Assembly (NCBI GenBank): GCA_949316235.1
Contig: OX438751.1
Location: forward strand, 7,216,413 to 7,280,412
Direction: 5' to 3'
Origin: Oegoconia quadripuncta
Lineage: Eukaryota; Arthropoda; Insecta; Lepidoptera; Autostichidae
DNA: 64,000 nucleotides
Part shown: in pieces, positions 1 through 64,000 of the stretch
How the letters are laid out: every line of letters begins with the position of its first letter
Numbering within the stretch: position 1 is the first letter of the stretch
Made by a program: the position numbers and the translations under genes
The notes under the pieces: model-generated
What the model saw: the letters and a program-made list of their open reading frames with translations, nothing else
What the model was told of the DNA's origin: nothing
Databases searched by the model: none

Positions 1-595
1 AAAACGTGCGAGTCTGTAGACCGTTTTTGTTGGAAGGAAAGGTAGGTCCCTGAGTCACCTCTTTCGACATCCACGGAAAGAGATGGGTTGGTTCTATTCT
101 TGACATGGCAAAGTTATTTTTGCAGTTGCTTCATTTTATTTTGTATGGCGTTTCTATGAACTTTTGAATGCTTGAATGCATTTCCTTGAACGAAAACGCA
201 TTCGAAATTTGAAACTTGCCCATGCGGAATCGAATATCGACTAACGAACCATTTAGAATACGGGACGGGCCCTGAACGGTATTTTAAATTGGCAATCGTG
301 CTGACGATTACAAAACACATGCTTTTAAATAGATCAAAAACGGTGCGAACGTAAAACTCGCAAATCGATTCCGATAAGATATTCTGCTCTATATATTAAC
401 GGCAATATTAAATATCCAAATACGTCACGCTAGTGCCTGCTTCCGTCATAATCAGCATAATTTCCGCGAATTTCCGGACAACGTGCGCGATGTTTGGATG
501 AATCATCTCGCGTTCAACACTCCGAAGGTACTCTGTGACTCCTTTGATACGGCGATCGTGAACTCAACAAGCCGAGCTCTCGCCGCAGTCATCTC
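1..595. other. 5' flank of the integrin-like gene, no gene seen
   Basis: No convincing ORF, repeat or RNA gene was recognised. It lies directly upstream of the candidate transcription start and so probably holds regulatory DNA, but I cannot point to individual sites. Confidence 0.4.
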
Positions 596-634
596 TCAGT
601 CTCAGCCCAGACCTGTCGCAGTGTGCGCGCCAAC
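596..634 (+). promoter_or_regulatory. Candidate initiator and short 5' UTR exon
   Basis: TCAGTC at 596-601 fits the insect initiator consensus, putting a possible start at A598. A splice donor-like GTAGGT begins at 635 and a pyrimidine-rich acceptor TTTATTTACAG ends at 759. Together they suggest a short non-coding first exon, a 125-bp 5' UTR intron (635-759), then the exon with the start codon from 760. No TATA box or DPE was found. This is inference from local signals only. Confidence 0.3.
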
Positions 635-836
635 GTAGGTATTTGAAATTCGAATTCCGTCCGAACGAAACGATTTCGAAGCTCGAATTTTAAAAATCCA
701 GAAACAAGCGTGGCCGTTTTCTTTTTTGTGATATACCTACCTAGTTCATTTATTTACAGACGGAGTGTACTGTTAAACATTATCAATTTTGTGTTTTAAA
801 GTGGTGTAAACTTTGTTTTGCTCGTTTTTAGACATA

Positions 837-974
837 ATGGCAAGTTGGTGGTTTTCAGTGTTAGTGTTAGTTTGTCTTCAGCAAGTTTTCGCCAAGGACT
901 GCTCGTGGCTGGAAGGAATCACGAATTGTGATGATTGCGCGAGATGCGGTGGAGTCTGGTGTAATATTCTCGAT
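837..974 (+). CDS. Integrin-like exon 1: signal peptide and first half of PSI
   Basis: Residues 1-46. The start ATG at 837 has A at -3 and G at +4, and the next residues form a hydrophobic signal peptide ending near FA-KDC. The in-frame extension to 813 has no ATG. Mature residues C22, C31, C34, C37 and C42 give the cysteine spacing of a plexin-semaphorin-integrin (PSI) domain. The exon ends in phase 0 before GTAAGT at 975; without splicing the frame reads a stop soon after. Confidence 0.8.
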
Positions 975-3900
975 GTAAGTCCAATAATTTGCAAAAACTT
1001 CATAATTAGTAAAATAAGATTCAAGGACCCAAAAAAGAATGCACTGTACGAATGACTGCACGTCATAGAACACAAGATTACTAAGAAACCCCTCTTTACC
1101 CACGCGCGACGGAATGGAGAAGGGTTGCCTTTGGGGTATGAGGGGTGTGTATGTATAACTTTTGTCTCGGAAACGGTTAGGCCGATTTTAATGAGAGTTT
1201 ATATTTTTGCATAAGTCCCTCGATTTATATATATATTCTTAAATAGGTTTTACCCGAGAGGCCGGTAAGGACGGAGCGATGCAGTAAATTAATGTCTCTC
1301 CAAAACGGCTGGACAAAATGGATGGATTTTTACATTGCATAAGTAGATACTACCTAGAGCAGTAATACAAGTCAAGAGGCTGTATCAACAGAGATGCGTC
1401 TTAAGCAGTTGACGCTATCTCAAGCTCTGTGCTAATTTATAAACCAATCTTGAGGTCTACTCAGCTGAGATCACTTCTCAAGTATTCGCCTCAGCGGCGA
1501 ATGAATGATAGTCTTGAGTTTTGTTTACGCGCCCTCTCAAGTGAGTATTGCTTGAGTATGCACGTACATTTCAGGTCTCAAGTTAGGTATATTAATCAAC
1601 ACCTTTACTTGAGACCGGTCACAAGACTGTTCTCAATCTTGAAAATGGTTTATTAATGCGGGCCTTAGATTGGTTTTATCGTTATGTGCTTAGGGGGTGT
1701 TGCAATAATTCTCGCTATTGTTATCAATATTGTCAATAATGACGTGATCCAAGGGTTAAGACTTTTGATAAAGACATAGAAAGCCCAGTGTCCTTTATAA
1801 AACACATAATTCCTTTATGAAGGTAAGTAGGTTAAATTAGAACTCGTTTAAGGTTTAATATCTAAAATAAAGAAGAAAGTAATCTATATAGACCACGATA
1901 AGCATTTACTGAGATAGCTAGCTTCTTCTCCAACCACATCATTACTTTCCACCAGATGGGACTTTGGTCAAAGGAATCTTCAGTCCATCAAAAAAAAGCA
2001 ATTACTTAAAACTAAAAAATATGTATTATTATTTGTTATGCGCAACGGATTAGCGTTTAACCTCGGTCATATGATATGGTAAGTGAAGAGGAGGAGTGGA
2101 CGCGCGCTCACCCTGGACCCACAATTTGTTTGCGAGCTGGCTAATCTAATCTCAAACAGTCAAAATATTGTTATTTGACAGCAGATATTGGTGTCGATTC
2201 TGATGTACACCATCTAAATTAAACTAAACTAAAACTAGTTTTAGAATTGTGCCGTCGCATCGTACTGTTTCAGGGAGAAAGATGCAGTAGTACTTTAAAA
2301 CTGGTTTTAGTTTAGTTGGTGTACATCCGAATCGACACCAATATAGCTGGCAAGGCGGACATTAAAAATTATCAGACCACCATTATGATAATTATGAGAA
2401 GGATTCATCACCATATTAGCTACAGGACGTCCATTACTGAACATAGGCATCCCCCATAGATATCCAGAGTGACCTGCATCCAACAATGAACAAGGGAATC
2501 ATGATAAAGAATATTGTAAATATTTGGTCTATAGCCGGCCGCCCAGTTTTAACTGCTGGCCTTTCTTGTCGGAGTTTTCATCTCCTTGCTTATGATTTAC
2601 CCTATCGCCTCACTTAGCAGTCGCATATTTTTGGGAATCCTGCGCAAGTGCAGTGTACCGTCACTACTCATCACAAGTCTACGATTCCATGTATATCTCG
2701 CATTAAACTATTACCCGGCTATGGTGTTTTTTTCACACGAAAGGATGTATTGAGACTTAAAAACACTCCATATTTGCTCCCCCACTCCCTGCCTCCCTTC
2801 CACAAAAAAACTGCAAAAAGCCACAATTTTCGGAATATTGTCCAATTTTGCGCCTCTAGTGCGCCAGGCCGCCATAATTTTGCCCTAATGCACAGACCAG
2901 GTTTAACCAATAAGTAATAAATAATACATATTCAAACAATAAGAAATAATACAATCGAAACAATAATGAACATTCAATTAAAAGACCTAAAGTTCCAAGA
3001 ACAACACATTCCCTGATATTAGTGAATAGTGCACTGCAACGATATCACACTATTTTTCCGTCGTTAGTCATTAAGGGGCGCTATACACATGTTCGGGCAG
3101 GACGGCAGGAATCCCTTATAAATGACAGCAAACGGTCTCAAACGTGTGTAGCACCCCTAATGATTTTGGACTGACCTGTTTTGTTTTTTGAAATCCAATA
3201 TAGAACTATCCGAGCTCGTCACATATTAGGCTGCTGCAGAAATTCGTTGAAAGCAATTAGCACCTACAACTGATAGCTTTTTAATCGCAAGTTACAATGT
3301 CAGTAGGCGGTTCTACTTGAAGCACACTAAAACAATTTAGGCTAAACATTATTATATTTCAAACAATTACCCGACTGGAAAAGTTATTGGGCAGTGTTAT
3401 AGTTCTTACAAACAACAAACGGATAAATAGTCCTCATCATCAACAGCTTTATGTACCCTCTGTTGGAACACCGTCTACTCTCACTAGGAGAGAGTATGGG
3501 CTATAAACGCTGACAACCGCCTCCTGGGTGGGTCAATATAAACAATATTGGGTTTACGATTTGGAGGTCGCGGGTTCGATCCCCAGCGGGTACATGTTTA
3601 AGTACTCAGTTTGGTTGGTGGTAGGGCATTTTAAATGTCCGCCTGGCTAGCTACCACCATCTTATCTAAATCTGCCGCCAAGCAGCAATGTTAATAGCAT
3701 TGTTGTGTTCCGGTTGTCAGAGATAAGATAGCCAGTCCCCCAAATGTGTTGGGGTTTCCGGGTCAGTACGCTTCCACCTTCGACCTCATCTTCACTTAAC
3801 ATCAGGTGTGATTGAGGTAAGTACGACACCGTGGTGCATAAAAAAAAGGCGGTTCTACTTGAAGCACCCTAAAACAATTTAGGCTAAACATTATTATATT

Positions 3901-6900
3901 TCAAACGATTACCCGACTAAAAAGTTATTGAGCAGGGCAGTTCTTACCAATAACAAACGGATAAATAGTCCTCTTCATCAACAGCTTTATGTACCCTCTG
4001 TTGGAACACCTTCTACTCTCACTAGGAGAGGTTATGGGCTATAAATGGTGACAAGCGAGAACGATCCTTCTGATTTTAATACAAATAACAAAGAAAAATT
4101 TTATAAAGCGAATAAAGTTCGTAATTATACGGACTGTCAAAATGGATGCGAGAAAGTTGTTTCAGTGCTCAAACGCCCCAAAGCAAAGAAACAACGTAGA
4201 CGTATCTCCCGTTGAGCGGAGGAAGGAAACAATTGAGCCAATAAGAGCGCGGACCGCCAAGTGCAGCAGAGTTGATCTATTCTTGGTGACATATGAACTC
4301 TCTAGAATGTGGATGAATTTTTTAATACTTACATCGATAAGCTTGCAATTCAGAGAAAAATCTACAAATCATATTCATATATTATCATATTATCTTTATA
4401 TTGTGATAGTAAACTAATGATATATCCAGTGATGCTTGTTTGTTGCTCCATCACGGCAAAATGGATGAACGAGTTTCAATGAAAAGTAGATACGATTGGA
4501 ACAGCCAAGGAGAAACAGACAGTACTACTCTAAAACTGGTTTTAGTTTAGTTTAGTTGGTGTACATCCGAATCGACACCAGTGTCACCTATTACTAACTA
4601 ACCGCGCCAGACTTTGCTTAACTTCGCTAATCGAAAACTCGAATTCGATTGCGCCATGATTAGGTACTTCTTATAAATAAGGATACTAAACGCTTTATAA
4701 ACTATACGAATACATGTTTTTTTTGTAAGTACCTATATAGGTATACAATATACCGAATATTCAACACTAAGAAGTTCGACTCTTCATTCATCATCCGAAC
4801 AGCCAAGGCATGGAACTCCCTTCCGGCGTCAGTCTTTCCCGAATCCTACAATCTTGGGATCTTCAAGAGCAGAGTGAATATATATAATATTATAAATGTA
4901 GACATCCATAACTCGGGTACCTACACCTATCCGTATTTATCATTGAAACATATGCCGGTAGCGGGGTTCGAAACCGCGACTTCATCCACTACACCAAAGT
5001 CATCAGATATATTTTTTTAAGCACAACGGTTTAGCACTTGACCTCAATCACACCTGATGTTAAGTGAAGATGAGGCCGAAGGTGGTAGCGTACTGACGCG
5101 GAAACCCCATCTTATTTGGGGGACTGGCTATCTTATCTCTGACAACTGGAACACAATATTGCTTTTTGGCGGCAGATTTAGATAGATGGTGGTAGCTAGC
5201 CAGACGGACATTGGAAATACTCTACCACCAACCAAACCGAGTACTAAATATGTACCCCGCTGGGGATCGAACCCGCGACCTCCGAATCGTAAACCCAATG
5301 TTGTTTACATTGAGCCACGGAAGTGGAAATGACATTTAACTACCTAAATCTTTATGAAATAGTCATACACTCAACAAAATATGACTTACATACATAATAT
5401 ATAGCTTCTCAAACCTTGAGTGGCATGTGCTCACACGGCGCAGCAGTAATGAGTTCATAGCCAGTAGCTAATAATTACTGTCCTTAGTTCAACAATCCTA
5501 ATTATTTCGGTCCACGACTAATTGGATCGTGAGTAAATTTACGTTTGAACTCAGAATGACCGCTAATGGACAAAATCTGATCTCAATTTTCACATGTTTA
5601 CTTGCAATATTCTTATTGCTTCTGACGCGCATAGTAATATTTGTTTTCATCTCATCTATTCGAAAAACGATGATTGGTTCCACAATAAGTGCACCCAAAG
5701 TACGATTTATTTTTATTTTTTTTCGTTTTATTCTCCCCTCTCGGAGAAGTTTGCCTTCTCCGAGATCTAAGCCCATACAGCCATGTCTTATTTCTCTTAT
5801 TTCTTCAGTTTATAAGTCAGTCTCAGTCAAAACAGTAATTCGTCGTATACTTGGCGTATACAGAGTCTGGTCACGGTCAAGTCAATCTTCAGTAAAGTAG
5901 CAGAATGCTTTACAAAAGATTTTGGCGGCTTCTTGTGGGAACCCGAAAGCTTCGTTACGCACTTTAATTTACACTTCCCTTCACTTGTACACCATCACTA
6001 ACTTTTGCTGCACAATATTCTGCCATTATTAAGCTTCAAAAGTCAGAATGCACAAATTATAAGAATTATAAAGAAAAATCCAACTTCACTCGCCGAGATC
6101 CCGCCAAAAAGCCCCAAAGTATGAGTTTTCTCCAAGAAACTTTACAACATGGAATAAAAGAGTTTTGAATTTCAAATCGTGCCAAGAACTAGTTCGATCT
6201 CTTTGGTAGACCAAAGAGGTAAATAGCGATATCCATCACTAGTCAAGTTCAGTACTACCGATTTCTGAAAATATCCGTATTTCGAATAACACAAATACGA
6301 AACAAGCTCTATAGTCCTGATGACTCCACACAATCAAGTGAAGTGGTCTCTAACAGCAATCGATCGATCGACAAATTTCCTGCGTAACCCCATTTTCCAA
6401 TATCCGTTCCCATAAACAAGGTTCCGTACAGAGCTAATAACATTATTAGGGGAAATCCTTTGTCTAAACAAAGCACTTGGATTAGATGAGCAATATAGTG
6501 TTTTTCGTCGGTTAAAATAAATTGTTCTTATATTTGAAATTGTTTAAGACAATCTTGTGTGTTGGCCATTGTTATACAATTTTCCGCATTGTCTAGTAAA
6601 GGAATATTGATAGATGTGATATGCAACTTCGTCGTTAAAGGAAAACATATATGTTTCCTGTCGGGAATGAACAATATGCCCTACATTGGCAACATATGTA
6701 GGTAGGTATGCGTCAAGCGAAATACTAATATTTACTTTTCCGCACAGAATGATAGATATAATATATTGTTTGTAGGTAGAGTTCTCTGGATGTCTGTATG
6801 TATTTATTTATATTATTATTATATTTATATATTGCTACATGTATGTATCCGCATTATGGAATACAGTATATGTATATACAATTACTTGTTTTTGCCTGCA

Positions 6901-9900
6901 TACTGTTTGTAGCTAAGTTTGAACGCCCATCTACTATTCCTTAACGACGTTCATGATTGACTGGAATAAATCCCGCTGTAGGATAAGTCCGCTTTTATGC
7001 ATAGTTATAAGAAATTTGTTCTGTATTTATTTTCTTTTTGTACAATGAAGCGTTAACAAACAAACAAACAATATATATAAAAACCCTGTGAAAAATGCAC
7101 TAAAATAGTTTTATGTTAAATTCCCTTTCACACCATTAGCATTATCTGTGCTTAAACTCCACAGGCATTGATTCACCATCTTAATTGCGTGATAACATCA
7201 ACTTGCCTTACCCTTATTGTCGAATATTTCTAACCGTCCGAAACTCTACACTGCGCTCTAAGACCTAAGTTGCTGATGTAGCTACAACGACGGCTAAGCT
7301 AAAGAGGGACTGGGCTGGCCATGTCTGTCGCATGCCAGGTGACTTGTTGCACCAAAATCCACCACCATCTGAAAGGAAACCGGTAGACCGTAAAGGAGAT
7401 AGCAGGAAGAGCTAGATAAAGTCCTGAACAACTGGTCAGATAAAGGCCTGGTCAGTGAAGTGTGGAGAGAGCTTTTGCTCAGCTGTGAGACAGTAATGGG
7501 CTCCTAAAAAAAATACTAATGTGCTGTGATTCCACGTTGCTCTGCTCCTTAAGGAATAGCTGAAAATCAGTATTTTGTCAATGTAATACACTGAGCTCTG
7601 ACGCATTTGTAGCATTTGTATGCGTTAGTGTTACAAAAGTATGTTAGGTAATGATGTTGATTTGTTGCCTTATATGTGTATCAATAGTGGAAACAAATAA
7701 AGACTATCTCTCTGTAGGTATATGCGAAATGTTTAAAAACCCCCGACAGAAAATAGCAAACTTTTAAAAACTAACATAATCAGTTCAACATTTAGAATCC
7801 AAATTAGAAGTTATGAACTACAATCCTGTTCCAACATTGTTAAGAAACCTGAAGGTTTTGACTACAAAATTCAATGTTGACCAGGTGTACCTTAGAGCCT
7901 TTCCCGTATAGTTTACTCTTAAATATAAAAAAACCGCACGCATTGGTGAATACTTCTGGACAAAGATTGGACACACATACAACGCCGACAAACACATAAC
8001 ACCCATAATTTTTCATACACGGTTAAAAAACGATCAACATCCTTCAAACATTCCAGGTGTTTTATTACACAAATTCATCGTTATCGTCATCGGTTACGTT
8101 CTGATATATGATTGGTTGGCTCATCGCTCGCTCGGCAATTTGACGGTTTCTCATTGGTCAACGTAATCGATGACGATACCGATGAAGTGACATAATCTAA
8201 GGGCAGGTTTAAAAACCTTTAAAACACCAAACCAAGCATCATGAATAACAAATGTAAGATTTTATAAACCTCATGAATGTTTATATTATACGTATACATA
8301 ACACCGTCTATTGTGTTCCCACTGTCGAATCGTTTACAATGTAATGAATCTAGTATGGACTTCCAGTTAGAGCAAATATACAGTGTGCGGTAAAGTGCAT
8401 ACAAAACCAACAAACATCCGCGCAATCACGCCATTCCGAGAAATTATAAATACAGCCCGCTGACCTATATCTGGTCGTGTTTTGAACATTAAAATGTTAC
8501 ACAATTTTTATGTCAGCAAGTGTAATCACAGTGTATGGTACGGTAAAGAGTATAAACTTGATGAAACTCATGCAACTGTGATCAATCAGCTATTAAGCAA
8601 CGTTCATAACACACTTAATCGACTCAAAATGTCCTCACTCAATTACGTTTTTGCATTAAAAATTTTTAAAATTATTTTTTAAATTTACGTGAACTTTGCA
8701 TGCATATCTCCTTGGTTCGGTAAACATTGCTCTTTCGTATTTTAACTTAATTAATGAAGCAATTGGGTAGACTACAGTACTTGTGTGTGATTGATTACAT
8801 GCCTGAGATTGCGAGATGATTCATAATTGGATGTAAGTACTGTATTCAAATATGTGGTGTACATTAACTCGGTTATTTAACAACCGGTCACGGTCCACGT
8901 TGATTTGCTGTTTATTTTGAACTGATTGCCGATGGCTGTACTTTGACAGTTGCAATAACACCAGCCCACATGCTCCTGGATTATAATGTTGGCACAACTG
9001 TGCGCCGTCATTGTCACTAATACAAACCCCTTCAACCACAAATCTGGTCAGTCACCCGAACAATAGCAGGGGGTATTTTGTTGGAAGTTATTATGTACGG
9101 CTTCAGAGCCCATTAGTTTTCTTTATCACGTAGTGTATATATTATACAGTGTAGATATATTAGGTTCCTAGTACGTAGTGGAGTTTATAATACGTGTGCT
9201 CTGCTACGTACTTAAAATTACAAATTTTGTTCAAAAGATACTAACTAATGAGTAAGTATACACGGAAAGTATGAGAGTGTGAGAGCTAACTGATAACAAT
9301 GGTACCATGTATCGCTCCAGGACATATATTGGGTCTTTACCTATGAAATTGGAGTTTTTTTTCTTCGTTAATCAAATGTACCAATTCCTGCGATTTTCAA
9401 AGCTATATCCAAATTTGATTTTTATTTGGAAAATGGAATATTATTTCAAGGTTTCACATGAAATGTTTTGTAATTTCTGGGCTAAATCACATAATAAGAA
9501 AAATTTGTTCAGAGCTCTTTTCATGTGCTTTCCATAATCATTTCTCAGATTCGCAGAAACTTTTATAAAGCGGTTACTTTTAAAAATTAACGCTGCCTAT
9601 GCTTAACGTAATGTTATTCGATAATACACACAAAAGCTAAATTTGGATTTGCCGTTCCCAAAAAAAAAGTCAAAAATGTTTGTATGGAGAAAACAGTTTT
9701 AATGAAATTCTACATACAAAACGCCAATTTCATAGGTAAGGACCTAGTATTATGATTTAAATTTTCCGAACAGAGTAACGAGATGCTACAATTGGAGCAT
9801 TTTCGCGTCTCTACTTGAGACGCTTTGGTAACTCTACCTCTGTTTCTGTTTATAATATAATTGACAGTCGGTATTCTGTTTATTGGCATTACAGTAAGTT

Positions 9901-12900
9901 ATATACTGTTATTATAATTCTAAATTTATATACATGCTGTAAGTTTACCAAACAAAAAAAAAATATTAACACTTAAATGATTTTCAATTTAGATATATAG
10001 ATAAAGCTTTTATTTGTTTCCAGAGACACACACATACATTTAGCATTATTGATACAGATAAGGTAACAAATTAACATCATAAGGTAACATAATAACATAA
10101 CAACCGTGTTGTTCAGGCCTGGAATAAGCTACCGGAAGAGGTTGTCTCCGCCCAATCAGTGAATTCGTTCCAGAATAGATTGGATAAATTTTTAAAAAAC
10201 TAGTGATGCCTTAAATATTGACTGAATAACAACATAATGAACAATGTGAACTCCTCCAACACTGTGACATAGACATACCAGCAGTAATGCTGCTCGTCTA
10301 TAATAATATAATAATAATAATAATAATTTTGTAACACTAACGCATTAGTGTGCAGCATCGGTACAAATGTGTCATTTTCAGCTATCCTCAATTTATTTGA
10401 CTTTAAACGTGACAAGGCCGAGAAACGTCGAATTAATTCTAGTGATTTGTAAAATATTCAGTGTCTGTAATTTCTAAATAAATATTACGGTTTCAACAAT
10501 TTATACCAACTGTACTTAACTACATCCGACTCTACCATCATTCTCTCGACGATTCATGCGATCCATAGATCAGAAATTATAGTTAATTTTAAGCGTTCCG
10601 TTCCATAATTGGAAAAACAGAACACTTATGACTTATTATGACCTCCGTGCCGGTGTTTTCCTGTCTGCCCGTCTCTTATAAACTCCTCGACCCAAACAAT
10701 TGTATAAGTTACAGAGGCAAATTTGGCATAGGTGAAATGTTTTAAACGGGTGAAAAAGAAAATGTTTCGTACCTATCGAGTGGAGAGTCAGATAAAATAA
10801 CTTTTGTATTATTTTAAAAATATATCACAAACCTTATTTAACAAAAGAAATATGTAAACAACACGTATTTTCTCAATAAATAGATCACTGGTTGGAATCC
10901 CGCTAGGGACATCATACAAAATGATGAATACGAAAGTTATGAATGTTTACATTTATAATATGTATATTAATTATTATTTTGCGCAATAAAGAGTACTTGT
11001 ATTGTATTTATTTAAATGTATGTATATTTCTTTATCTACCAATTGGTATCCATAATACAAGTCTAGTTGCTTAGTGTGGAAGTAAATGTGTGTGTCATCA
11101 AAACATAAATGTCACGCCAACTGGCTCCGTAGCTCAATATAAACAACATCAGGTGTCGGTCGCGTCTTCGATTCCCAGCGAGGTTCCTTTAATTCCCGGT
11201 TCTATGGCTACACCATCTGATTAGAATCTACCGTCAAAACTACAGCCTCATTTTCCCTAAACACTAGGTGCTTTCCTCATTGCATTGTGTCTCATCCATG
11301 CCACCTGTGCATGAAATCACCCCATCCTTGCCAATGCTGCAAGCGCCCTGTGTTGCTGCTCACTCTGGTTCCTTCTCGCAGTCGTCGGTCTCTAATGATG
11401 TGCATGATATAGTGATGTTCAGTGATGAAATTGGTAAGAGTATGGGTTTACAACTTACCCGTAATCTGGGTCAGGCAATAATTAATTATTGTCTGCCCGG
11501 AGCCACCTATATTGACATTTTAGAAAAAATACTATCTTACAATTTTAAGAAAAACACAACTCTTGTTGTATTCATCGGTAGAAAGGGAAATGCCAGCAGG
11601 AAAAAGATTGTTCAATTATTTTCAAAATTGAACATTTTGACCAATGTTGACAAAATTATTTTATTTGCGCTGCCTTTCAGCCAAAGTCTGACAGAGAATG
11701 AAAATATTACTAGATATAATTTAAATATGCTATTGCATAACATGTCATGTCATGACAATAAATTTCATATAATAGATACAAATAAATTTATTAAGAACTG
11801 TTATACTTTGACTAAAGATAATTACTATCTGTCTAGATATTTTAAGCGACAAATAGCTGAGTTGCTATCATATTATATAATTAATTCTGCCAAATCCTTG
11901 GCAAACACGACAACTGTTTCTATTGAGCAGTCAACTGACATTGAACAATCCTTGGAATCGATTCCAAGTTATTTAAATTAATATATAAGACAACAGAGGG
12001 TAACTCTGGCAATTTGTTAAAATTAAATAAAAATCAACCTTCATGTAAAAAATTTGAGCCCTCATCTAAATGTAAGAGTAACAAATTAAACCTAGTACAT
12101 CAAAATATTCAGGGCATTTTGGGCAAAGAGCTGGAGATTGAGCTATTCATGAACTGTCACAATATTGATATATTATGTATTACAGAACATTGGTTAAAAC
12201 AGGGTCAGTTCATGTTTAGCTTTAAAAATCATCAGGTTTCAAGTTCGTTCAGTAGGGATAAAGCGGTACGGGGCGGTTCCTTAATTATTACCAATAATAA
12301 ATTAAAACACCGGGAACGCTCGGATATAGTGAATCTCTCTGTTGAGCGAACTACTGAGTTGGCCTGTGTAGAGCTTGAGCGGCTTATTGTAATGAGCGTA
12401 TACAGACCCCCCAGTTCATCTTATGACGTATTCGAGGAAATTATGGACGAAGCATTAGGTAAAATTAGTAACAATAATAAATTTATTGTAGTTTGTGGCG
12501 ATTTTAATGTAATTTTTTTTTTTTTTTTTTTTTATTAAATTTAATTAAATAAATGTAAATTTATTAGAAGTGAGCAGTCTCAGTAATAGACTTAAAACTA
12601 TATTTTTAAGTTATAATCTTGTTCATAATTTCTCTGTGCCAACTCGAATAACACCAACTTCATCGACCTGTATTGATAATGTTTTTGCAAACTTCGATCT
12701 GAGTGACAAATCTATTATAAATAAGTTAACATCAGACCACTGTGGTCAATTAGTCCCGATTAACATACCCCTTAGCAAGTCTTTGGAAAGAAATATTATG
12801 TGTGTTCCTGTAAATGATGGTCGGCTCAAGCAATTTAGACATAATGTTATGGCAAAATTGTATGACTTGACAAATGTTATGTATGAGAGTCCGAATGAAT

Positions 12901-15900
12901 TATATAATTCATTATTCACTTTGGTAGAAAATTAGTGCAAAAATATTTTCAAAGAAAAAGTTATAAGAATAAATAGTGGTTTAGTATTTACTGATTGGGC
13001 GACTGTGGGAATCCATAAAAGTCGCCTGAAGTTATATGATCTTTATCATGAAAGGACATATAACACTAGTCCAGCTTTTGCTGATTATGTAAGAAAATAT
13101 TCCAAATTATTTAAACGTGTTTGCACCTTAGCAAAGACAAATTTTATAAAATCCAAAATTAAAAATAGTACAAACATTGTGAAAACCACATGGACAGTTA
13201 TAAACAGCGAAACTGGAAAAGTTAAGGCCCGCGATTCAAATATGGAACTAAAAATTAACGATTGCATCCTTAATACAGACTTGGAGGTTGCAGAAGCATT
13301 TGAAAAGTTTTTCACAGATATTCCAATAACAACCACGAAGTCACTTAAGTCATCTCCCACCGTAGCCGAATCTTTACTCAGAATGAATAGCGATGTCCCG
13401 AATGTGCAACTGAAAATATTTAGACATGTTAGTCCAAATGACATCATGAAAGCGTATAAATCACTGGAAATGAAAAAAACCACTGATCTCTATGGTCTTT
13501 CTGTTAAAATAGTTAATTCCATCATTGATTGCATTGCACCACACTTAGCTTGCATCTTTAATAAATGTGTAGACAGTGGTGTATTTCCTGACTTAATGAA
13601 ACAAAGTAAAGTAATTCCATTATTCAAAGCTGGTAGTACATCAGACCCCACTAATTTTAGACCCATTTCAATTCTACCAACTTTTAGTAAAGTTTTCGAA
13701 AAACTAATTTTAAATCAATTGTTGTCTTACTTCAATACTAATAATTTAATGACTTCAAAACAATTTGGATTCACACGGGGTCGCTCAACAACCGATGCCG
13801 GTGTTGCGCTTATTGAGTATATATTTGAAGCATGGGAAGATTCGCAGGATGCGATAGGTATTTTCTGTGATCTATCCAAGGCCTTTGACTGCGTTCATCA
13901 TGATGGTCTGGTCAGGAAATTACGCTACTATGGCATTATAGGCCGTGCCCTCAACCTTTTGGAATCGTACTTGTGTAATCGAGTTCAAAGGGTTGATGTC
14001 AATGGTAAGAGGTCGTCAGGGTCTCCAGTTTGCATAGGTGTTCCACAGGGCTCAATTCTCGGGCCATTCTTATTTCTTGTATATATTAATGATCTACCCA
14101 ATTGTATAAACGGAAACCATGAGATAACAATATTTGCTGATGACACCTCCTTGCTCTTCAAAGTTAGGAGACGACAGAAAACTCTTGACGACGTGAATAG
14201 TGCTATCTCTAAGGTGGTTGAATGGTTTACGTCAAATAACCTACTTCTTAATGAAAAAAAAACCAAATGCATAAAATTTTCACTACCTAATGTCAAACAG
14301 GTAGCTAGTACTATTTTAATAAAAAACGAGGAGTTGGAGCTTGTGGACACTACTCTATTTCTAGGCATTATGTTAGATAAAGGACTACAATGGGGTCCAC
14401 ATATCGAAAGGTTGTCGAAACGTCTCAGTTCTGCAGTGTTCGCTATTAAAAAAATCCGCTACTTAACCGACGTGGACACCGCGAGGCTGGTATACTTCAG
14501 CTATTTCCATAGCATAATGGCTTATGGCATTCTGTTATGGGGAAATGCCGCGGACATAAATTGTATTTTTGTTCTGCAGAAGCGAGCGGTTCGTGCGATC
14601 TACAAGTTAGGCTCCCGAGTATCTCTGAGGAATAAATTTCAAGAAATCAATATATTAACTTTGGCATCGCAATATATTTACGAAAACTTAATGTACGTAA
14701 GAAAGAATCTGTATTTGTTTAGGAAAAATTGTGAAATACACAATGTTAATACAAGATATAAAAATAAACTTGCTGTCCATAGCAGTCGCTTACACAAAGT
14801 CACTAAGTCATTCAAGGGACAATGTATACGCTTTTACAATAAGGTTCCGGTAGACATTCAAAATTTGCCTTTAAATAAATTTAAAACAACCATTAAACGA
14901 AAACTATGTGCCAAAGGCTATTATAAAATTTCTGACTATCTGGATGATAAGAATGCGTGGACATGAACCGCTCGCCATTATCCAGTATATTTTATTCTTA
15001 TTTTCTTTGTCGAATCATAAATTTTACAATTAGGTATCTCAAATTGTATTTGTATTGACTTATTTAAAAAGAGCAACCCTGGAGTTTCTTGCTCGTTCTT
15101 CTCTGGGGAGACTGCCTAGTGAATGAGCGATAACTGTATGTCATGACGATTTCAAATGTTATTCTTATAACTTACGAAATAAAAACATTTTTGATTTTGA
15201 TTTTTTGATTTTGCGATTGAAGGTAAAGTACCCCATTGTGCATAAAAATCTTTAACACTATGCAATGTAATCCATTTGACATTTACATCCCGATAATAAA
15301 AGTTATTCTCAAAGAAATAAAGTCGCGCTCACAAATAACGAATACTAATTGCTAACAAAAAGACAGCGACCTTTAACCCTAAAATGAATCCTCGACATAA
15401 AAGGCGCGTGATGTATGATATTCGGTTTCATATCAATCAAAGCAATTAACTCATTCGAGCGCTCCACTTACCTATTAACATATTTAACACGATACGCGTA
15501 AAAATACATCTCTGTTAAAGTTTACACTGTTTACGCAATGGCACCTTTAAAATGGGTACTTCTCGGTATAAAGGGCATGTTATTTCGTCTCGAGTGGCCC
15601 GGTGGGTTGATCCAATCGCGCAATCATCCACCTTTATCCAACTATACAAGATATACATCAAGGCTCTCGGTGGTTATTAAGTGGTGAGAATATGGCGTAT
15701 ATATTTTATGATTTGAGAGCACAATTAAAAGGATAAGATCGCATGCAATTTAGGTCGAGCGCAAACCGGTTGAAAATAATAATCATCTTTTCGTATTTAA
15801 ATTCAGGGCATCAAGGATAAAAGAATACGAAGTAGGAAATAGATATTGGAAATTAGAAAAAGAATGAGACTAGTGTATTGCTATTTACAATAAAACAATG

Positions 15901-18900
15901 TAGGTAAATTATTAAGAAATTAAGTAACATTTTAGTAAAGCACAACGCTAATTTAATCTATTCAATCATTAGAGTAAAAACCGGGTAGAGATGAAAGTAA
16001 AATGAAAAATATTAAGAGCTAAGTTTTTTACAGTTCAGTGGAGTCAATCATCATTATACGACTTAAATAAAGTTACTACAAATACATAAATTCTTTGTGG
16101 CTATTTTTTTTTCGAGAATAAAGAGGTCACAGTATTAACGGTCAGCATTTTGTATATTCTTCACGACGTTCGAATTAAATAATAAACAAAGTATTTTATC
16201 ATTACAAAAATAAATGTAATATGTGAATTTCTTAAAATCAAAATTATTGTGTTTCTAATTTCACTTCTAAAATATTTATAAGTTGTAACTTATAATGATG
16301 TGGCTATTTAGTAAGTTCTAGAAGATACTTATATTTAATTTTTGTTTGTTTGTTTGTTTGTAAAGACTTTATTGTAAAAGGCAATACATTAATTTTGCAT
16401 TGATACTTTTTTTATGATTTTATGATGATAAGAATTATTTTTTATGATGAGGGGAGCCTTAAAATGATTTAAATATGTCAGAAATAAGCCGTCTATTTTT
16501 TTTTTGTAGATATAAATCGTTTATGTCATGGGTGATAGCATAATCACATTTCGCCAGGTGAACTGTTTGCGCGCTTGGTCTAAAAAGCTATATTTTTATC
16601 CCATTTGAAAAACGGCGTAGTTTTAAAAGTCGTTATGTGATGTGTCCAATCTTTGTCCGGGTGTATCGTGGTCCCATTTCAGTTGCCATGTTTGTTCGAA
16701 GATATTTAGCTCTTAACACATTTCTTTGATATATTTGGATGATATAATATGTCGCGGTTTTCTAAATTTTCAATTTATCCAAACTAATATTATAAATTCG
16801 AAAGTTGTGTATGTTTGTTACCTCTTCACGCCTATACGGCTGGACGGATTTGAATTAAATTTGGTAAGTAGACAGATAAGAACCTGAATTAATATATAGG
16901 CATTTTTTTTTTGCTGAACCGATTTTGATAAAATCTTCCACGCGAGCGAAGTCGCGGACGAAAAGCTAGTCCTTAATAAAATTTAACCTAACTTATATTA
17001 CGTGTCATAAGTTTTCATTTCTATCAAAACTTGTAGTTCTTGTACCATACATAAATCTGCCCACGCACCATTAGAATCGTGTTTCCCTTTCTACAGTAAT
17101 GCAGCAAAGAGCCTATTACCTCAGCAACTGCAAGTGCAATGCGTTTCCGCACCGCTTGGAGAAAAGCCAACAAAGTTACCACTCTATCGATTTTTCCACT
17201 TATTTGTCTAGACTTTTTACTTCTCAAAGTGATCGTGTTATGGGACATTGAACTATGGCATTAGAATATAAGTGATCGTTAACCTTATTTCGGTTTACAG
17301 TAATACGATAATGGAGTACTTATTTCACGCAGTTATGAGGAAAGGAGGGTGGTTAGAAGTCATTATAATGTCATTTATCATTGAGTTCATTGCTCCATTT
17401 TCGCCAATAATCTACTGCGAGATGGACGATGGATGTAGAAGAAGTAATAAAAGTAATAAGTAAATAAGTTTACTTTTTATTTAGATCATGGTGTAATAGC
17501 TATTACCACTCAAATAGGCCGCAGGCTGTGTTGCTATTTATCATTAGGCACAATTTATTGTCAAGAGAACATTGTTGGTCTCCAGACATAGGCGGTCTGT
17601 ATATAGAATAAAAAAGATATATTTATATTATACATACATAACGTCGCGACTAGCCCAAAGACATTCCAAACATAAGCGTTTGATTAAACATTAAAAGTTT
17701 AATGCTTGAAACAACATCCACGGTTCACCTATTACAATATACATAAATGCACACTGTGACAAGGGGTGAACCCATCGCCGTATCTCACGACACAAATTAT
17801 ATAATCGTATTTTATGTAATCTAACTAATGTTACAAATACAAAAGTTAGGTTGTTTGTTTGTTTGTAGCTCAATCTAAAAATCGGATAAACGGATTTGGA
17901 TGAAATTTGGTATATATGTAGAATATATCCTGGATTAAAATATAGGATATTTTTATCCCAATAAAGCTATTCCACGCAAGCGAAGCCGCGGGCGGAAAGC
18001 TAGTAATAATATAAAATAAAATTCGATTCATACGCTACAGAAAGAGTGATAAGATAAGATGTTTAGTTACTAAAAAAAAATCATAACGTCAAAAATAAAC
18101 ACTGCTTTGCATCTGTAAATTAATATTTCGATGGCATGGATGACAAACCATTATGCAAATATATACAAAGTGGAAAGGATAAGCGATCTCACTCGATTTG
18201 ATTTAAAAGTAAAGTATATATTTCTAGTAGTATTATAATGTAATAAACTATGCTATACTATAAATTAACATCAATAATTTCCTGCAAAAGGAACTGAATT
18301 TGTGCGAAATATAAATTTTTCCTACTCTATATATTTACTATTTATGAGCCATTTAAAAAGGATTTTAGGCATAATTGTAGGCCATAGTAAACGTAACGTA
18401 ACGTAGGCCAAAGGAAAAATCATCTTTTCCACCATTTTTAGCAATGATATTACAATACAAATATTCTTTATTTTACACCAACAATATTTAAACAAGAAGC
18501 TTAAAAATATGGTAGGTACAATAGTAGCCTTATCACTGCAAGTGATTTCTTCCAGACAACCGCCGGTTAAAAGAAGTAGAGATTCATTGCAGGGTAAGCA
18601 GGCGGGGTAAACCAAGCTGAATTTACGAGAAGTCAGATTTTATAAACGCAAATATATTATAATATAAATACTGATACTACACCTTATTATAAATTCCCCA
18701 AATGAGATGTGGTTTCCGGGTCTGTACGCTTCCACTCTTCTTCACTTAACATCAAGGGTAATTGAGGTCAAGTGCATAAAAATAAATTGTATGCTGTTGC
18801 CGCAATGTTTGAATATATTCCGCGACGTATATGGGCGACGACAAGAAATTAGAACTAATATAGCCGTTTTCCGTCTTTGAAGGAAAAGTAACACACTCCT

Positions 18901-21900
18901 ATAGATAAATGCTTCATTGTGCTACTTCAATATTACCAAATTTCTATATTAGACATTTTCCTCTTATGCTCTCATAAATGGGTCTTAACCCGTCAGATGT
19001 GGTGTATACAACCAATCGATGAGTCAAAGGGCGTAAAATTACCAAGAAGAACATATACCATGCGGGTGATGTCATTATTTAGGAAAAAACAATAACTTTT
19101 GCAATAAAGGGTTTTTGTGCCGCTCGTCTTCTGTATTTTAATATACCGAGCTAAGTTTGTACTATGGATACTAGATAACGGATAAACATGTTCGTATTCA
19201 TCACACAAACATTTACACCTCGCGGGATTCGAACCTGCAACCATTAGTTTCACAGACAGGGTCACTATCGCTACACCAATCCGTCGTCAAATATATCGGT
19301 TTAGAGATTTAGCGGTGAAAGGGCAACAGATATACTTTTGCATTTATTCGAGTGTGGATACGTCTCTACACCCTCTCTGAGGGGGCCAGTCTCTTTGTAG
19401 ACCATGCCCCTCATTGCTGAGGATTACGTTCATTCTGTGGAAAATATCAAATGAAAATTACAGGTTGGCAAAGTAAGAGTTTAATATTGAGCTATACAGT
19501 AAATGAAACCACAAATTTATAAAACATAATCAAAAATACTTATATCTTATAGAAAAAATATGCCGTCCAACTCGCTTCCGTGAGGCATAGTACCTAGTAC
19601 GCTAGCGCTATTGCCCCACTGAATGCATAAGCTCAGCTGCTGAGCAAAGTAGGCACCAGCTCTCACATCTCCAGAGACCAGTCTAACGGATAAATCCTTT
19701 ACAAATTGTTTCGTGTCCGAAGACCAAGGGCCCAATGTCCCATTGCAAACGCCGCAAACTCGTTGTTTATAGAAATTTACGCATATTTACGGCGCTTGTT
19801 ACTTTGAGATTGTTCAGCCGCGGTTCCAGCTCTTTGCGCAGTTCCTTGTATATGGGACGGTGCCAAAGTATCCGCACAAGTTGCGTCCCATACCTAGGTG
19901 CACCCCAAGCACCAGGGTACTAAGGTGGCTCCATCAGGTCTTTTCCCGTCGGCCCTGAATAAGCCACAAAAAAAAACAAAACAACGAATGCAAAGTGTTT
20001 TACAATTTCACTTAAAGTAGGTACTACATCTGCATAACACAGGTTACCTAAGCATCGGAGCGATAAAAGTTCAATGCAACTTCATGACTACACCAATAAC
20101 TCTATGTTCATATAGTTCACGGAATTCCCACCACCGAGATTTCACTGAAAGTGAAATATGAGTAAGTTTTATGACATGATTCACGTGCACAACCGGCAAG
20201 AGGGTAAACCAAATAAAAATTAGGTATATCGGAAGTTGACTACATTCGTTCATAGTGCTGCTGTCCGATTCTGTGTTCCTGGTAAGTAGTGTGGTGGTAC
20301 GGATCGTTTATGAAATAAATAATAAATATGTATGCCAGCGCCATGTAGTTCCACACTAAGCAACTAGGCTTGTATTATAGATAGCAGATGGTTGATAAAC
20401 TACACAAATACATTTCTTTTTTTTTTGTAAATAAATACTTATACAGGGTGTCCCTGGAAGTATGGATCAAATCGAACAGGGGCATGGGGAAGGTCATTCC
20501 CAAACTTAAGCTGAAAAAAAAAAAATTAAAAAAAAAAAAAAAATAAGAAAAAAAAATTAATTAATTATTTTTAATTAAAAAATTAAGCTGATAGCTTTGC
20601 TAGTTTTCTTTTAAAAAATTTTTTTGTATAAGCACTATTCGATAATATGAAAATGTAAAAAATTGATCATAACTTTTGAACCGTCAAAAATGGCACCGAC
20701 ATTCATAGGGTTAAAAAGTTTGGGAATGACCTTCCCCATGCCCCTGTTCGATTTGATCCATACTTCCAGGGACACCCTGTATAAATGACAAACATTCATA
20801 ACTCGGGAACACATATCTCTATTCATCATACAAACATATGCCCCTAGCGCGATTCGAACCCGCGATCTTTTGGTATAGCAGCAGAGTTTCTAACCACTAC
20901 TCCAAACAGGTCGTCTATGAAGAAGAAATGTGCTAAAATTACTCGGTACTCCTTATTTGGAACTAGTGTTCCGCCTGTGGCTTCGCCTGCTTGGAATAGC
21001 TTTATCCCGCGGGATCTACACATTTTATCGAAATAAAAAGTATCCTATACTTAATCCAGTGTATATTCTACCTATATACCAAATTTCATCCAAATCCGTT
21101 TCGCCTTGATTCAGCAACAAACATCCAAACTTACGCATTTATAATATTAGTTAGATTTACATAGTGTAGGTGTAAACTGCTTCATTCACGATAACCTACG
21201 AACTATAGTTTAATTACTGAAGTAGACGAAATATTTCCTTACATAGGTAGTATATTACTTATTATTTATTGATTATAGTTTGTAAGAGAATCGACATATT
21301 TATGGTAACGTAAGCAATAAATTGTTACAAATATGTACACAAGGGAAGTTAGTAGATACCAGTCTTGCTAATTTAGGGCTTTGTGCTGTATAGATGGGCT
21401 TTTTAGGGCCTAAATTTCTGTCTAAAATAAGAAATATAATGCCCTTACCCTACCTTCACATCATCATGCAGTCCATAAACATCCCACTGGAGGGATATAG
21501 ACGTTGCCTCATATTGAGGGAGAAGGGCCATAGTCCGCCACGCTGGCCCAGTGCGGGTTGGGGACTTCACATGCCTTCGATTTTTTTTCATTCTCGGGCT
21601 TGTAGGTTTCCTCACGATGTTTTCCTTCACCGTTTAAGAGCAGTCGGCTAAATGCACATAAGTAATTAAATTAAATTTAAAACCTCGTTGGTACATGGCC
21701 TGCCTGGGTATCGAACCTGGACCTCCCAAATTGGGAGACTGTGTCTCTTCAAGTGAGTTAATGACGTTCACCCCTACCTTACCTTACTTACTACCCTACC
21801 TTAATAATAAACCGGGTAAAAAATTTTGGGTTATAATTATTGGATTTAGGGATATTTAGGGGTATTTCGTCTTGTTTTTAGTGGTATTTTTCAGGAGTCG

Positions 21901-24900
21901 ATAACCCTGGCTATCACACTTCTTTGATCACTTAGCAAGATATTATATTATTGGCTATATTAGAACGTTTTTATCATTTGAAGTTACATATAAACATGTT
22001 TATATTTAAACATTAAGTATATTTTCATTTGTTAAGAGGCGTAGGCGCATTAGCATTCTGACGTTCACATCTACATTACAACGGGTCAATACCCCAATTA
22101 CTCCACTATAATAGTTTATCAGATATCATTTAGTCTGACATGATAGTACCAATCAATATATCATACATTGACATATTTGATGTACATTTATAGTTACCTA
22201 ATTGAAAACCTTAGTACCTATCAAGTAACTAAGACGATAATTCTATTTCATTCCTTAGTTTCCGCTTTTTATTACAAATTACAATACTCATATTCATGTC
22301 ACTAGGCATGTCATTCATTATCTGCACATATTAAATCTATGGTCTGTATCGATTTAATGATTTTGCTGGCTCACCTACAATTAAATCTTCTCGTTTTTAA
22401 TTAAAAAATCGGTTTTAATTGGCACCCTACAACTTTACGTTATAACTGTACATAATGTCCGACCGGTTTGCATCTCGTTTAAAAATATTCATAATCACAG
22501 TCAAGTTATTATTACTATTCGTTTTTTTTTATTTAAAACTGGTTACGCGACACGCAGCCTGTCGCAACTAGGAGATTACTGCATAATATACGCACCTATA
22601 TCTTCCTACGTACTCGTACACCACAGCCACCCACACAACGAAAGATCCCTATTCTAATCACTCTCAGCAACATGTACGGAGAAGGTAAAACGAGTATGGC
22701 TTTTAAAAATGAATCACGAGCTAAACCACGATTTACTAATCTATGGCCGAATCACAAGCTGTGAGTCAGTGTCACGCGTCACTGCAAAGCAAAGAAAATA
22801 AGGTGTACGAAAATCCCCAATGTGATTGCAATATAGGAAAGCATGTCGCTGAAAACACTAATAAAATTAAAAGTAACGACATGTGATAATGTTATCTGAT
22901 ATGTAGGTAGACAGAGGCGATTTCACGCAATGCTTTCCGACTAAAATGCCCATAAAGATAAGTAAGTACTTATAGGTACTTACATGAAATTTAATACACT
23001 GACCTTTTTCATTGCCTTGCAGTTGATGTAGTTCGAAAGAAGAATTTACAAAACCCTCATTATTCGGTTTCGAAACCTCTCTCAGAATAAGATTCGAAGG
23101 GAAAATAATCATCTACATCTCAACTATTAGTAACGACACCCACATTCCATTTTATGTGTGCAAAGATAGAGTTTATTGCCCTTTAACTATATGCTAGCTG
23201 TAATGACTTTCTGTCCAGACGTTTATTGTTTTCAGTGATATATGGAAATAGTGTCTATAGATGCCCATTTTTTTTTAATAAATATAAATAAATAAATATA
23301 AATGTTCTTGGACATGCACACAGTGCCATCTAGTTCCACAGTATGCAACTATATATTGGCAATTGGGTACTGAAATAGCCTCGTAAACCTGAACAAGCAA
23401 GGAATATTGAACTGTAAGTGTTACCTAGTACTGAAAAGGCAACATATATATGTCCGTATTCATCACACAAACTTATGCCCCTAGCGGGATTCGAACCCGC
23501 GACCTTTTGGTATAGCAGCAGAGTTTCTAACCACTACACCAAACAGGTCGTCAAAGTATGTAAACAGGTATGTAAACACAAAAGGGAGGTTCAAAATTTA
23601 GTACACATAAAACAATCATATATGTAATGTAACTATAGGTATTTCAAAGCGTACCTAATGTACTGTTCTATTGTATTGTTGATACAACAAACGTGATTAA
23701 ACATGCGTCGTTATGATTCGTGTACATAAACACGTTTGGCCACATACTCCAGCCCTCGCACAGCTGCGCGTGCGTCGTCGCGTGCTCCCTTGTCTTCCGA
23801 ATTCACTTCGTTGATTTCTCGATTTTACTTGCATTCTACTCTCTGAAAAGTTGATAACCAGTGAAAATTACAGCAAAAAGTAAAAAATAGAAATCATCTT
23901 CGAATTTTCTGTTAGTTATTAAATGACTTCAAAATAGGCTTCCTCAATTCAACTGTTCTTCTATTTACTTATATTCTATGACATACGACTATCTTCTATT
24001 TATGAACAGATTTTAATAATTTTGAAGGTAGTCCCACAACTTGGGGAAGAATGTTGCAATCTTGAGATATAACCCAGGGAAAATACGGTAAAAAAAATTA
24101 GCTTAACTAGGCATAATTCAGAACCGACTTATTATGTTGCTGTCTTATTTTATAGACAATTACATCTCTAATATACTCGTATATTAGACTCGTATATTAG
24201 AATATACTCGTATATTAGAGATGTAATTTGGAATAACTAAGCCTAAAAAATTAAAGCTTAGTCTAGATTTTTTTAGAAAACCCTATTATTAGTTTGTATC
24301 TTAATAACAATAAATACTAACTGCTATTTAATTATGTAGACTTTTGTTAAACTCTGTTAACTTATTGATGGATAAAAAACTAAGCATGTTATAGTTAGGC
24401 ATGCATGTGTTTTTAGCTGAAAATGTCGTCGAGCTGCATTGCGAAATAAAAATGAGAACTAATATTTTGTAACGATATTTTCCCTAAATGTTTTGAATTA
24501 AAAGAAATGCCCATAAATTGAGCATTTTTTTTTAAAGAAACAAATTTGGAAAATATTCATATTCAGTTCGGGCGTTTCTTATTAATGCTTATTTTTTAGC
24601 AATTGTTACTTCATTTTATTATTATTATTAAGAGCCGTCTGTTTCCAGTCGTTTTTGTTCTTGGTGAGCACAAACCATCCCTTATTAAAACTGTCAAGCT
24701 CGTGTCTCCACCGTTTTCGCGGTCTGCCACGTTTGCGTCAGGCGGTTGTAGGTGTCCAAATAGTGGACGCATTTGCCTACAACTCGCACGGCATGCGGCC
24801 CACGTGACCCGCCCAGTCCCACTTCAACGTTGCCGCTTTTTTCCCTACGTCAGAGATCCGAGTCCGTGAGCGAAGTGTAACATTTTTACTACATATACAA

Positions 24901-27900
24901 CACTCTCTCACTGGGAGAGGTTATGGGGTATAATATACGACATGGTTTCAGGGCGGATTGATGGATTTGTGTGGCCCTGACAATCAATGTTTAGGCCACT
25001 GACTTAACTGGACTGCCTTCAATGGACCTGGACTACTTAACGTACCCTCCGAAGCACGCACACACACGTATTTAAATACTAAATAATGCCAATCGAAAGC
25101 GAATGGCGGGTGCGACTGTACCACGAATGCTTCTCAACTCATGAACCTAACCCGAAATATTTCAATGGCAGACTAAAAGAATTCCCGAGGTGCTTCTTAT
25201 AGTAGTCCTAATCATAAGAAAACCAGTTCCGTGGCTCAATGTAAACTGACAAAGGCACCCAAAAGCGTTTACCTAACAGTGGCCGTGGTTTGCCCATCGC
25301 ACCTTCTTATCTAAGTCTGCAACTAAGCAGCAATGTTTAGCGCTGTTGTGTTACAGCTGTGACAGATAAGATAAACCAGTCTCCCAAATTAAGGTAGGGG
25401 TTCGAGTATGATAAAATCAAGCGTTAACTCGTGGTACATAAAAAAAAGATTTCCTAGAATTATAACATATTTGAACGTAAAAGTTTACTAGGTGTAAAGT
25501 TACATTATGTGTGACACTGCTCCTTCATGCTCACTTGGCCTTAACTCCATCACCAGTCAACAATGCACAGTAATGAGCGACAGGTCGCGCTTGTAAATTA
25601 TACGCGCGGTCATAGGCGCAGACGCAACTAATAGGGTGACTATAAAATATAGTTAATTTTACATCGCTATTAAACTGTCTATACGTATGGCACATATTTT
25701 ATTAAATATATTTTCAATTACATTTTAAACAGATATGTCGGTCCCTGAACTCCCAGATTTTTTTTTTTTTAATAATATAATAAATGTCTTTGCACATTAG
25801 ATGCACAATGCAGATTAACTCCCATAATACTATTTCCTTTTTGTTGATGGAGATTACTACATATAGAGGAGATTATTATAGGTACTACTAAGTATTAAAT
25901 TTAATTCAATTATACTTAATGAAATCGCATTGAATTAAATAAATTAAAGTGCTTTAAAGAAAATAAAAATTGACTGTCTATCTTAACTCAATGATTATGT
26001 GATTCATTAAGTATAATTGAATTAAATAAACAAACTATTTTTAAACGATGCTTTAGGACGGTTCCCGGACTTGTAATGTAACGAATTACATTGGTGTATG
26101 TACGAGTAAGTACCTAATATCCTAGTTCATAACTGTTATAAAAATTTAAGTACGGTTGCGTAATAATAAATGATTGTTATGATTATGCCTCCCATTAAAC
26201 TTCTTTTATTTCTTAGAGAATATATAGGACAAAATGAGGTCTGTCTAATTTAAACTTAGGTAGAATGTACCTACCTATGTCTTCTCATGATTGTGGAATA
26301 AGGCGACTTGTAGATTTATTGACACAGTCTTATTCGCGTCCCTTTAGCCATTTGGCGTGATTAACAGATGACAGAACAAAAATAAAAGTAGCTGTTTTTC
26401 ATGTACCTATGAAATTTAGATGAAAATGGGACAAGGGTTTTATGAAATATGAAGTCCATTAGGAATTATATATATTTTAGTAGATATTATCTATTTTAAG
26501 GATATCTATCTGTGTGTGATAATTTTAAATTTTACCAACCAAAGTTATATCAACATGATAAAATAAATGATATATTGTAAATTCTAGTATTACTCCTAAT
26601 AACTGTTGACCCTAGCGGCAAGCAAGTATGGCAGCCGTGTCCGCATTATGCAAGTTGCCAACTGTGGTCATTAGTTCGTGTCCAGTGTCCAGCTTCTCTG
26701 TGGCGCCGATTGAAATATTCTACACGGATATAAAATTTTATTACAGATAACGCCATAAATGGGGTTTAGAAATAATTATTAGAGGAGACGTGGTGTTAAC
26801 TATGATTAGGGAAGAAACACGCTTCGAACATACGTACACTAATTCAAAGTTTTGTAAACTGAATCTAACTAATATTATAAAAGCGAAAATTTGGATGTTT
26901 GTTTGTTGCTCAATCACGATGAAACGGATGAACGGATTTGAATGAAATTTGATATATAGGTGGAATATACCCTGGATTAAGACATGGTAATAAAATGAGA
27001 AGTTCCCGCGGGATAAACAAATTTTAGCGATGAAGTTATTCCATGCAGACGAGGGCGCGGACGGAAAGCTAGTATTTTATAATACACAGTGTTGGCCCTC
27101 ACTGTTGAGAACTAATCTTTTTTTTTTTTTTTTTTTTTTTATATATTAAAAACTGGTTTTGCGTTTGACCACAATCTCTCCAGAAGATAGTATGGCCATA
27201 CATAATCTGCTACATGGGCTAATATATGTATTAAATTATAATTATCTATATTAATAACAGGCAATGTCCTTACTGACAAACCCAGAGATCATCGCACAAT
27301 TCAAAAACGTAATATTCTATGTGTACATAGAATTGCTTAATTTATTTAAGTTAACTGTATTGGAATAATTTTAGTTATACTGAGATAGCTACACAATTTA
27401 GTCATCGTGGCTATTATAAGGTGAAACCTTAAAATTGAAATCTTATTGGACATGGTCGCAGCTATGTTTGAGTATGAAATGGATGTCAAGGATATCTGTT
27501 GAATGAGATACGCTCCGATTTCTCTACATTTCACGCCCTTGTCACTTCCAGTTTACGCTCTTTATGTTATTTAGATTGTTACCGAGACTTAATCTCTACA
27601 TTTTTAGTCTATGATTATTTAAGTGCGAAACTACTTGTAAATTGTATACCTAATGCATTATGAGTATGAAATTATTGCTGTCATAAATATAGAACATAAC
27701 GTAAATTGATAGATAATAATTTGGTCTGTTTGTACACAGTGTAGGATAAGGCTTAAATCGTACTTATAACATAAATCACTGTGTTGTACTAGTACTCGCC
27801 TTTTATAATCTAAGTCTACCGCCAAGCAGCGATGTTGTTAGCATTGTTATTTTTGAAATAAGATAGCCTGCCCCTGCCCCCCAAATAAGATTGTGGTTCC

Positions 27901-30900
27901 GTGTAAGCGCGCTTCCGCCTTCAACCATATCTGAAATGAGCCATTTATGCATTTTTTTTAAATTAGTGCTTAAATGCAGAATGCGTTGGGACTGAGTCAG
28001 AATCGTTTGACCATCGTTTCGAAATAGCATAGAGGTTTAAAGATATACAATGCCTCTACAACCTTATTATCTATTGTCAACACTAAGCTAAAAATATGCT
28101 GTATTCTCCACATCTTTAACTTTTGATTTTCCTTTGTCCTCAGGAATTCCACTGCAGCCACAACAGCGATGATTGGTGTCCCTCCGATCGCGAGAGGTTA
28201 CTGTTGACGAGGTCTACTTCCGTGCCAGGGTTACTTGTGGAGCCGCGTCATGTGGAACGGTCGGTCAGAGTTACAGATTCCGACCAGATAAGGATACATT
28301 ATAAACATGAGTCCAGTAATCCTAAGGTGAGAATATTCTGTAAGGTCATGCCTTGCATACATGAGGTACGTGTAGTAGCCGCTGACAAAGCAGGACTAGT
28401 CCTTGAATAGTATTGTTATACGAGGGTTTCCGTGCGTCGTTAGTACATTAAACAGACGGTCCAGAATGATTTGGACAGCAGTCGCTTGCCAAGTCTTGAA
28501 GTTTCTCCTCCCGGGTGGCATGACAACCGATCGAAATATTTGTGGTCACTACTCTACTATTATATTTGATATTAACACTGATTCGACAATGAGTGTGAAG
28601 AAAGACTGTTTCTTGTTTGGTGTAGTAGATAGTGAACCTGTCAGCGAAACCAACGGTTGCGGATTCGAATCCCGCGAGGGGTAAATGTTTGTGTGATGAA
28701 CACGAACATTTATTCCCGAGTCATGGAATATTAATATATTTATGTATGTTTATTCGTTATCTAGTACCCATAGTACAAGCTTTGCTTAGTTTGGAACTAG
28801 ATGATTGGTGTAAGTGTCCGAAATATTCATTACTATTATTCTTAATTCTAGTATTAAACGAAATTGTCGTTCGCAGATTGATATAAGTCTCGTGAACACC
28901 ACAGTTAAGGACGCGTTACAATACTTCAAAATAAACGTAGAGACAACCCTATGCAATGATGGCAAGTGTACTACCACAATTAGTGCCCAGCCGAATACTG
29001 AATTCTGTCCAGCCACAGGAACAGAGCTCGAGTTTATAACTATGAGAATAAGTATAGACGGGGTAGCTGAGGAGACTACGGCGAGGTACCACGTGCCGTG
29101 CGCATGCGAGTGCAGTAAGAAGGTGGAGAGGAAATCGGAGAAGTGCAAGGGGAATGGTGACTTCGCATGCGGAGCTTGTTCCTGTTACAATGAATGGTAA
29201 TCAATTTATAGATGATTAATTTCTGAATGTTGACGATAGTGTCGGACGCAATTCATTTTTATTCCCAACGATGCAGTGGTCGTATAGTGGATGCCGATTA
29301 GGAATAAATCGGAATCAAGGTTAACACTGGGGATCGATAGAAATAAAAATAAAGTTCTAACAGTCGCTAGTGGGACAGATTTGGTGATGGCCGATACAAA
29401 TTAACCGCCGCCGTGGCTCAATGTAAACAACATTGGGTTTACGATTCGGAGGTCGCGGGTTCGATCCCCAGCGGGTTACATGTTTAAGTACTCGGTTTGG
29501 TTGGTGGTAGGACATTATAAATGTCCGCCTGGCTAGCTACCATTTTATCTAAATCTGCCGCCAAGCAGCCGTGTTGTTGTGTTCCGGTTGTCAGAGATAA
29601 GATAGCCAGTCCCCCAAATGTGTTGGGATTTTTTAAAAATAGTTTGTTAACCAGATCAGTCATCATCATATCAAGTACAAATCCGTCGTGCATAAAAAAA
29701 AATATCAGCCGATAGATGTTTACTACTGGGCAAAGGCCTCCCTCGAAGATCTCCACAACGACCAGCGCCGACCTCAGTCTCCAGCTCCTAAAATAAACAA
29801 ACAACCAAACTTTCGCGTTTATAATATTAGTTAGATTTATAAAAAAAAATGGTTATAACTTTATCAGTCTATTATGTGTATGGGATGATCCATCGTAGCG
29901 ATTAAACTAACAATAGTTGTACATACAGACAAATTTTGTTAAATGAGATGTCGATGAATTCATTATAGGGTCACGAGTGTTAGCTATGCGCGCCATGTTG
30001 ATTCGAAATATAAAGTCAATCAAACGCAGTTGTTCTTATGATCGATCATAATTTATCTACTAGCTTTCCGCCCGCGGCTTCGCCTGCTTGGAATAATTTT
30101 ATCGCGGATATGTTTAATTTGTTAATTCCGCGGGAACTAACTACTTACTTCATCGGGAAAACACTTTAAATGATTTAATCCAGGGTATGTTCTACCTATC
30201 CAAATACACAAACTAACAAACATCCAAACTTTTGCATTGATAATATTAGTTAGATTAGATTAACGTTTTAGTCGGATTAGTTATTCAGTTAGTACAGCTA
30301 TAAAGGTCGTACTTCAAATTGTTTTATTATAAACGTTATTTTAAACGCTTTATCGCGGAAATTTGTTTACCCCGTGGGAACTACTCACTTTATCAGGATA
30401 AGAAATATCCTATGTTTTAATCCAGGGCATGTTCTATCTATATACCAAATTTCAAACAAATAAACCATGAAAAAACATCCAAACTTTCTCATTTATAATA
30501 TTTGTTAGAAGTAAGATGTAGAACTTCATGTTTTCATAGCCACTGAAATTCGCATTTAGCAGAAGTAATTACCCTAAGTAGTTTTTCAATAGAAACAGAA
30601 CTGGAGGTACATTGGCCCTACTTACCTACTTGACATCATTAATTAATTTAATATTGTAGACTTGTAGAGCATTGAAAAATAACCCAGTATTCGCCGTGTG
30701 ATTCATATGACCCATATGACATAGCTACACGCATATAAAGAAATAGTCCGTCCAATTCGGCGAAAAGATAATATGCCAAACGACCATACATTCATGAAGT
30801 CTCTTCTATGTTTCTTTCATTACCGCATATCACTTGCAAGTAGATATCTACTGGTATCTACTAAATAATTACAAAAACATCTCTGTAGGTCTCGTGACTG

Positions 30901-33900
30901 CGATGTTAATTATGTCATAAGGCCCCACTTTCCTCTTAATACAAGGCTTATTAAAAACGCTTTACGTATGAGGACAGATGTTGTTTCAACTATTCACAAA
31001 TAATTTGTCACGCTATTAAAATGGTTATGTTTACAAAATTCTTAAATGCTGTCTTGAATCATTAAAGTATAATATGGTAATTATAAAGACGTATAAAGTC
31101 CATGTAACATTGTCATTACGAACAATTTTTTATGATTGTACAATTTTACCTGAACTTGAACTCTTACTCGGAGAAATACTCGTAGAGAGAGTTGATAATA
31201 ACTCTGTCAATTTGATAATGTTAATTAGTTTTTTTTTTATTATAGCTGTGCACATAAGTCTTTCGAAAATTGATAACATAATAACTGTATTTATCATTCC
31301 ACTGAATTGATCTTTGAAATCGATGACAATTAAATTCTCTTGTTCACTGGCTTACGAATGGGGAAGTGACAGGCGAAAACAACCTTTTCGAAATTCAAAA
31401 AAATATTAAAACAATTTCCAAATTCATGGAATGCACAGTCTTCGATAACATTACATTTTAACATTTTAACTTAAAATTCAATTTACTGCTCCATAAGGCT
31501 GACTCCACGAAAAAGGATGATATATGATTCGACAAAACAAGAATAAAATAATATTGGTATAATTAGACTGAATATCGACTAAGGCTAATGTCCATGCTTG
31601 CATATTATCGAAATAGTCAGAAATTTTATAGTAGTCTTTGTATTTAGTTTCTGTTTTACGATGGTTTTGAATTTATTTAAAGGAAAAATCAGTCTTCCGG
31701 AACCTTATTTTAAAGGAGTATTATTATCCCATAAATTACTTGGAAGCAATATTTAATGATTTCGTGACCTGACTGAATTATTAAAAATATTCTGCATTCG
31801 TCATCAATCGTTGCTAAAATTATCACGTGTAAACTTGATATGCTTCTGTACTGAATACTATTATTTGCATATCTAAGACGGAATAAGTCCATTTTAAATG
31901 GCGCATCATGTGAGACAATGCGCTCAAAGTATCACTACCAAAATATCAGACGACTAACCCATATTAGATTAACCGTCTGACGACTTGAGTCAGAATTTCA
32001 GGGTAATTTGAATGATTTATTTTCTTTAAGAATTATTAGTAAATTGTATTCTAAACTTAAGGATGCCGACAAGAAAATAGATTCACGTTTATGTTTGCGT
32101 CGAAACCAAGATCATACCTATTACACACAATTTATTATTAAACTGCAATTGAAAGCTGCACCAACTAGAAGAAGTTGCATTACCCAACAGAAGTCAAAAG
32201 GAAATTACCTCTGATATAATGTAGTCTGATATATCTATCTTAATTCACTGACAGGTCTTTCTCAGGGCTCGCCATTGACTTCAAACTTCAAACTTCACCT
32301 TCATTTCAAATGAGGTGGGCAAGCATTCCCCAAACATTAGCGGTTGGGTGTTCCAAATATTAAAAATTTCATTCTTGTCATCCCCGATTCATATTTCGAA
32401 ATAAACAGAAATGTACACGTGACGGGAAAGCTCATCGCCGTCGAAACGAGCAAGTTTGTATATGTTTCTTGCAAGGTCCCTTAGCTGCCTTCTACGACAG
32501 ACGGGAAGATGAGGCTGAAGGTGAAAGCGCGCTCCTCTGACTGGTTTGACACCCAACTGATTTAAGGGGACTGGCTGTCTTATTTCACAGCCGTAATACG
32601 ACAATGTTATCACCTTTGCTGCTTAGCGGCAAACGTTGATAAGGCGGTGGTAGTTAGCCAGAGCATGCAGAGCCATCTGCGTAATGCTGCTGCATCGAAC
32701 TAAGATCCATCTGATCTGCCCTTAAATTATGTAACCTCATCGGTATCATCGTCGATAACGTTGACCAAATAGAAAACGGCAAATTGCCCAGCGAACGATA
32801 AGCCAACCAATCACACGTCAGAACGTAATGGATGATGATATCTGTCCACGAAAATTGTTACATTATAACCCCCTATTTAACGCTATTCTGTTGTGCTTAT
32901 AACGTTTGAATTATATTGATTTTACAATTTTGCTAAACGATACAACAGATTTAATAATACCAAAAACTGACCTATTATATATGTTCTCTGCTAGGACTGG
33001 CGAGACCTGCGAAGAGCGTCGGACAGCGACGGTCCCTCTATCAGGTGTACCCCTGCCAAAACCCGACGACTGCGACCGCGGCGACATATCAGCCTGCAAC
33101 TCAATCAAAGGGGTGAGCAACTAACGCTACAATTTCTAACTATAGGAAATGCAGACACCTATTCTCACTTCATTCAATCCTTTTCTGAAAAACCCTATAC
33201 TTTAAAATTGCCTCTGAACCATTCATAGGTAGGGAGCTGTCAATGCAGTCAGTTGGGCCATAGGCACATTTTTTACCAATCACTTGTGTAGAAGGGATTC
33301 AAAAGTACCTACGGAACAACCAGTTCAGTATAGTTGTTGTGCCTTGGGTCTTCCTAGCGAAGTCCTTCACGGTGCAAAAGTAAAACCAAATGCTTCCACG
33401 ACTATTAAAATATACTAGGCTAATTTCCATTCAAATGATTAGCGAGATACGAAATGTACATAACGTAACGTTTTTCGTTATATTTTAGTTTTGGTATTAT
33501 CGTACAAACTTAGCGCACTTGGCGCCCTGGGCCCGCAGTCTCGACATAGATAGCAACCGATTTCGGTCGTTAACTCCTAACGATCTTATTCTAAATGTTA
33601 TAGTGTTCATAATCATATCGGTTTTTGTTGGAAGCCTGAATCGTAGTTTCAATGGAAACCGATATTTTGATACTAAAGACTCTAATTCTCCAATTAAAAT
33701 AACATTGTTAGGACTTAACGACCGAAATCGGTGGTATAGCGATCGCTATCTATGTCGAGACTGCGGGGGCAAGGCAGTTATCTAAATAGTTACGTTTAAA
33801 CCTACCACCACACTATAAAGCACTTCACATTATGAAGAGAAAAAACGAGAAAAAGTTACTGTGAATGATCAATTTAAAGAAAATACAAAATTAATGGTGT

Positions 33901-36900
33901 CGCCTCAAGCCAAAAAAAGAATTGAAAAACGGAGCGCTAATATTTTTATTTTGTATTCAACATGAAGTCACTTTACTAAACGTGATCGGCTTCCTTTTGA
34001 TGCGTACGTGTGTAAAAATCAGCACCATTTGTTTCTGCATTTGCCTCGGACGACTTATACTTTGTCTCTTCTTCTTCTAAGTCTGAGGGTTATCAATGTT
34101 ATCATACAGTGGGCTGCATGACGGCCTTAACTGTTCCAGTTTAAGCTGGTCTTGTATCATTTAGGTTTTATTATAGCGTCTCGCTTTCAGCTGATACTGA
34201 AAGTAATAACGTGCGGCGTACAGTGCCTATATCGAAAGACATTTCTTTATATTGGTCACAACAATAACTTCTCCCTGTTCCTGTCAAGCTATGCATTCAT
34301 AAGATATTAATTAGGTACCTGTTGTAAACTCTATGGTTTAATTAAGCTATATACGATCTTCTCCACCATGGTCTTGCTTTTTTAACAATTGGATAAGGTC
34401 CAACCTTCTCCAGCATACATCCCAAATGCATCTGTCATCATCATCAACAATAAGTATTTCGTCTCCACTAATACCACACAGCCTCCATTTACTAAGAGAA
34501 GGAAAATGTATTCACCCTCCTTATCTAGTTGTGTCTTGGGATGTCTCACACCCATCTCTCTCTTATATTTAAAAGCTATGCTCTTGTCAGTACAGTCCTT
34601 TCCACACTTATCTACACCCATGCACTGCCTTATTACAAGAAATGATAATCTGTAGCCGTGAGCGATGCTTACAAATTCTTAAAGCGCCTCGTTACCTTAG
34701 AAGGTAAGATCCTTAATTGGATGTTTTCTTTTAATGATTGACTGCATTCGCGTTTACCACGATCTCACCTGATGGAAAGTGACGATGTGGTTGAAGATGA
34801 AGCACGCGATCCCAGTAAATGCCTATTCACTCTACCCTAAGGTTGTCGGATTCAGGAAAGACTGACGCCGGAAGGGAGTTCCATGCTTTGGATTTTCGGA
34901 TTAATCTCTTGGTGATGTCAAATTAATTTCTTGTGACAATGTACCTAATGCGTGTTGATGTTATAAAAGTAACTAATTGATTTCGTTCGTGATTCCAACA
35001 GTATTATTTTATAATAGGGTTAAATAAAGGCTTGCATCAACCGCTACGCCAGAGTCGGCTCTTTTGTTGCATTCCCTACCTACACACAAAAGTAAATGCA
35101 TGCATATGTTAATGAATTGATTGTATATTTGATTCTAACGGAACGAGTTTTTTTTTATTTGTTCGAGTGCAAACTATAAAACACGATATGGAGTACTTCA
35201 TACTAAGAAACTTTCGTTAAGTAGTCAACAGTCATATCGCCTTATATTGTTGTTGGTTCTTATGCTTTATAATAATATTATGGTATCGCTACTAGTAAGG
35301 GAATACCTATAATTGGCTCTATATTTCTTGTAATCATATTTAATTTTGATTCTTCACAATAAATTATTATACACCAGAGTGGATTATGGTTTCAAGCAAG
35401 CACCTACATGAATTTGTTAACATCCAATATATTTACTCCATCTATAACTTGTTCACAGTCAATATGCTCAGGCAATGGTCGTTGTTTGTGCGACGGCACA
35501 TGCGAGTGTTTCGCCGACCGGCCAGGCTCCCATTACTTCGATGAACACTGCGCAGACATCTGCACTGTGGCGAGCAACTGCGACGCCTGCCTCCATCATC
35601 CAACACCTGGCCGTTGCTTTGACTGCTACTTCATCATGTACATGGAGAACACCACGAAGATACCTGAAGGGGAAGAGGGGGTGTGGGAGAAATGCAAGGA
35701 GACGACAGCTGACTGCGTGATACAGTACGCAGCGATGAAAGACGACAATGGTGAAATGCACGTGATTGTAACGGATTCGTGTAATGAGGTGGCTGGAGAG
35801 CATCGGGCTAGTCCTTTGAATGGTTAGTATCTAACATTACAAACGATCATCAACTCAATTACAGGACGTCCATTGCTAAACTGTATGTATGTGAATGGAG
35901 TAACAAATAAACGATTTATCTATCTATCTAAATGTCCTACTCTGCGTTGCATGGTATCTATTCGAGAACTTTAATACTCCACTGACCAACAATTCTTTAA
36001 GTTCACTATAAAATGGATCTAATTTCACCGGTTTTAGATATTTCAAGCAGCTAATAAACGCGAAATGGTGAAGTTATATTCTATAACCGCACTATTTTGC
36101 TATGGCAAAGAACATAAGTCTCATATTGCTAAGTGATAACACCATTAGCACTTGAGTCAAGAAAATTAGCCCGGTGAATAAAATATCGCTGATCTCCATG
36201 TGTTATGGAGATCAGTAATAAAATATGCTTCAAATTATTTATTTCTTTTTTTTTGAACTAGCCCGCCGCCCGGCGCCAGTCTGTAGACTGCGTCCCGCGT
36301 GATTTTTTATTCTGTTTCCTCGCCAGTATGTCGAAAAACGTCGTACGATATACGTCCGTATATTGATTAAACACACTCGGCTCTATAGCACTTATATCGT
36401 AATGTACTATTATACACATCTTATATGTAACACGATTATCGGCAGTTCGACGCGGTAGCGTCACTGAACTTCGAAATACAAACGTGCGAAGTACTGTGGT
36501 TCGAAAGATCGTAGTTCCGATACTCTTTTGGTTGATCCATTGCTTACGCGATAAACCATACATCGACAGAATATTTCTTCGACAAACGCTAGTGCGAAAG
36601 AGACCTTTCGGCGGGACCTTAGCCTTCGATGTTAGGTTGAACATACCGGAGTTCTTTGACGATATATGTTGTTATCAATTCAATTCAATGTATTCATGCA
36701 ATTACAACGATATTGTGTTTGCTTATGAAATAGGCTTGTACATAAATTATATCATTAAATTAATTAAATTATTATATCTAAATTATCAATTCATTACTCA
36801 TGCATTATATCATCACCCTAAGGAAGCAGTAACACACAATAGGACGCGTTTTCACCTTCATAACTCAGAAAGACTGTATAAAATAAATAGCCGAACAAAG

Positions 36901-39900
36901 GTGTTACCTTACATGTTATGTAAAAGGGAAATGTAATATTTGAACGGTTAAAAGAAATGCAAGAATTCAGTAAACATTTAGATATTTTCTGAAATTCTTC
37001 TCACGGGTAATCATATATCTTTCTGAACAAAACTTTGCGCTAAATGTCTGTTCATCGTGATTCCGAACAGTTTACATTTACACAGATGTTGAATGTCACT
37101 GGATAAATATGCGGCTACAAGTATTTGATGTCCCTGTCACTCATATTGGATATGTGTATATTTGTTCCTTATTAAAAATACTCAAAAGTATGGTTCGGTC
37201 CATCCCGCTACCGGTTGGCTCATGATCACAAAAATAATTGTTGTAGATTTGTGATAACGGGATCATCTATCTCTATCTATCTATTAATTTTATTACTTAT
37301 AGTAACAATATCTATCTTTCTTTCTCTGTCTCACACTTAAAACCAATCGTAAACGTCTCAATGTAAACAAGATACTCACAAAACGGAGGTCGTGGATTCG
37401 ATGCCCAGAGTGGTATGTGTTTTGGACTCTGTTTGGTTTGTAGTAGAGAAAAGTCCGCCTGGCCAGATGGCCATCTTATCTGTTATCTATCAAGCAGCAA
37501 TATAGATAGCTGTATTAGTCCTCTAAAGAATTTGCGGGCGCCGAGTGAGCGCGCTCCCAACATCAGCCCCCGTTTATCGCGCGCGATGAAGGAATGAGAG
37601 TGGGATAGTTGTATATTTCGTCCAAGTAAATGAGCAGGACAAATATTATCACGCGCGACATAAATGTTTATCGCGCCTGTCATGCTACTGGTGCTGGAGT
37701 TATTTAGGTTCCCATTGTGCATAAAAAGAAGACCCGCTTAAAGTCAAAGTCAAAAGTCAAAAAATATTTATTTCGTAGGATAAAGATTATCACTTGAAAA
37801 CGTCACATTTTTTATCTTAATATTAAAATTATTGACATTATTGCTCATTCGCAAAGCAGATTCCCCAGAGAAGAACGAGCAAGAAACTCAAGGGTTGCTC
37901 TTTTAAATAAGTTTGGGTTACAATTATATTATATTGCATAATTACACTGAATATCGCCGAGCGGTCTATGTCCATGCTTGCTTATCCTCCAGATAGTCAG
38001 AAATTTTATAATAGCCTTTAGTAAATAATGTCTGTTTTATGATGGTTTTGAATTTATTTAAAGGTAAATTTTGAATGTCCACTGGAACCTTATTGTAAAA
38101 CGCAGTCAAACACATAAACCCATCGTTTCTCGTCAAGGATTAAAACAAAGAACGGAAAATTACCAACAACGACCGAATAGCCAAGTAGCCAATGCGCGAT
38201 AAGGTATTGCGCATGGGGTAAATGCGGCAAATCATTCCATTATTATTCATAAATACCTATATTTTACAGGATATGATGTAAATGTATTTATAAGCACCAC
38301 ATCTGACGTTGGTTTATTTATTGTTTAGCTGTTACATGCGTGAATCCTCCTGGTTCATAAGTTGATCTGTCATTTACCTCCACAACATTGCCACAATATT
38401 TTGTGTAATATTTTATTTACTTTCCTGTATTTATTGTCATAAGCGATATTCCACCATGAATGAAATTGAGTCAGAATGATTTGTTTATTTGCCTGCTTTT
38501 ACATAACTTGTACCTACATTAGAGTAGGTATGGTATTGTTGAGATAAGTCGAAGATCTGGTAAATGAAGTGGCAATGAGTTGAAATCGTTTATCACAGAC
38601 AGAACCGACGGCCATAAGGAAAACTAGATCTGCAGTGGAGACCACATGAGATACTCACCGGCTACCACGGACTGACAGTAACTGGAAACGGAGAACCGAA
38701 GATCGGATCCAGAGTTATGCCCTGGGAAAAGTCTATGCCCACGTTCAGCAGTTGAATATATTGATATGCTGATGATAGTTGATGGTAGTAGACCGTCTCA
38801 CCTTGTGAGTGTCGTAAAAAATGAGCGTAACAATAAGATTCCTTGATGGTTACCAGCATCATTAAATACCGGTAATCTGCAATCGCATGCATAGGTACAT
38901 GAAAAGTAATATAATACATCCAGTAGTGGAGTTGTTTTAATCGTGAATGCTCATGCTACTGCTAGATTGCCTTTTCCTGTCACACCATAATTTCCAGTGC
39001 CATTTGGGACATACCGGACTGGACTTGAAGCGAGTATAACAATGATAAGTGACCATAGGGCTGGTTCTGCCTCTGCCTTGATCGTTGTCCCACGAGACGG
39101 GATTACTTATTCAGTGGTCCTGTCATTCCGCCCTCTCCACTTAGCTTTCCTATTTAGCGGCCTTCGATTTGCGTTGAATCTCGACATTGTTTTTCACTTA
39201 GAATACGTACATTTAATTCAGTTCCCTTGTTTGTTTAAATACCAGCTGTAGACTGTCTTTGTTGTAAACTACTTTATCGTAGCAGGCAAACAAACAAGTT
39301 TGTTATTCACAAAATTATCATAACTTCCCTTTACCGTCGACGAAACGGCTATGAATTGAGTCTTCCGTCGAGTAGGTATACTCTCAATCGGGAGATGTAA
39401 TGGCGCATGTTCATTAGTCGATTCGTAACAACGATCGCTGAATACTTTAGGCGGCTTCACACACACGCACCATGATCCGGGGAGCTATTGCTTAACTTAA
39501 ATGGTATCCTCTATGCAATTGGTCGAATTGCAATATTGGACGAATTTGGCAGTTGAGATGACGACAAATCAATGTTACATGTACCTAACGCTCGGTTCAC
39601 ATACAAAGGGCGATACTTACGTGAAACTTGGTAAGGCTCGGTATACGATCACATATGATAAGCTGAAATGATATAAAGGTATACCTACGTTAGTGCTAGG
39701 AAGTCGCCTGGACATTATGTGGCCCGTGTACACCCGGTTCCGAACCGAAATTCAAAAATGCAATTCTTATGGAATCATTTCGGTACCTATCTGTCCATCA
39801 GTCACAGTCACAGTTCGGAAACTATTTGCTGCTGGACCCGCGGGGTGAATTATGGCCTATCCTCTTCCAGTAACAGGAGGCTGTGCCCCAACTGTGGGGA

Positions 39901-41099
39901 CGTGTAAATCTGTTGAGAAATGAATGAATTATATTGTGCCCAATAACAGCGTGAGCATTTGATAACTCCGACTGGCAATACTAAATGTGAAATTAAATAT
40001 ATATCGGATCAGTTTTTTTACCGTACCTAAGGAAAAAAATAAAAATAGAAAGTTTTTTTTTTTTTTTCAAAACCATCATCAAAAAATGCTATAATTGTAT
40101 CATTTGATGGTCGCGTTTGTAGCCTATTCCACATAATTACATCATTAAATGAATTAAATAAAGAAATCTTGGAAAAAATATGAATTCCAAATTAATTGTG
40201 GCATATCAATTTTCGTCCAGCGCGTGCGTTTATGAAAAAAAAATTAAACCAATAACATCTATCCCACTTACCTAATTTGCCTTATTTTTTTTACTTACGG
40301 TAAAAAAACCAACCGGTATATATAGTTCATCGTGTATATCACATGAAAGCTTATCAAAGCACGATATGAAAAATATTAATAGGTCTCTTATATTTCTGTA
40401 ACGAGTTTTAACCCGTTTTCGAAAATGATAACGCTTCAAAATTACTGTCCTCCAAAGATTCGCTTAGAAAATTATGAAAAAAATCCTAAACATTAGAAAT
40501 AAAGTGTAGATTGGAGGAAAGTTTTCAGGTTTGCATTACCTTGGATGTCTTTTATGCCAAAAAAGGCAGTAATAGTTACTGAACACGCACGCCCGAAATT
40601 TTTTTATTCAAAGTCAAATTCAAAAATACTTTATTTTGTAGGTACACAGAGTACACGTAAAATAGTCAGTTTTACATTTTTTAAGCTACTGCTTGTTCAA
40701 ATCTCCTGAGAAGTACAAGCAAGAAACTGGAAGGGTTGCTCTTTTATAATCAGGCTTTGATTTAACATTTTATTATCATTCGCCTTCATCATATCAGCCA
40801 ATGGTCCCACCCACTGCTGAACATAGACCTCCCCCGTACGCCTTCATACATACATAATAGAGCAGCACATTCAATGTAATTTCTCTCCAGTAACAGTCCC
40901 CGTGGTCCTGGGAGTGATAGCCCTCGTGGCTGCAGCGGCAGCGGTCGCCGGGTACATGCTGTGGAAGAACAAGACGCCGCCGCTGCCCCTCAATGACCCT
41001 CAGTACCAGAACATTGACGCTGAGGACTGTACAGGAATGAACCCCCTGTACAAACCTCCGACGTCGTCGTTCAAGAATCCTACGTATGGCAAATGGTAG
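837..41099 (+). CDS. Integrin beta-like protein lacking the betaI domain (six exons, 443 aa)
   Basis: Join of 837-974, 28144-28326, 28877-29196, 32995-33112, 35459-35822 and 40891-41099 gives 1332 nt, 443 residues plus TAG. Every junction is GT-AG and every phase matches. Order: signal peptide (about 1-19), PSI (20-58), N-half of the hybrid domain (59-107), C-half of the hybrid (108-182), I-EGF1 (183-220), an I-EGF4-like module (about 238-288), beta-tail (288-374), membrane segment (about 375-398), tail with NPLY (425-428) and NPTY (437-440). Canonical integrin beta chains are about 750-850 residues, pair with an alpha chain and bind ligand through a betaI domain inserted in the hybrid domain. 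Here that domain is absent, as are two I-EGF modules and the membrane-proximal HDRREF-type motif. It is probably a plasma-membrane protein able to recruit PTB-domain adaptors such as talin or kindlin. Open frames and consensus splice sites argue against a pseudogene. Ligand and partner are unknown. Confidence 0.85.
975..1428. other. Intron sequence, mostly unassigned
   Basis: About 1145-1340 contains phrases such as CGGTTAGGCCGATTTTAA that recur in degenerate form elsewhere (for example near 49340 and 55300), which suggests an old dispersed repeat. Boundaries could not be fixed. Confidence 0.3.
1429..1668. mobile_element. Possible degenerate inverted-repeat element
   Basis: Left (ATAAACCAATCTTGAGGTC) and right (TCTCAATCTTGAAAATGGTT) arms are partly complementary. 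The right edge GCGGGCCTTAG resembles the ends of the element at 42260-42414. The ORF inside is low quality and probably not a gene. Confidence 0.3.
2038..2400 (-). mobile_element. SINE family A, degenerate, interrupted by a MITE
   Basis: Left part (2038-2186) matches the 3' part of family A in reverse. After the MITE at 2187-2344 the SINE resumes with AGCTGGCAAGGCGGACATT, matching the middle of family A. The SINE is therefore older than the MITE. Confidence 0.6.
2187..2344. mobile_element. MITE with TA target duplication (TTGGTGTCGATTC... ends)
   Basis: Terminal inverted repeats: TTGGTGTCGATTCTGATGTA on the left and, on the right, the near-complement of the same sequence (ends ATCCGAATCGACACCAA). 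TA flanks both ends (2185-2186 and 2343-2344 region), as for Tc1/mariner-type insertions. It has no coding capacity. A half copy lies at 4519-4581. Confidence 0.65.
2401..3070. other. Intron sequence with an RTE-like 3' fragment at about 2400-2495
   Basis: CAGGACGTCCATTACTGAAC and CCAGAGTGACCTGCATCC match phrases shared with 40790, 41460, 47040 and 61530, a dispersed retroelement 3' region. From 2500 to 3070 nothing else is recognised; the ORFs near 2650-2917 look random. Confidence 0.4.
3071..3160. mobile_element. Very short MITE (about 90 bp)
   Basis: Left end TTAAGGGGCGCTATACACAT and right end ACGTGTGTAGCACCCCTAA are imperfect inverted repeats about 20 bp long. The interior is too short to code. 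Confidence 0.45.
3305..3516. repeat. Direct repeat, left copy (about 212 bp)
   Basis: Begins AGGCGGTTCTACTTGAAGCA and ends GGCTATAAACGCTGACAA. Nearly identical to 3847-4054. The two copies directly flank the SINE at 3517-3846. Confidence 0.9.
3517..3846 (+). mobile_element. SINE family A (full length)
   Basis: tRNA-derived: the 5' part carries a Pol III B box (GGTTCGATCCC) in GGTCGCGGGTTCGATCCCCA. Then come the body (GTTTGGTTGGTGGTAGGG, TCTGCCGCCAAGCAGCAATG, CCAGTCCCCCAAATGTG) and a 3' end CATCAGGTGTGATTGAG with an A tail. It lies exactly between the two ~210-bp direct repeats. Confidence 0.85.
3847..4054. repeat. Direct repeat, right copy (about 208 bp)
   Basis: Second copy of 3305-3516, starting immediately after the SINE A tail. 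Small differences (CACCCT for CACACT, AAACGATT for AAACAATT, small gaps) show the copies have diverged a little since duplication. Confidence 0.9.
4055..4518. other. Intron sequence, no gene supported
   Basis: A 91-codon ORF (4142-4417) has no recognisable motif and ends in AT-rich sequence, so I do not call it. Nothing else was recognised. Confidence 0.35.
4519..4581. mobile_element. Half copy of the 2187-2344 MITE family
   Basis: CTGGTTTTAGTTTAGTTTAG followed by TTGGTGTACATCCGAATCGA matches the right arm of the MITE at 2187-2344. No left arm is seen. Confidence 0.6.
4755..4890 (+). pseudogene. Non-LTR retrotransposon RT C-terminal fragment
   Basis: Frame through AAGGCATGGAACTCCCTTCC reads AKAWNSLPASVFPES then YNLGIFKSRVN, the conserved C-terminal end of Jockey/CR1-type ORF2 proteins. 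A related fragment lies on the minus strand at 34735-34915. No intact ORF remains. Confidence 0.6.
4952..5003 (-). mobile_element. SINE family B fragment
   Basis: GGTAGCGGGGTTCGAAACCG followed by CCACTACACCAAAGTC is the tRNA-like head of family B in reverse orientation, truncated. Confidence 0.5.
5013..5327 (-). mobile_element. SINE family A (near full length)
   Basis: Reverse copy: T-rich left edge, AATCACACCTGATGTTAAGT, CCACCAACCAAACCGAGTAC, and the reversed B box in GGGGATCGAACCCGCGACC, ending GAGCCACGG. Confidence 0.85.
5328..7253. other. Intron sequence, no gene supported; small hairpin at 5737-5763
   Basis: CTCGGAGAAG...CTTCTCCGAG forms a 10-bp stem-loop inside overlapping ORFs on both strands (5498-5900). 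Neither ORF shows a known motif; the plus one has hydrophobic stretches but reads as low-complexity T-rich sequence. The rest (about 5900-7250) is AT-rich and unassigned. Confidence 0.35.
7254..7515 (+). pseudogene. RTE-type LINE ORF2 C-terminal fragment
   Basis: The frame reads TAKLKRDWAGHVCRMPGD, the conserved 'K-x-WAGHxxRR' C-terminal block of RTE-clade ORF2, then decays into stops. The 3' side ends near an A-rich tail at 7506-7515. Confidence 0.6.
7516..8073. other. Intron sequence with a degenerate dispersed repeat
   Basis: Phrases around 7960-8000 (reverse of GTCCAATCTTTGTCC) also occur near 16650 and 51425, so an old repeat is likely. The 62-codon minus ORF there is a by-product of it. 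Confidence 0.3.
8074..8186. mobile_element. MITE with 27-bp terminal inverted repeats
   Basis: Left arm TTCATCGTTATCGTCATCGG and right arm CGATGACGATACCGATGAA are near complements. A second copy lies in reverse at 32735-32842, sharing the interior (ATTGGTTGGCT..., GGCAATTTG) and flanking phrases such as CTAAGGGCAG. Confidence 0.65.
8187..9324. other. Intron sequence, nothing recognised
   Basis: Several 60-75-codon ORFs occur on both strands without known motifs, start context or repeat similarity. AT-rich intron DNA. Confidence 0.35.
9325..9750. mobile_element. Inverted-repeat element about 425 bp, non-coding
   Basis: Left end ATATTGGGTCTTTACCTATG and right end CATAGGTAAGGACCTAGTAT are complementary with few mismatches, followed inward by AAATTGG/CCAATTT. 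The 76-codon ORF inside (9307-9537) starts outside the element and is not supported. Confidence 0.55.
9751..10101. other. AT-rich intron sequence, nothing recognised
   Basis: No coding or repeat signal beyond short A/T runs. Confidence 0.3.
10102..10203 (+). pseudogene. Non-LTR retrotransposon RT C-terminal fragment
   Basis: Open frame reads NRVVQAWNKLPEEVVSAQSV, then a short tail to TAG at 10201-10203. The WNKLPEEVV...F-x-x-x-LD pattern is the terminal block of CR1/Jockey-type ORF2. No upstream RT domain is nearby, so this is a 5'-truncated insertion. Confidence 0.6.
10204..11121. other. Intron sequence; (TAA)n microsatellite near 10301-10325
   Basis: A short AATAAT repeat probably marks the tail of the retroelement at 10102-10203. 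GCGCAATAAAGAGTAC near 10980 resembles a LINE 3' tail. Otherwise unassigned. Confidence 0.35.
11122..11240 (+). mobile_element. SINE family A, truncated head
   Basis: GGCTCCGTAGCTCAATATAA and TTCGATTCCCAGCG are a degraded family A promoter region. The copy stops before the LINE that follows. Confidence 0.45.
11268..11981 (+). CDS. LINE ORF1, C-terminal part (SGNH-esterase-like)
   Basis: Open to TAA at 11979-11981; the first ATG is at 11298. The order of a strand with FSDEIGKSM, a LVVFIGRKGN strand, a FALPFSQ strand and a DNYYLSRYF helix start resembles the SGNH/GDSL-esterase-like domain found in ORF1 of CR1-group LINEs. The classical catalytic Ser and Asp-x-x-His are not clearly conserved, so it may be inactive or a different fold. 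The N-terminus is missing because of 5' truncation. Confidence 0.5.
   Translation: MLSSLHCVSSMPPVHEITPSLPMLQAPCVAAHSGSFSQSSVSNDVHDIVMFSDEIGKSMGLQLTRNLGQAIINYCLPGATYIDILEKILSYNFKKNTTLVVFIGRKGNASRKKIVQLFSKLNILTNVDKIILFALPFSQSLTENENITRYNLNMLLHNMSCHDNKFHIIDTNKFIKNCYTLTKDNYYLSRYFKRQIAELLSYYIINSAKSLANTTTVSIEQSTDIEQSLESIPSYLN
12014..12512 (+). pseudogene. LINE ORF2 part 1: AP endonuclease N-terminal part
   Basis: Motifs in order: LVHQNIQG (Asn/Gln metal-site region), ILCITEHWL (catalytic Glu), SVYRPPSS, and VVCGDFNV (catalytic Asp/Asn), the order of the endonuclease/exonuclease/phosphatase domain of APE-type LINEs. Broken at 12513 by a poly(T) insertion. Confidence 0.8.
12513..12558 (-). mobile_element. 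46-bp poly(A)-type micro-insertion with 7-bp target duplication
   Basis: 21 T residues (12513-12533) and a short AT-rich stretch lie between two copies of AATGTAA (12506-12512 and 12552-12558). This looks like a minus-strand retroposed tail with almost no body. Its length shifts the ORF2 frame by one, and the two frames align when it is disregarded. Confidence 0.7.
12559..14966 (+). pseudogene. LINE ORF2 part 2: end of endonuclease and reverse transcriptase
   Basis: One frame from 12559 to TGA at 14964-14966, interrupted only by TAG at 12933-12935. It includes SDHCGQLVPI (final endonuclease block, catalytic His), then RT motifs RPISILPTFSKVFEKL, FCDLSKAFDCV, GVPQGSILGP, FADDTSLLF (active-site Asp pair) and LNEKKTKCIKF, followed by the thumb and a YYKISDYLDD C-terminus. 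The catalytic residues are all present, so the copy looks recently active. Confidence 0.85.
15214..16777. other. Intron sequence, nothing recognised
   Basis: AT-rich. A TTTG repeat lies at about 16340-16362 and part of a dispersed repeat (GTGTCCAATCTTTGTCCG) near 16640. Confidence 0.35.
16778..16969 (+). mobile_element. Helitron-like non-autonomous repeat
   Basis: Starts TCCAAACTAATATTATAAAT, ends GCGGACGAAAAGCTAG|T. The TC start, CTAG end and GC-rich short hairpin before the 3' end fit a Helitron. Sequence between ends is degenerate. Confidence 0.6.
16970..17819. other. Intron sequence, nothing recognised
   Basis: Short ORFs at 17024-17463 have no recognisable motif. Confidence 0.3.
17820..18003 (+). 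mobile_element. Helitron-like non-autonomous repeat
   Basis: TCTAACTAATGTTACAAATA at the left, GCGAAGCCGCGGGCGGAAAG then CTAG at the right, with ACGGATTTGGATGAAATTTG inside. Full-length copy of the commonest small repeat in the window. Confidence 0.75.
18004..18689. other. Intron sequence, nothing recognised
   Basis: AT-rich; a CGTAACGTAACGTAGGCC repeat at about 18390. No gene supported. Confidence 0.3.
18690..18792 (+). mobile_element. SINE family A, 3' fragment
   Basis: CCCCAAATGAGATGTGGTTT, CTTCACTTAACATCAAGGG and an A-rich tail match the last third of family A. Confidence 0.6.
19130..19290 (-). mobile_element. SINE family C
   Basis: Reverse copy: CTCGCGGGATTCGAACCTGC (reversed B box) and GCTACACCAATCCGTCGTC (tRNA-like head), with GGATACTAGATAACGGATAA in the body. 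The same phrases in plus orientation occur at 28617-28810. Confidence 0.6.
19547..19965 (-). pseudogene. Retroelement ORF fragment with RPDG...WDAT motif
   Basis: Minus-strand frames read GPTGKRPDGATLVPW, then VWDATCADTLAPSH, then after a frame change KYA..., FAA and GPWSSDTKQFVKDLSVRL ending GNSASVLGTMP. This block order is one I have seen as a repeated element-derived ORF; the RPD...WD-x-T spacing resembles a restriction-like (PD-(D/E)XK) nuclease core. It has several stops and frameshifts, so is dead. Family assignment uncertain. Confidence 0.45.
19966..20324. other. Intron sequence, nothing recognised
   Basis: No coding or repeat signal identified. Confidence 0.3.
20325..20915 (-). mobile_element. 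SINE family B, split by a nested MITE
   Basis: Left piece 20325-20441 (CAGCGCCATGTAGTTCCACA, AGGCTTGTATTATAGATAGC) and right piece 20782-20915 (reversed B box in GCGATTCGAACCCGCGATC, head CTACTCCAAACAGGTCGTC) form one SINE. The promoter end is on the right, so it reads on the minus strand. Confidence 0.75.
20444..20779. mobile_element. MITE with perfect 64-bp terminal inverted repeats
   Basis: Left end CAGGGTGTCCCTGGAAGTAT; the first 64 bases are the exact reverse complement of the last 64. TA flanks both sides (20442-20443, 20780-20781). The core is an A-rich tract and codes for nothing. The perfect ends imply a recent insertion. Confidence 0.85.
20963..21155 (-). mobile_element. Helitron-like non-autonomous repeat
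   Basis: Reverse copy: CTAGTGTTCCGCCTGTGGC at the left, ATACCAAATTTCATCCAAAT inside, ATAATATTAGTTAGA at the right. Confidence 0.7.
21390..21765 (-). mobile_element. SINE family D (tRNA-derived)
   Basis: GGTTTCCTCACGATGTTTTC, GCCACGCTGGCCCAGTGCGG and a reversed B box in GGGTATCGAACCTGGACCTC are hallmarks of a widespread lepidopteran SINE. The overlapping ORFs (21394-21651) are by-products of it. Confidence 0.6.
21766..23300. other. Intron sequence, nothing recognised
   Basis: About 1.5 kb AT-rich DNA with no clear repeat or coding signal. Confidence 0.35.
23301..23552 (-). mobile_element. SINE family B
   Basis: GTTCTTGGACATGCACACAG at the left; reversed B box in GCGGGATTCGAACCCGCGAC and head CCACTACACCAAACAGGTCG at the right. 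The ORF overlapping it (23418-23627) is not a gene. Confidence 0.75.
23553..24159. other. Intron sequence with a short GC-rich patch at about 23745-23830
   Basis: GCACAGCTGCGCGTGCGTCG and surrounding CpG-rich DNA stand out from the AT-rich intron. It could be an alternative promoter or enhancer, but there is no ORF or supported start site. Confidence 0.3.
24160..24230. repeat. Inverted repeat with internal short tandem repeats
   Basis: ATTACATCTCTAATATAC (left) and GTATATTAGAGATGTAAT (right) form an 18-bp stem; between and across them ACTCGTATATTAG recurs three times. Confidence 0.75.
24231..24599. other. AT-rich intron sequence, nothing recognised
   Basis: No coding or repeat signal. Confidence 0.3.
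24600..24870 (-). pseudogene. RTE-type LINE ORF2 C-terminal fragment
   Basis: The minus strand reads LKWDWAGHVGRMPCEL, then GRPRKRWRHELDS after intervening decay. Both are conserved blocks at the C-terminus of RTE-clade ORF2. Confidence 0.6.
24871..25220. other. Intron sequence, possible LINE 3' remnant
   Basis: CTCTCTCACTGGGAGAGGTT near 24905 resembles the phrase at 3478 and 4018. Otherwise unassigned. Confidence 0.3.
25221..25448 (+). mobile_element. SINE family A, internally rearranged
   Basis: Head ACCAGTTCCGTGGCTCAATG, but the B-box region is lost. It resumes with CTTATCTAAGTCTGCAACTA and ends with an A tail. Confidence 0.6.
25449..26873. other. Intron sequence, mostly unassigned
   Basis: Only AT-rich DNA, including an AATTGAATTAAAT-type inverted pair around 25900-26030, and the small ORF described separately. 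Confidence 0.3.
26628..26750 (+). CDS. Small ORF of 40 codons, unproven
   Basis: Starts ATGGCAGCCGTGTCCGC and ends TAA at 26748. Its first 30 codons are more GC-rich than surrounding DNA. No recognised motif and no upstream signals. It could be a small peptide, a degraded exon or chance. Confidence 0.12.
   Translation: MAAVSALCKLPTVVISSCPVSSFSVAPIEIFYTDIKFYYR
26874..27072 (+). mobile_element. Helitron-like non-autonomous repeat
   Basis: TCTAACTAATATTATAAAAG start and GGGCGCGGACGGAAAGCTAG end, with CAATCACGATGAAACGGATG inside. Confidence 0.7.
27073..27794. other. Intron sequence; poly(T) tract at 27118-27140
   Basis: The T run may be the reversed tail of a retroposed fragment, but no body could be identified beside it. 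Confidence 0.3.
27795..27957 (+). mobile_element. SINE family A, 3' half
   Basis: ATCTAAGTCTACCGCCAAGC, a CCCCCCAAATAAG core, CGCTTCCGCCTTCAACC and an A/T-rich end match family A. The head is missing. Confidence 0.6.
28144..28326 (+). CDS. Integrin-like exon 2: end of PSI and N-terminal hybrid strands
   Basis: Residues 47-107, phase 0 at both ends, acceptor TTTGTCCTCAG, donor AAG|GTGAGA. C50 and C58 complete the PSI cysteines. The stretch ending IRIHYKHESSNPK matches the last hybrid strand before betaI in ordinary beta chains, which normally continues into a YPVDLYYLMDLS-like start of betaI. That continuation is missing, so the exon stops at the domain boundary. Confidence 0.8.
28327..28876 (+). 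other. Intron 2 (550 bp), position of the missing betaI domain
   Basis: Phase-0 intron between the two halves of the hybrid domain. All three plus-strand frames lack a DxSxS metal-site motif or any betaI-like stretch. Its right part is the SINE at 28617-28810. The ORFs at 28403-28684 and 28632-28886 are not integrin sequence. Confidence 0.8.
28617..28810 (+). mobile_element. SINE family C
   Basis: Head GGTGTAGTAGATAGTGAACC with B box GGATTCGAATCCCGCGAGG, then ATGTTTGTGTGATGAACACG and GTTATCTAGTACCCATAGTA. Plus-strand relative of 19130-19290. Confidence 0.65.
28877..29196 (+). CDS. Integrin-like exon 3: C-terminal hybrid strands and I-EGF1
   Basis: Residues 108-213 plus two bases of W214. 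It opens with a hybrid-type strand (IDISLVNTTVKDAL), has a possible N-glycosylation site at N114 and ends with a C-x-C-x-C knot (CACEC) leading into I-EGF1 (CKGNGDFACGACSC). The acceptor TCGTTCGCAG is good, and donor TG|GTAATC gives a phase-2 end that exon 4 completes. This half of the hybrid domain normally follows betaI; here it follows exon 2 directly. Confidence 0.82.
29403..29702 (+). mobile_element. SINE family A with an RTE-like junction
   Basis: Intact head and body. From about 29636 the usual end is replaced by TTGTTAACCAGATCAGTCAT, the same phrase that follows the SINE at 61500, before the final CGTGCATAAAAA tail. It looks like a mosaic or nested insertion. Confidence 0.75.
29703..29838. 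mobile_element. Retroelement 3' fragment followed by a Helitron-like end
   Basis: TATCAGCCGATAGATGTTTA and GAAGATCTCCACAACGACCA match the piece at 41455-41570. 29797-29838 ends GTTTATAATATTAGTTAGA, the left end of the Helitron-like family in reverse. Confidence 0.5.
30060..30254 (-). mobile_element. Helitron-like non-autonomous repeat
   Basis: CTAGCTTTCCGCCCGCGGCT at the left and ATAATATTAGTTAGA at the right; internal deletion relative to other copies. Confidence 0.7.
30346..30509 (-). mobile_element. Helitron-like repeat, truncated at the CTAG end
   Basis: TTATCGCGGAAATTTGTTTA, ATATACCAAATTTCAAACAA, then ATTTATAATATTTGTTAGA. The GC-rich terminal hairpin is missing. Confidence 0.6.
30510..31554. 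other. Intron 3 sequence, nothing recognised
   Basis: AT-rich. The 78-codon ORF at 31074-31310 is hydrophobic low-complexity sequence and not supported. Confidence 0.35.
31555..31715 (-). pseudogene. CR1/Jockey-type LINE fragment
   Basis: The reverse strand reads through LNKFKTIVKQK and YYKISDYFDN, matching the C-terminus of ORF2 in the element at 11250-15213. Truncated and frameshifted. Confidence 0.65.
31716..32510. other. Intron 3 sequence, nothing recognised
   Basis: No gene or repeat identified; short ORFs are not supported. Confidence 0.3.
32511..32661 (-). mobile_element. SINE family A, degenerate
   Basis: GATGAGGCTGAAGGTGAAAG, GGGGACTGGCTGTCTTATTT, TGCTGCTTAGCGGCAAACG and GGCGGTGGTAGTTAGCCAG follow family A in reverse. 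Both ends are lost. Confidence 0.6.
32735..32842. mobile_element. MITE, second copy of the 8074-8186 family
   Basis: CTCATCGGTATCATCGTCGA on the left and ACGTAATGGATGATGATA on the right; reverse orientation relative to 8074-8186, with shared GGCAAATTGCCCAGCGA interior. Confidence 0.6.
32995..33112 (+). CDS. Integrin-like exon 4: end of I-EGF1, linker and start of next I-EGF, with RGD
   Basis: Residue 214 (last base) to G253. Acceptor TTCTCTGCTAG, donor GGG|GTGAGC, phase-0 end. It supplies TGETC, which closes I-EGF1, then a proline-containing linker not typical of beta stalks, then a DDCDRGDISAC segment. R242-G243-D244 is an RGD tripeptide just after a cysteine. Exon 5 continues with SICSGNGRC, the core of an I-EGF module. 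Confidence 0.75.
33113..33523. other. Intron 4 sequence, nothing recognised
   Basis: Starts with the exon 4 donor GTGAGC. No repeat or ORF of note. Confidence 0.35.
33524..33775. mobile_element. MITE-like palindromic element with about 70-bp arms
   Basis: Left GCCCTGGGCCCGCAGTCTCG and right CGAGACTGCGGGGGCAAGGC are inverted repeats; complementarity runs on through CATAGATAGC and CCGATTTCGGTCGTTAA, with a short insertion in the right arm (GCGATCGC). The 88-codon ORF across it is an artefact of the palindrome. Confidence 0.7.
33776..34734. other. Intron 4 sequence, nothing recognised
   Basis: Overlapping ORFs on both strands at 34382-34655 have no recognisable motif. Confidence 0.3.
34735..34915 (-). 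pseudogene. Non-LTR retrotransposon RT C-terminal fragment
   Basis: The minus strand reads KAWNSLPASVFPES, as at 4755-4890, then decays; TCACCTGATGGAAAGTGACG marks its 3' side. Confidence 0.6.
34916..35458. other. Intron 4 sequence, nothing recognised
   Basis: AT-rich DNA ending in the exon 5 acceptor. Confidence 0.3.
35459..35822 (+). CDS. Integrin-like exon 5: I-EGF4-like module and beta-tail domain
   Basis: Residues 254-374 plus one base of V375. Acceptor AACTTGTTCACAG, donor G|GTTAGT. SICSGNGRCLCDGTCEC is the C-x-C-G-x-C-x-C signature of an I-EGF module. It is followed by the link seen between I-EGF4 and the beta-tail (CADICTVASNCDACL) and then a cysteine-containing beta-tail domain with an N-glycosylation sequon at N317. 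Compared with classical stalks, I-EGF2 and I-EGF3 seem absent. No further EGF-coding exon was seen in introns 3 or 4. Confidence 0.82.
35823..36257. other. Start of intron 5, nothing recognised
   Basis: Begins with GTTAGT donor. A TCTATC repeat lies near 35920. Confidence 0.3.
36258..36936. other. Overlapping unidentified ORFs on both strands
   Basis: Minus ORF of 128 codons (36644-36258, ends DWRRAAG) and plus ORF of 150 codons (36484-36936). The minus ORF has a GC-rich C-terminal end and a run of similar short units (TTIFRTTVLRTFVFRSSV). Neither matches a family I recognise and no splice context is evident. It may be an unrecognised transposon ORF, a nested gene or chance. Confidence 0.2.
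36937..37340. other. Intron 5 sequence, nothing recognised
   Basis: CTATCTATCTAT microsatellite near 37270. Confidence 0.3.
37341..37729 (+). mobile_element. SINE family A with a nested MITE
   Basis: Degenerate family A head (GTCGTGGATTCGATGCCCAG) and body to about 37515, then foreign GC-rich sequence, then the SINE tail CATTGTGCATAAAAAG. Confidence 0.6.
37571..37684. mobile_element. MITE with GCGCGCGA-rich terminal repeats
   Basis: CGTTTATCGCGCGCGATG at the left and ACATAAATGTTTATCGCGCC at the right. The interior (TTGTATATTTCGTCCAAGTA) is the reverse complement of that at 51950-52073, so the two are copies of one family in opposite orientation. Confidence 0.55.
37741..38130 (-). pseudogene. 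CR1/Jockey-type LINE, 5'-truncated copy
   Basis: Starts (reverse of the tail) AGTCAAAGTCAAAAGTCAAA; CCCCAGAGAAGAACGAGCAA is the reverse of the 3' UTR at 15070-15110. The minus frame reads FYNKVPVDIQNLPLNKF and YYKISDYLEDKQAWT, almost identical to the end of ORF2 at 14966. Confidence 0.8.
38131..40011. other. Intron 5 sequence, nothing recognised
   Basis: About 1.9 kb without clear repeat or coding signal; ORFs under 90 codons only. Confidence 0.35.
40012..40309. mobile_element. MITE with GTTTTTTTACCGT terminal repeats
   Basis: Left GTTTTTTTACCGTACCTAAG, right CTTACGGTAAAAAAAC. Shares TCAAAACCATCATC, GTAGCCTATTCCACATAATT and GCCAATAACATCTATTTCAC-like stretches with 62664-63040. Confidence 0.65.
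40310..40607. other. Intron 5 sequence, nothing recognised
   Basis: AT-rich DNA. Confidence 0.3.
40608..40850 (-). mobile_element. LINE 3' fragment and adjoining RTE-like piece
   Basis: CAAAGTCAAATTCAAAAATA and AAGCAAGAAACTGGAAGGGT are a relative of the CR1-type 3' UTR in reverse (40608-40750). ATCAGCCAATGGTCCCACCC (about 40790-40850) belongs to the dispersed RTE-like 3' region. Lies just upstream of exon 6. Confidence 0.5.
40891..41099 (+). CDS. Integrin-like exon 6: membrane segment and cytoplasmic tail
   Basis: Residues 375-443, acceptor TTTCTCTCCAG, stop TAG at 41097-41099. An alanine/valine-rich membrane helix (about 375-398) is followed by LWKNK and a 41-residue tail. The tail keeps NPLY and NPTY, starting 12 residues apart as in classical integrin beta tails, with a TSS cluster between them where kindlin-binding Ser/Thr residues sit. 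The conserved HDRREFAKFEKE-like membrane-proximal segment is replaced by a proline-rich stretch with a DPQY. Confidence 0.85.
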
Positions 41100-41128
41100 T
41101 GCTGGTAAGTTCACATATTATTCCAGCT
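41100..41128 (+). other. 3' UTR start with a consensus splice donor
   Basis: CTG|GTAAGT at 41105 lies five bases past the stop codon, so the 3' UTR may be spliced to a further non-coding exon. If unspliced, the first AATAAA is at 42076-42081, and the UTR would contain several repeats. Confidence 0.35.
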
Positions 41129-41285
41129 CTTTTTTTTATGCACAACGGGTTGGCACTTGACCTTAATCACACCTGATGTTAAGTGCAGATGAGGTCGAAG
41201 ATGGAAGCGTACTGACCCGGAAACCCCAACACATTTGGGGGACTGGCTATCTTATCTCTGACAACCGGAACACAACAATGCTATC
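41129..41285 (-). mobile_element. SINE family A, 3' half
   Basis: TTTTTTTATGCACAACGGGT, AATCACACCTGATGTTAAGT and CCCCAACACATTTGGGGGAC in reverse; stops at ACAACAATGCTAT. Confidence 0.75.
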
Positions 41286-41367
41286 GATATATGCTCTAGT
41301 AAATGTCAAGCTTTTTAGTACATAAAACTATTTTAATATGTGGTAGATATCTACGACTACACTGAGT

Positions 41368-41454
41368 CTGCCTGAGAAACTAACGGTTGCGGGTTCGAAT
41401 CCGTAACTGTAGGAATTTGATTTTGATCCGTAACTGTAGGAATTTGGTTTTGAT
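41368..41454 (+). repeat. SINE family C head and a 27-bp tandem duplication
   Basis: GAAACTAACGGTTGCGGGTT then CGAATCC is a tRNA-like head. CCGTAACTGTAGGAATTTG plus TTTTGAT follows twice (41401-41427, 41428-41454) with one mismatch. Confidence 0.6.
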
Positions 41455-41570
41455 CATCATATATCAGCCGATAGATGTCCACTGCTGGACAAAAGCTTCC
41501 CCCGAAGATCTCCACAACGACCGGTCCTACGCTGACCGCATCCAGCGGAGACCTTAGTATTCGTTATTCA
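41455..41570. mobile_element. Retroelement 3' fragment
   Basis: TATCAGCCGATAGATGTCCA, CTGCTGGACAAAAGCTTCC and GATCTCCACAACGACCGG match 29703-29790. Confidence 0.5.
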
Positions 41571-41866
41571 TATTAACTTGATACCTCCAGTTTTTTTTGA
41601 GAAAAAAGGCCATGGACACACAGACGGACGGACAACAAAGTGGTTCTGACTTCCGTATTCCCGAAATGTGGTACGGAACCCTAAAAATGACATAATTACA
41701 TCGTACGGAAATCTTTCCACCTAACAAACATTATATTTTATTGCTCTACTAATTCCTTATCTGGCAAATATCTTATGACTTTCAAACAAGACACACCAGC
41801 ACAATAACCTTGGACTTTATAAGTAAACGAAATTGTAAAACCTCTCAGTGTCACCGTTAGTGAATA

Positions 41867-42074
41867 CTAGCTTTTTACCCGCGGCTTCGCCTGCGTGGAA
41901 TAACTTTATCGCGGAAATTTGTTTGTCCCGAGGGATCTACTCTATCAGGCGAAAAAAATGTCTTAATACAGGGTATGTTCTACCTATATACCAAATTTCA
42001 TCCAAATCCGTTCATCCGTTTCGCCGTGATTGAGCAACAAACAAACATCCAAACTTTCGCATTTATTAGTAAGA
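41867..42074 (-). mobile_element. Helitron-like non-autonomous repeat
   Basis: CTAGCTTTTTACCCGCGGCT left, ATATACCAAATTTCATCCAA inside, GCATTTATTAGTAAGA right. An AATAAA lies directly after it at 42076. Confidence 0.7.
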
Positions 42075-42259
42075 AAATAAAATAGAAGATATATACCTAT
42101 TTATTTCACTAATTTCTGCTATGTATAAACTTTATAGCACTTAACTGAACTCTATATGTACAACCGCTATGTAATTTAATCGTAGGCTTTGCACGTCACG
42201 TGTTTCATTTCGATTAACTTAAACAAAATCGATCCAATAACTATGGGTCTACTATTACA

Positions 42260-42414
42260 CTAAGGCCCATACTGCAGAATGATATTCAGCGTAGATCTGC
42301 GCTTGAGAATAGTTAGAAAGAGATGCCGCTATACGAGATACATAAAGCTGTCCCTTTTTAACTGTCCTCAGCGCAGATTTGTACTTGAGTACCATTCTGT
42401 AATACGTGCCTTAG
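42260..42414. mobile_element. Short MITE with CTAAGGC terminal repeats
   Basis: Left CTAAGGCCCATACTGCAGAA and right TTCTGTAATACGTGCCTTAG are inverted repeats with few mismatches; secondary arms CAGCGTAGATCTGCGCTTGA and CAGCGCAGATTTGTACTTGA follow. The ORF at 42279-42470 is spurious. Confidence 0.6.
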
Positions 42415-42990
42415 TCGATTTGAGTAAACTCGCTACGTTGGATGATACACGAAACAAATTAGTTACTTAAGTAATTGTGTAAAACTGAAATATATTAATG
42501 AAAGTAATTTAAACCTTCAAAGAACTATCGTATACACAAGAAATGACAAGACTATGTACAAAGGAGATAGGGGTTTCTTGATTGATGTGGTTTATTGAAT
42601 TGGTTGAATCGAAGAAACTGTAAAAGATGACAGTATATTCAAAGGTTTTATAAGAATGTGCAGCAAAAGGCAACGCATGGTTGTGTACTACATCGTGTTG
42701 CTTAAGAAGCTATTCAAGTCTTTATTTATGATCAATAGGTACAACAAGACAAAACACATAATCCAGCAAAAGGTGTATTGCCAAAATTTAAATATCAAAA
42801 TTACAACCGTCTTCATATAAAAAGAATACATAAAAAAATATACTTTCGAGAAACGCGCATTCGACATCGAGCACAGTCGAACGATTATTTCAGTCAATGT
42901 AAAATATAGTGCAGGAAAATAAAAGAACTAAGTGTTAATCTCTCCAAAAGAACAAACTGTATCTGCTGATAAAAGCATGAAAATAACAAA
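42415..42990. other. Intergenic sequence, nothing recognised
   Basis: AT-rich; short ORFs only. Confidence 0.3.
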
Positions 42991-43220
42991 CATATCCTTG
43001 GATATACACACAGCGCCATATAGTTCCACACTAAGCAACTATACTTGTATAATGGATACAAGATGGCTGATATACTACACAAATACAATTTGTTTTGTAA
43101 ATTAAAGTATCCATTACTCGGTGTCCGTATTCATCATACAAATATATGCCGGCGGGATTCGAACCCGTGACCCTTTAGTATAGCTGTCAGAATTTCTACC
43201 CACTACACCAAATAAGTCGT
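42991..43220 (-). mobile_element. SINE family B
   Basis: ATATCCTTGGATATACACAC left; GGCGGGATTCGAACCCGTGA (reversed B box) and CCACTACACCAAATAAGTCG right. Confidence 0.75.
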
Positions 43221-44277
43221 TTAACATTAAAGTAACGTTATACTTAGTTCTTGTGACATGCAACTGCCTCGGAATTCCGAAAGGACGAGTAGTCCAGTAA
43301 GGATACACTTTTGACATCCTATAATCTTAAAGGCCGTGATTTCTTGTATAAACTATTATTTGATATTTTTACCATTGACTCGCTAAGAAGAAGAACTATT
43401 ATTTAAAAAATATAAAGTAGCCATTGATAAATTTTTTAGAAAATTGTTTTAGGAGATCTTAGCATCTCCTACAACGCAAACAAGTTCACAGTGGTAACTT
43501 TAATTTAATATTATAGGTTTTACAACTATTTACGTATATTATACCTAGATCTAGCTACAGAATGATTAGAAAACGTTTTTATTTTATTACTGATTGGTAC
43601 TCTATCCTTCTACAAAAAAAATCAGGAACTTTAAGATTACTTATAGGAAGTTACATCACAAAAATTACATGTTTTAGACTAAAGAGGATGGTACCCATCG
43701 TAGTCGGCTTTCTGGCAAGAGGAAAGAGGCTTACCACTTATTATCTCCAAGTTGGTTATTCCCAAGAAATTAATGGGAGACAATTAACGTAAATCTTTGT
43801 TTTTTTTTTACTTGTTTAATGTAGGTAAAGCAGCTGATCTGTTGCATTTATCTCTCATTGGCATATATATAGACATAAAAACAATTATAATATAGATTTA
43901 TTAATATAGATACTCGCAGAACAACAAAATTTTATTGGCCGTTATAAATCAATTGAAGAATAGTTTATACCTACGTCATTCGATATTGCTTTTGTGATAA
44001 TTTTGAAATAGAGGCACTGGATGACGGACAATAGAAAACTCATAAATGTATTTAATTTGGAACAGTTTTAACACCAACTGAATCATAATACAATCATGGT
44101 AAGTATAAAACACATTCTTCCGATTGAATGTTTATAAAGACGGCTGAATTAAGTTCTATGCGTAGGTACCTACATGCCTGTCGAACAATGATAGTACCTA
44201 CCTAAGTAGATAGTAACAATTCATCTGAATACATCCATTTCTCATTGTCAGTGTCTCCAAATTGTTTTTTGTGTTTT
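43221..44277. other. Intergenic sequence, nothing recognised
   Basis: A 76-codon ORF (43562-43792) lacks recognisable motifs. Otherwise AT-rich DNA. Confidence 0.3.
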
Positions 44278-44614
44278 AACCGCCTCAGTGGCTCAATGTT
44301 AACAACATTGGGTATACGATTCGGTGGTCGCGGGTTCGATCCCCAGCGGGGTACATGTTTAAGTACTCGGCTTGGTTGGTGGTAGGGCATTTTAAATGTC
44401 CGCCTGGCTAGCTACAACCATCTTATCTAAATCTGCCGCCAAGCAGCAATGTTAATAGCATTGTTGTGTTCCGGTTGTCAGAGATAAGATAGCCAGTCCC
44501 CCAAATGTGTTGGGGTTTCCGGGTCAGTACGCTTCCACCTTCAACCTCATCTTCACTTAACATCAGGTGTCATTGAGGTCAAGTACTTACCAACCAGTTG
44601 TGCTTAAAAAAAAA
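44278..44614 (+). mobile_element. SINE family A (full length)
   Basis: Head AACCGCCTCAGTGGCTCAAT, B box GGTCGCGGGTTCGATCCCC, complete body and nine-base A tail. One of the best preserved copies and useful as a family reference. Confidence 0.85.
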
Positions 44615-44864
44615 GAAGAATATTGCGTATTATAACTCCTATATCACAGTTCACTTTATTCACTATGTTGAGGTCAAGCGAAGTTTGGGTTGAGGTCATT
44701 GCACTGGGAAGGCCTCGCTAAACGTTCAGTGTGCGGGTACAAAAGGAGATATTTATAACTTTTACATTGGTATAAGATCGGTAGGTACAGTCTTAATCAA
44801 AATTATATGTCAACCAACGTATAGTCAAATATGTGTTCTTTGCATTTAGAAAAATTAACTTTTT

Positions 44865-45158
44865 CTTTAATGCATGACTGCTTAGCACTTGGCCCAATCA
44901 CACCTGATGTTAAGTGAGTATGAGGCCGAAAGTGGAAACGTACTGAACAGGAAACCCCATTTCATTTAGGGGACATGCTCTGATTAACTCTGACATAACA
45001 CAACAATGCCATTAACATTGCTGTTTGGCGGCTGACTTAGATAAGATGGTGGTAGTAAGTCAGGCGGACATTTAAAATGCCCTACCACCAACCAAACCGA
45101 GTACTAAACATGTACCCCGCTGGGGATCGAACCCGCGACCTCCGATTCGTAAACCCTA
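44865..45158 (-). mobile_element. SINE family A (near full length)
   Basis: AATCACACCTGATGTTAAGT left to GGGGATCGAACCCGCGACCT right, head truncated at ...GTAAACCC. About 250 bp from the oppositely oriented copy at 44278-44614. Confidence 0.8.
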
Positions 45159-46711
45159 TGTCTAAATACCGTCTATCAAAATTATATTTTATAGCTCCCT
45201 GACCATATTACAAAAACGGAACCCTTATTTAAGACCACCGTTAGTAAGTAGGTATAATGTAATATTAAATAATTAAATCGTGTGGAACTCCATGATGCTT
45301 CCACGAGTTATTTGCCATTAAAAATAAATATATTTTATAATACTAAATCAGAGTGTACCTACCTAACAATCAATCATCGCTTATAACAGTTTTTAATAGA
45401 GAATTTTCACTATATTCTTAGCAGAATTTGCATGACAATGGTTTAGGAAGAATATGATTTACATACCCAACAAACATCTTATTTAAACTTTCGATTACCA
45501 ACCTCTCTATTAACTCACTCATTAATCATTGTACAAATCAATCCAACGATTAATGTTAATTTACTTTTCAATTTGTAGATACATTTAGAAAACAAATTAA
45601 CTAGAAAACGTAGTGTAACTTTCCATTCCACTTCATATTATTGGCAGCCCGGCACGAAATAAATATGATCTCCAAAATAGATATACTAACTTTGGCCCAA
45701 ATGTGTCAGTTAATGTTGAAAGTGAAAGTTCCACTTATTCTATTTATCGAGACTGATGTTATATTCTTAGTTCCTTCCTGCAAAAAGTTATCAGTGTACT
45801 AATTTTTAATATTTATTGAATGTCATTTCTAGTAACAAAAGAGAATAGAAAGAATAATGATCGTTGTGCCGCTTTTTTCCTACAGATGAGTTCCCTTTCC
45901 GTAGCTATGGTAATTTATTCATATTGACTGACCCATATTTGATTAGCATGACTAGCGCAAGGAAAACAATTCATCCGGTTCTTCAATACCTTTTCAACAT
46001 CACATTTTATCCAATGTTTAAGTATTTTCATAAAAATTGCGGTGACGAGCCACGAAGATTTTAAAATAAATATAAAAGAAAGAACTGCATTGAAGGATCG
46101 TTCGTATTTATTGCCATTAAATCTTGGTCATATTAAGAGGGTTTATCCTGCACGATATTCCATACAAACTATCCAGCCCAATATAATCTTTTAAATTTGA
46201 TATTTTGAAAATGTTTTTTACTAACTTTGTAGATCTATGGATCCTCTTTATTCATTATTTATAAAGATTCATTAGAATTTCGAATTTAACCATGAAAATT
46301 TGTAAGGAATGCCGTAAGGAATAAACCCTATTAAAGCAATACCTATCTAATAATAACTTGAAATGTAAACTTCGATATCATCCTGAAGACAAATGGCATT
46401 ACGATACGATATTTATGTAGAGGTAGGTTATTGATATTTTTGTCATTATAACCATGATGAACGCGTTAAAGCAAAAAAAACTCTGCTAATCCATGGGCAT
46501 GTTAGAAACTTCAGAGCGCTGGTGCTGACTTACACACAAGCGAACGTCATTTGTTTAGAAATCGAAATACGAATATCATCAATCATTGACCGGCCATCAA
46601 TGTTAATATTGGCCCCAATTTAACAATTTTGAGTGATTTGTTTTACTTAACATTTTCATGGTTAGGCACCTGCTACAGAAGATCATAGACATCACAAAAT
46701 ATAACAACCAA
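45159..46711. other. Intergenic sequence, nothing recognised
   Basis: About 1.5 kb AT-rich DNA; no ORF above 70 codons with a motif. Confidence 0.35.
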
Positions 46712-46777
46712 ACGTTGGATGTTTTGGTATTCGAGGATGGATTCGTATCCATGCTCGAATACCAAAACATCCAACGT
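46712..46777. repeat. Near-perfect 66-bp hairpin
   Basis: Left arm ACGTTGGATGTTTTGGTATT+CGAG pairs exactly with 46754-46777; after one G/G mismatch, ATGGAT pairs with ATCCAT around a TCGT loop. 30 of 31 positions pair. Both strands are open reading frames here only because of the palindrome. Confidence 0.85.
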
Positions 46778-47828
46778 GACGTTCTGCCTCTGACTACTCG
46801 TACGCAAATTGGAGTGTCGAGGTCACAATCATCTACAGAATTGCCGACAGGATCTCGTTGTAGTGTAATTTTTATTTCATAACATTGAGCTACTAAACTG
46901 CTAACTGTGATTAAAAATTTGTCACCCATTTTAAAAAGAAACAGAAGTTATTATGAGGCTAGTGTTAACTCATTACCCTGTTTAATTCCACAAAGAGATT
47001 ATTTTCAAATACAAAAAATAATGCATAGGACATTTACTGCGGAACATAGGCCTCCCCCATGGATTTCCAGAGTATCCAGCCACTTCCCGCGACCTTCATT
47101 AGGTCGTCCGCCCATACCTTGTGAGTGGACGTCTATGAATTATGTATTTACTTATTATTATCTTCTTAAATTCTGATGCCTTTGTCTCTGTCTATTGGAT
47201 GGTAAACCGATTCGAAACGATTTTATTTTCGAACGCTGGTCTTTGCGAGATGGTTCTTAGTCATGCTTAAAGAAAATCGGTTCCAAAACATTTGACTTTT
47301 GTCCCTAGATAATTTAATAGCCTTGGTTTGTTTGCTAAACTTTCAATCTATAATTTACTGACTTCATGTTCTCCTTTGCAAAAGCGTAAGTATACATCTT
47401 AAAATGTACGTAAATAGATAAGCTTGGTTACATTTCACCTCTAAATATTAATGTGTAGTTACTGTCAGATACAGACCCCCTATATTCCGTGAAACAGTTC
47501 CCCGTTGTTGTAACTTGTCGCAATAATTGGACAAATACAGAGTCCGCAATTTACCGCTGTCCACTTATGGCAATACGATAAATAAACGCTTTTGTGCAAT
47601 GCACGCCACGCATACCTGAATGTCGTTAGAAATAAGTAGATGTCCATATATTATCATTAGTATTAACTATCAAATACCTACCAACGTGTTTTGTTTGCAT
47701 TACCAGTGTAAGACTTAAGGTGACTATGTTTTTCTGTAACCTCTTTATTTAAAGTTGACTATGTCGATCTTGTCTTTGCGAAGTACAGGTTACTTGCGGG
47801 TTAGTCATCACTTTCCACCACGTAATCT
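46778..47828. other. Intergenic sequence with an RTE-like fragment at about 47030-47130
   Basis: CGGAACATAGGCCTCCCCCA and CCAGAGTATCCAGCCACTTC match the dispersed retroelement 3' region. The remainder is unassigned. Confidence 0.4.
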
Positions 47829-47960
47829 TTTTTTTTATGCATTACGAATGCCGATCGATGCGGGTCGAGACGGTTATGTGGGGCTCCCCGCTATACCCAC
47901 TAAAACCCCGCGGCGACCAACCTCGGCAGTAGGGAGGACCTGGGAACGCATAAGCGGCTC
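47829..47960 (-). mobile_element. GC-rich SINE-like repeat
   Basis: T-rich left edge, then GACGGTTATGTGGGGCTCCC and AAAACCCCGCGGCGACCAAC. The same sequence in plus orientation with an A tail is at 51816-51949. Two copies and an A tail support a retroposon; the tRNA-like head was not found. Confidence 0.5.
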
Positions 47961-48102
47961 CAGGTCTGAATATGGAGCCAGAAGATTGACACTGGAAGTC
48001 CTTGATGAAGTAAACTCCACCAAAGTTACTCATCTTTGTACTAGAACAATATGTAATAATCACGATGGAATATTATAAGCTTGTTTTTAAACGTATTTAT
48101 AA

Positions 48103-48306
48103 CTATGTAGATTTCCGCCCGCGGAAATTTGTTTCTCTCGCGGGAACTACTCATTTTACCCGGTTAAAAATATCCTATGTTTTAATCGATGGTATGTTCT
48201 ATCTATATACCAAATTTCAGCCAAATCCGTTCAGCCGTTTCCCCGTGATTGAGCAGCAAACAAACAAATAAACATTCAAACTTTCGCATTTATAATATTA
48301 GTTAGA
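48103..48306 (-). mobile_element. Helitron-like non-autonomous repeat
   Basis: GATTTCCGCCCGCGGAAATT left, ATATACCAAATTTCAGCCAA inside, ATAATATTAGTTAGA right. Part of the CTAG-side sequence is deleted. Confidence 0.65.
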
Positions 48307-50014
48307 TAGATGTAGAACTTATTTATTTTCATGTTATCGTAGTTATATTTGAATAATTGTTCTAATACAATTCATCATTCAAAAATCATCTGAGCTCCTC
48401 ATTAAATAACCGCAAAACATTCTTAATTGCATTGTTCGTTGAACATGCAAAATAATAGTAGGTATCTCTGTCCGTACGTCATCCGGTGTACGTGACTGTT
48501 GATTGCCTCAAGAGTTGCAAAACATGCAGCCGACACGGAATACGAACGGGTTTCTTTGAAATCTAACTATCACTTTCTGGAAATTAATGAACGCTAAACT
48601 AAAAACAGTAAGGTTTTCTTTTACAGTTTCGAGTATAATTATATTAAAGGTTGCTTCAAAATACTCTTCTCGAGCCCGATCGAGGGGATATGGGTCATCG
48701 TACATAGATACATACATAGATCACACGTCCGAAATCAATTTATATTAATTTTCATAGATGAAATTTGCGATTTAAAATTTGGAATTTATAGTCTTCCTTT
48801 ATTAATGTCTAGAATAGCCTCAAGAAACTCAAAGGTTGTTGTTTTTGCTAAATGTAATTTATAATTTTCCATCAAGCATATATTGTATAGATTGCTCGTT
48901 TTAATGGCGATGGGCTCACCCGTGTCACTTGTGCATTTCTGCATATTTCGAAAGGTGAACCATGTATGTTGTTTCAAGTATTAAACCTTGTTTGGATCAC
49001 CCAAACGCTTGTGTTTGGGATTTCTCTGACCATCCTATTTGGGATGAAGGTCGTAAAGTTATGTATGGTGTATAATTTATTATTAAAATAACGTGTGAAT
49101 CTTGAGTGATTTTGATGATTTAATATTTTCACTATTCCGGCATCCACAGAAGTCCTCAATAACTACTACTTAGTAAATCCTTTAAGTTCAGGTTCGCTTC
49201 ATTTGTTTTGGGATCCTATTTATTATACATGGAAATTATGTGACTTTGTAGTCATTATCATTCTGCCCCTTTAGTGTTTATTATCCATGCCAATGATTTT
49301 GAAAAAAAATATGAAAATCTAGAAAACTCACAAAAAACAAGCTTAAAACAAAACGGCTGAACAGATTTTGATAAAACATGTCTAAGAAACATAGCGGCCA
49401 AGCTTATAACACCCCTCTTTTTGGGTCGGGGGTTAATAAGTTGTTGATCCAGTTAACACACGAACAAACGTCAAAGCTGTCTTACTATACACATTTCCTT
49501 ATAGATTTATTTACTTAATTAATGTTGTTGCATAATTATTTGAACAATGAGTAATTTGAGGAAAATAAACTTAGAGAAATCCCAACGAACTGGGCGGGAA
49601 AATAAAACGGTTTTGATTTCGCAAATTGAGTCACGTGATTCATTATCCTTCGTACCTAAATGTAACCATAAATAATATTTTACCAGAAATACTGTTAATT
49701 AAATAGGTAGCTACGTTGCCTATATATTTAAGATTGGAATGTAATTCAGAAAATAAATAATAATAAATATTTATTATCTCACCACAAAGAAATAGGTACA
49801 TCGATTTAACAACAATGGCAGGTAAATACAAACAAATTTCTTTGTAAGAGACTGGAGTCTGAAGGTGTTGGCTCAAGTGCAGGTTCGAAACCTATGCTAA
49901 TTTAAATTTAATTCTGTGCCTATGCTACAGATCTCCAGGCGCCCACTCCCTGACACTACAACATGAGCACTGGAAATTGATAATTAAGTGACGTAGTATA
50001 ATGTTCTGAGTATA
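48307..50014. other. Intergenic sequence, nothing recognised
   Basis: About 49330-49440 contains an old dispersed repeat (AACGGCTGAACAGATTTTGA). No gene supported. Confidence 0.35.
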
Positions 50015-50016
50015 TA

Positions 50017-50410
50017 CAGGGTGAATTTGAATTCGTGTAATTCCCGTTAACTGGTGACGCCACTCTTGGTTACGATCAACTTTCCCTAAGGAACCATAGT
50101 CGAAAACGATAGAAAAAATCGATTACCCATACAAAACAACCATTCTGATACCATCTTTAGAATGGAAGTCCAACAATTTTCGGCTAGTGAATCCACTCCT
50201 GATTACGAACAACTTTCTACTAGGAACCACAGCCGAACTAAGCCGAAAATTGGACTTCCATACATAAGATGGTTCCAGAATGTTTACTTTGTATGGGTAA
50301 TTGAAAACTTTTTGATTAAATTCGGCTATAGTTCCTTAGGGAAAGTTGATCGTAATACAGAGTGACGTCACCAGTTAACGGGAATTACACGAATTCAAAT
50401 TCAGCCAGTG
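50017..50410. mobile_element. MITE with about 90-bp arms and an internal inverted repeat
   Basis: Left CAGGGTGAATTTGAATTCGT, right AATTCAAATTCAGCCAGTG, with complementarity through GTTAACTGGTGACG and AACTTTCCCTAAGGAACCAT. TA on both flanks. A second inner pair (GAATGGAAGTCCAACAATTT and CCGAAAATTGGACTTCCAT) lies in the middle. The 67-codon ORF inside is spurious. Confidence 0.8.
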
Positions 50411-50412
50411 TA

Positions 50413-51815
50413 TATTGAAGGATGTGATAATGGACGAATGGGTGTGTGTGAGAGAGAGATCAGTATGCATGTGTGTATCCTACGATTTTAGAATGAGCAC
50501 AGATTCAGTTTCAGCATACCTATGTTAGAGCCATTAACCATTTAGACGGTTTAATTGTGCATGCAATTGAATTTATTGTACAATCCAATCATCCTAAAAG
50601 TATCACATGGGCTAAAGTGCCGCGGCATCGACATCTATTAGAAAGTATTCGCATTACAACAACCACGAAACCAACTACACTAGCTACTCACAGAGCAAAG
50701 TGTTTACACATATAGGAGTATAGATACCATCCATAAACATCCGCTACTGAGATGTGTAGCAAAATTTCGTCCACATTGTTAATAGATGTCGTAGTATAGT
50801 GGACAGTAGCATCAGTCATTAAAACAAAGTTATGCAAGTTCAAACCTCAGTAGATGCTGCAGCAGAGCTAACGAAATTTTCTTACTCATTCATATGTGAC
50901 ATATTATTATTGATTTGGTTTGAGTGTTGATATTGTATGAATACTTTCTAATAGATGGTGCTAGAGTGCGTCGGTCCATACGGTCCATATAATACTTTTA
51001 GGGAGATTCGACTGTACATAAAATTACCCAAAAAGTAGTAGAATCTATTAGAAATGTGTGTATTGGAACTCAGACAGAGGTATACTTACTGTTCCTTGTC
51101 ATTTAGATGTAGTGGTTCATATAGGTATAAAAGCTGTGTCTGTTTCCGACGAAATTATAGGTATTTGATAGTACGTGACTACAGAAACAACTTGTAGGTT
51201 AGGTACCTACTCGACAAAATAACTAATACATTGGTAATTCGTGTTCATATGAATAATAAAGCAAATTGAAAATTTTCAAATGAAAATTGACTATACCAAA
51301 TAATATCATCCTTGTGTAAAAAGTGTGTGTGTGTGCTACTGTGTTAAAAGTTAAATGTTTTTAAAACTGCGGAAACGATTTCCATCAAACATGGCTAAGA
51401 ACTTTATTGAGATAACCTAAATCTGGACAAAGACTGGACACATACACACACACTCCTCATTTTTTTTAAAAGAGATAATGGTGAGAGTTCCTGCAAGATA
51501 TCTTTTTTACAGATAGGTCTACCATCTACTATCAAATACAAACTTCTTGTGTGTATCCTGTACCTACATAACAATTTAAAATGTAAACATAATTCTTTAC
51601 TAGTTATAATAAAAATAAAACCAAGGCTCAATTAAACAAAACTACAATACCTACCAGTGAGTGAACTATAGCATCACTGTCATTATCGTCTGTGTACCTC
51701 CAGTACCTACCTGTCCTAATTAGCACCGATTGAGCGTTTATTGGAAACAAGTTTAGTGTTGACTTGATTAAACTAACAATAACATTTTAATCGTGTATTG
51801 ACTGACTAAAGCGTC
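50413..51815. other. Intergenic sequence, nothing recognised
   Basis: TG/GA microsatellites near 50447 and 51325; part of a dispersed repeat at about 51360-51460. Confidence 0.35.
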
Positions 51816-51949
51816 CATCGATTATAACGACGAAGGTCGCCGCGGAGTTTTGGTGGGTATCCCTCCCAGTAGGGAGGGGAGTCCCACATAACCGTCTCGC
51901 CGTCCCCAACGGTACGCATAACGCATTTCCCCGCGTAAAAAAAAAGGAG
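51816..51949 (+). mobile_element. GC-rich SINE-like repeat with A tail
   Basis: GAAGGTCGCCGCGGAGTTTT, GAGTCCCACATAACCGTCTC and a final AAAAAAAAA; plus-strand partner of 47829-47960. Confidence 0.5.
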
Positions 51950-52073
51950 AATGACAGGCGCGATAATCGTTTATGTCGCGCGAGACAACATTTTGTCCTG
52001 CTCATTCATTTGGACGAAATATACAACTGTCCCACTCTCACGTCGCGTCGCGCGCGACAAACGATGTCATGCT
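51950..52073. mobile_element. MITE with GCGCGCGA-rich terminal repeats
   Basis: Left ATCGTTTATGTCGCGCGAGA and right CGTCGCGCGCGACAAACGAT are inverted repeats. The interior GTCCTGCTCATTCATTTGGA matches 37571-37684 in reverse. Confidence 0.6.
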
Positions 52074-52423
52074 ACTCTATGTCTACTATAATCTAATGTA
52101 GATTCACACTCTTGGACCTGGTTCAAAAATGAAGAAAGGCCTGCAAGGCCTTACATTACCACTGCTGGGCCACATCATACTCTTACTAGGAGAATGTAAC
52201 ATAGGTAATGCTCCATACACCAGTACGAATTGTTGGACCCTCAAATTGAGGTAAAATTTGTATACTGTAAGGTTGCATATATCTCTAGTTGGAACTTCCT
52301 TAAGTTTATTAGAATTGGCCGCGTGGATTAGTTATTCTTCCAAAATTACAATAGTTTTGACAAACAAAATTTGAGAAATTTATTTTTTATTTATACAGCG
52401 TACATTACAGCGAGTTACTACAA
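52074..52423. other. Intergenic sequence, nothing recognised
   Basis: No clear signal. Confidence 0.3.
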
Positions 52424-52770
52424 TCATAAGTCTACCGCCAAACAGCAATGTTAATAGCATTATTGTGTTCCAATAGCCAGTCCCCCAAATAAGCTGGGGT
52501 TTCCGGGTCAGTACGTTTCCACCTTCAAACTCAAACTCAAACTCAAATCATTTATTGCATTCCTTAAGTTTTGTTGTGATGACATTATAGTGTACTGTAT
52601 CAATAAGGACCTTGTGAAGGCACAGCAACATTAGAGTAGCATGCACTAATTTAAATAATTACAAAAAATTCTGAATACATTATTACAAAAAATTCTGAAT
52701 ACATTATTATTTATTCGGCCTAATCTTCACATAACATGTGATTGAGCACAAGTGCTAACCTGTTGTACAT
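52424..52770 (+). mobile_element. SINE family A interrupted by a LINE tail
   Basis: SINE body 52424-52526 (ACCGCCAAACAGCAATG, CAGTCCCCCAAATAAGC) and 52714-52770 (CTAATCTTCACATAACATG, A tail). Confidence 0.65.
52527..52713 (-). mobile_element. Nested LINE 3' end, minus strand
   Basis: Begins AAACTCAAACTCAAACTCAA, the reverse of an (AGTTTG)n-type LINE tail, then ATCATTTATTGCATTCC. Also holds a 23-bp tandem duplication around ACAAAAAATTCTGAATACAT. Confidence 0.55.
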
Positions 52771-54121
52771 AAAAAAACATGAATAGCCAAAAATTAACCA
52801 ATACTTATTTAGTAGAAATTAAATCGATGAGAGCGTTGACATATTTTAAAATATAAATGTTATTACATCACAACATGTAGAAATATAATGACCCTTGAGG
52901 ATAATACAACAGAGAATTGAGGTTAACCGGAAGGTAAGCCGTAAGAACATCACAGGAAACAGAGGGGAAAAATATACTATACAACATTTTTCTTCCAGTC
53001 AACTATATAAGGTTAGTTAAGATTAAATTAGCAAACTATTGTTTTTGAAAGAAAAATTCTAAGCAGGGTCAATCTATATCAGCAGTAATACCATACTTAT
53101 TATAACTATATTGCAAGAAATTACACGAATTCAATTTCATCCTGTATGATATACACGCGTCCGCACGACGACCTTAATTATTGTTCTAATTTAATTTATA
53201 TTAAATAGTATTTCAAATTTCGAACGCATTCGATGTCCGATTTCGGTAGCGTCGCGCAGCCAGCTTACACTGTGCTACTGCCGCCGACAGTACTGCGAGT
53301 ACCTATACTTAGCCAGCAGCCATTTGTGCCTTGTGCACGAACCCACGATAAAAGGTCAAGCTGGCAGGATATCGCGTCTAATAAAGGACATGTTTGTCCA
53401 GTTGCCATTACATTAAATTATGATTACATTTCGAAGAAAGTTAGTACCTAGGGATGTCGAATGCTTTTTATTAATATAGACTGTTTATATGACATCCCAG
53501 CTTAAAGTCACCTGTAGAGACAAATGGGAACTCTATAGCCAACTATATAACAGTTGAACTGTGAAAATAATAACAGACTGATATGGTGATATGGTATACC
53601 CTTTACGAAAATATTGATTGATGAGTCGATGAACATTATTGCTAATTTATATAAATAAATAACTACTGATATTTAAAGTTATTCACCTATTACTTTGCAC
53701 TATCCAACTACTTATTTAAAATATTATTTAGAAATAGAAACACGACCTGTATCCACCACATTTAAAACAATAAAGATTTCTATTCTATTCTATAAAGCTT
53801 CTTTAACTGAGGTTGTATGGAAGAAATCGCTATCAGCGATAAGACCGCCTTTGTACACTTCTTCGTCTATGTTAAATGTTCTTTGTATTTTATTTTTGTG
53901 TGCAATAAAGAATGTAATAATAATAATAATAATATTTATTTTGAAATAGGCTAATAACTCCAAGTAGATACGTAATAGGTACTTTTCTTTGTTTATTCAA
54001 CCTTCAAAACCGTTACACAATTAAGATAAAGTGCAGATAAGATCATATCTATTTCCATCTTGTCTCTACTATCACAGTGTATATACGATTACAAAAGATT
54101 TGATTTATCATTTAACATTCA
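52771..54121. other. Intergenic sequence, mostly unassigned
   Basis: ATTACACGAATTCAATTTCA at about 53122-53145 is a lone end of the 50017-50410 MITE family. A 72-codon ORF (53233-53451) is moderately GC-rich but has no motif. GTGTGCAATAAAGAATG and (TAA)n at 53895-53940 look like a LINE 3' tail. Confidence 0.35.
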
Positions 54122-54300
54122 ATTTTAAATAAAAAAATACCGCTCATTCACAAGACTGACACCCCAGAGAAGAATGACAAAGGGTCGTTCTTTTTAAACA
54201 CGGCCTTCCTATTAGTGTCATGTGATTCAACGATACAAAATAGAAATATATTTTCTTACATTGAGTAGTTCATCGCCATGCTTCTAGATCTTGTTTTATA
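54122..54300 (-). mobile_element. CR1/Jockey-type LINE 3' fragment
   Basis: CCGCTCATTCACAAGACTG, CCCCAGAGAAGAATGACAAA and GGGTCGTTCTTTTTAAACAC follow the 3' UTR of the 11250-15213 element in reverse, degenerate. Confidence 0.55.
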
Positions 54301-57300
54301 CCTAGGTGTTTTAATTTTGAAGGTCTATCGGAACTTTCAACCATTTGAAAACTATAGCATGTGCCATAAAATACTCCCGGGGACAATCCTAGTTAGGTGT
54401 AAGTGATTCTTTGGTAATGGCGGTATTAATTAATCACGTGCGTGGAAGTAAATAAGGTAATACGTCACATTAATAAAATTTCAATATTTCGAAAAATCTC
54501 ACGTAGGTACTTGCGTCCGTAGTAGTATATTCGTACCATATTTCAGCGCTAATTTTAATATACTAGGCGGAAACAAGATACCTAAGTATAACCGAACTTC
54601 ACTTGCTAAGTTCGTTGATCATCTAATTTATGTGTTTTCGTTTAATAAGCACACCTATACCCCAAGAACATTTTTTATTATTGTTAATTTGAGTAGTCTT
54701 TCGTACTCGTAGAAAAATACATATTTTGAAAATATCCTGTCGGTTTTACAAAGTTTGCTGTACGTACCATTCTCTAGTAAATGAGTTCCCGTCCAAATTA
54801 ATTCATCTAATCGACACGCCAATGCGTCGATTTCGTGTTATGACCACCCTTTAGGTCAATTAGAACCGTATTAGTAAGCTATCGCGCTCCTTATAAGTAA
54901 ACAGATTAAATATTATGTAGTGTAATCACAAACTGCGCATAATAATTGTCTTTGGAACGAAATTAGCTAAGAGCGAGTCGGCGCCAAGTGTGATTAGCAA
55001 GCGTACCCTTATTTGTATGGGTAACTAGATATTATATTATTACAATCACTTATGTTTTATATGGACACGCGTGTAAAGTCTTTATCTATACTTATGGAGT
55101 TATGCGTAATTAGGCGAATCGTAATGTATGGCTGACATTTCCGCTTTTTCAGAAAACTGTGCTGTTAAAAAAATTGTATTGCAATAGGGGGGCGTTACAA
55201 GTTTGTCTGTGCCTACCTCTGTGTCTGTCTGTGGCTTTGTGGCGTCAAAACGGGACGGAGCCTGAAAACGGTTACCGAAAGTTGATGTTTGCAAGATGGT
55301 TCTTTACCATGTTTCATGCAAAGCGGTTAAGCCGTTTCGAAGACATTTAGTTTTTAAATCAGTTGCTTTGTTTACCTGGAGGGTAATTTATCGTGTTCAT
55401 CGTTTCCCGCGGGGGTTTCCTAAATTTTCAACTTATAGATAAATAACAAGTTGTTCAAATATGTACCTAACACAGTTTTTTAGACTACAGTAATTTTTTT
55501 CATGATGTCTCTTACATAATGACCTGCACCTATCGTTTTCATTCTTTATATTTAAGTATTAATGCCACTATACCAACAAATTCGTCATTCCAACTAAACA
55601 CATGTACAAACAGTAGTCGACATTCAATATGTGACCGCTAAACCGATTGAGTCACCTACTGCGTCACAAAAACTTGACTCATACTGGCACGCGCTCTTCT
55701 CTCATACATTAATTTTTTTCTTTGCCATAGGTGTTACCTGCCCGCTGATTCATCGGTAACCAGCCCATGGGGTTAACAAGACCGGATTTGAAGATATGTG
55801 AAGATCGATGATGTTACAACTTTATGGTGCGTCATCTAAGTTCATCTATCATAAAACATGACTGATTTTAAATGTGGAATCTGAAAGTCCGTGGCTAAAA
55901 AGACGCTCATAGATATCTAGGTCCATTAACTTTTAATGGCGAGATGTAGGTATGATCTCGTATTATCGTACGACCTCGTTACGTCGTGTCGGTGCTAGGT
56001 TCATTCCAACACTGCCCGTGATCAACTGATCAACACAGCGATACGAAGAAATTACATTCGTCCGGTTGTATGTAACGTCGCAAATTACTAGATATCATAG
56101 ATTGTAGTACGTTTATGTAATAACTCTGTGATATTTAAGATGATTAAGTAAGAGATGATAGAATGACTCACCGTACAATGTTTGATTTGTAATCTCAAGT
56201 AAATAATGCTAACACTCCATTCTGGGACAATATAGGTATGCTTATAAGTGTTATTGTGTACTATCCATTATTTTTTAATAATCCCATTAAAATTTCGACT
56301 TTTCGATAGGAAAGTTACGGAACTTTTATCTTGTTTTTCTCCATACTTAAATCGATATGTGCGAAGAGAGCATTTTTTGTAGAGTCGAAGTGGTTTCGTT
56401 AGATTGTTTATTGCTAATATTAGAATACTTATCAGTGTGATTCACTTAAAGAGAAAGCCTCGAGAAAGTAGGATAATATAGAGAATTTTATTGTAGTGTA
56501 GGTGTTCTGTGGAGAGCCGTGGGCAGATTGTTGCGGCGCGGAGCGAACGCCGCACATTCGATGACTAACGGGTTTTAACCCGAACTCTGACACAGACTGA
56601 CATACAAAACACGAGTTGAACGTCATTCATATAAATTACTATTGCTAACAGTGTTTTATACAAGTTATTAGGTATAAATAATATTTTTTATCCAGTTTGT
56701 GTACCTACCTACGCACATGTACCGTCGAACGACGTTCTGTTTCACCTTTACCCGACAGCCTCAAAATGGGGGGTTATGTTTTTCGAGTGTATGTATGTAT
56801 GTAGATTTCTATGTTGCCCCTGTAGCCTCAACTACTCGACCAATTTTGAAAAGCAAGATGTCGTCCCTAGAACGTCATAGGATACATTTTATGGTAAAAA
56901 ATCCAAATTGGCACCCGCAAAATGCAAAATATGCTGTCGGGTTTTTTGGTTTTTAAATATTTATTTCACTATGTCATAAAAATAAAAGGGCCTTAAATGA
57001 TCAGGCGGAAACTGATGGAAGTTTATAATAGGTACCTATACCTACCATACCTAAAACTTAATTAGGTTAATTGTCTTGTATTAATTGTATTAAGAAGTTC
57101 CTAAATGGATTTTATCTATAAAATTGGCTATGTACCTACTACGTAACTTCTTGTATGTTAGTTCCGAGGTAAACACTGTTGCTTATTTTTTTTGTTTATC
57201 GAAAAATGAACAAATTTGTTTTGATTATATACTTTGTTTTGTAATAAAAAATATTGTATGTTTGTTTTACAATTAAAAATTGGGCTATGAAGAATGAGAG

Positions 57301-57870
57301 CATTGTACTTCTAATATTTTATGTAAATATGTAGGTATTCTGCTAGTTTCGGCAATATTTATTTTTACGGTCATGTAGTATCTCAGTGTAAATATTTACT
57401 AACATAATAATATAATTAAGCATAGTTTCCATTATTAATTAATTAGGTATAATAACATCACAATATTATATAAGAAACTGCCTTTAGTTTTAAAAATCAA
57501 TATAGCTAAAAAAATATGTACTTTTTGTAAAGTTATGTAATTGTAAGCTAGTCAGTAATCAACTATCTATACCTATTCGTATATAACGAGCAAGGAATCT
57601 TTGTAAAGTTTCATTGACATGGTTGCGTGAAAGACGGATTTTCTTTCATTCACATACATTGATTTATCAGTTAATGATATCAGACTTGTGCATTAAAAAT
57701 GTATGTAAGTAGTTGAACATATAAATCGTGTAAGTAAGGCTGCATAATGGTATAAATAGAAAAGACTTTGCTGTTTGTTAAGTTGTAAGAAATATCTCAA
57801 CAGGATACAGATTCTGTCCCAAAACACGTAAGACTTAAACAGGGTCTGGTATGAAAATAAAACAATCACA
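54301..57870. other. Intergenic sequence, no gene supported
   Basis: About 3.6 kb. 56749-56875 (TTACCCGACAGCCTCAAAAT, GTAGCCTCAACTACTCGACC) is a repeat shared with 63898-64000. 55195-55345 is an old dispersed repeat. No convincing ORF. Confidence 0.35.
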
Positions 57871-57890
57871 TCCAAAATTAAATAACTTCT

Positions 57891-60680
57891 TTTATTTCAG
57901 AGTCAAATTTGTTTCCTACATAAACGTGTTAGAATGACAGACAGACGCTGTAACATTAATTGACCATTACACTAATGGTACTCGCGTTTAGCTGTTAACT
58001 TCTGGTGCATGAGTGGAGGGCCGGTGAAGTCGGTTTAGTCAATACGAGTGGTTCGCGCGCCATGTTTCCAAGAACCGTCTTGCACATGTGCAATTTCCAT
58101 ATGCAGAGATCGCATCTCTTTGCAGTTTTAATTAGACTCAGATAAGTGGTATATTTATATCCCAACGAACGGGCATTCATTCACACATTTACCGTTAATA
58201 CGAAGGCGTTGGTCGTTCTTCAAACGTGGCGCGCGATATATAAAACTACACGGAAATCTACTACCGGTATTACAGACTTTAACATTATATTAATAATAAA
58301 GATTTAATTTTATTAACTATGCAATTATGATCACAATACCCATGAACCAAACGCGATCCTGAACGTTCTGTAACCCCTGAAGATAACAACTACACTCCAC
58401 TACCGAGCGGGGACCAAGTGGAGGCAACAAATATCCACATTGATACCTACAAGCGACGTTTAAACTTGGTCGTGTTAAATGCCTTTACTCAGTCCCCGGC
58501 CCGTATTGCCAAACGCGTCTAATTACGATCCAATGCCACAAACACCTAATTTTAATCAATAATCAACAATTATCGCCCCAACTCTAACACTACACGCCTT
58601 TATTACCATCTATTATACGATCAAGTGGAAAAATAATTTTTGATCCTCCATCGAAATCAACGTAACATCTCCCCATGCTCGTGTCACATGGCAAAACAAA
58701 ACTACAAGGCAAAACACGGCGCAGTACGGGAGCGCAACCCACGGCAACTTACATACTACGCGTCAGAGGCAATTTAACGTTCCTTACCACCTTAGGGATA
58801 AGTAAGAAATTTCTGGATACTACAAACTAGTCGTTATAAACAAAATGGGCTCCACTCCCGACTGCGCGAAGATAGGTAATTGGAAAGACAATAACTACTC
58901 TCCATATGCTTATAAGAACACTTCATAAAACAGCTTTCTTTAATATTATACTACACAATTTACACATTTAGGTTTACATTTTTACACAGCAATAATAATT
59001 GTTTTGTAGTCTTCATTATAATATACTCTCTATACTCCCAATTGCTAAATATTGTCGCTTATTAAGCATGTTTTTTTTTATTTATATAGACACCGAATGG
59101 TCATTGGTGCCAGAATACTTTTATATTCACAAAATACTTATACCATCTCCAAATCGCCATACCTAATTAGAAACCTTTGCTAGTGATCCGACATTACTGT
59201 TTTAGAATTCAATATTATTCAATATTAGTCACTATTTATTCCAAATCGATAAGTAACCACAATTAAAACCTAAGATTCAAACTAAACTACCAGAATTTAT
59301 AACAATTTTCATAACGGACAGTTGACAGATGTTTAAAATTCACAAAGTTATCGGAACTAAGTTCAAACAATAATCTATAAATGCTGACAATATTGTCTTT
59401 TGTCTGGAATGACACTAAAGAAACACTTAAAACACTCTACGGCATGTTGCAAAACATCAATGTCTAAAGCGTATAAATACGTTAGAATTTAGACGACTGA
59501 CCGCGATCAGACTTCACTAAACAAAAACTCGTGTTAGTAAAATAAAATTTTAGATAAAAATTATGGCAAAATATTGGCGAAGTGTAGCGTAATAGCTCTC
59601 CACGAATATTTATTTTATTAAGTTACAAAAGATCCAATACCGTTGCAAAACAAACACAAGCATTCAACAAACAGCCGCGGAACTTCTCCGACCGATACAC
59701 CCGATGGAAACTCAGAGAGACGGTCGGGACACCGTGGCCATACACAGGCGGCGACAAACACATCACAAATAGGAAAAAAATCACTACAATCATCATTAAT
59801 ATTAAATTGGAAAGAAAATTGAAGATTGCAAAAGTTATTCACAGCAACTGGAAACAATTAGGGGTTTCAAGGCGACATTAAAAAAAAAGAAACGAACGTA
59901 TTCACGATAATAACAGATGGCGTTCTACTGAACTCAAGTGTCAATCGTACAATGACATCAATCAAAAATAATATAATTAAACGGATTATTGTATGATTGA
60001 CTCGTTAGAATCAGCACCACCTGCCGAGACTATTGGTACTATTTTTTTTTAAATTGTCACCTGGATGAGCCCTCATTCCAGCCAATGTAAACAATAGTTA
60101 GCACAGACATGTCGCGCGATGTGAACTAGTGGGTGATATAGATATTTACATAAATAACGCGCATAATATAAAATATTTGAAAGACATAACCATCTTAAGT
60201 ATTCATTACGTAACATTTTTTATTTAATACACTATGGCATTGCAACTTTGTGACTCGATTGCGGCTACACGCGTCGATGAAATAAAGATTTTTAATATTC
60301 TTTGAAAGGTAGAAATAAAGTATATGAAAGAAAATTATAGAATAGAATATAAAATAAAATTTGCTATGATTTTGCAGACAAACTATAGAAGTGTACAAGC
60401 CACCATTACGTGGCGTACAATGAAACATTTGAAAAAACCCCGATTCAACGAACTGACACTATCAATTTAACTTTACGCTCCCGATTGCAGACATCGCATT
60501 ATGGCATCGCATTGAATAACAGTTCGTTCATGAATTACATGTACGATCGTCCACACACAAACCGCGTCTAGCACCTTAGTGACTAAATATGTTGACATAA
60601 AAATGTATAATTCGAATAACATTCCGCATCTCAGTGTGTGGTCGATCGTTTCACAACGGGCGTATTCCTAGTGTTCGATA
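57891..60680 (-). other. Candidate 3' UTR of an unidentified minus-strand gene
   Basis: On the minus strand this follows the stop codon at 60681-60683 and ends with AATAAA-type sequence (TTTATTT on plus, 57891-57897) before AT-rich DNA. It is the longest stretch without a recognised repeat, as expected for transcribed or constrained sequence. No long ORF lies within. Inference from composition and signals only. Confidence 0.35.
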
Positions 60681-60850
60681 TCACTTGTGGCATACAAGTG
60701 GCAACGTTCGGTACACGTGGTATGTTTTGCGTGGTATGCGGTACGTGCGGTGGCCGCACGGCAGACAGGCGGAAGCGGGACCGCAGCGCCACGCGGCGAG
60801 AGGCGAGGCCTGCGCACGCGCCGGCCGCATATCCTCGACATTATAGGTCC
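60681..60850 (-). CDS. Candidate last coding exon of a minus-strand gene (partial)
   Basis: On the minus strand GTTATTTCCATCGCAG (ending at 60851) is a good splice acceptor. The frame from it reads TYNVEDMRPARAQASPL and on to ...TLPLVCHK and TGA. Codon third positions are strongly G/C in an otherwise AT-rich region, which favours this frame. A second minus frame through MSRICGRRVRRP is also open, so the frame is not certain. I do not recognise the protein. Upstream exons would lie to the right, possibly beyond the window. Confidence 0.35.
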
Positions 60851-60924
60851 CTGCGATGGAAATAACATACATTACCATTGGCTGAACTGAATAGAAGTTA
60901 GTACTGATTGTAAAGTAAATAATA

Positions 60925-61170
60925 AATAAATATCCTTGGACATACACACAGCGCCATTTAGTTCTATATTAAGCAACTAGGCTTGTATTATGGATCCACA
61001 TGGTTGATATACTACAAAAATACATTTTTTTTATAAAGAAATACGTATAAATTGAAAATGTCCATTACTCGGGTACACATTCATCATACAATATGTCCCT
61101 AGCGGGATTCCAACCCGCGACCTTTCATTATAGTAGTCATATACCAAATCACTACACCAAACAGGTCGTC
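60925..61170 (-). mobile_element. SINE family B (full length)
   Basis: AAATATCCTTGGACATACAC left; TAGCGGGATTCCAACCCGCG (reversed B box, one mismatch) and CACTACACCAAACAGGTCGT right. Confidence 0.8.
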
Positions 61171-61206
61171 TGAATAAAATAAATGCCGTTATAATGGTAT
61201 GGTTTT

Positions 61207-61499
61207 AACCGCCTCCATGGCTCAAACATTAGGTTTACGAATCGAAGGTCGCGGGTTCGATCCCCAGCGGGGTACATGTTTAAGTACTCGGTTTGGTTGG
61301 TGGCTAGCTACCACCATCTTTTCTAAATCTGCCGCCAAGCAACAACGTTAATAGCATTGTTGTGTTCCGGTTATCAGTGATAGGAGAGCCAGCTCCCCCA
61401 AATATGCTGGGGTTTCCGCGTCAGTACTCTTCGACCTCATCTTCACTTAACATCAGGTGTGATTGAGATCAAGTACTAACCCGTTGTGCATAAAAAAAT
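61207..61499 (+). mobile_element. SINE family A (near full length)
   Basis: Head AACCGCCTCCATGGCTCAAA with a short deletion, intact B box GGTCGCGGGTTCGATCCCC, body with small deletions, and tail TGTGCATAAAAAAATA. Confidence 0.85.
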
Positions 61500-61728
61500 A
61501 GTGTGTTAACCAGATCGGTCATCATCATATCATCCACAGGACTTCCACTGTTGAATAGAATTCCAGAACGACCGGTTGCCCCACCGCCCATCAGTTCTTC
61601 GAACTGCATACTACCACTTCAACTTATTAATCCGCTGGGCTGAGTCGGTAACTTTCGTCTACGGATTTCTTCATTACAGATTCGATCACGTGCCCTCGCC
61701 ATAGCTCGTTGCGTGACCTTGAGCTTTC
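61500..61728 (-). pseudogene. RTE-type LINE ORF2 fragment adjoining the tandem array
   Basis: The minus strand reads IRKLKVTQRAMA, then RDRICNEEIRRR, conserved RTE ORF2 blocks. Homology runs without a break into the first tandem unit, which carries the block just upstream in the protein. Left part GTTAACCAGATCGGTCATCA also occurs at 29640. Confidence 0.65.
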
Positions 61729-62588
61729 TTATGAGGCTCATAGTGAGAGATCACGTTTCAGTGTTACTGGTAACACACATTGATTAAAGACTTTCATTTT
61801 CAAGCACCGTGGTATTTTGGACGAGAAGACGATGCGCAGTTTGAACGATGCCCATCCGAGTTGAATTCGTCAATTGACCAGATCAGTAATTAATGGTTGC
61901 TTATGAGGCCCATAGTGAGAGATCACGTTTCAGTGTTACTGGTAACACACACAGATTAAAGACTTTCATTTTCAAGCTCCGTGGTATTTTGGATGAGAAG
62001 ACATTGCGCAGTTAGAACGATGCCCATCCGAGTTGAATTCGTCAATTGACCAGATCAGTAATTAATGGTTGCTTATGAGGCCCATAGTGAGAGATCACGT
62101 TTCAGTGTTACTGGTAACACACACAGATTAAAGACTTTCATTTTCAAGCACCGTGATATTTTGGACGAGAAGACGATGCGCAGTTTGAACGATGCCCATC
62201 CGAGTTGAATTCGTCAATTGACCAGATCAGTAATTAATGGTTGCTTATGAGGCCCATAGTGAGAGATCACGTTTCAGTGTTACTGGTAACACACACAGAT
62301 TAAAGACTTTCATTTTCAAGCTCCGTGGTATTTTGGATGAGAAGACATTGCGCAGTTTGAACGATGCCCATCCGAGTTGAATTCGTCAATTGACCAGATC
62401 AGTAATTAATGGTTGCTTATGAGGCCCATAGTGAGAGATCACGTTTCAGTGTTACTGGTAACACACACAGATTAAAGACTTTCATTTTCAAGCTCCGTGG
62501 TATTTTGGATGAGAAGACATTGCGCAGTTTGAACGATGCCCATCCGAGTTGAATTCGTCAATTAACCAGATCAGTATAATTAATGGTA
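61729..62588. repeat. Tandem array of five 172-bp units derived from RTE ORF2
   Basis: Units start at TTATGAGG: 61729, 61901, 62073, 62245, 62417, spaced exactly 172 bp. Units 1 and 3 share one set of variants (AAGCACCGTG, GGACGAGAAGACGATG), units 2, 4 and 5 another (AAGCTCCGTG, GGATGAGAAGACATTG). The minus strand reads LGWASFKLRNVFSSKIP then SLKMKVFNLCVLPVT, an RTE ORF2 block ending in a stop at each junction. Each unit also contains GTGTTACTGGTAACAC and GTCAATTGAC palindromes. Confidence 0.9.
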
Positions 62589-62663
62589 AGTATTACGTAT
62601 TTTTTGTCACTTCAGCCATTATATTTTATTCATAAAAGTAGTTTAATTTCAAATACTGGATGA

Positions 62664-63040
62664 GTTTTTTTACCATGAGGAAAAAATAGGGCATATTAGG
62701 TAAGTAAAATAGAAGGTATTGGCATAGGTAGTTCAATTTTTTTTTTCAAAACCATCATCGAATAAAGCCTCAATTGTATTTGACGGTCGCGGTTGTAGCC
62801 TATCCCACATAATTACATCAAAAAATTAAATAAATAAAGAAAACTTGGACAAAATATTCGGTTCTAAATTAAATTTCGCATACCCTACCTTCTGCATATT
62901 CGCGTAGGTACCCTACAAATCCCGCTAGTTGCATATCAATCTTAGGTCGCGAGTGCGTTTTTGAAAAAAAAAATTACCTATGCCAATAACTTCTATTTCA
63001 CTTATCTAATATGCCCTTTTTTTCCTTACGGTAAAAAAAC
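62664..63040. mobile_element. MITE with about 80-bp arms (GTTTTTTTACC ends)
   Basis: Left GTTTTTTTACCATGAGGAAA, right TTTCCTTACGGTAAAAAAAC; inner arms GGGCATATTAGGTAAGTAAA and ACTTATCTAATATGCCC, GGTATTGGCATAGG and CCTATGCCAATAACTTC are also complementary. Second family member at 40012-40309. Confidence 0.75.
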
Positions 63041-63434
63041 TTACCCGGTATGTTGACAAAATTCCCATCGGCTATCACCAATTCTGCCCCACTGCGACTG
63101 CCACTTTATGGACAGAACTTTATTATTATTTCCATCTACCCTCAGTGACTTATGGTAACTTTTATTCAGATTATTCCTATAAGTACCCATCATACCACCA
63201 CTGCTCATCTTTGGGAATAAAACTAAAAGAAGATGCCAAACATTATAAGAGCACGTGTCCCAGAATATACAGAGATAAACTATGCAATTTAGTTAGTATA
63301 AACCTCCATAAAAAATGTTAAAAAATGTTCACTGGTGCGACATGTTTGTGGAGGCAAGGAACTGACTGATATTTTGTTTTTATGTTATCTATCAGTACAC
63401 AATCGGCTGCTAATTAATACCAAACTATTAAATT
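63041..63434. other. Unassigned sequence
   Basis: No repeat or ORF recognised. Confidence 0.3.
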
Positions 63435-63674
63435 TTATGTGTGAAGCCAATAAAATTGGCTTTGTACATTCTGGGGCATACTTTGCCATTCTTGTTTCGT
63501 CCTGACCACCGTCATCATCCATCCATCTGGATTATCGAAGATACGTAAACTGAAATGGTCACCACTAATGGACGTCGACCAAAACTGGGTACCAGACTTG
63601 GTGCTGGTCGATGTGAATAATCCGATCCATGATATAAAATTCCTTTCAGTCATTTTTCTCACGATGTTTACCAT
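63435..63674 (-). CDS. Unrecognised 79-codon ORF
   Basis: ATG at 63674 down to TAA at 63435, preceded in frame by a TGA close upstream. Composition is protein-like (aromatic residues spread evenly, IFDNPDGWMMTVVR). I do not recognise a family. Its first bases (AACATCGTGAGAAA) resemble a phrase in SINE family D, so it may belong to an unknown repeat. It could also be a small gene or an exon of the minus-strand gene. Confidence 0.2.
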   Translation of the reverse strand: MVNIVRKMTERNFISWIGLFTSTSTKSGTQFWSTSISGDHFSLRIFDNPDGWMMTVVRTKQEWQSMPQNVQSQFYWLHT

Positions 63675-64000
63675 TACTCAACGAACACGCTAAGCATTCG
63701 GGGGAGAATTTTTTATTCAACAGAAAACGTCAGCAATTGAAGACGCAGAAACTGGCAATCGCCAACTTGTCTAACGTCGCGATTAAAGCAAACCCCAGTT
63801 TTTAATTAAACGCCTAGATTCTTAGAAAAAGCTCAGCGGGTGTACCACGTAAAAATTTTGCGTTCAATCGCTAATAATTTAGTCGAATTTAGTCTTTTTA
63901 CCCGAGTGGCCAAGGAAGGAGGGTAATGTTTTTCGATTTCAATGTTACCTCCTATAGCCTAAACGGCTTGACCGATTTGAAAGTACATGGTGTCCTTAGA
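63675..64000. other. Window end, with a dispersed repeat at 63898-64000
   Basis: TTTACCCGAGTGGCCAAGG and TATAGCCTAAACGGCTTGAC match 56749-56875. It runs off the window edge. Confidence 0.4.

Follow-up and report, generated by a model that had tools for sequence, protein, structure and literature searches.

A betaI-less integrin-beta-like gene family of ditrysian Lepidoptera with an invariant RGD, a candidate role-reversed integrin

Our analysis of the window (the whole stretch of DNA under study, 64 kb without any N) confirmed that it contains a real betaI-less integrin-beta-like gene, and this gene is functional and belongs to an integrin-beta-derived family found in ditrysian Lepidoptera. 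Judged from the sequences, there is close to an even chance that its product acts as a single-chain, membrane-anchored RGD counter-receptor with a signalling tail of its own. We tentatively propose, with a likelihood somewhat short of even, that the family represents a role-reversed integrin, i.e., a duplicated beta chain that discarded its head, fixed an RGD loop and became a signalling ligand for the integrins from which it derives, kept across ditrysian Lepidoptera.

The gene extends over positions 837-41099 of the + strand and comprises six exons with GT-AG borders, which encode a protein of 443 aa followed by a TAG stop codon; for exon 4, a single pair of borders leaves the frame open within the ranges searched. 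With these borders and the open frame, the six-exon, 443-residue betaI-less integrin beta chain described in an initial annotation was confirmed. Its features are as follows:

837..974, + strand: exon 1, signal peptide and beginning of PSI; donor GTAAGT; phase 0, the same in sister A (see below)
28144..28326, + strand: exon 2, remainder of PSI and N-terminal hybrid half; ends at the position at which the betaI part of the sister genes begins
28327..28876, + strand: intron 2, 550 bp, site of the lost betaI; no betaI remnant seen
28877..29196, + strand: exon 3, C-terminal hybrid half and most of I-EGF1; starts in phase 0, the same in both sister genes
32995..33112, + strand: exon 4, end of I-EGF1, linker and first Cys loop of the last I-EGF
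33077..33085, + strand: RGD, residues 242-244, invariant in 33/33 family members
35459..35822, + strand: exon 5, remaining part of the last I-EGF and beta-tail domain
40891..41099, + strand: exon 6, membrane helix and cytoplasmic tail, including the stop
40893..40967, + strand: membrane helix, residues about 376-400 (377-401 in the structure model)
41004..41015, + strand: YQNI motif, residues 413-416
41040..41051, + strand: NPLY motif, residues 425-428
41076..41087, + strand: NPTY motif, residues 437-440

Intron 1, which spans 27 kb, harbors a non-LTR retrotransposon at window positions 11945-14966, consisting of an endonuclease-like ORF (PF03372) and a subsequent 676-aa frame with a reverse transcriptase domain (PF00078).

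The 443-aa chain shares common descent with integrin beta chains. Its residues 21-223 align with the PSI-hybrid-EGF1 region of these chains, which also stand on top of the VIA list (this list covers residues 22-253 only), while a Pfam search of the protein gave no PSI match. According to the cysteine pattern, it carries two I-EGF modules, not the canonical four. In the predicted structure, the hybrid domain reaches pLDDT values of 90-98, which supports the view of the initial annotation that loss of the betaI insert left a continuous hybrid domain.

A betaI profile built from nine chains from the homologue searches, neither neighbouring gene included, found nothing in the six frames of the window (best score 7.7 bits, E 0.44). 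The same profile recovered the two betaI exons of each of the neighbouring genes described below, with 229 and 72 bits in neighbour A and 175 and 69 bits in neighbour B. The intron at 28327-28876, initially noted to lack a metal-site motif, yields no betaI remnant to the profile either, and neither a betaI exon nor an assembly gap, two of the circumstances under which the annotation would have fallen, is present in the window. Searching the genome with PF00362 revealed at least 13 matches (the counts being lower bounds). Four lie just upstream on the same contig, where they belong to two genes; contig 9 holds five, contig 11 four, and the window none; betaI-bearing paralogues, which the initial annotation had proposed to look for, are thus found directly next to the gene. 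A DxSxS-like MIDAS motif was detected in 0/33 family members.

Of the two upstream genes, sister A (neighbour A above; C10:7205399-7212312) is complete and lies on the same strand, with its end ∼5 kb upstream of the window gene; its eight exons encode 772 aa including betaI and four I-EGFs. Of the second betaI-bearing integrin beta gene, neighbour B, which is located upstream on the opposite strand, only parts were seen. Both lie in L009 and L010 (C10:7197500-7217300), and the window gene forms a three-gene cluster with these betaI-bearing betanu-type genes. The window gene and sister A share their intron phases after exon 1 (0), after betaI, i.e., before window exon 3 (0), in I-EGF1 (2), in the last EGF (0) and before the membrane helix (1), and phase 0 after betaI is also found in neighbour B. 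In sister A, betaI is spread over exons 2 and 3, of which the window gene retains only the pre-betaI part of exon 2. Exons 5 and 6 of sister A, encoding the end of EGF1, EGF2, EGF3 and the start of EGF4, are represented by a single window exon (32995-33112) that resembles exon 5 at its start and exon 6 at its end. The comparison shows two losses relative to sister A: betaI and the I-EGF2-3 pair. As an exon runs across the 5′ border of betaI in both neighbouring genes, loss of betaI would have needed either the gain of a donor site or a deletion with its end in an intron. For the same reason, plain skipping of whole betaI exons was rejected as the full story.

A single-sequence search retrieved 32 homologous proteins with a query coverage of 88-100% and identities of 32-46%, the next match having an E value of 2.8e-6. 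The same 32 proteins were recovered in a profile search at 451-676 bits; the next protein scored 130 bits, and among the 48 further proteins from this score downwards, 45 contain PF00362, P0034 is a fragment, and P0072 and P0079 are fish proteins without betaI. The betaI-less architecture is common to all 32 homologues, and the 26 named ones are all lepidopteran, coming from Plutella, Tuta, Hyposmocoma, Cydia, pyraloids, Manduca, noctuoids and butterflies. Hence, the lepidopteran PSI-hybrid-EGF-tail proteins of ∼440 aa anticipated by the initial annotation exist, and decay of the gene in relatives, which it had considered, is contradicted by their shared architecture. Six homologues (P0005, P0008, P0018, P0020, P0029, and P0030) are whole ORFs of 411-486 aa, although the longest contigs that carry them measure just 1,435-4,301 bases; because five introns stretch the window gene over 40 kb, such short contigs are read as probable spliced transcripts, and transcription of the family is very probable. 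In P0010, P0014, P0020, and P0021, we observed inserts between I-EGF1 and the RGD-bearing EGF, which in some of them comprise an extra EGF-like unit. Conservation was measured as protein site rates on a tree with a length of 17.8 changes per site. By region, the rates are 1.28 for PSI, 1.69 for the N-terminal and 1.23 for the C-terminal half of the hybrid domain, and 1.01 for the beta-tail domain, and the slowest large region is the distal tail with a mean rate of 0.21.

For 16 species, the family search and the betanu search each gave a protein, and in 14 of them the family protein and the betanu-type protein are on contigs of equal length (exceptions: Chilo and Leptidea). Locus numbers for family and betanu-type protein are consecutive in Loxostege (ABMA28_013334/013333), Mythimna separata (PYW07_000859/000858) and M. 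loreyi (PYW08_001206/001207), and two apart in Tuta. In an unrooted tree, calculated with betaI cut out and including 18 of the 33 family members and 19 betanu-type rows, the 18 family members form one branch (support 100/100, stem 1.88). Another branch holds 18 of the 19 betanu-type rows, with P0118 placed in the betaPS group, and the split between the family together with the 18 betanu-type rows and all remaining chains is supported by 95/81. Descent of the family from a betanu gene is therefore likely rather than proved, since the tree is unrooted.

RGD is the classic recognition motif of integrins, and many RGD tripeptides are not integrin ligands. The motif is present in 33/33 family members, where intron position and cysteine order locate it to the first Cys loop of the last I-EGF, and R242-G243-D244 is the sole run of three consecutive invariant ectodomain residues in the family alignment. 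When the loop was read by a regular expression, RGD was found in the same loop in 0/37 betanu-type matches (P0081-P0118, 38 with one unreadable), 0/48 other matches of the profile search (P0033-P0080) and 0/53 mainly mammalian matches (56 with three unreadable), all counted, including the weak readings of seven mainly mammalian rows and P0071, in which the expression picked another, longer loop. The expression missed three family rows, for which RGD was read from the sequences or the alignment. The loop mostly has a length of 8 residues in the family (range 7-12; 24 in P0028, where the first Cys is displaced) and 6 residues in the other chains. Among 227 Cys-free ectodomain triplets, RGD is the slowest with a mean rate of 0.048, followed by GNG of the EGF core with 0.142; R, G, and D evolve at 0.04-0.06, compared to 1.0 for the flanking D241 and 0.64 for I245, and some single ectodomain residues elsewhere match them in slowness. 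The RGD segment is predicted to be flexible, as its pLDDT is below 50 in the window protein and averages 61 over the block in P0001.

Outside the loop, RGD occurs in 3/38 betanu-type chains (two of them isoforms of one gene) and in 5/48 other matches. Such chance RGDs in the comparison chains lie elsewhere and are unconserved, and chance occurrence in the EGF loop was rejected. Likewise discarded was a [KR]-RGD protease site, as a basic residue precedes RGD in just 16/33 members with the expression used. Second RGDs are seen within the family in I-EGF1 of P0003, P0007, and P0030 (CNGRGDLSC-like) and at residue 351 of P0018. In 43 of the 56 mainly mammalian beta chains (P0119-P0174) an RGD is present, which mostly corresponds to the PRGDCDG-like motif of the beta2 hybrid domain. 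The RGDs of the comparison chains, like the equally slow single residues of the ectodomain, weigh against the ligand reading.

All 33 cytoplasmic tails contain paired NPxY-type motifs, the second of which was read as NPx[YFW] and ends in Y in 29 members and in W in four pyraloid-type ones. An HDRRE-type membrane-proximal motif was found in 0/33 family members, compared to 18/39 betanu-type and 40/48 other chains; as the expression also misses 21/39 betanu-type chains, its absence is not unique to the family. Conversely, Y-x-N-[ILVM] is present in 28/33 family tails but in 0/39 betanu-type and 0/48 other chains, and the remaining five tails read YQDI (one) or YQEL (four). The site rates of Y413 and I416 are 0.05, and that of N415 is 0.13. 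Grb2 and Drk prefer pY-x-N, and Y-x-N-I resembles such a putative Grb2/Drk SH2 site. YQDI and YQEL are unfit as Grb2 sites and count against the signalling reading. In the pyraloid-type P0015, P0019, P0024, and P0029, YQEL replaces YxNI and NPMW or NPLW replaces NPTY, which suggests a changed function of these tails.

Four sequence features had not been foreseen by the initial annotation, namely the invariance of RGD, the loss of EGF2-3, the lack of an HDRRE-type motif and the presence of YxNI, and they point to a ligand or counter-receptor role over that of a passive adaptor sink. In the proposed counter-receptor, the ectodomain would be a stalk composed of PSI, a continuous hybrid domain, one EGF, a second EGF with RGD at its flexible start and the beta-tail domain. 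Its RGD loop would be gripped by RGD-binding integrins on another or the same cell, and the tail with Y-x-N-I and two NPxY-type PTB sites would relay or tune a signal, with YxNI being phosphorylated and then read by an SH2 adaptor. A receptor chain would thereby have turned into a ligand for its own relatives. In canonical integrins, it is betaI that holds the ligand site and makes the principal contact to the alpha propeller. As both betaI and the HDRRE inner-clasp motif are missing, the headless chain most likely works without an alpha chain. As the RGD-bearing EGF adjoins the beta-tail domain and is thus close to the membrane, it may be hard to reach in trans. Insect integrins that bind RGD are mentioned in a review (PMC9218073).

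The main rival to a counter-receptor, which could be compatible with a ligand role, is that the tail titrates or recruits talin, kindlin or other PTB adaptors while the ectodomain is a passive stalk, so that the protein serves as an adaptor sink or signals independently of ligands. This comes close to the receptor that the initial annotation had suggested to signal or to titrate adaptors, and its adaptor side stands, since the tail is still able to hold them. The slow distal tail (0.21 versus 1.0-1.7 for PSI, hybrid and beta-tail), the NPxY-type motifs in 33/33 members and the report that beta tails of integrins suffice, when clustered, to trigger nascent adhesions (PMC6450878) speak for it. 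Nevertheless, we consider this reading rather unlikely: it leaves unexplained why the slowest triplet of a fast-evolving ectodomain is RGD, as well as the YxN motif, and both suggest a ligand role instead of a passive sink. Talin also contacts the membrane-proximal helix motif, and this motif is missing here.

The ectodomain evolves fast, with mean rates of 1.0-1.7 in most domains, like that of immune receptors, and B. mori beta4 is altered after parasitism (PMC9506100), so that the protein could be an orphan adhesion or immune receptor whose RGD is kept for a non-integrin partner or for folding of the last EGF. We regard this as improbable, given that the last EGF folds without RGD in 37 betanu-type, 48 other and 53 mainly mammalian chains, and the modelled disorder of the RGD segment argues against a packing role. 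Still less probable is a dominant-negative chain that pairs with alpha chains via its leg and membrane helix and blocks or competes for them: the beta-tail domain and membrane helix are retained, and unusual beta1 paralogues of zebrafish have been suggested to act in this way (PMC1538996), but there is neither a betaI to hold the alpha propeller nor an HDRRE inner clasp. An artefact, whether a missed betaI exon, a mis-assembly or a decaying pseudogene, might be suspected from the 27-kb intron 1 with its retrotransposon, as large introns may hide exons. Yet, the gene is open over six exons, the window is free of betaI signal, and the 32 strongly conserved homologues, six of them on short contigs, are alike; these explanations were rejected and retain a negligible probability.

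The gene is probably orthologous to integrin beta4 of Spodoptera litura and Bombyx mori, based on length, exon count and position. Beta4 of S. litura is described as a protein of 432 aa from six exons on scaffold449(-) 247,062-275,746, and its gene adjoins that of beta3, which has 725 aa and eight exons (PMC10379305). By qRT-PCR, its expression is high when the testes fuse, and it shares a separate branch with B. mori beta4 and Danaus beta3 (PMC10379305). B. mori beta3 and beta4 carry the neighbouring identifiers BMSK0001792 and BMSK0001793 and are listed with -1.78 and +1.16, respectively, in a table of genes regulated after tachinid parasitism (PMC9506100). Silkworm beta3 serves as a plasmatocyte marker (PMC8119652, PMC8914287). 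In contrast to our reading, the available sections of PMC10379305 and PMC9506100 catalogue beta4 as an ordinary integrin beta, with the missing betaI, the RGD and the tail unremarked. A description of a betaI-less insect integrin was not found in our literature search, which included one aimed at the missing betaI.

The presence of the betaI-less family in butterflies, noctuids, pyraloids, gelechioids, tortricids, Plutella and Manduca means that the remainder of a beta chain can be reused otherwise; to our knowledge, every integrin is considered to have betaI as its working part. If integrins indeed bind the invariant RGD, a receptor would have evolved into a ligand of its own family, and moths would possess a natural regulator of cell adhesion. 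The gene of this candidate RGD ligand neighbours genes whose silkworm counterpart, beta3, marks plasmatocytes.

Compared to known systems, the family resembles betanu-type chains (sister A, P0081-P0117) in the intron phases outside the lost blocks, PSI, the hybrid halves, I-EGF1, the last I-EGF, the beta-tail domain and the membrane helix. In contrast to the family, these chains have betaI, four I-EGFs in sister A, no RGD in the last EGF loop and no YxN[ILVM] tail. Truncated beta1 paralogues of zebrafish differ in that they retain a mutated A domain (PMC1538996). The teleost integrin-beta-1-like proteins P0072 (Xiphias, 377 aa) and P0079 (Menidia, 492 aa) also run from hybrid half to hybrid half without betaI, apparently through a loss independent of that in moths, but a membrane helix or NPxY tail was not found in them by eye. 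In disintegrins and ADAM15, RGD is presented in a short, flexible, cysteine-bounded loop. The moth chain has a comparable RGD loop on an unrelated fold, and its carrier is an integrin chain itself.
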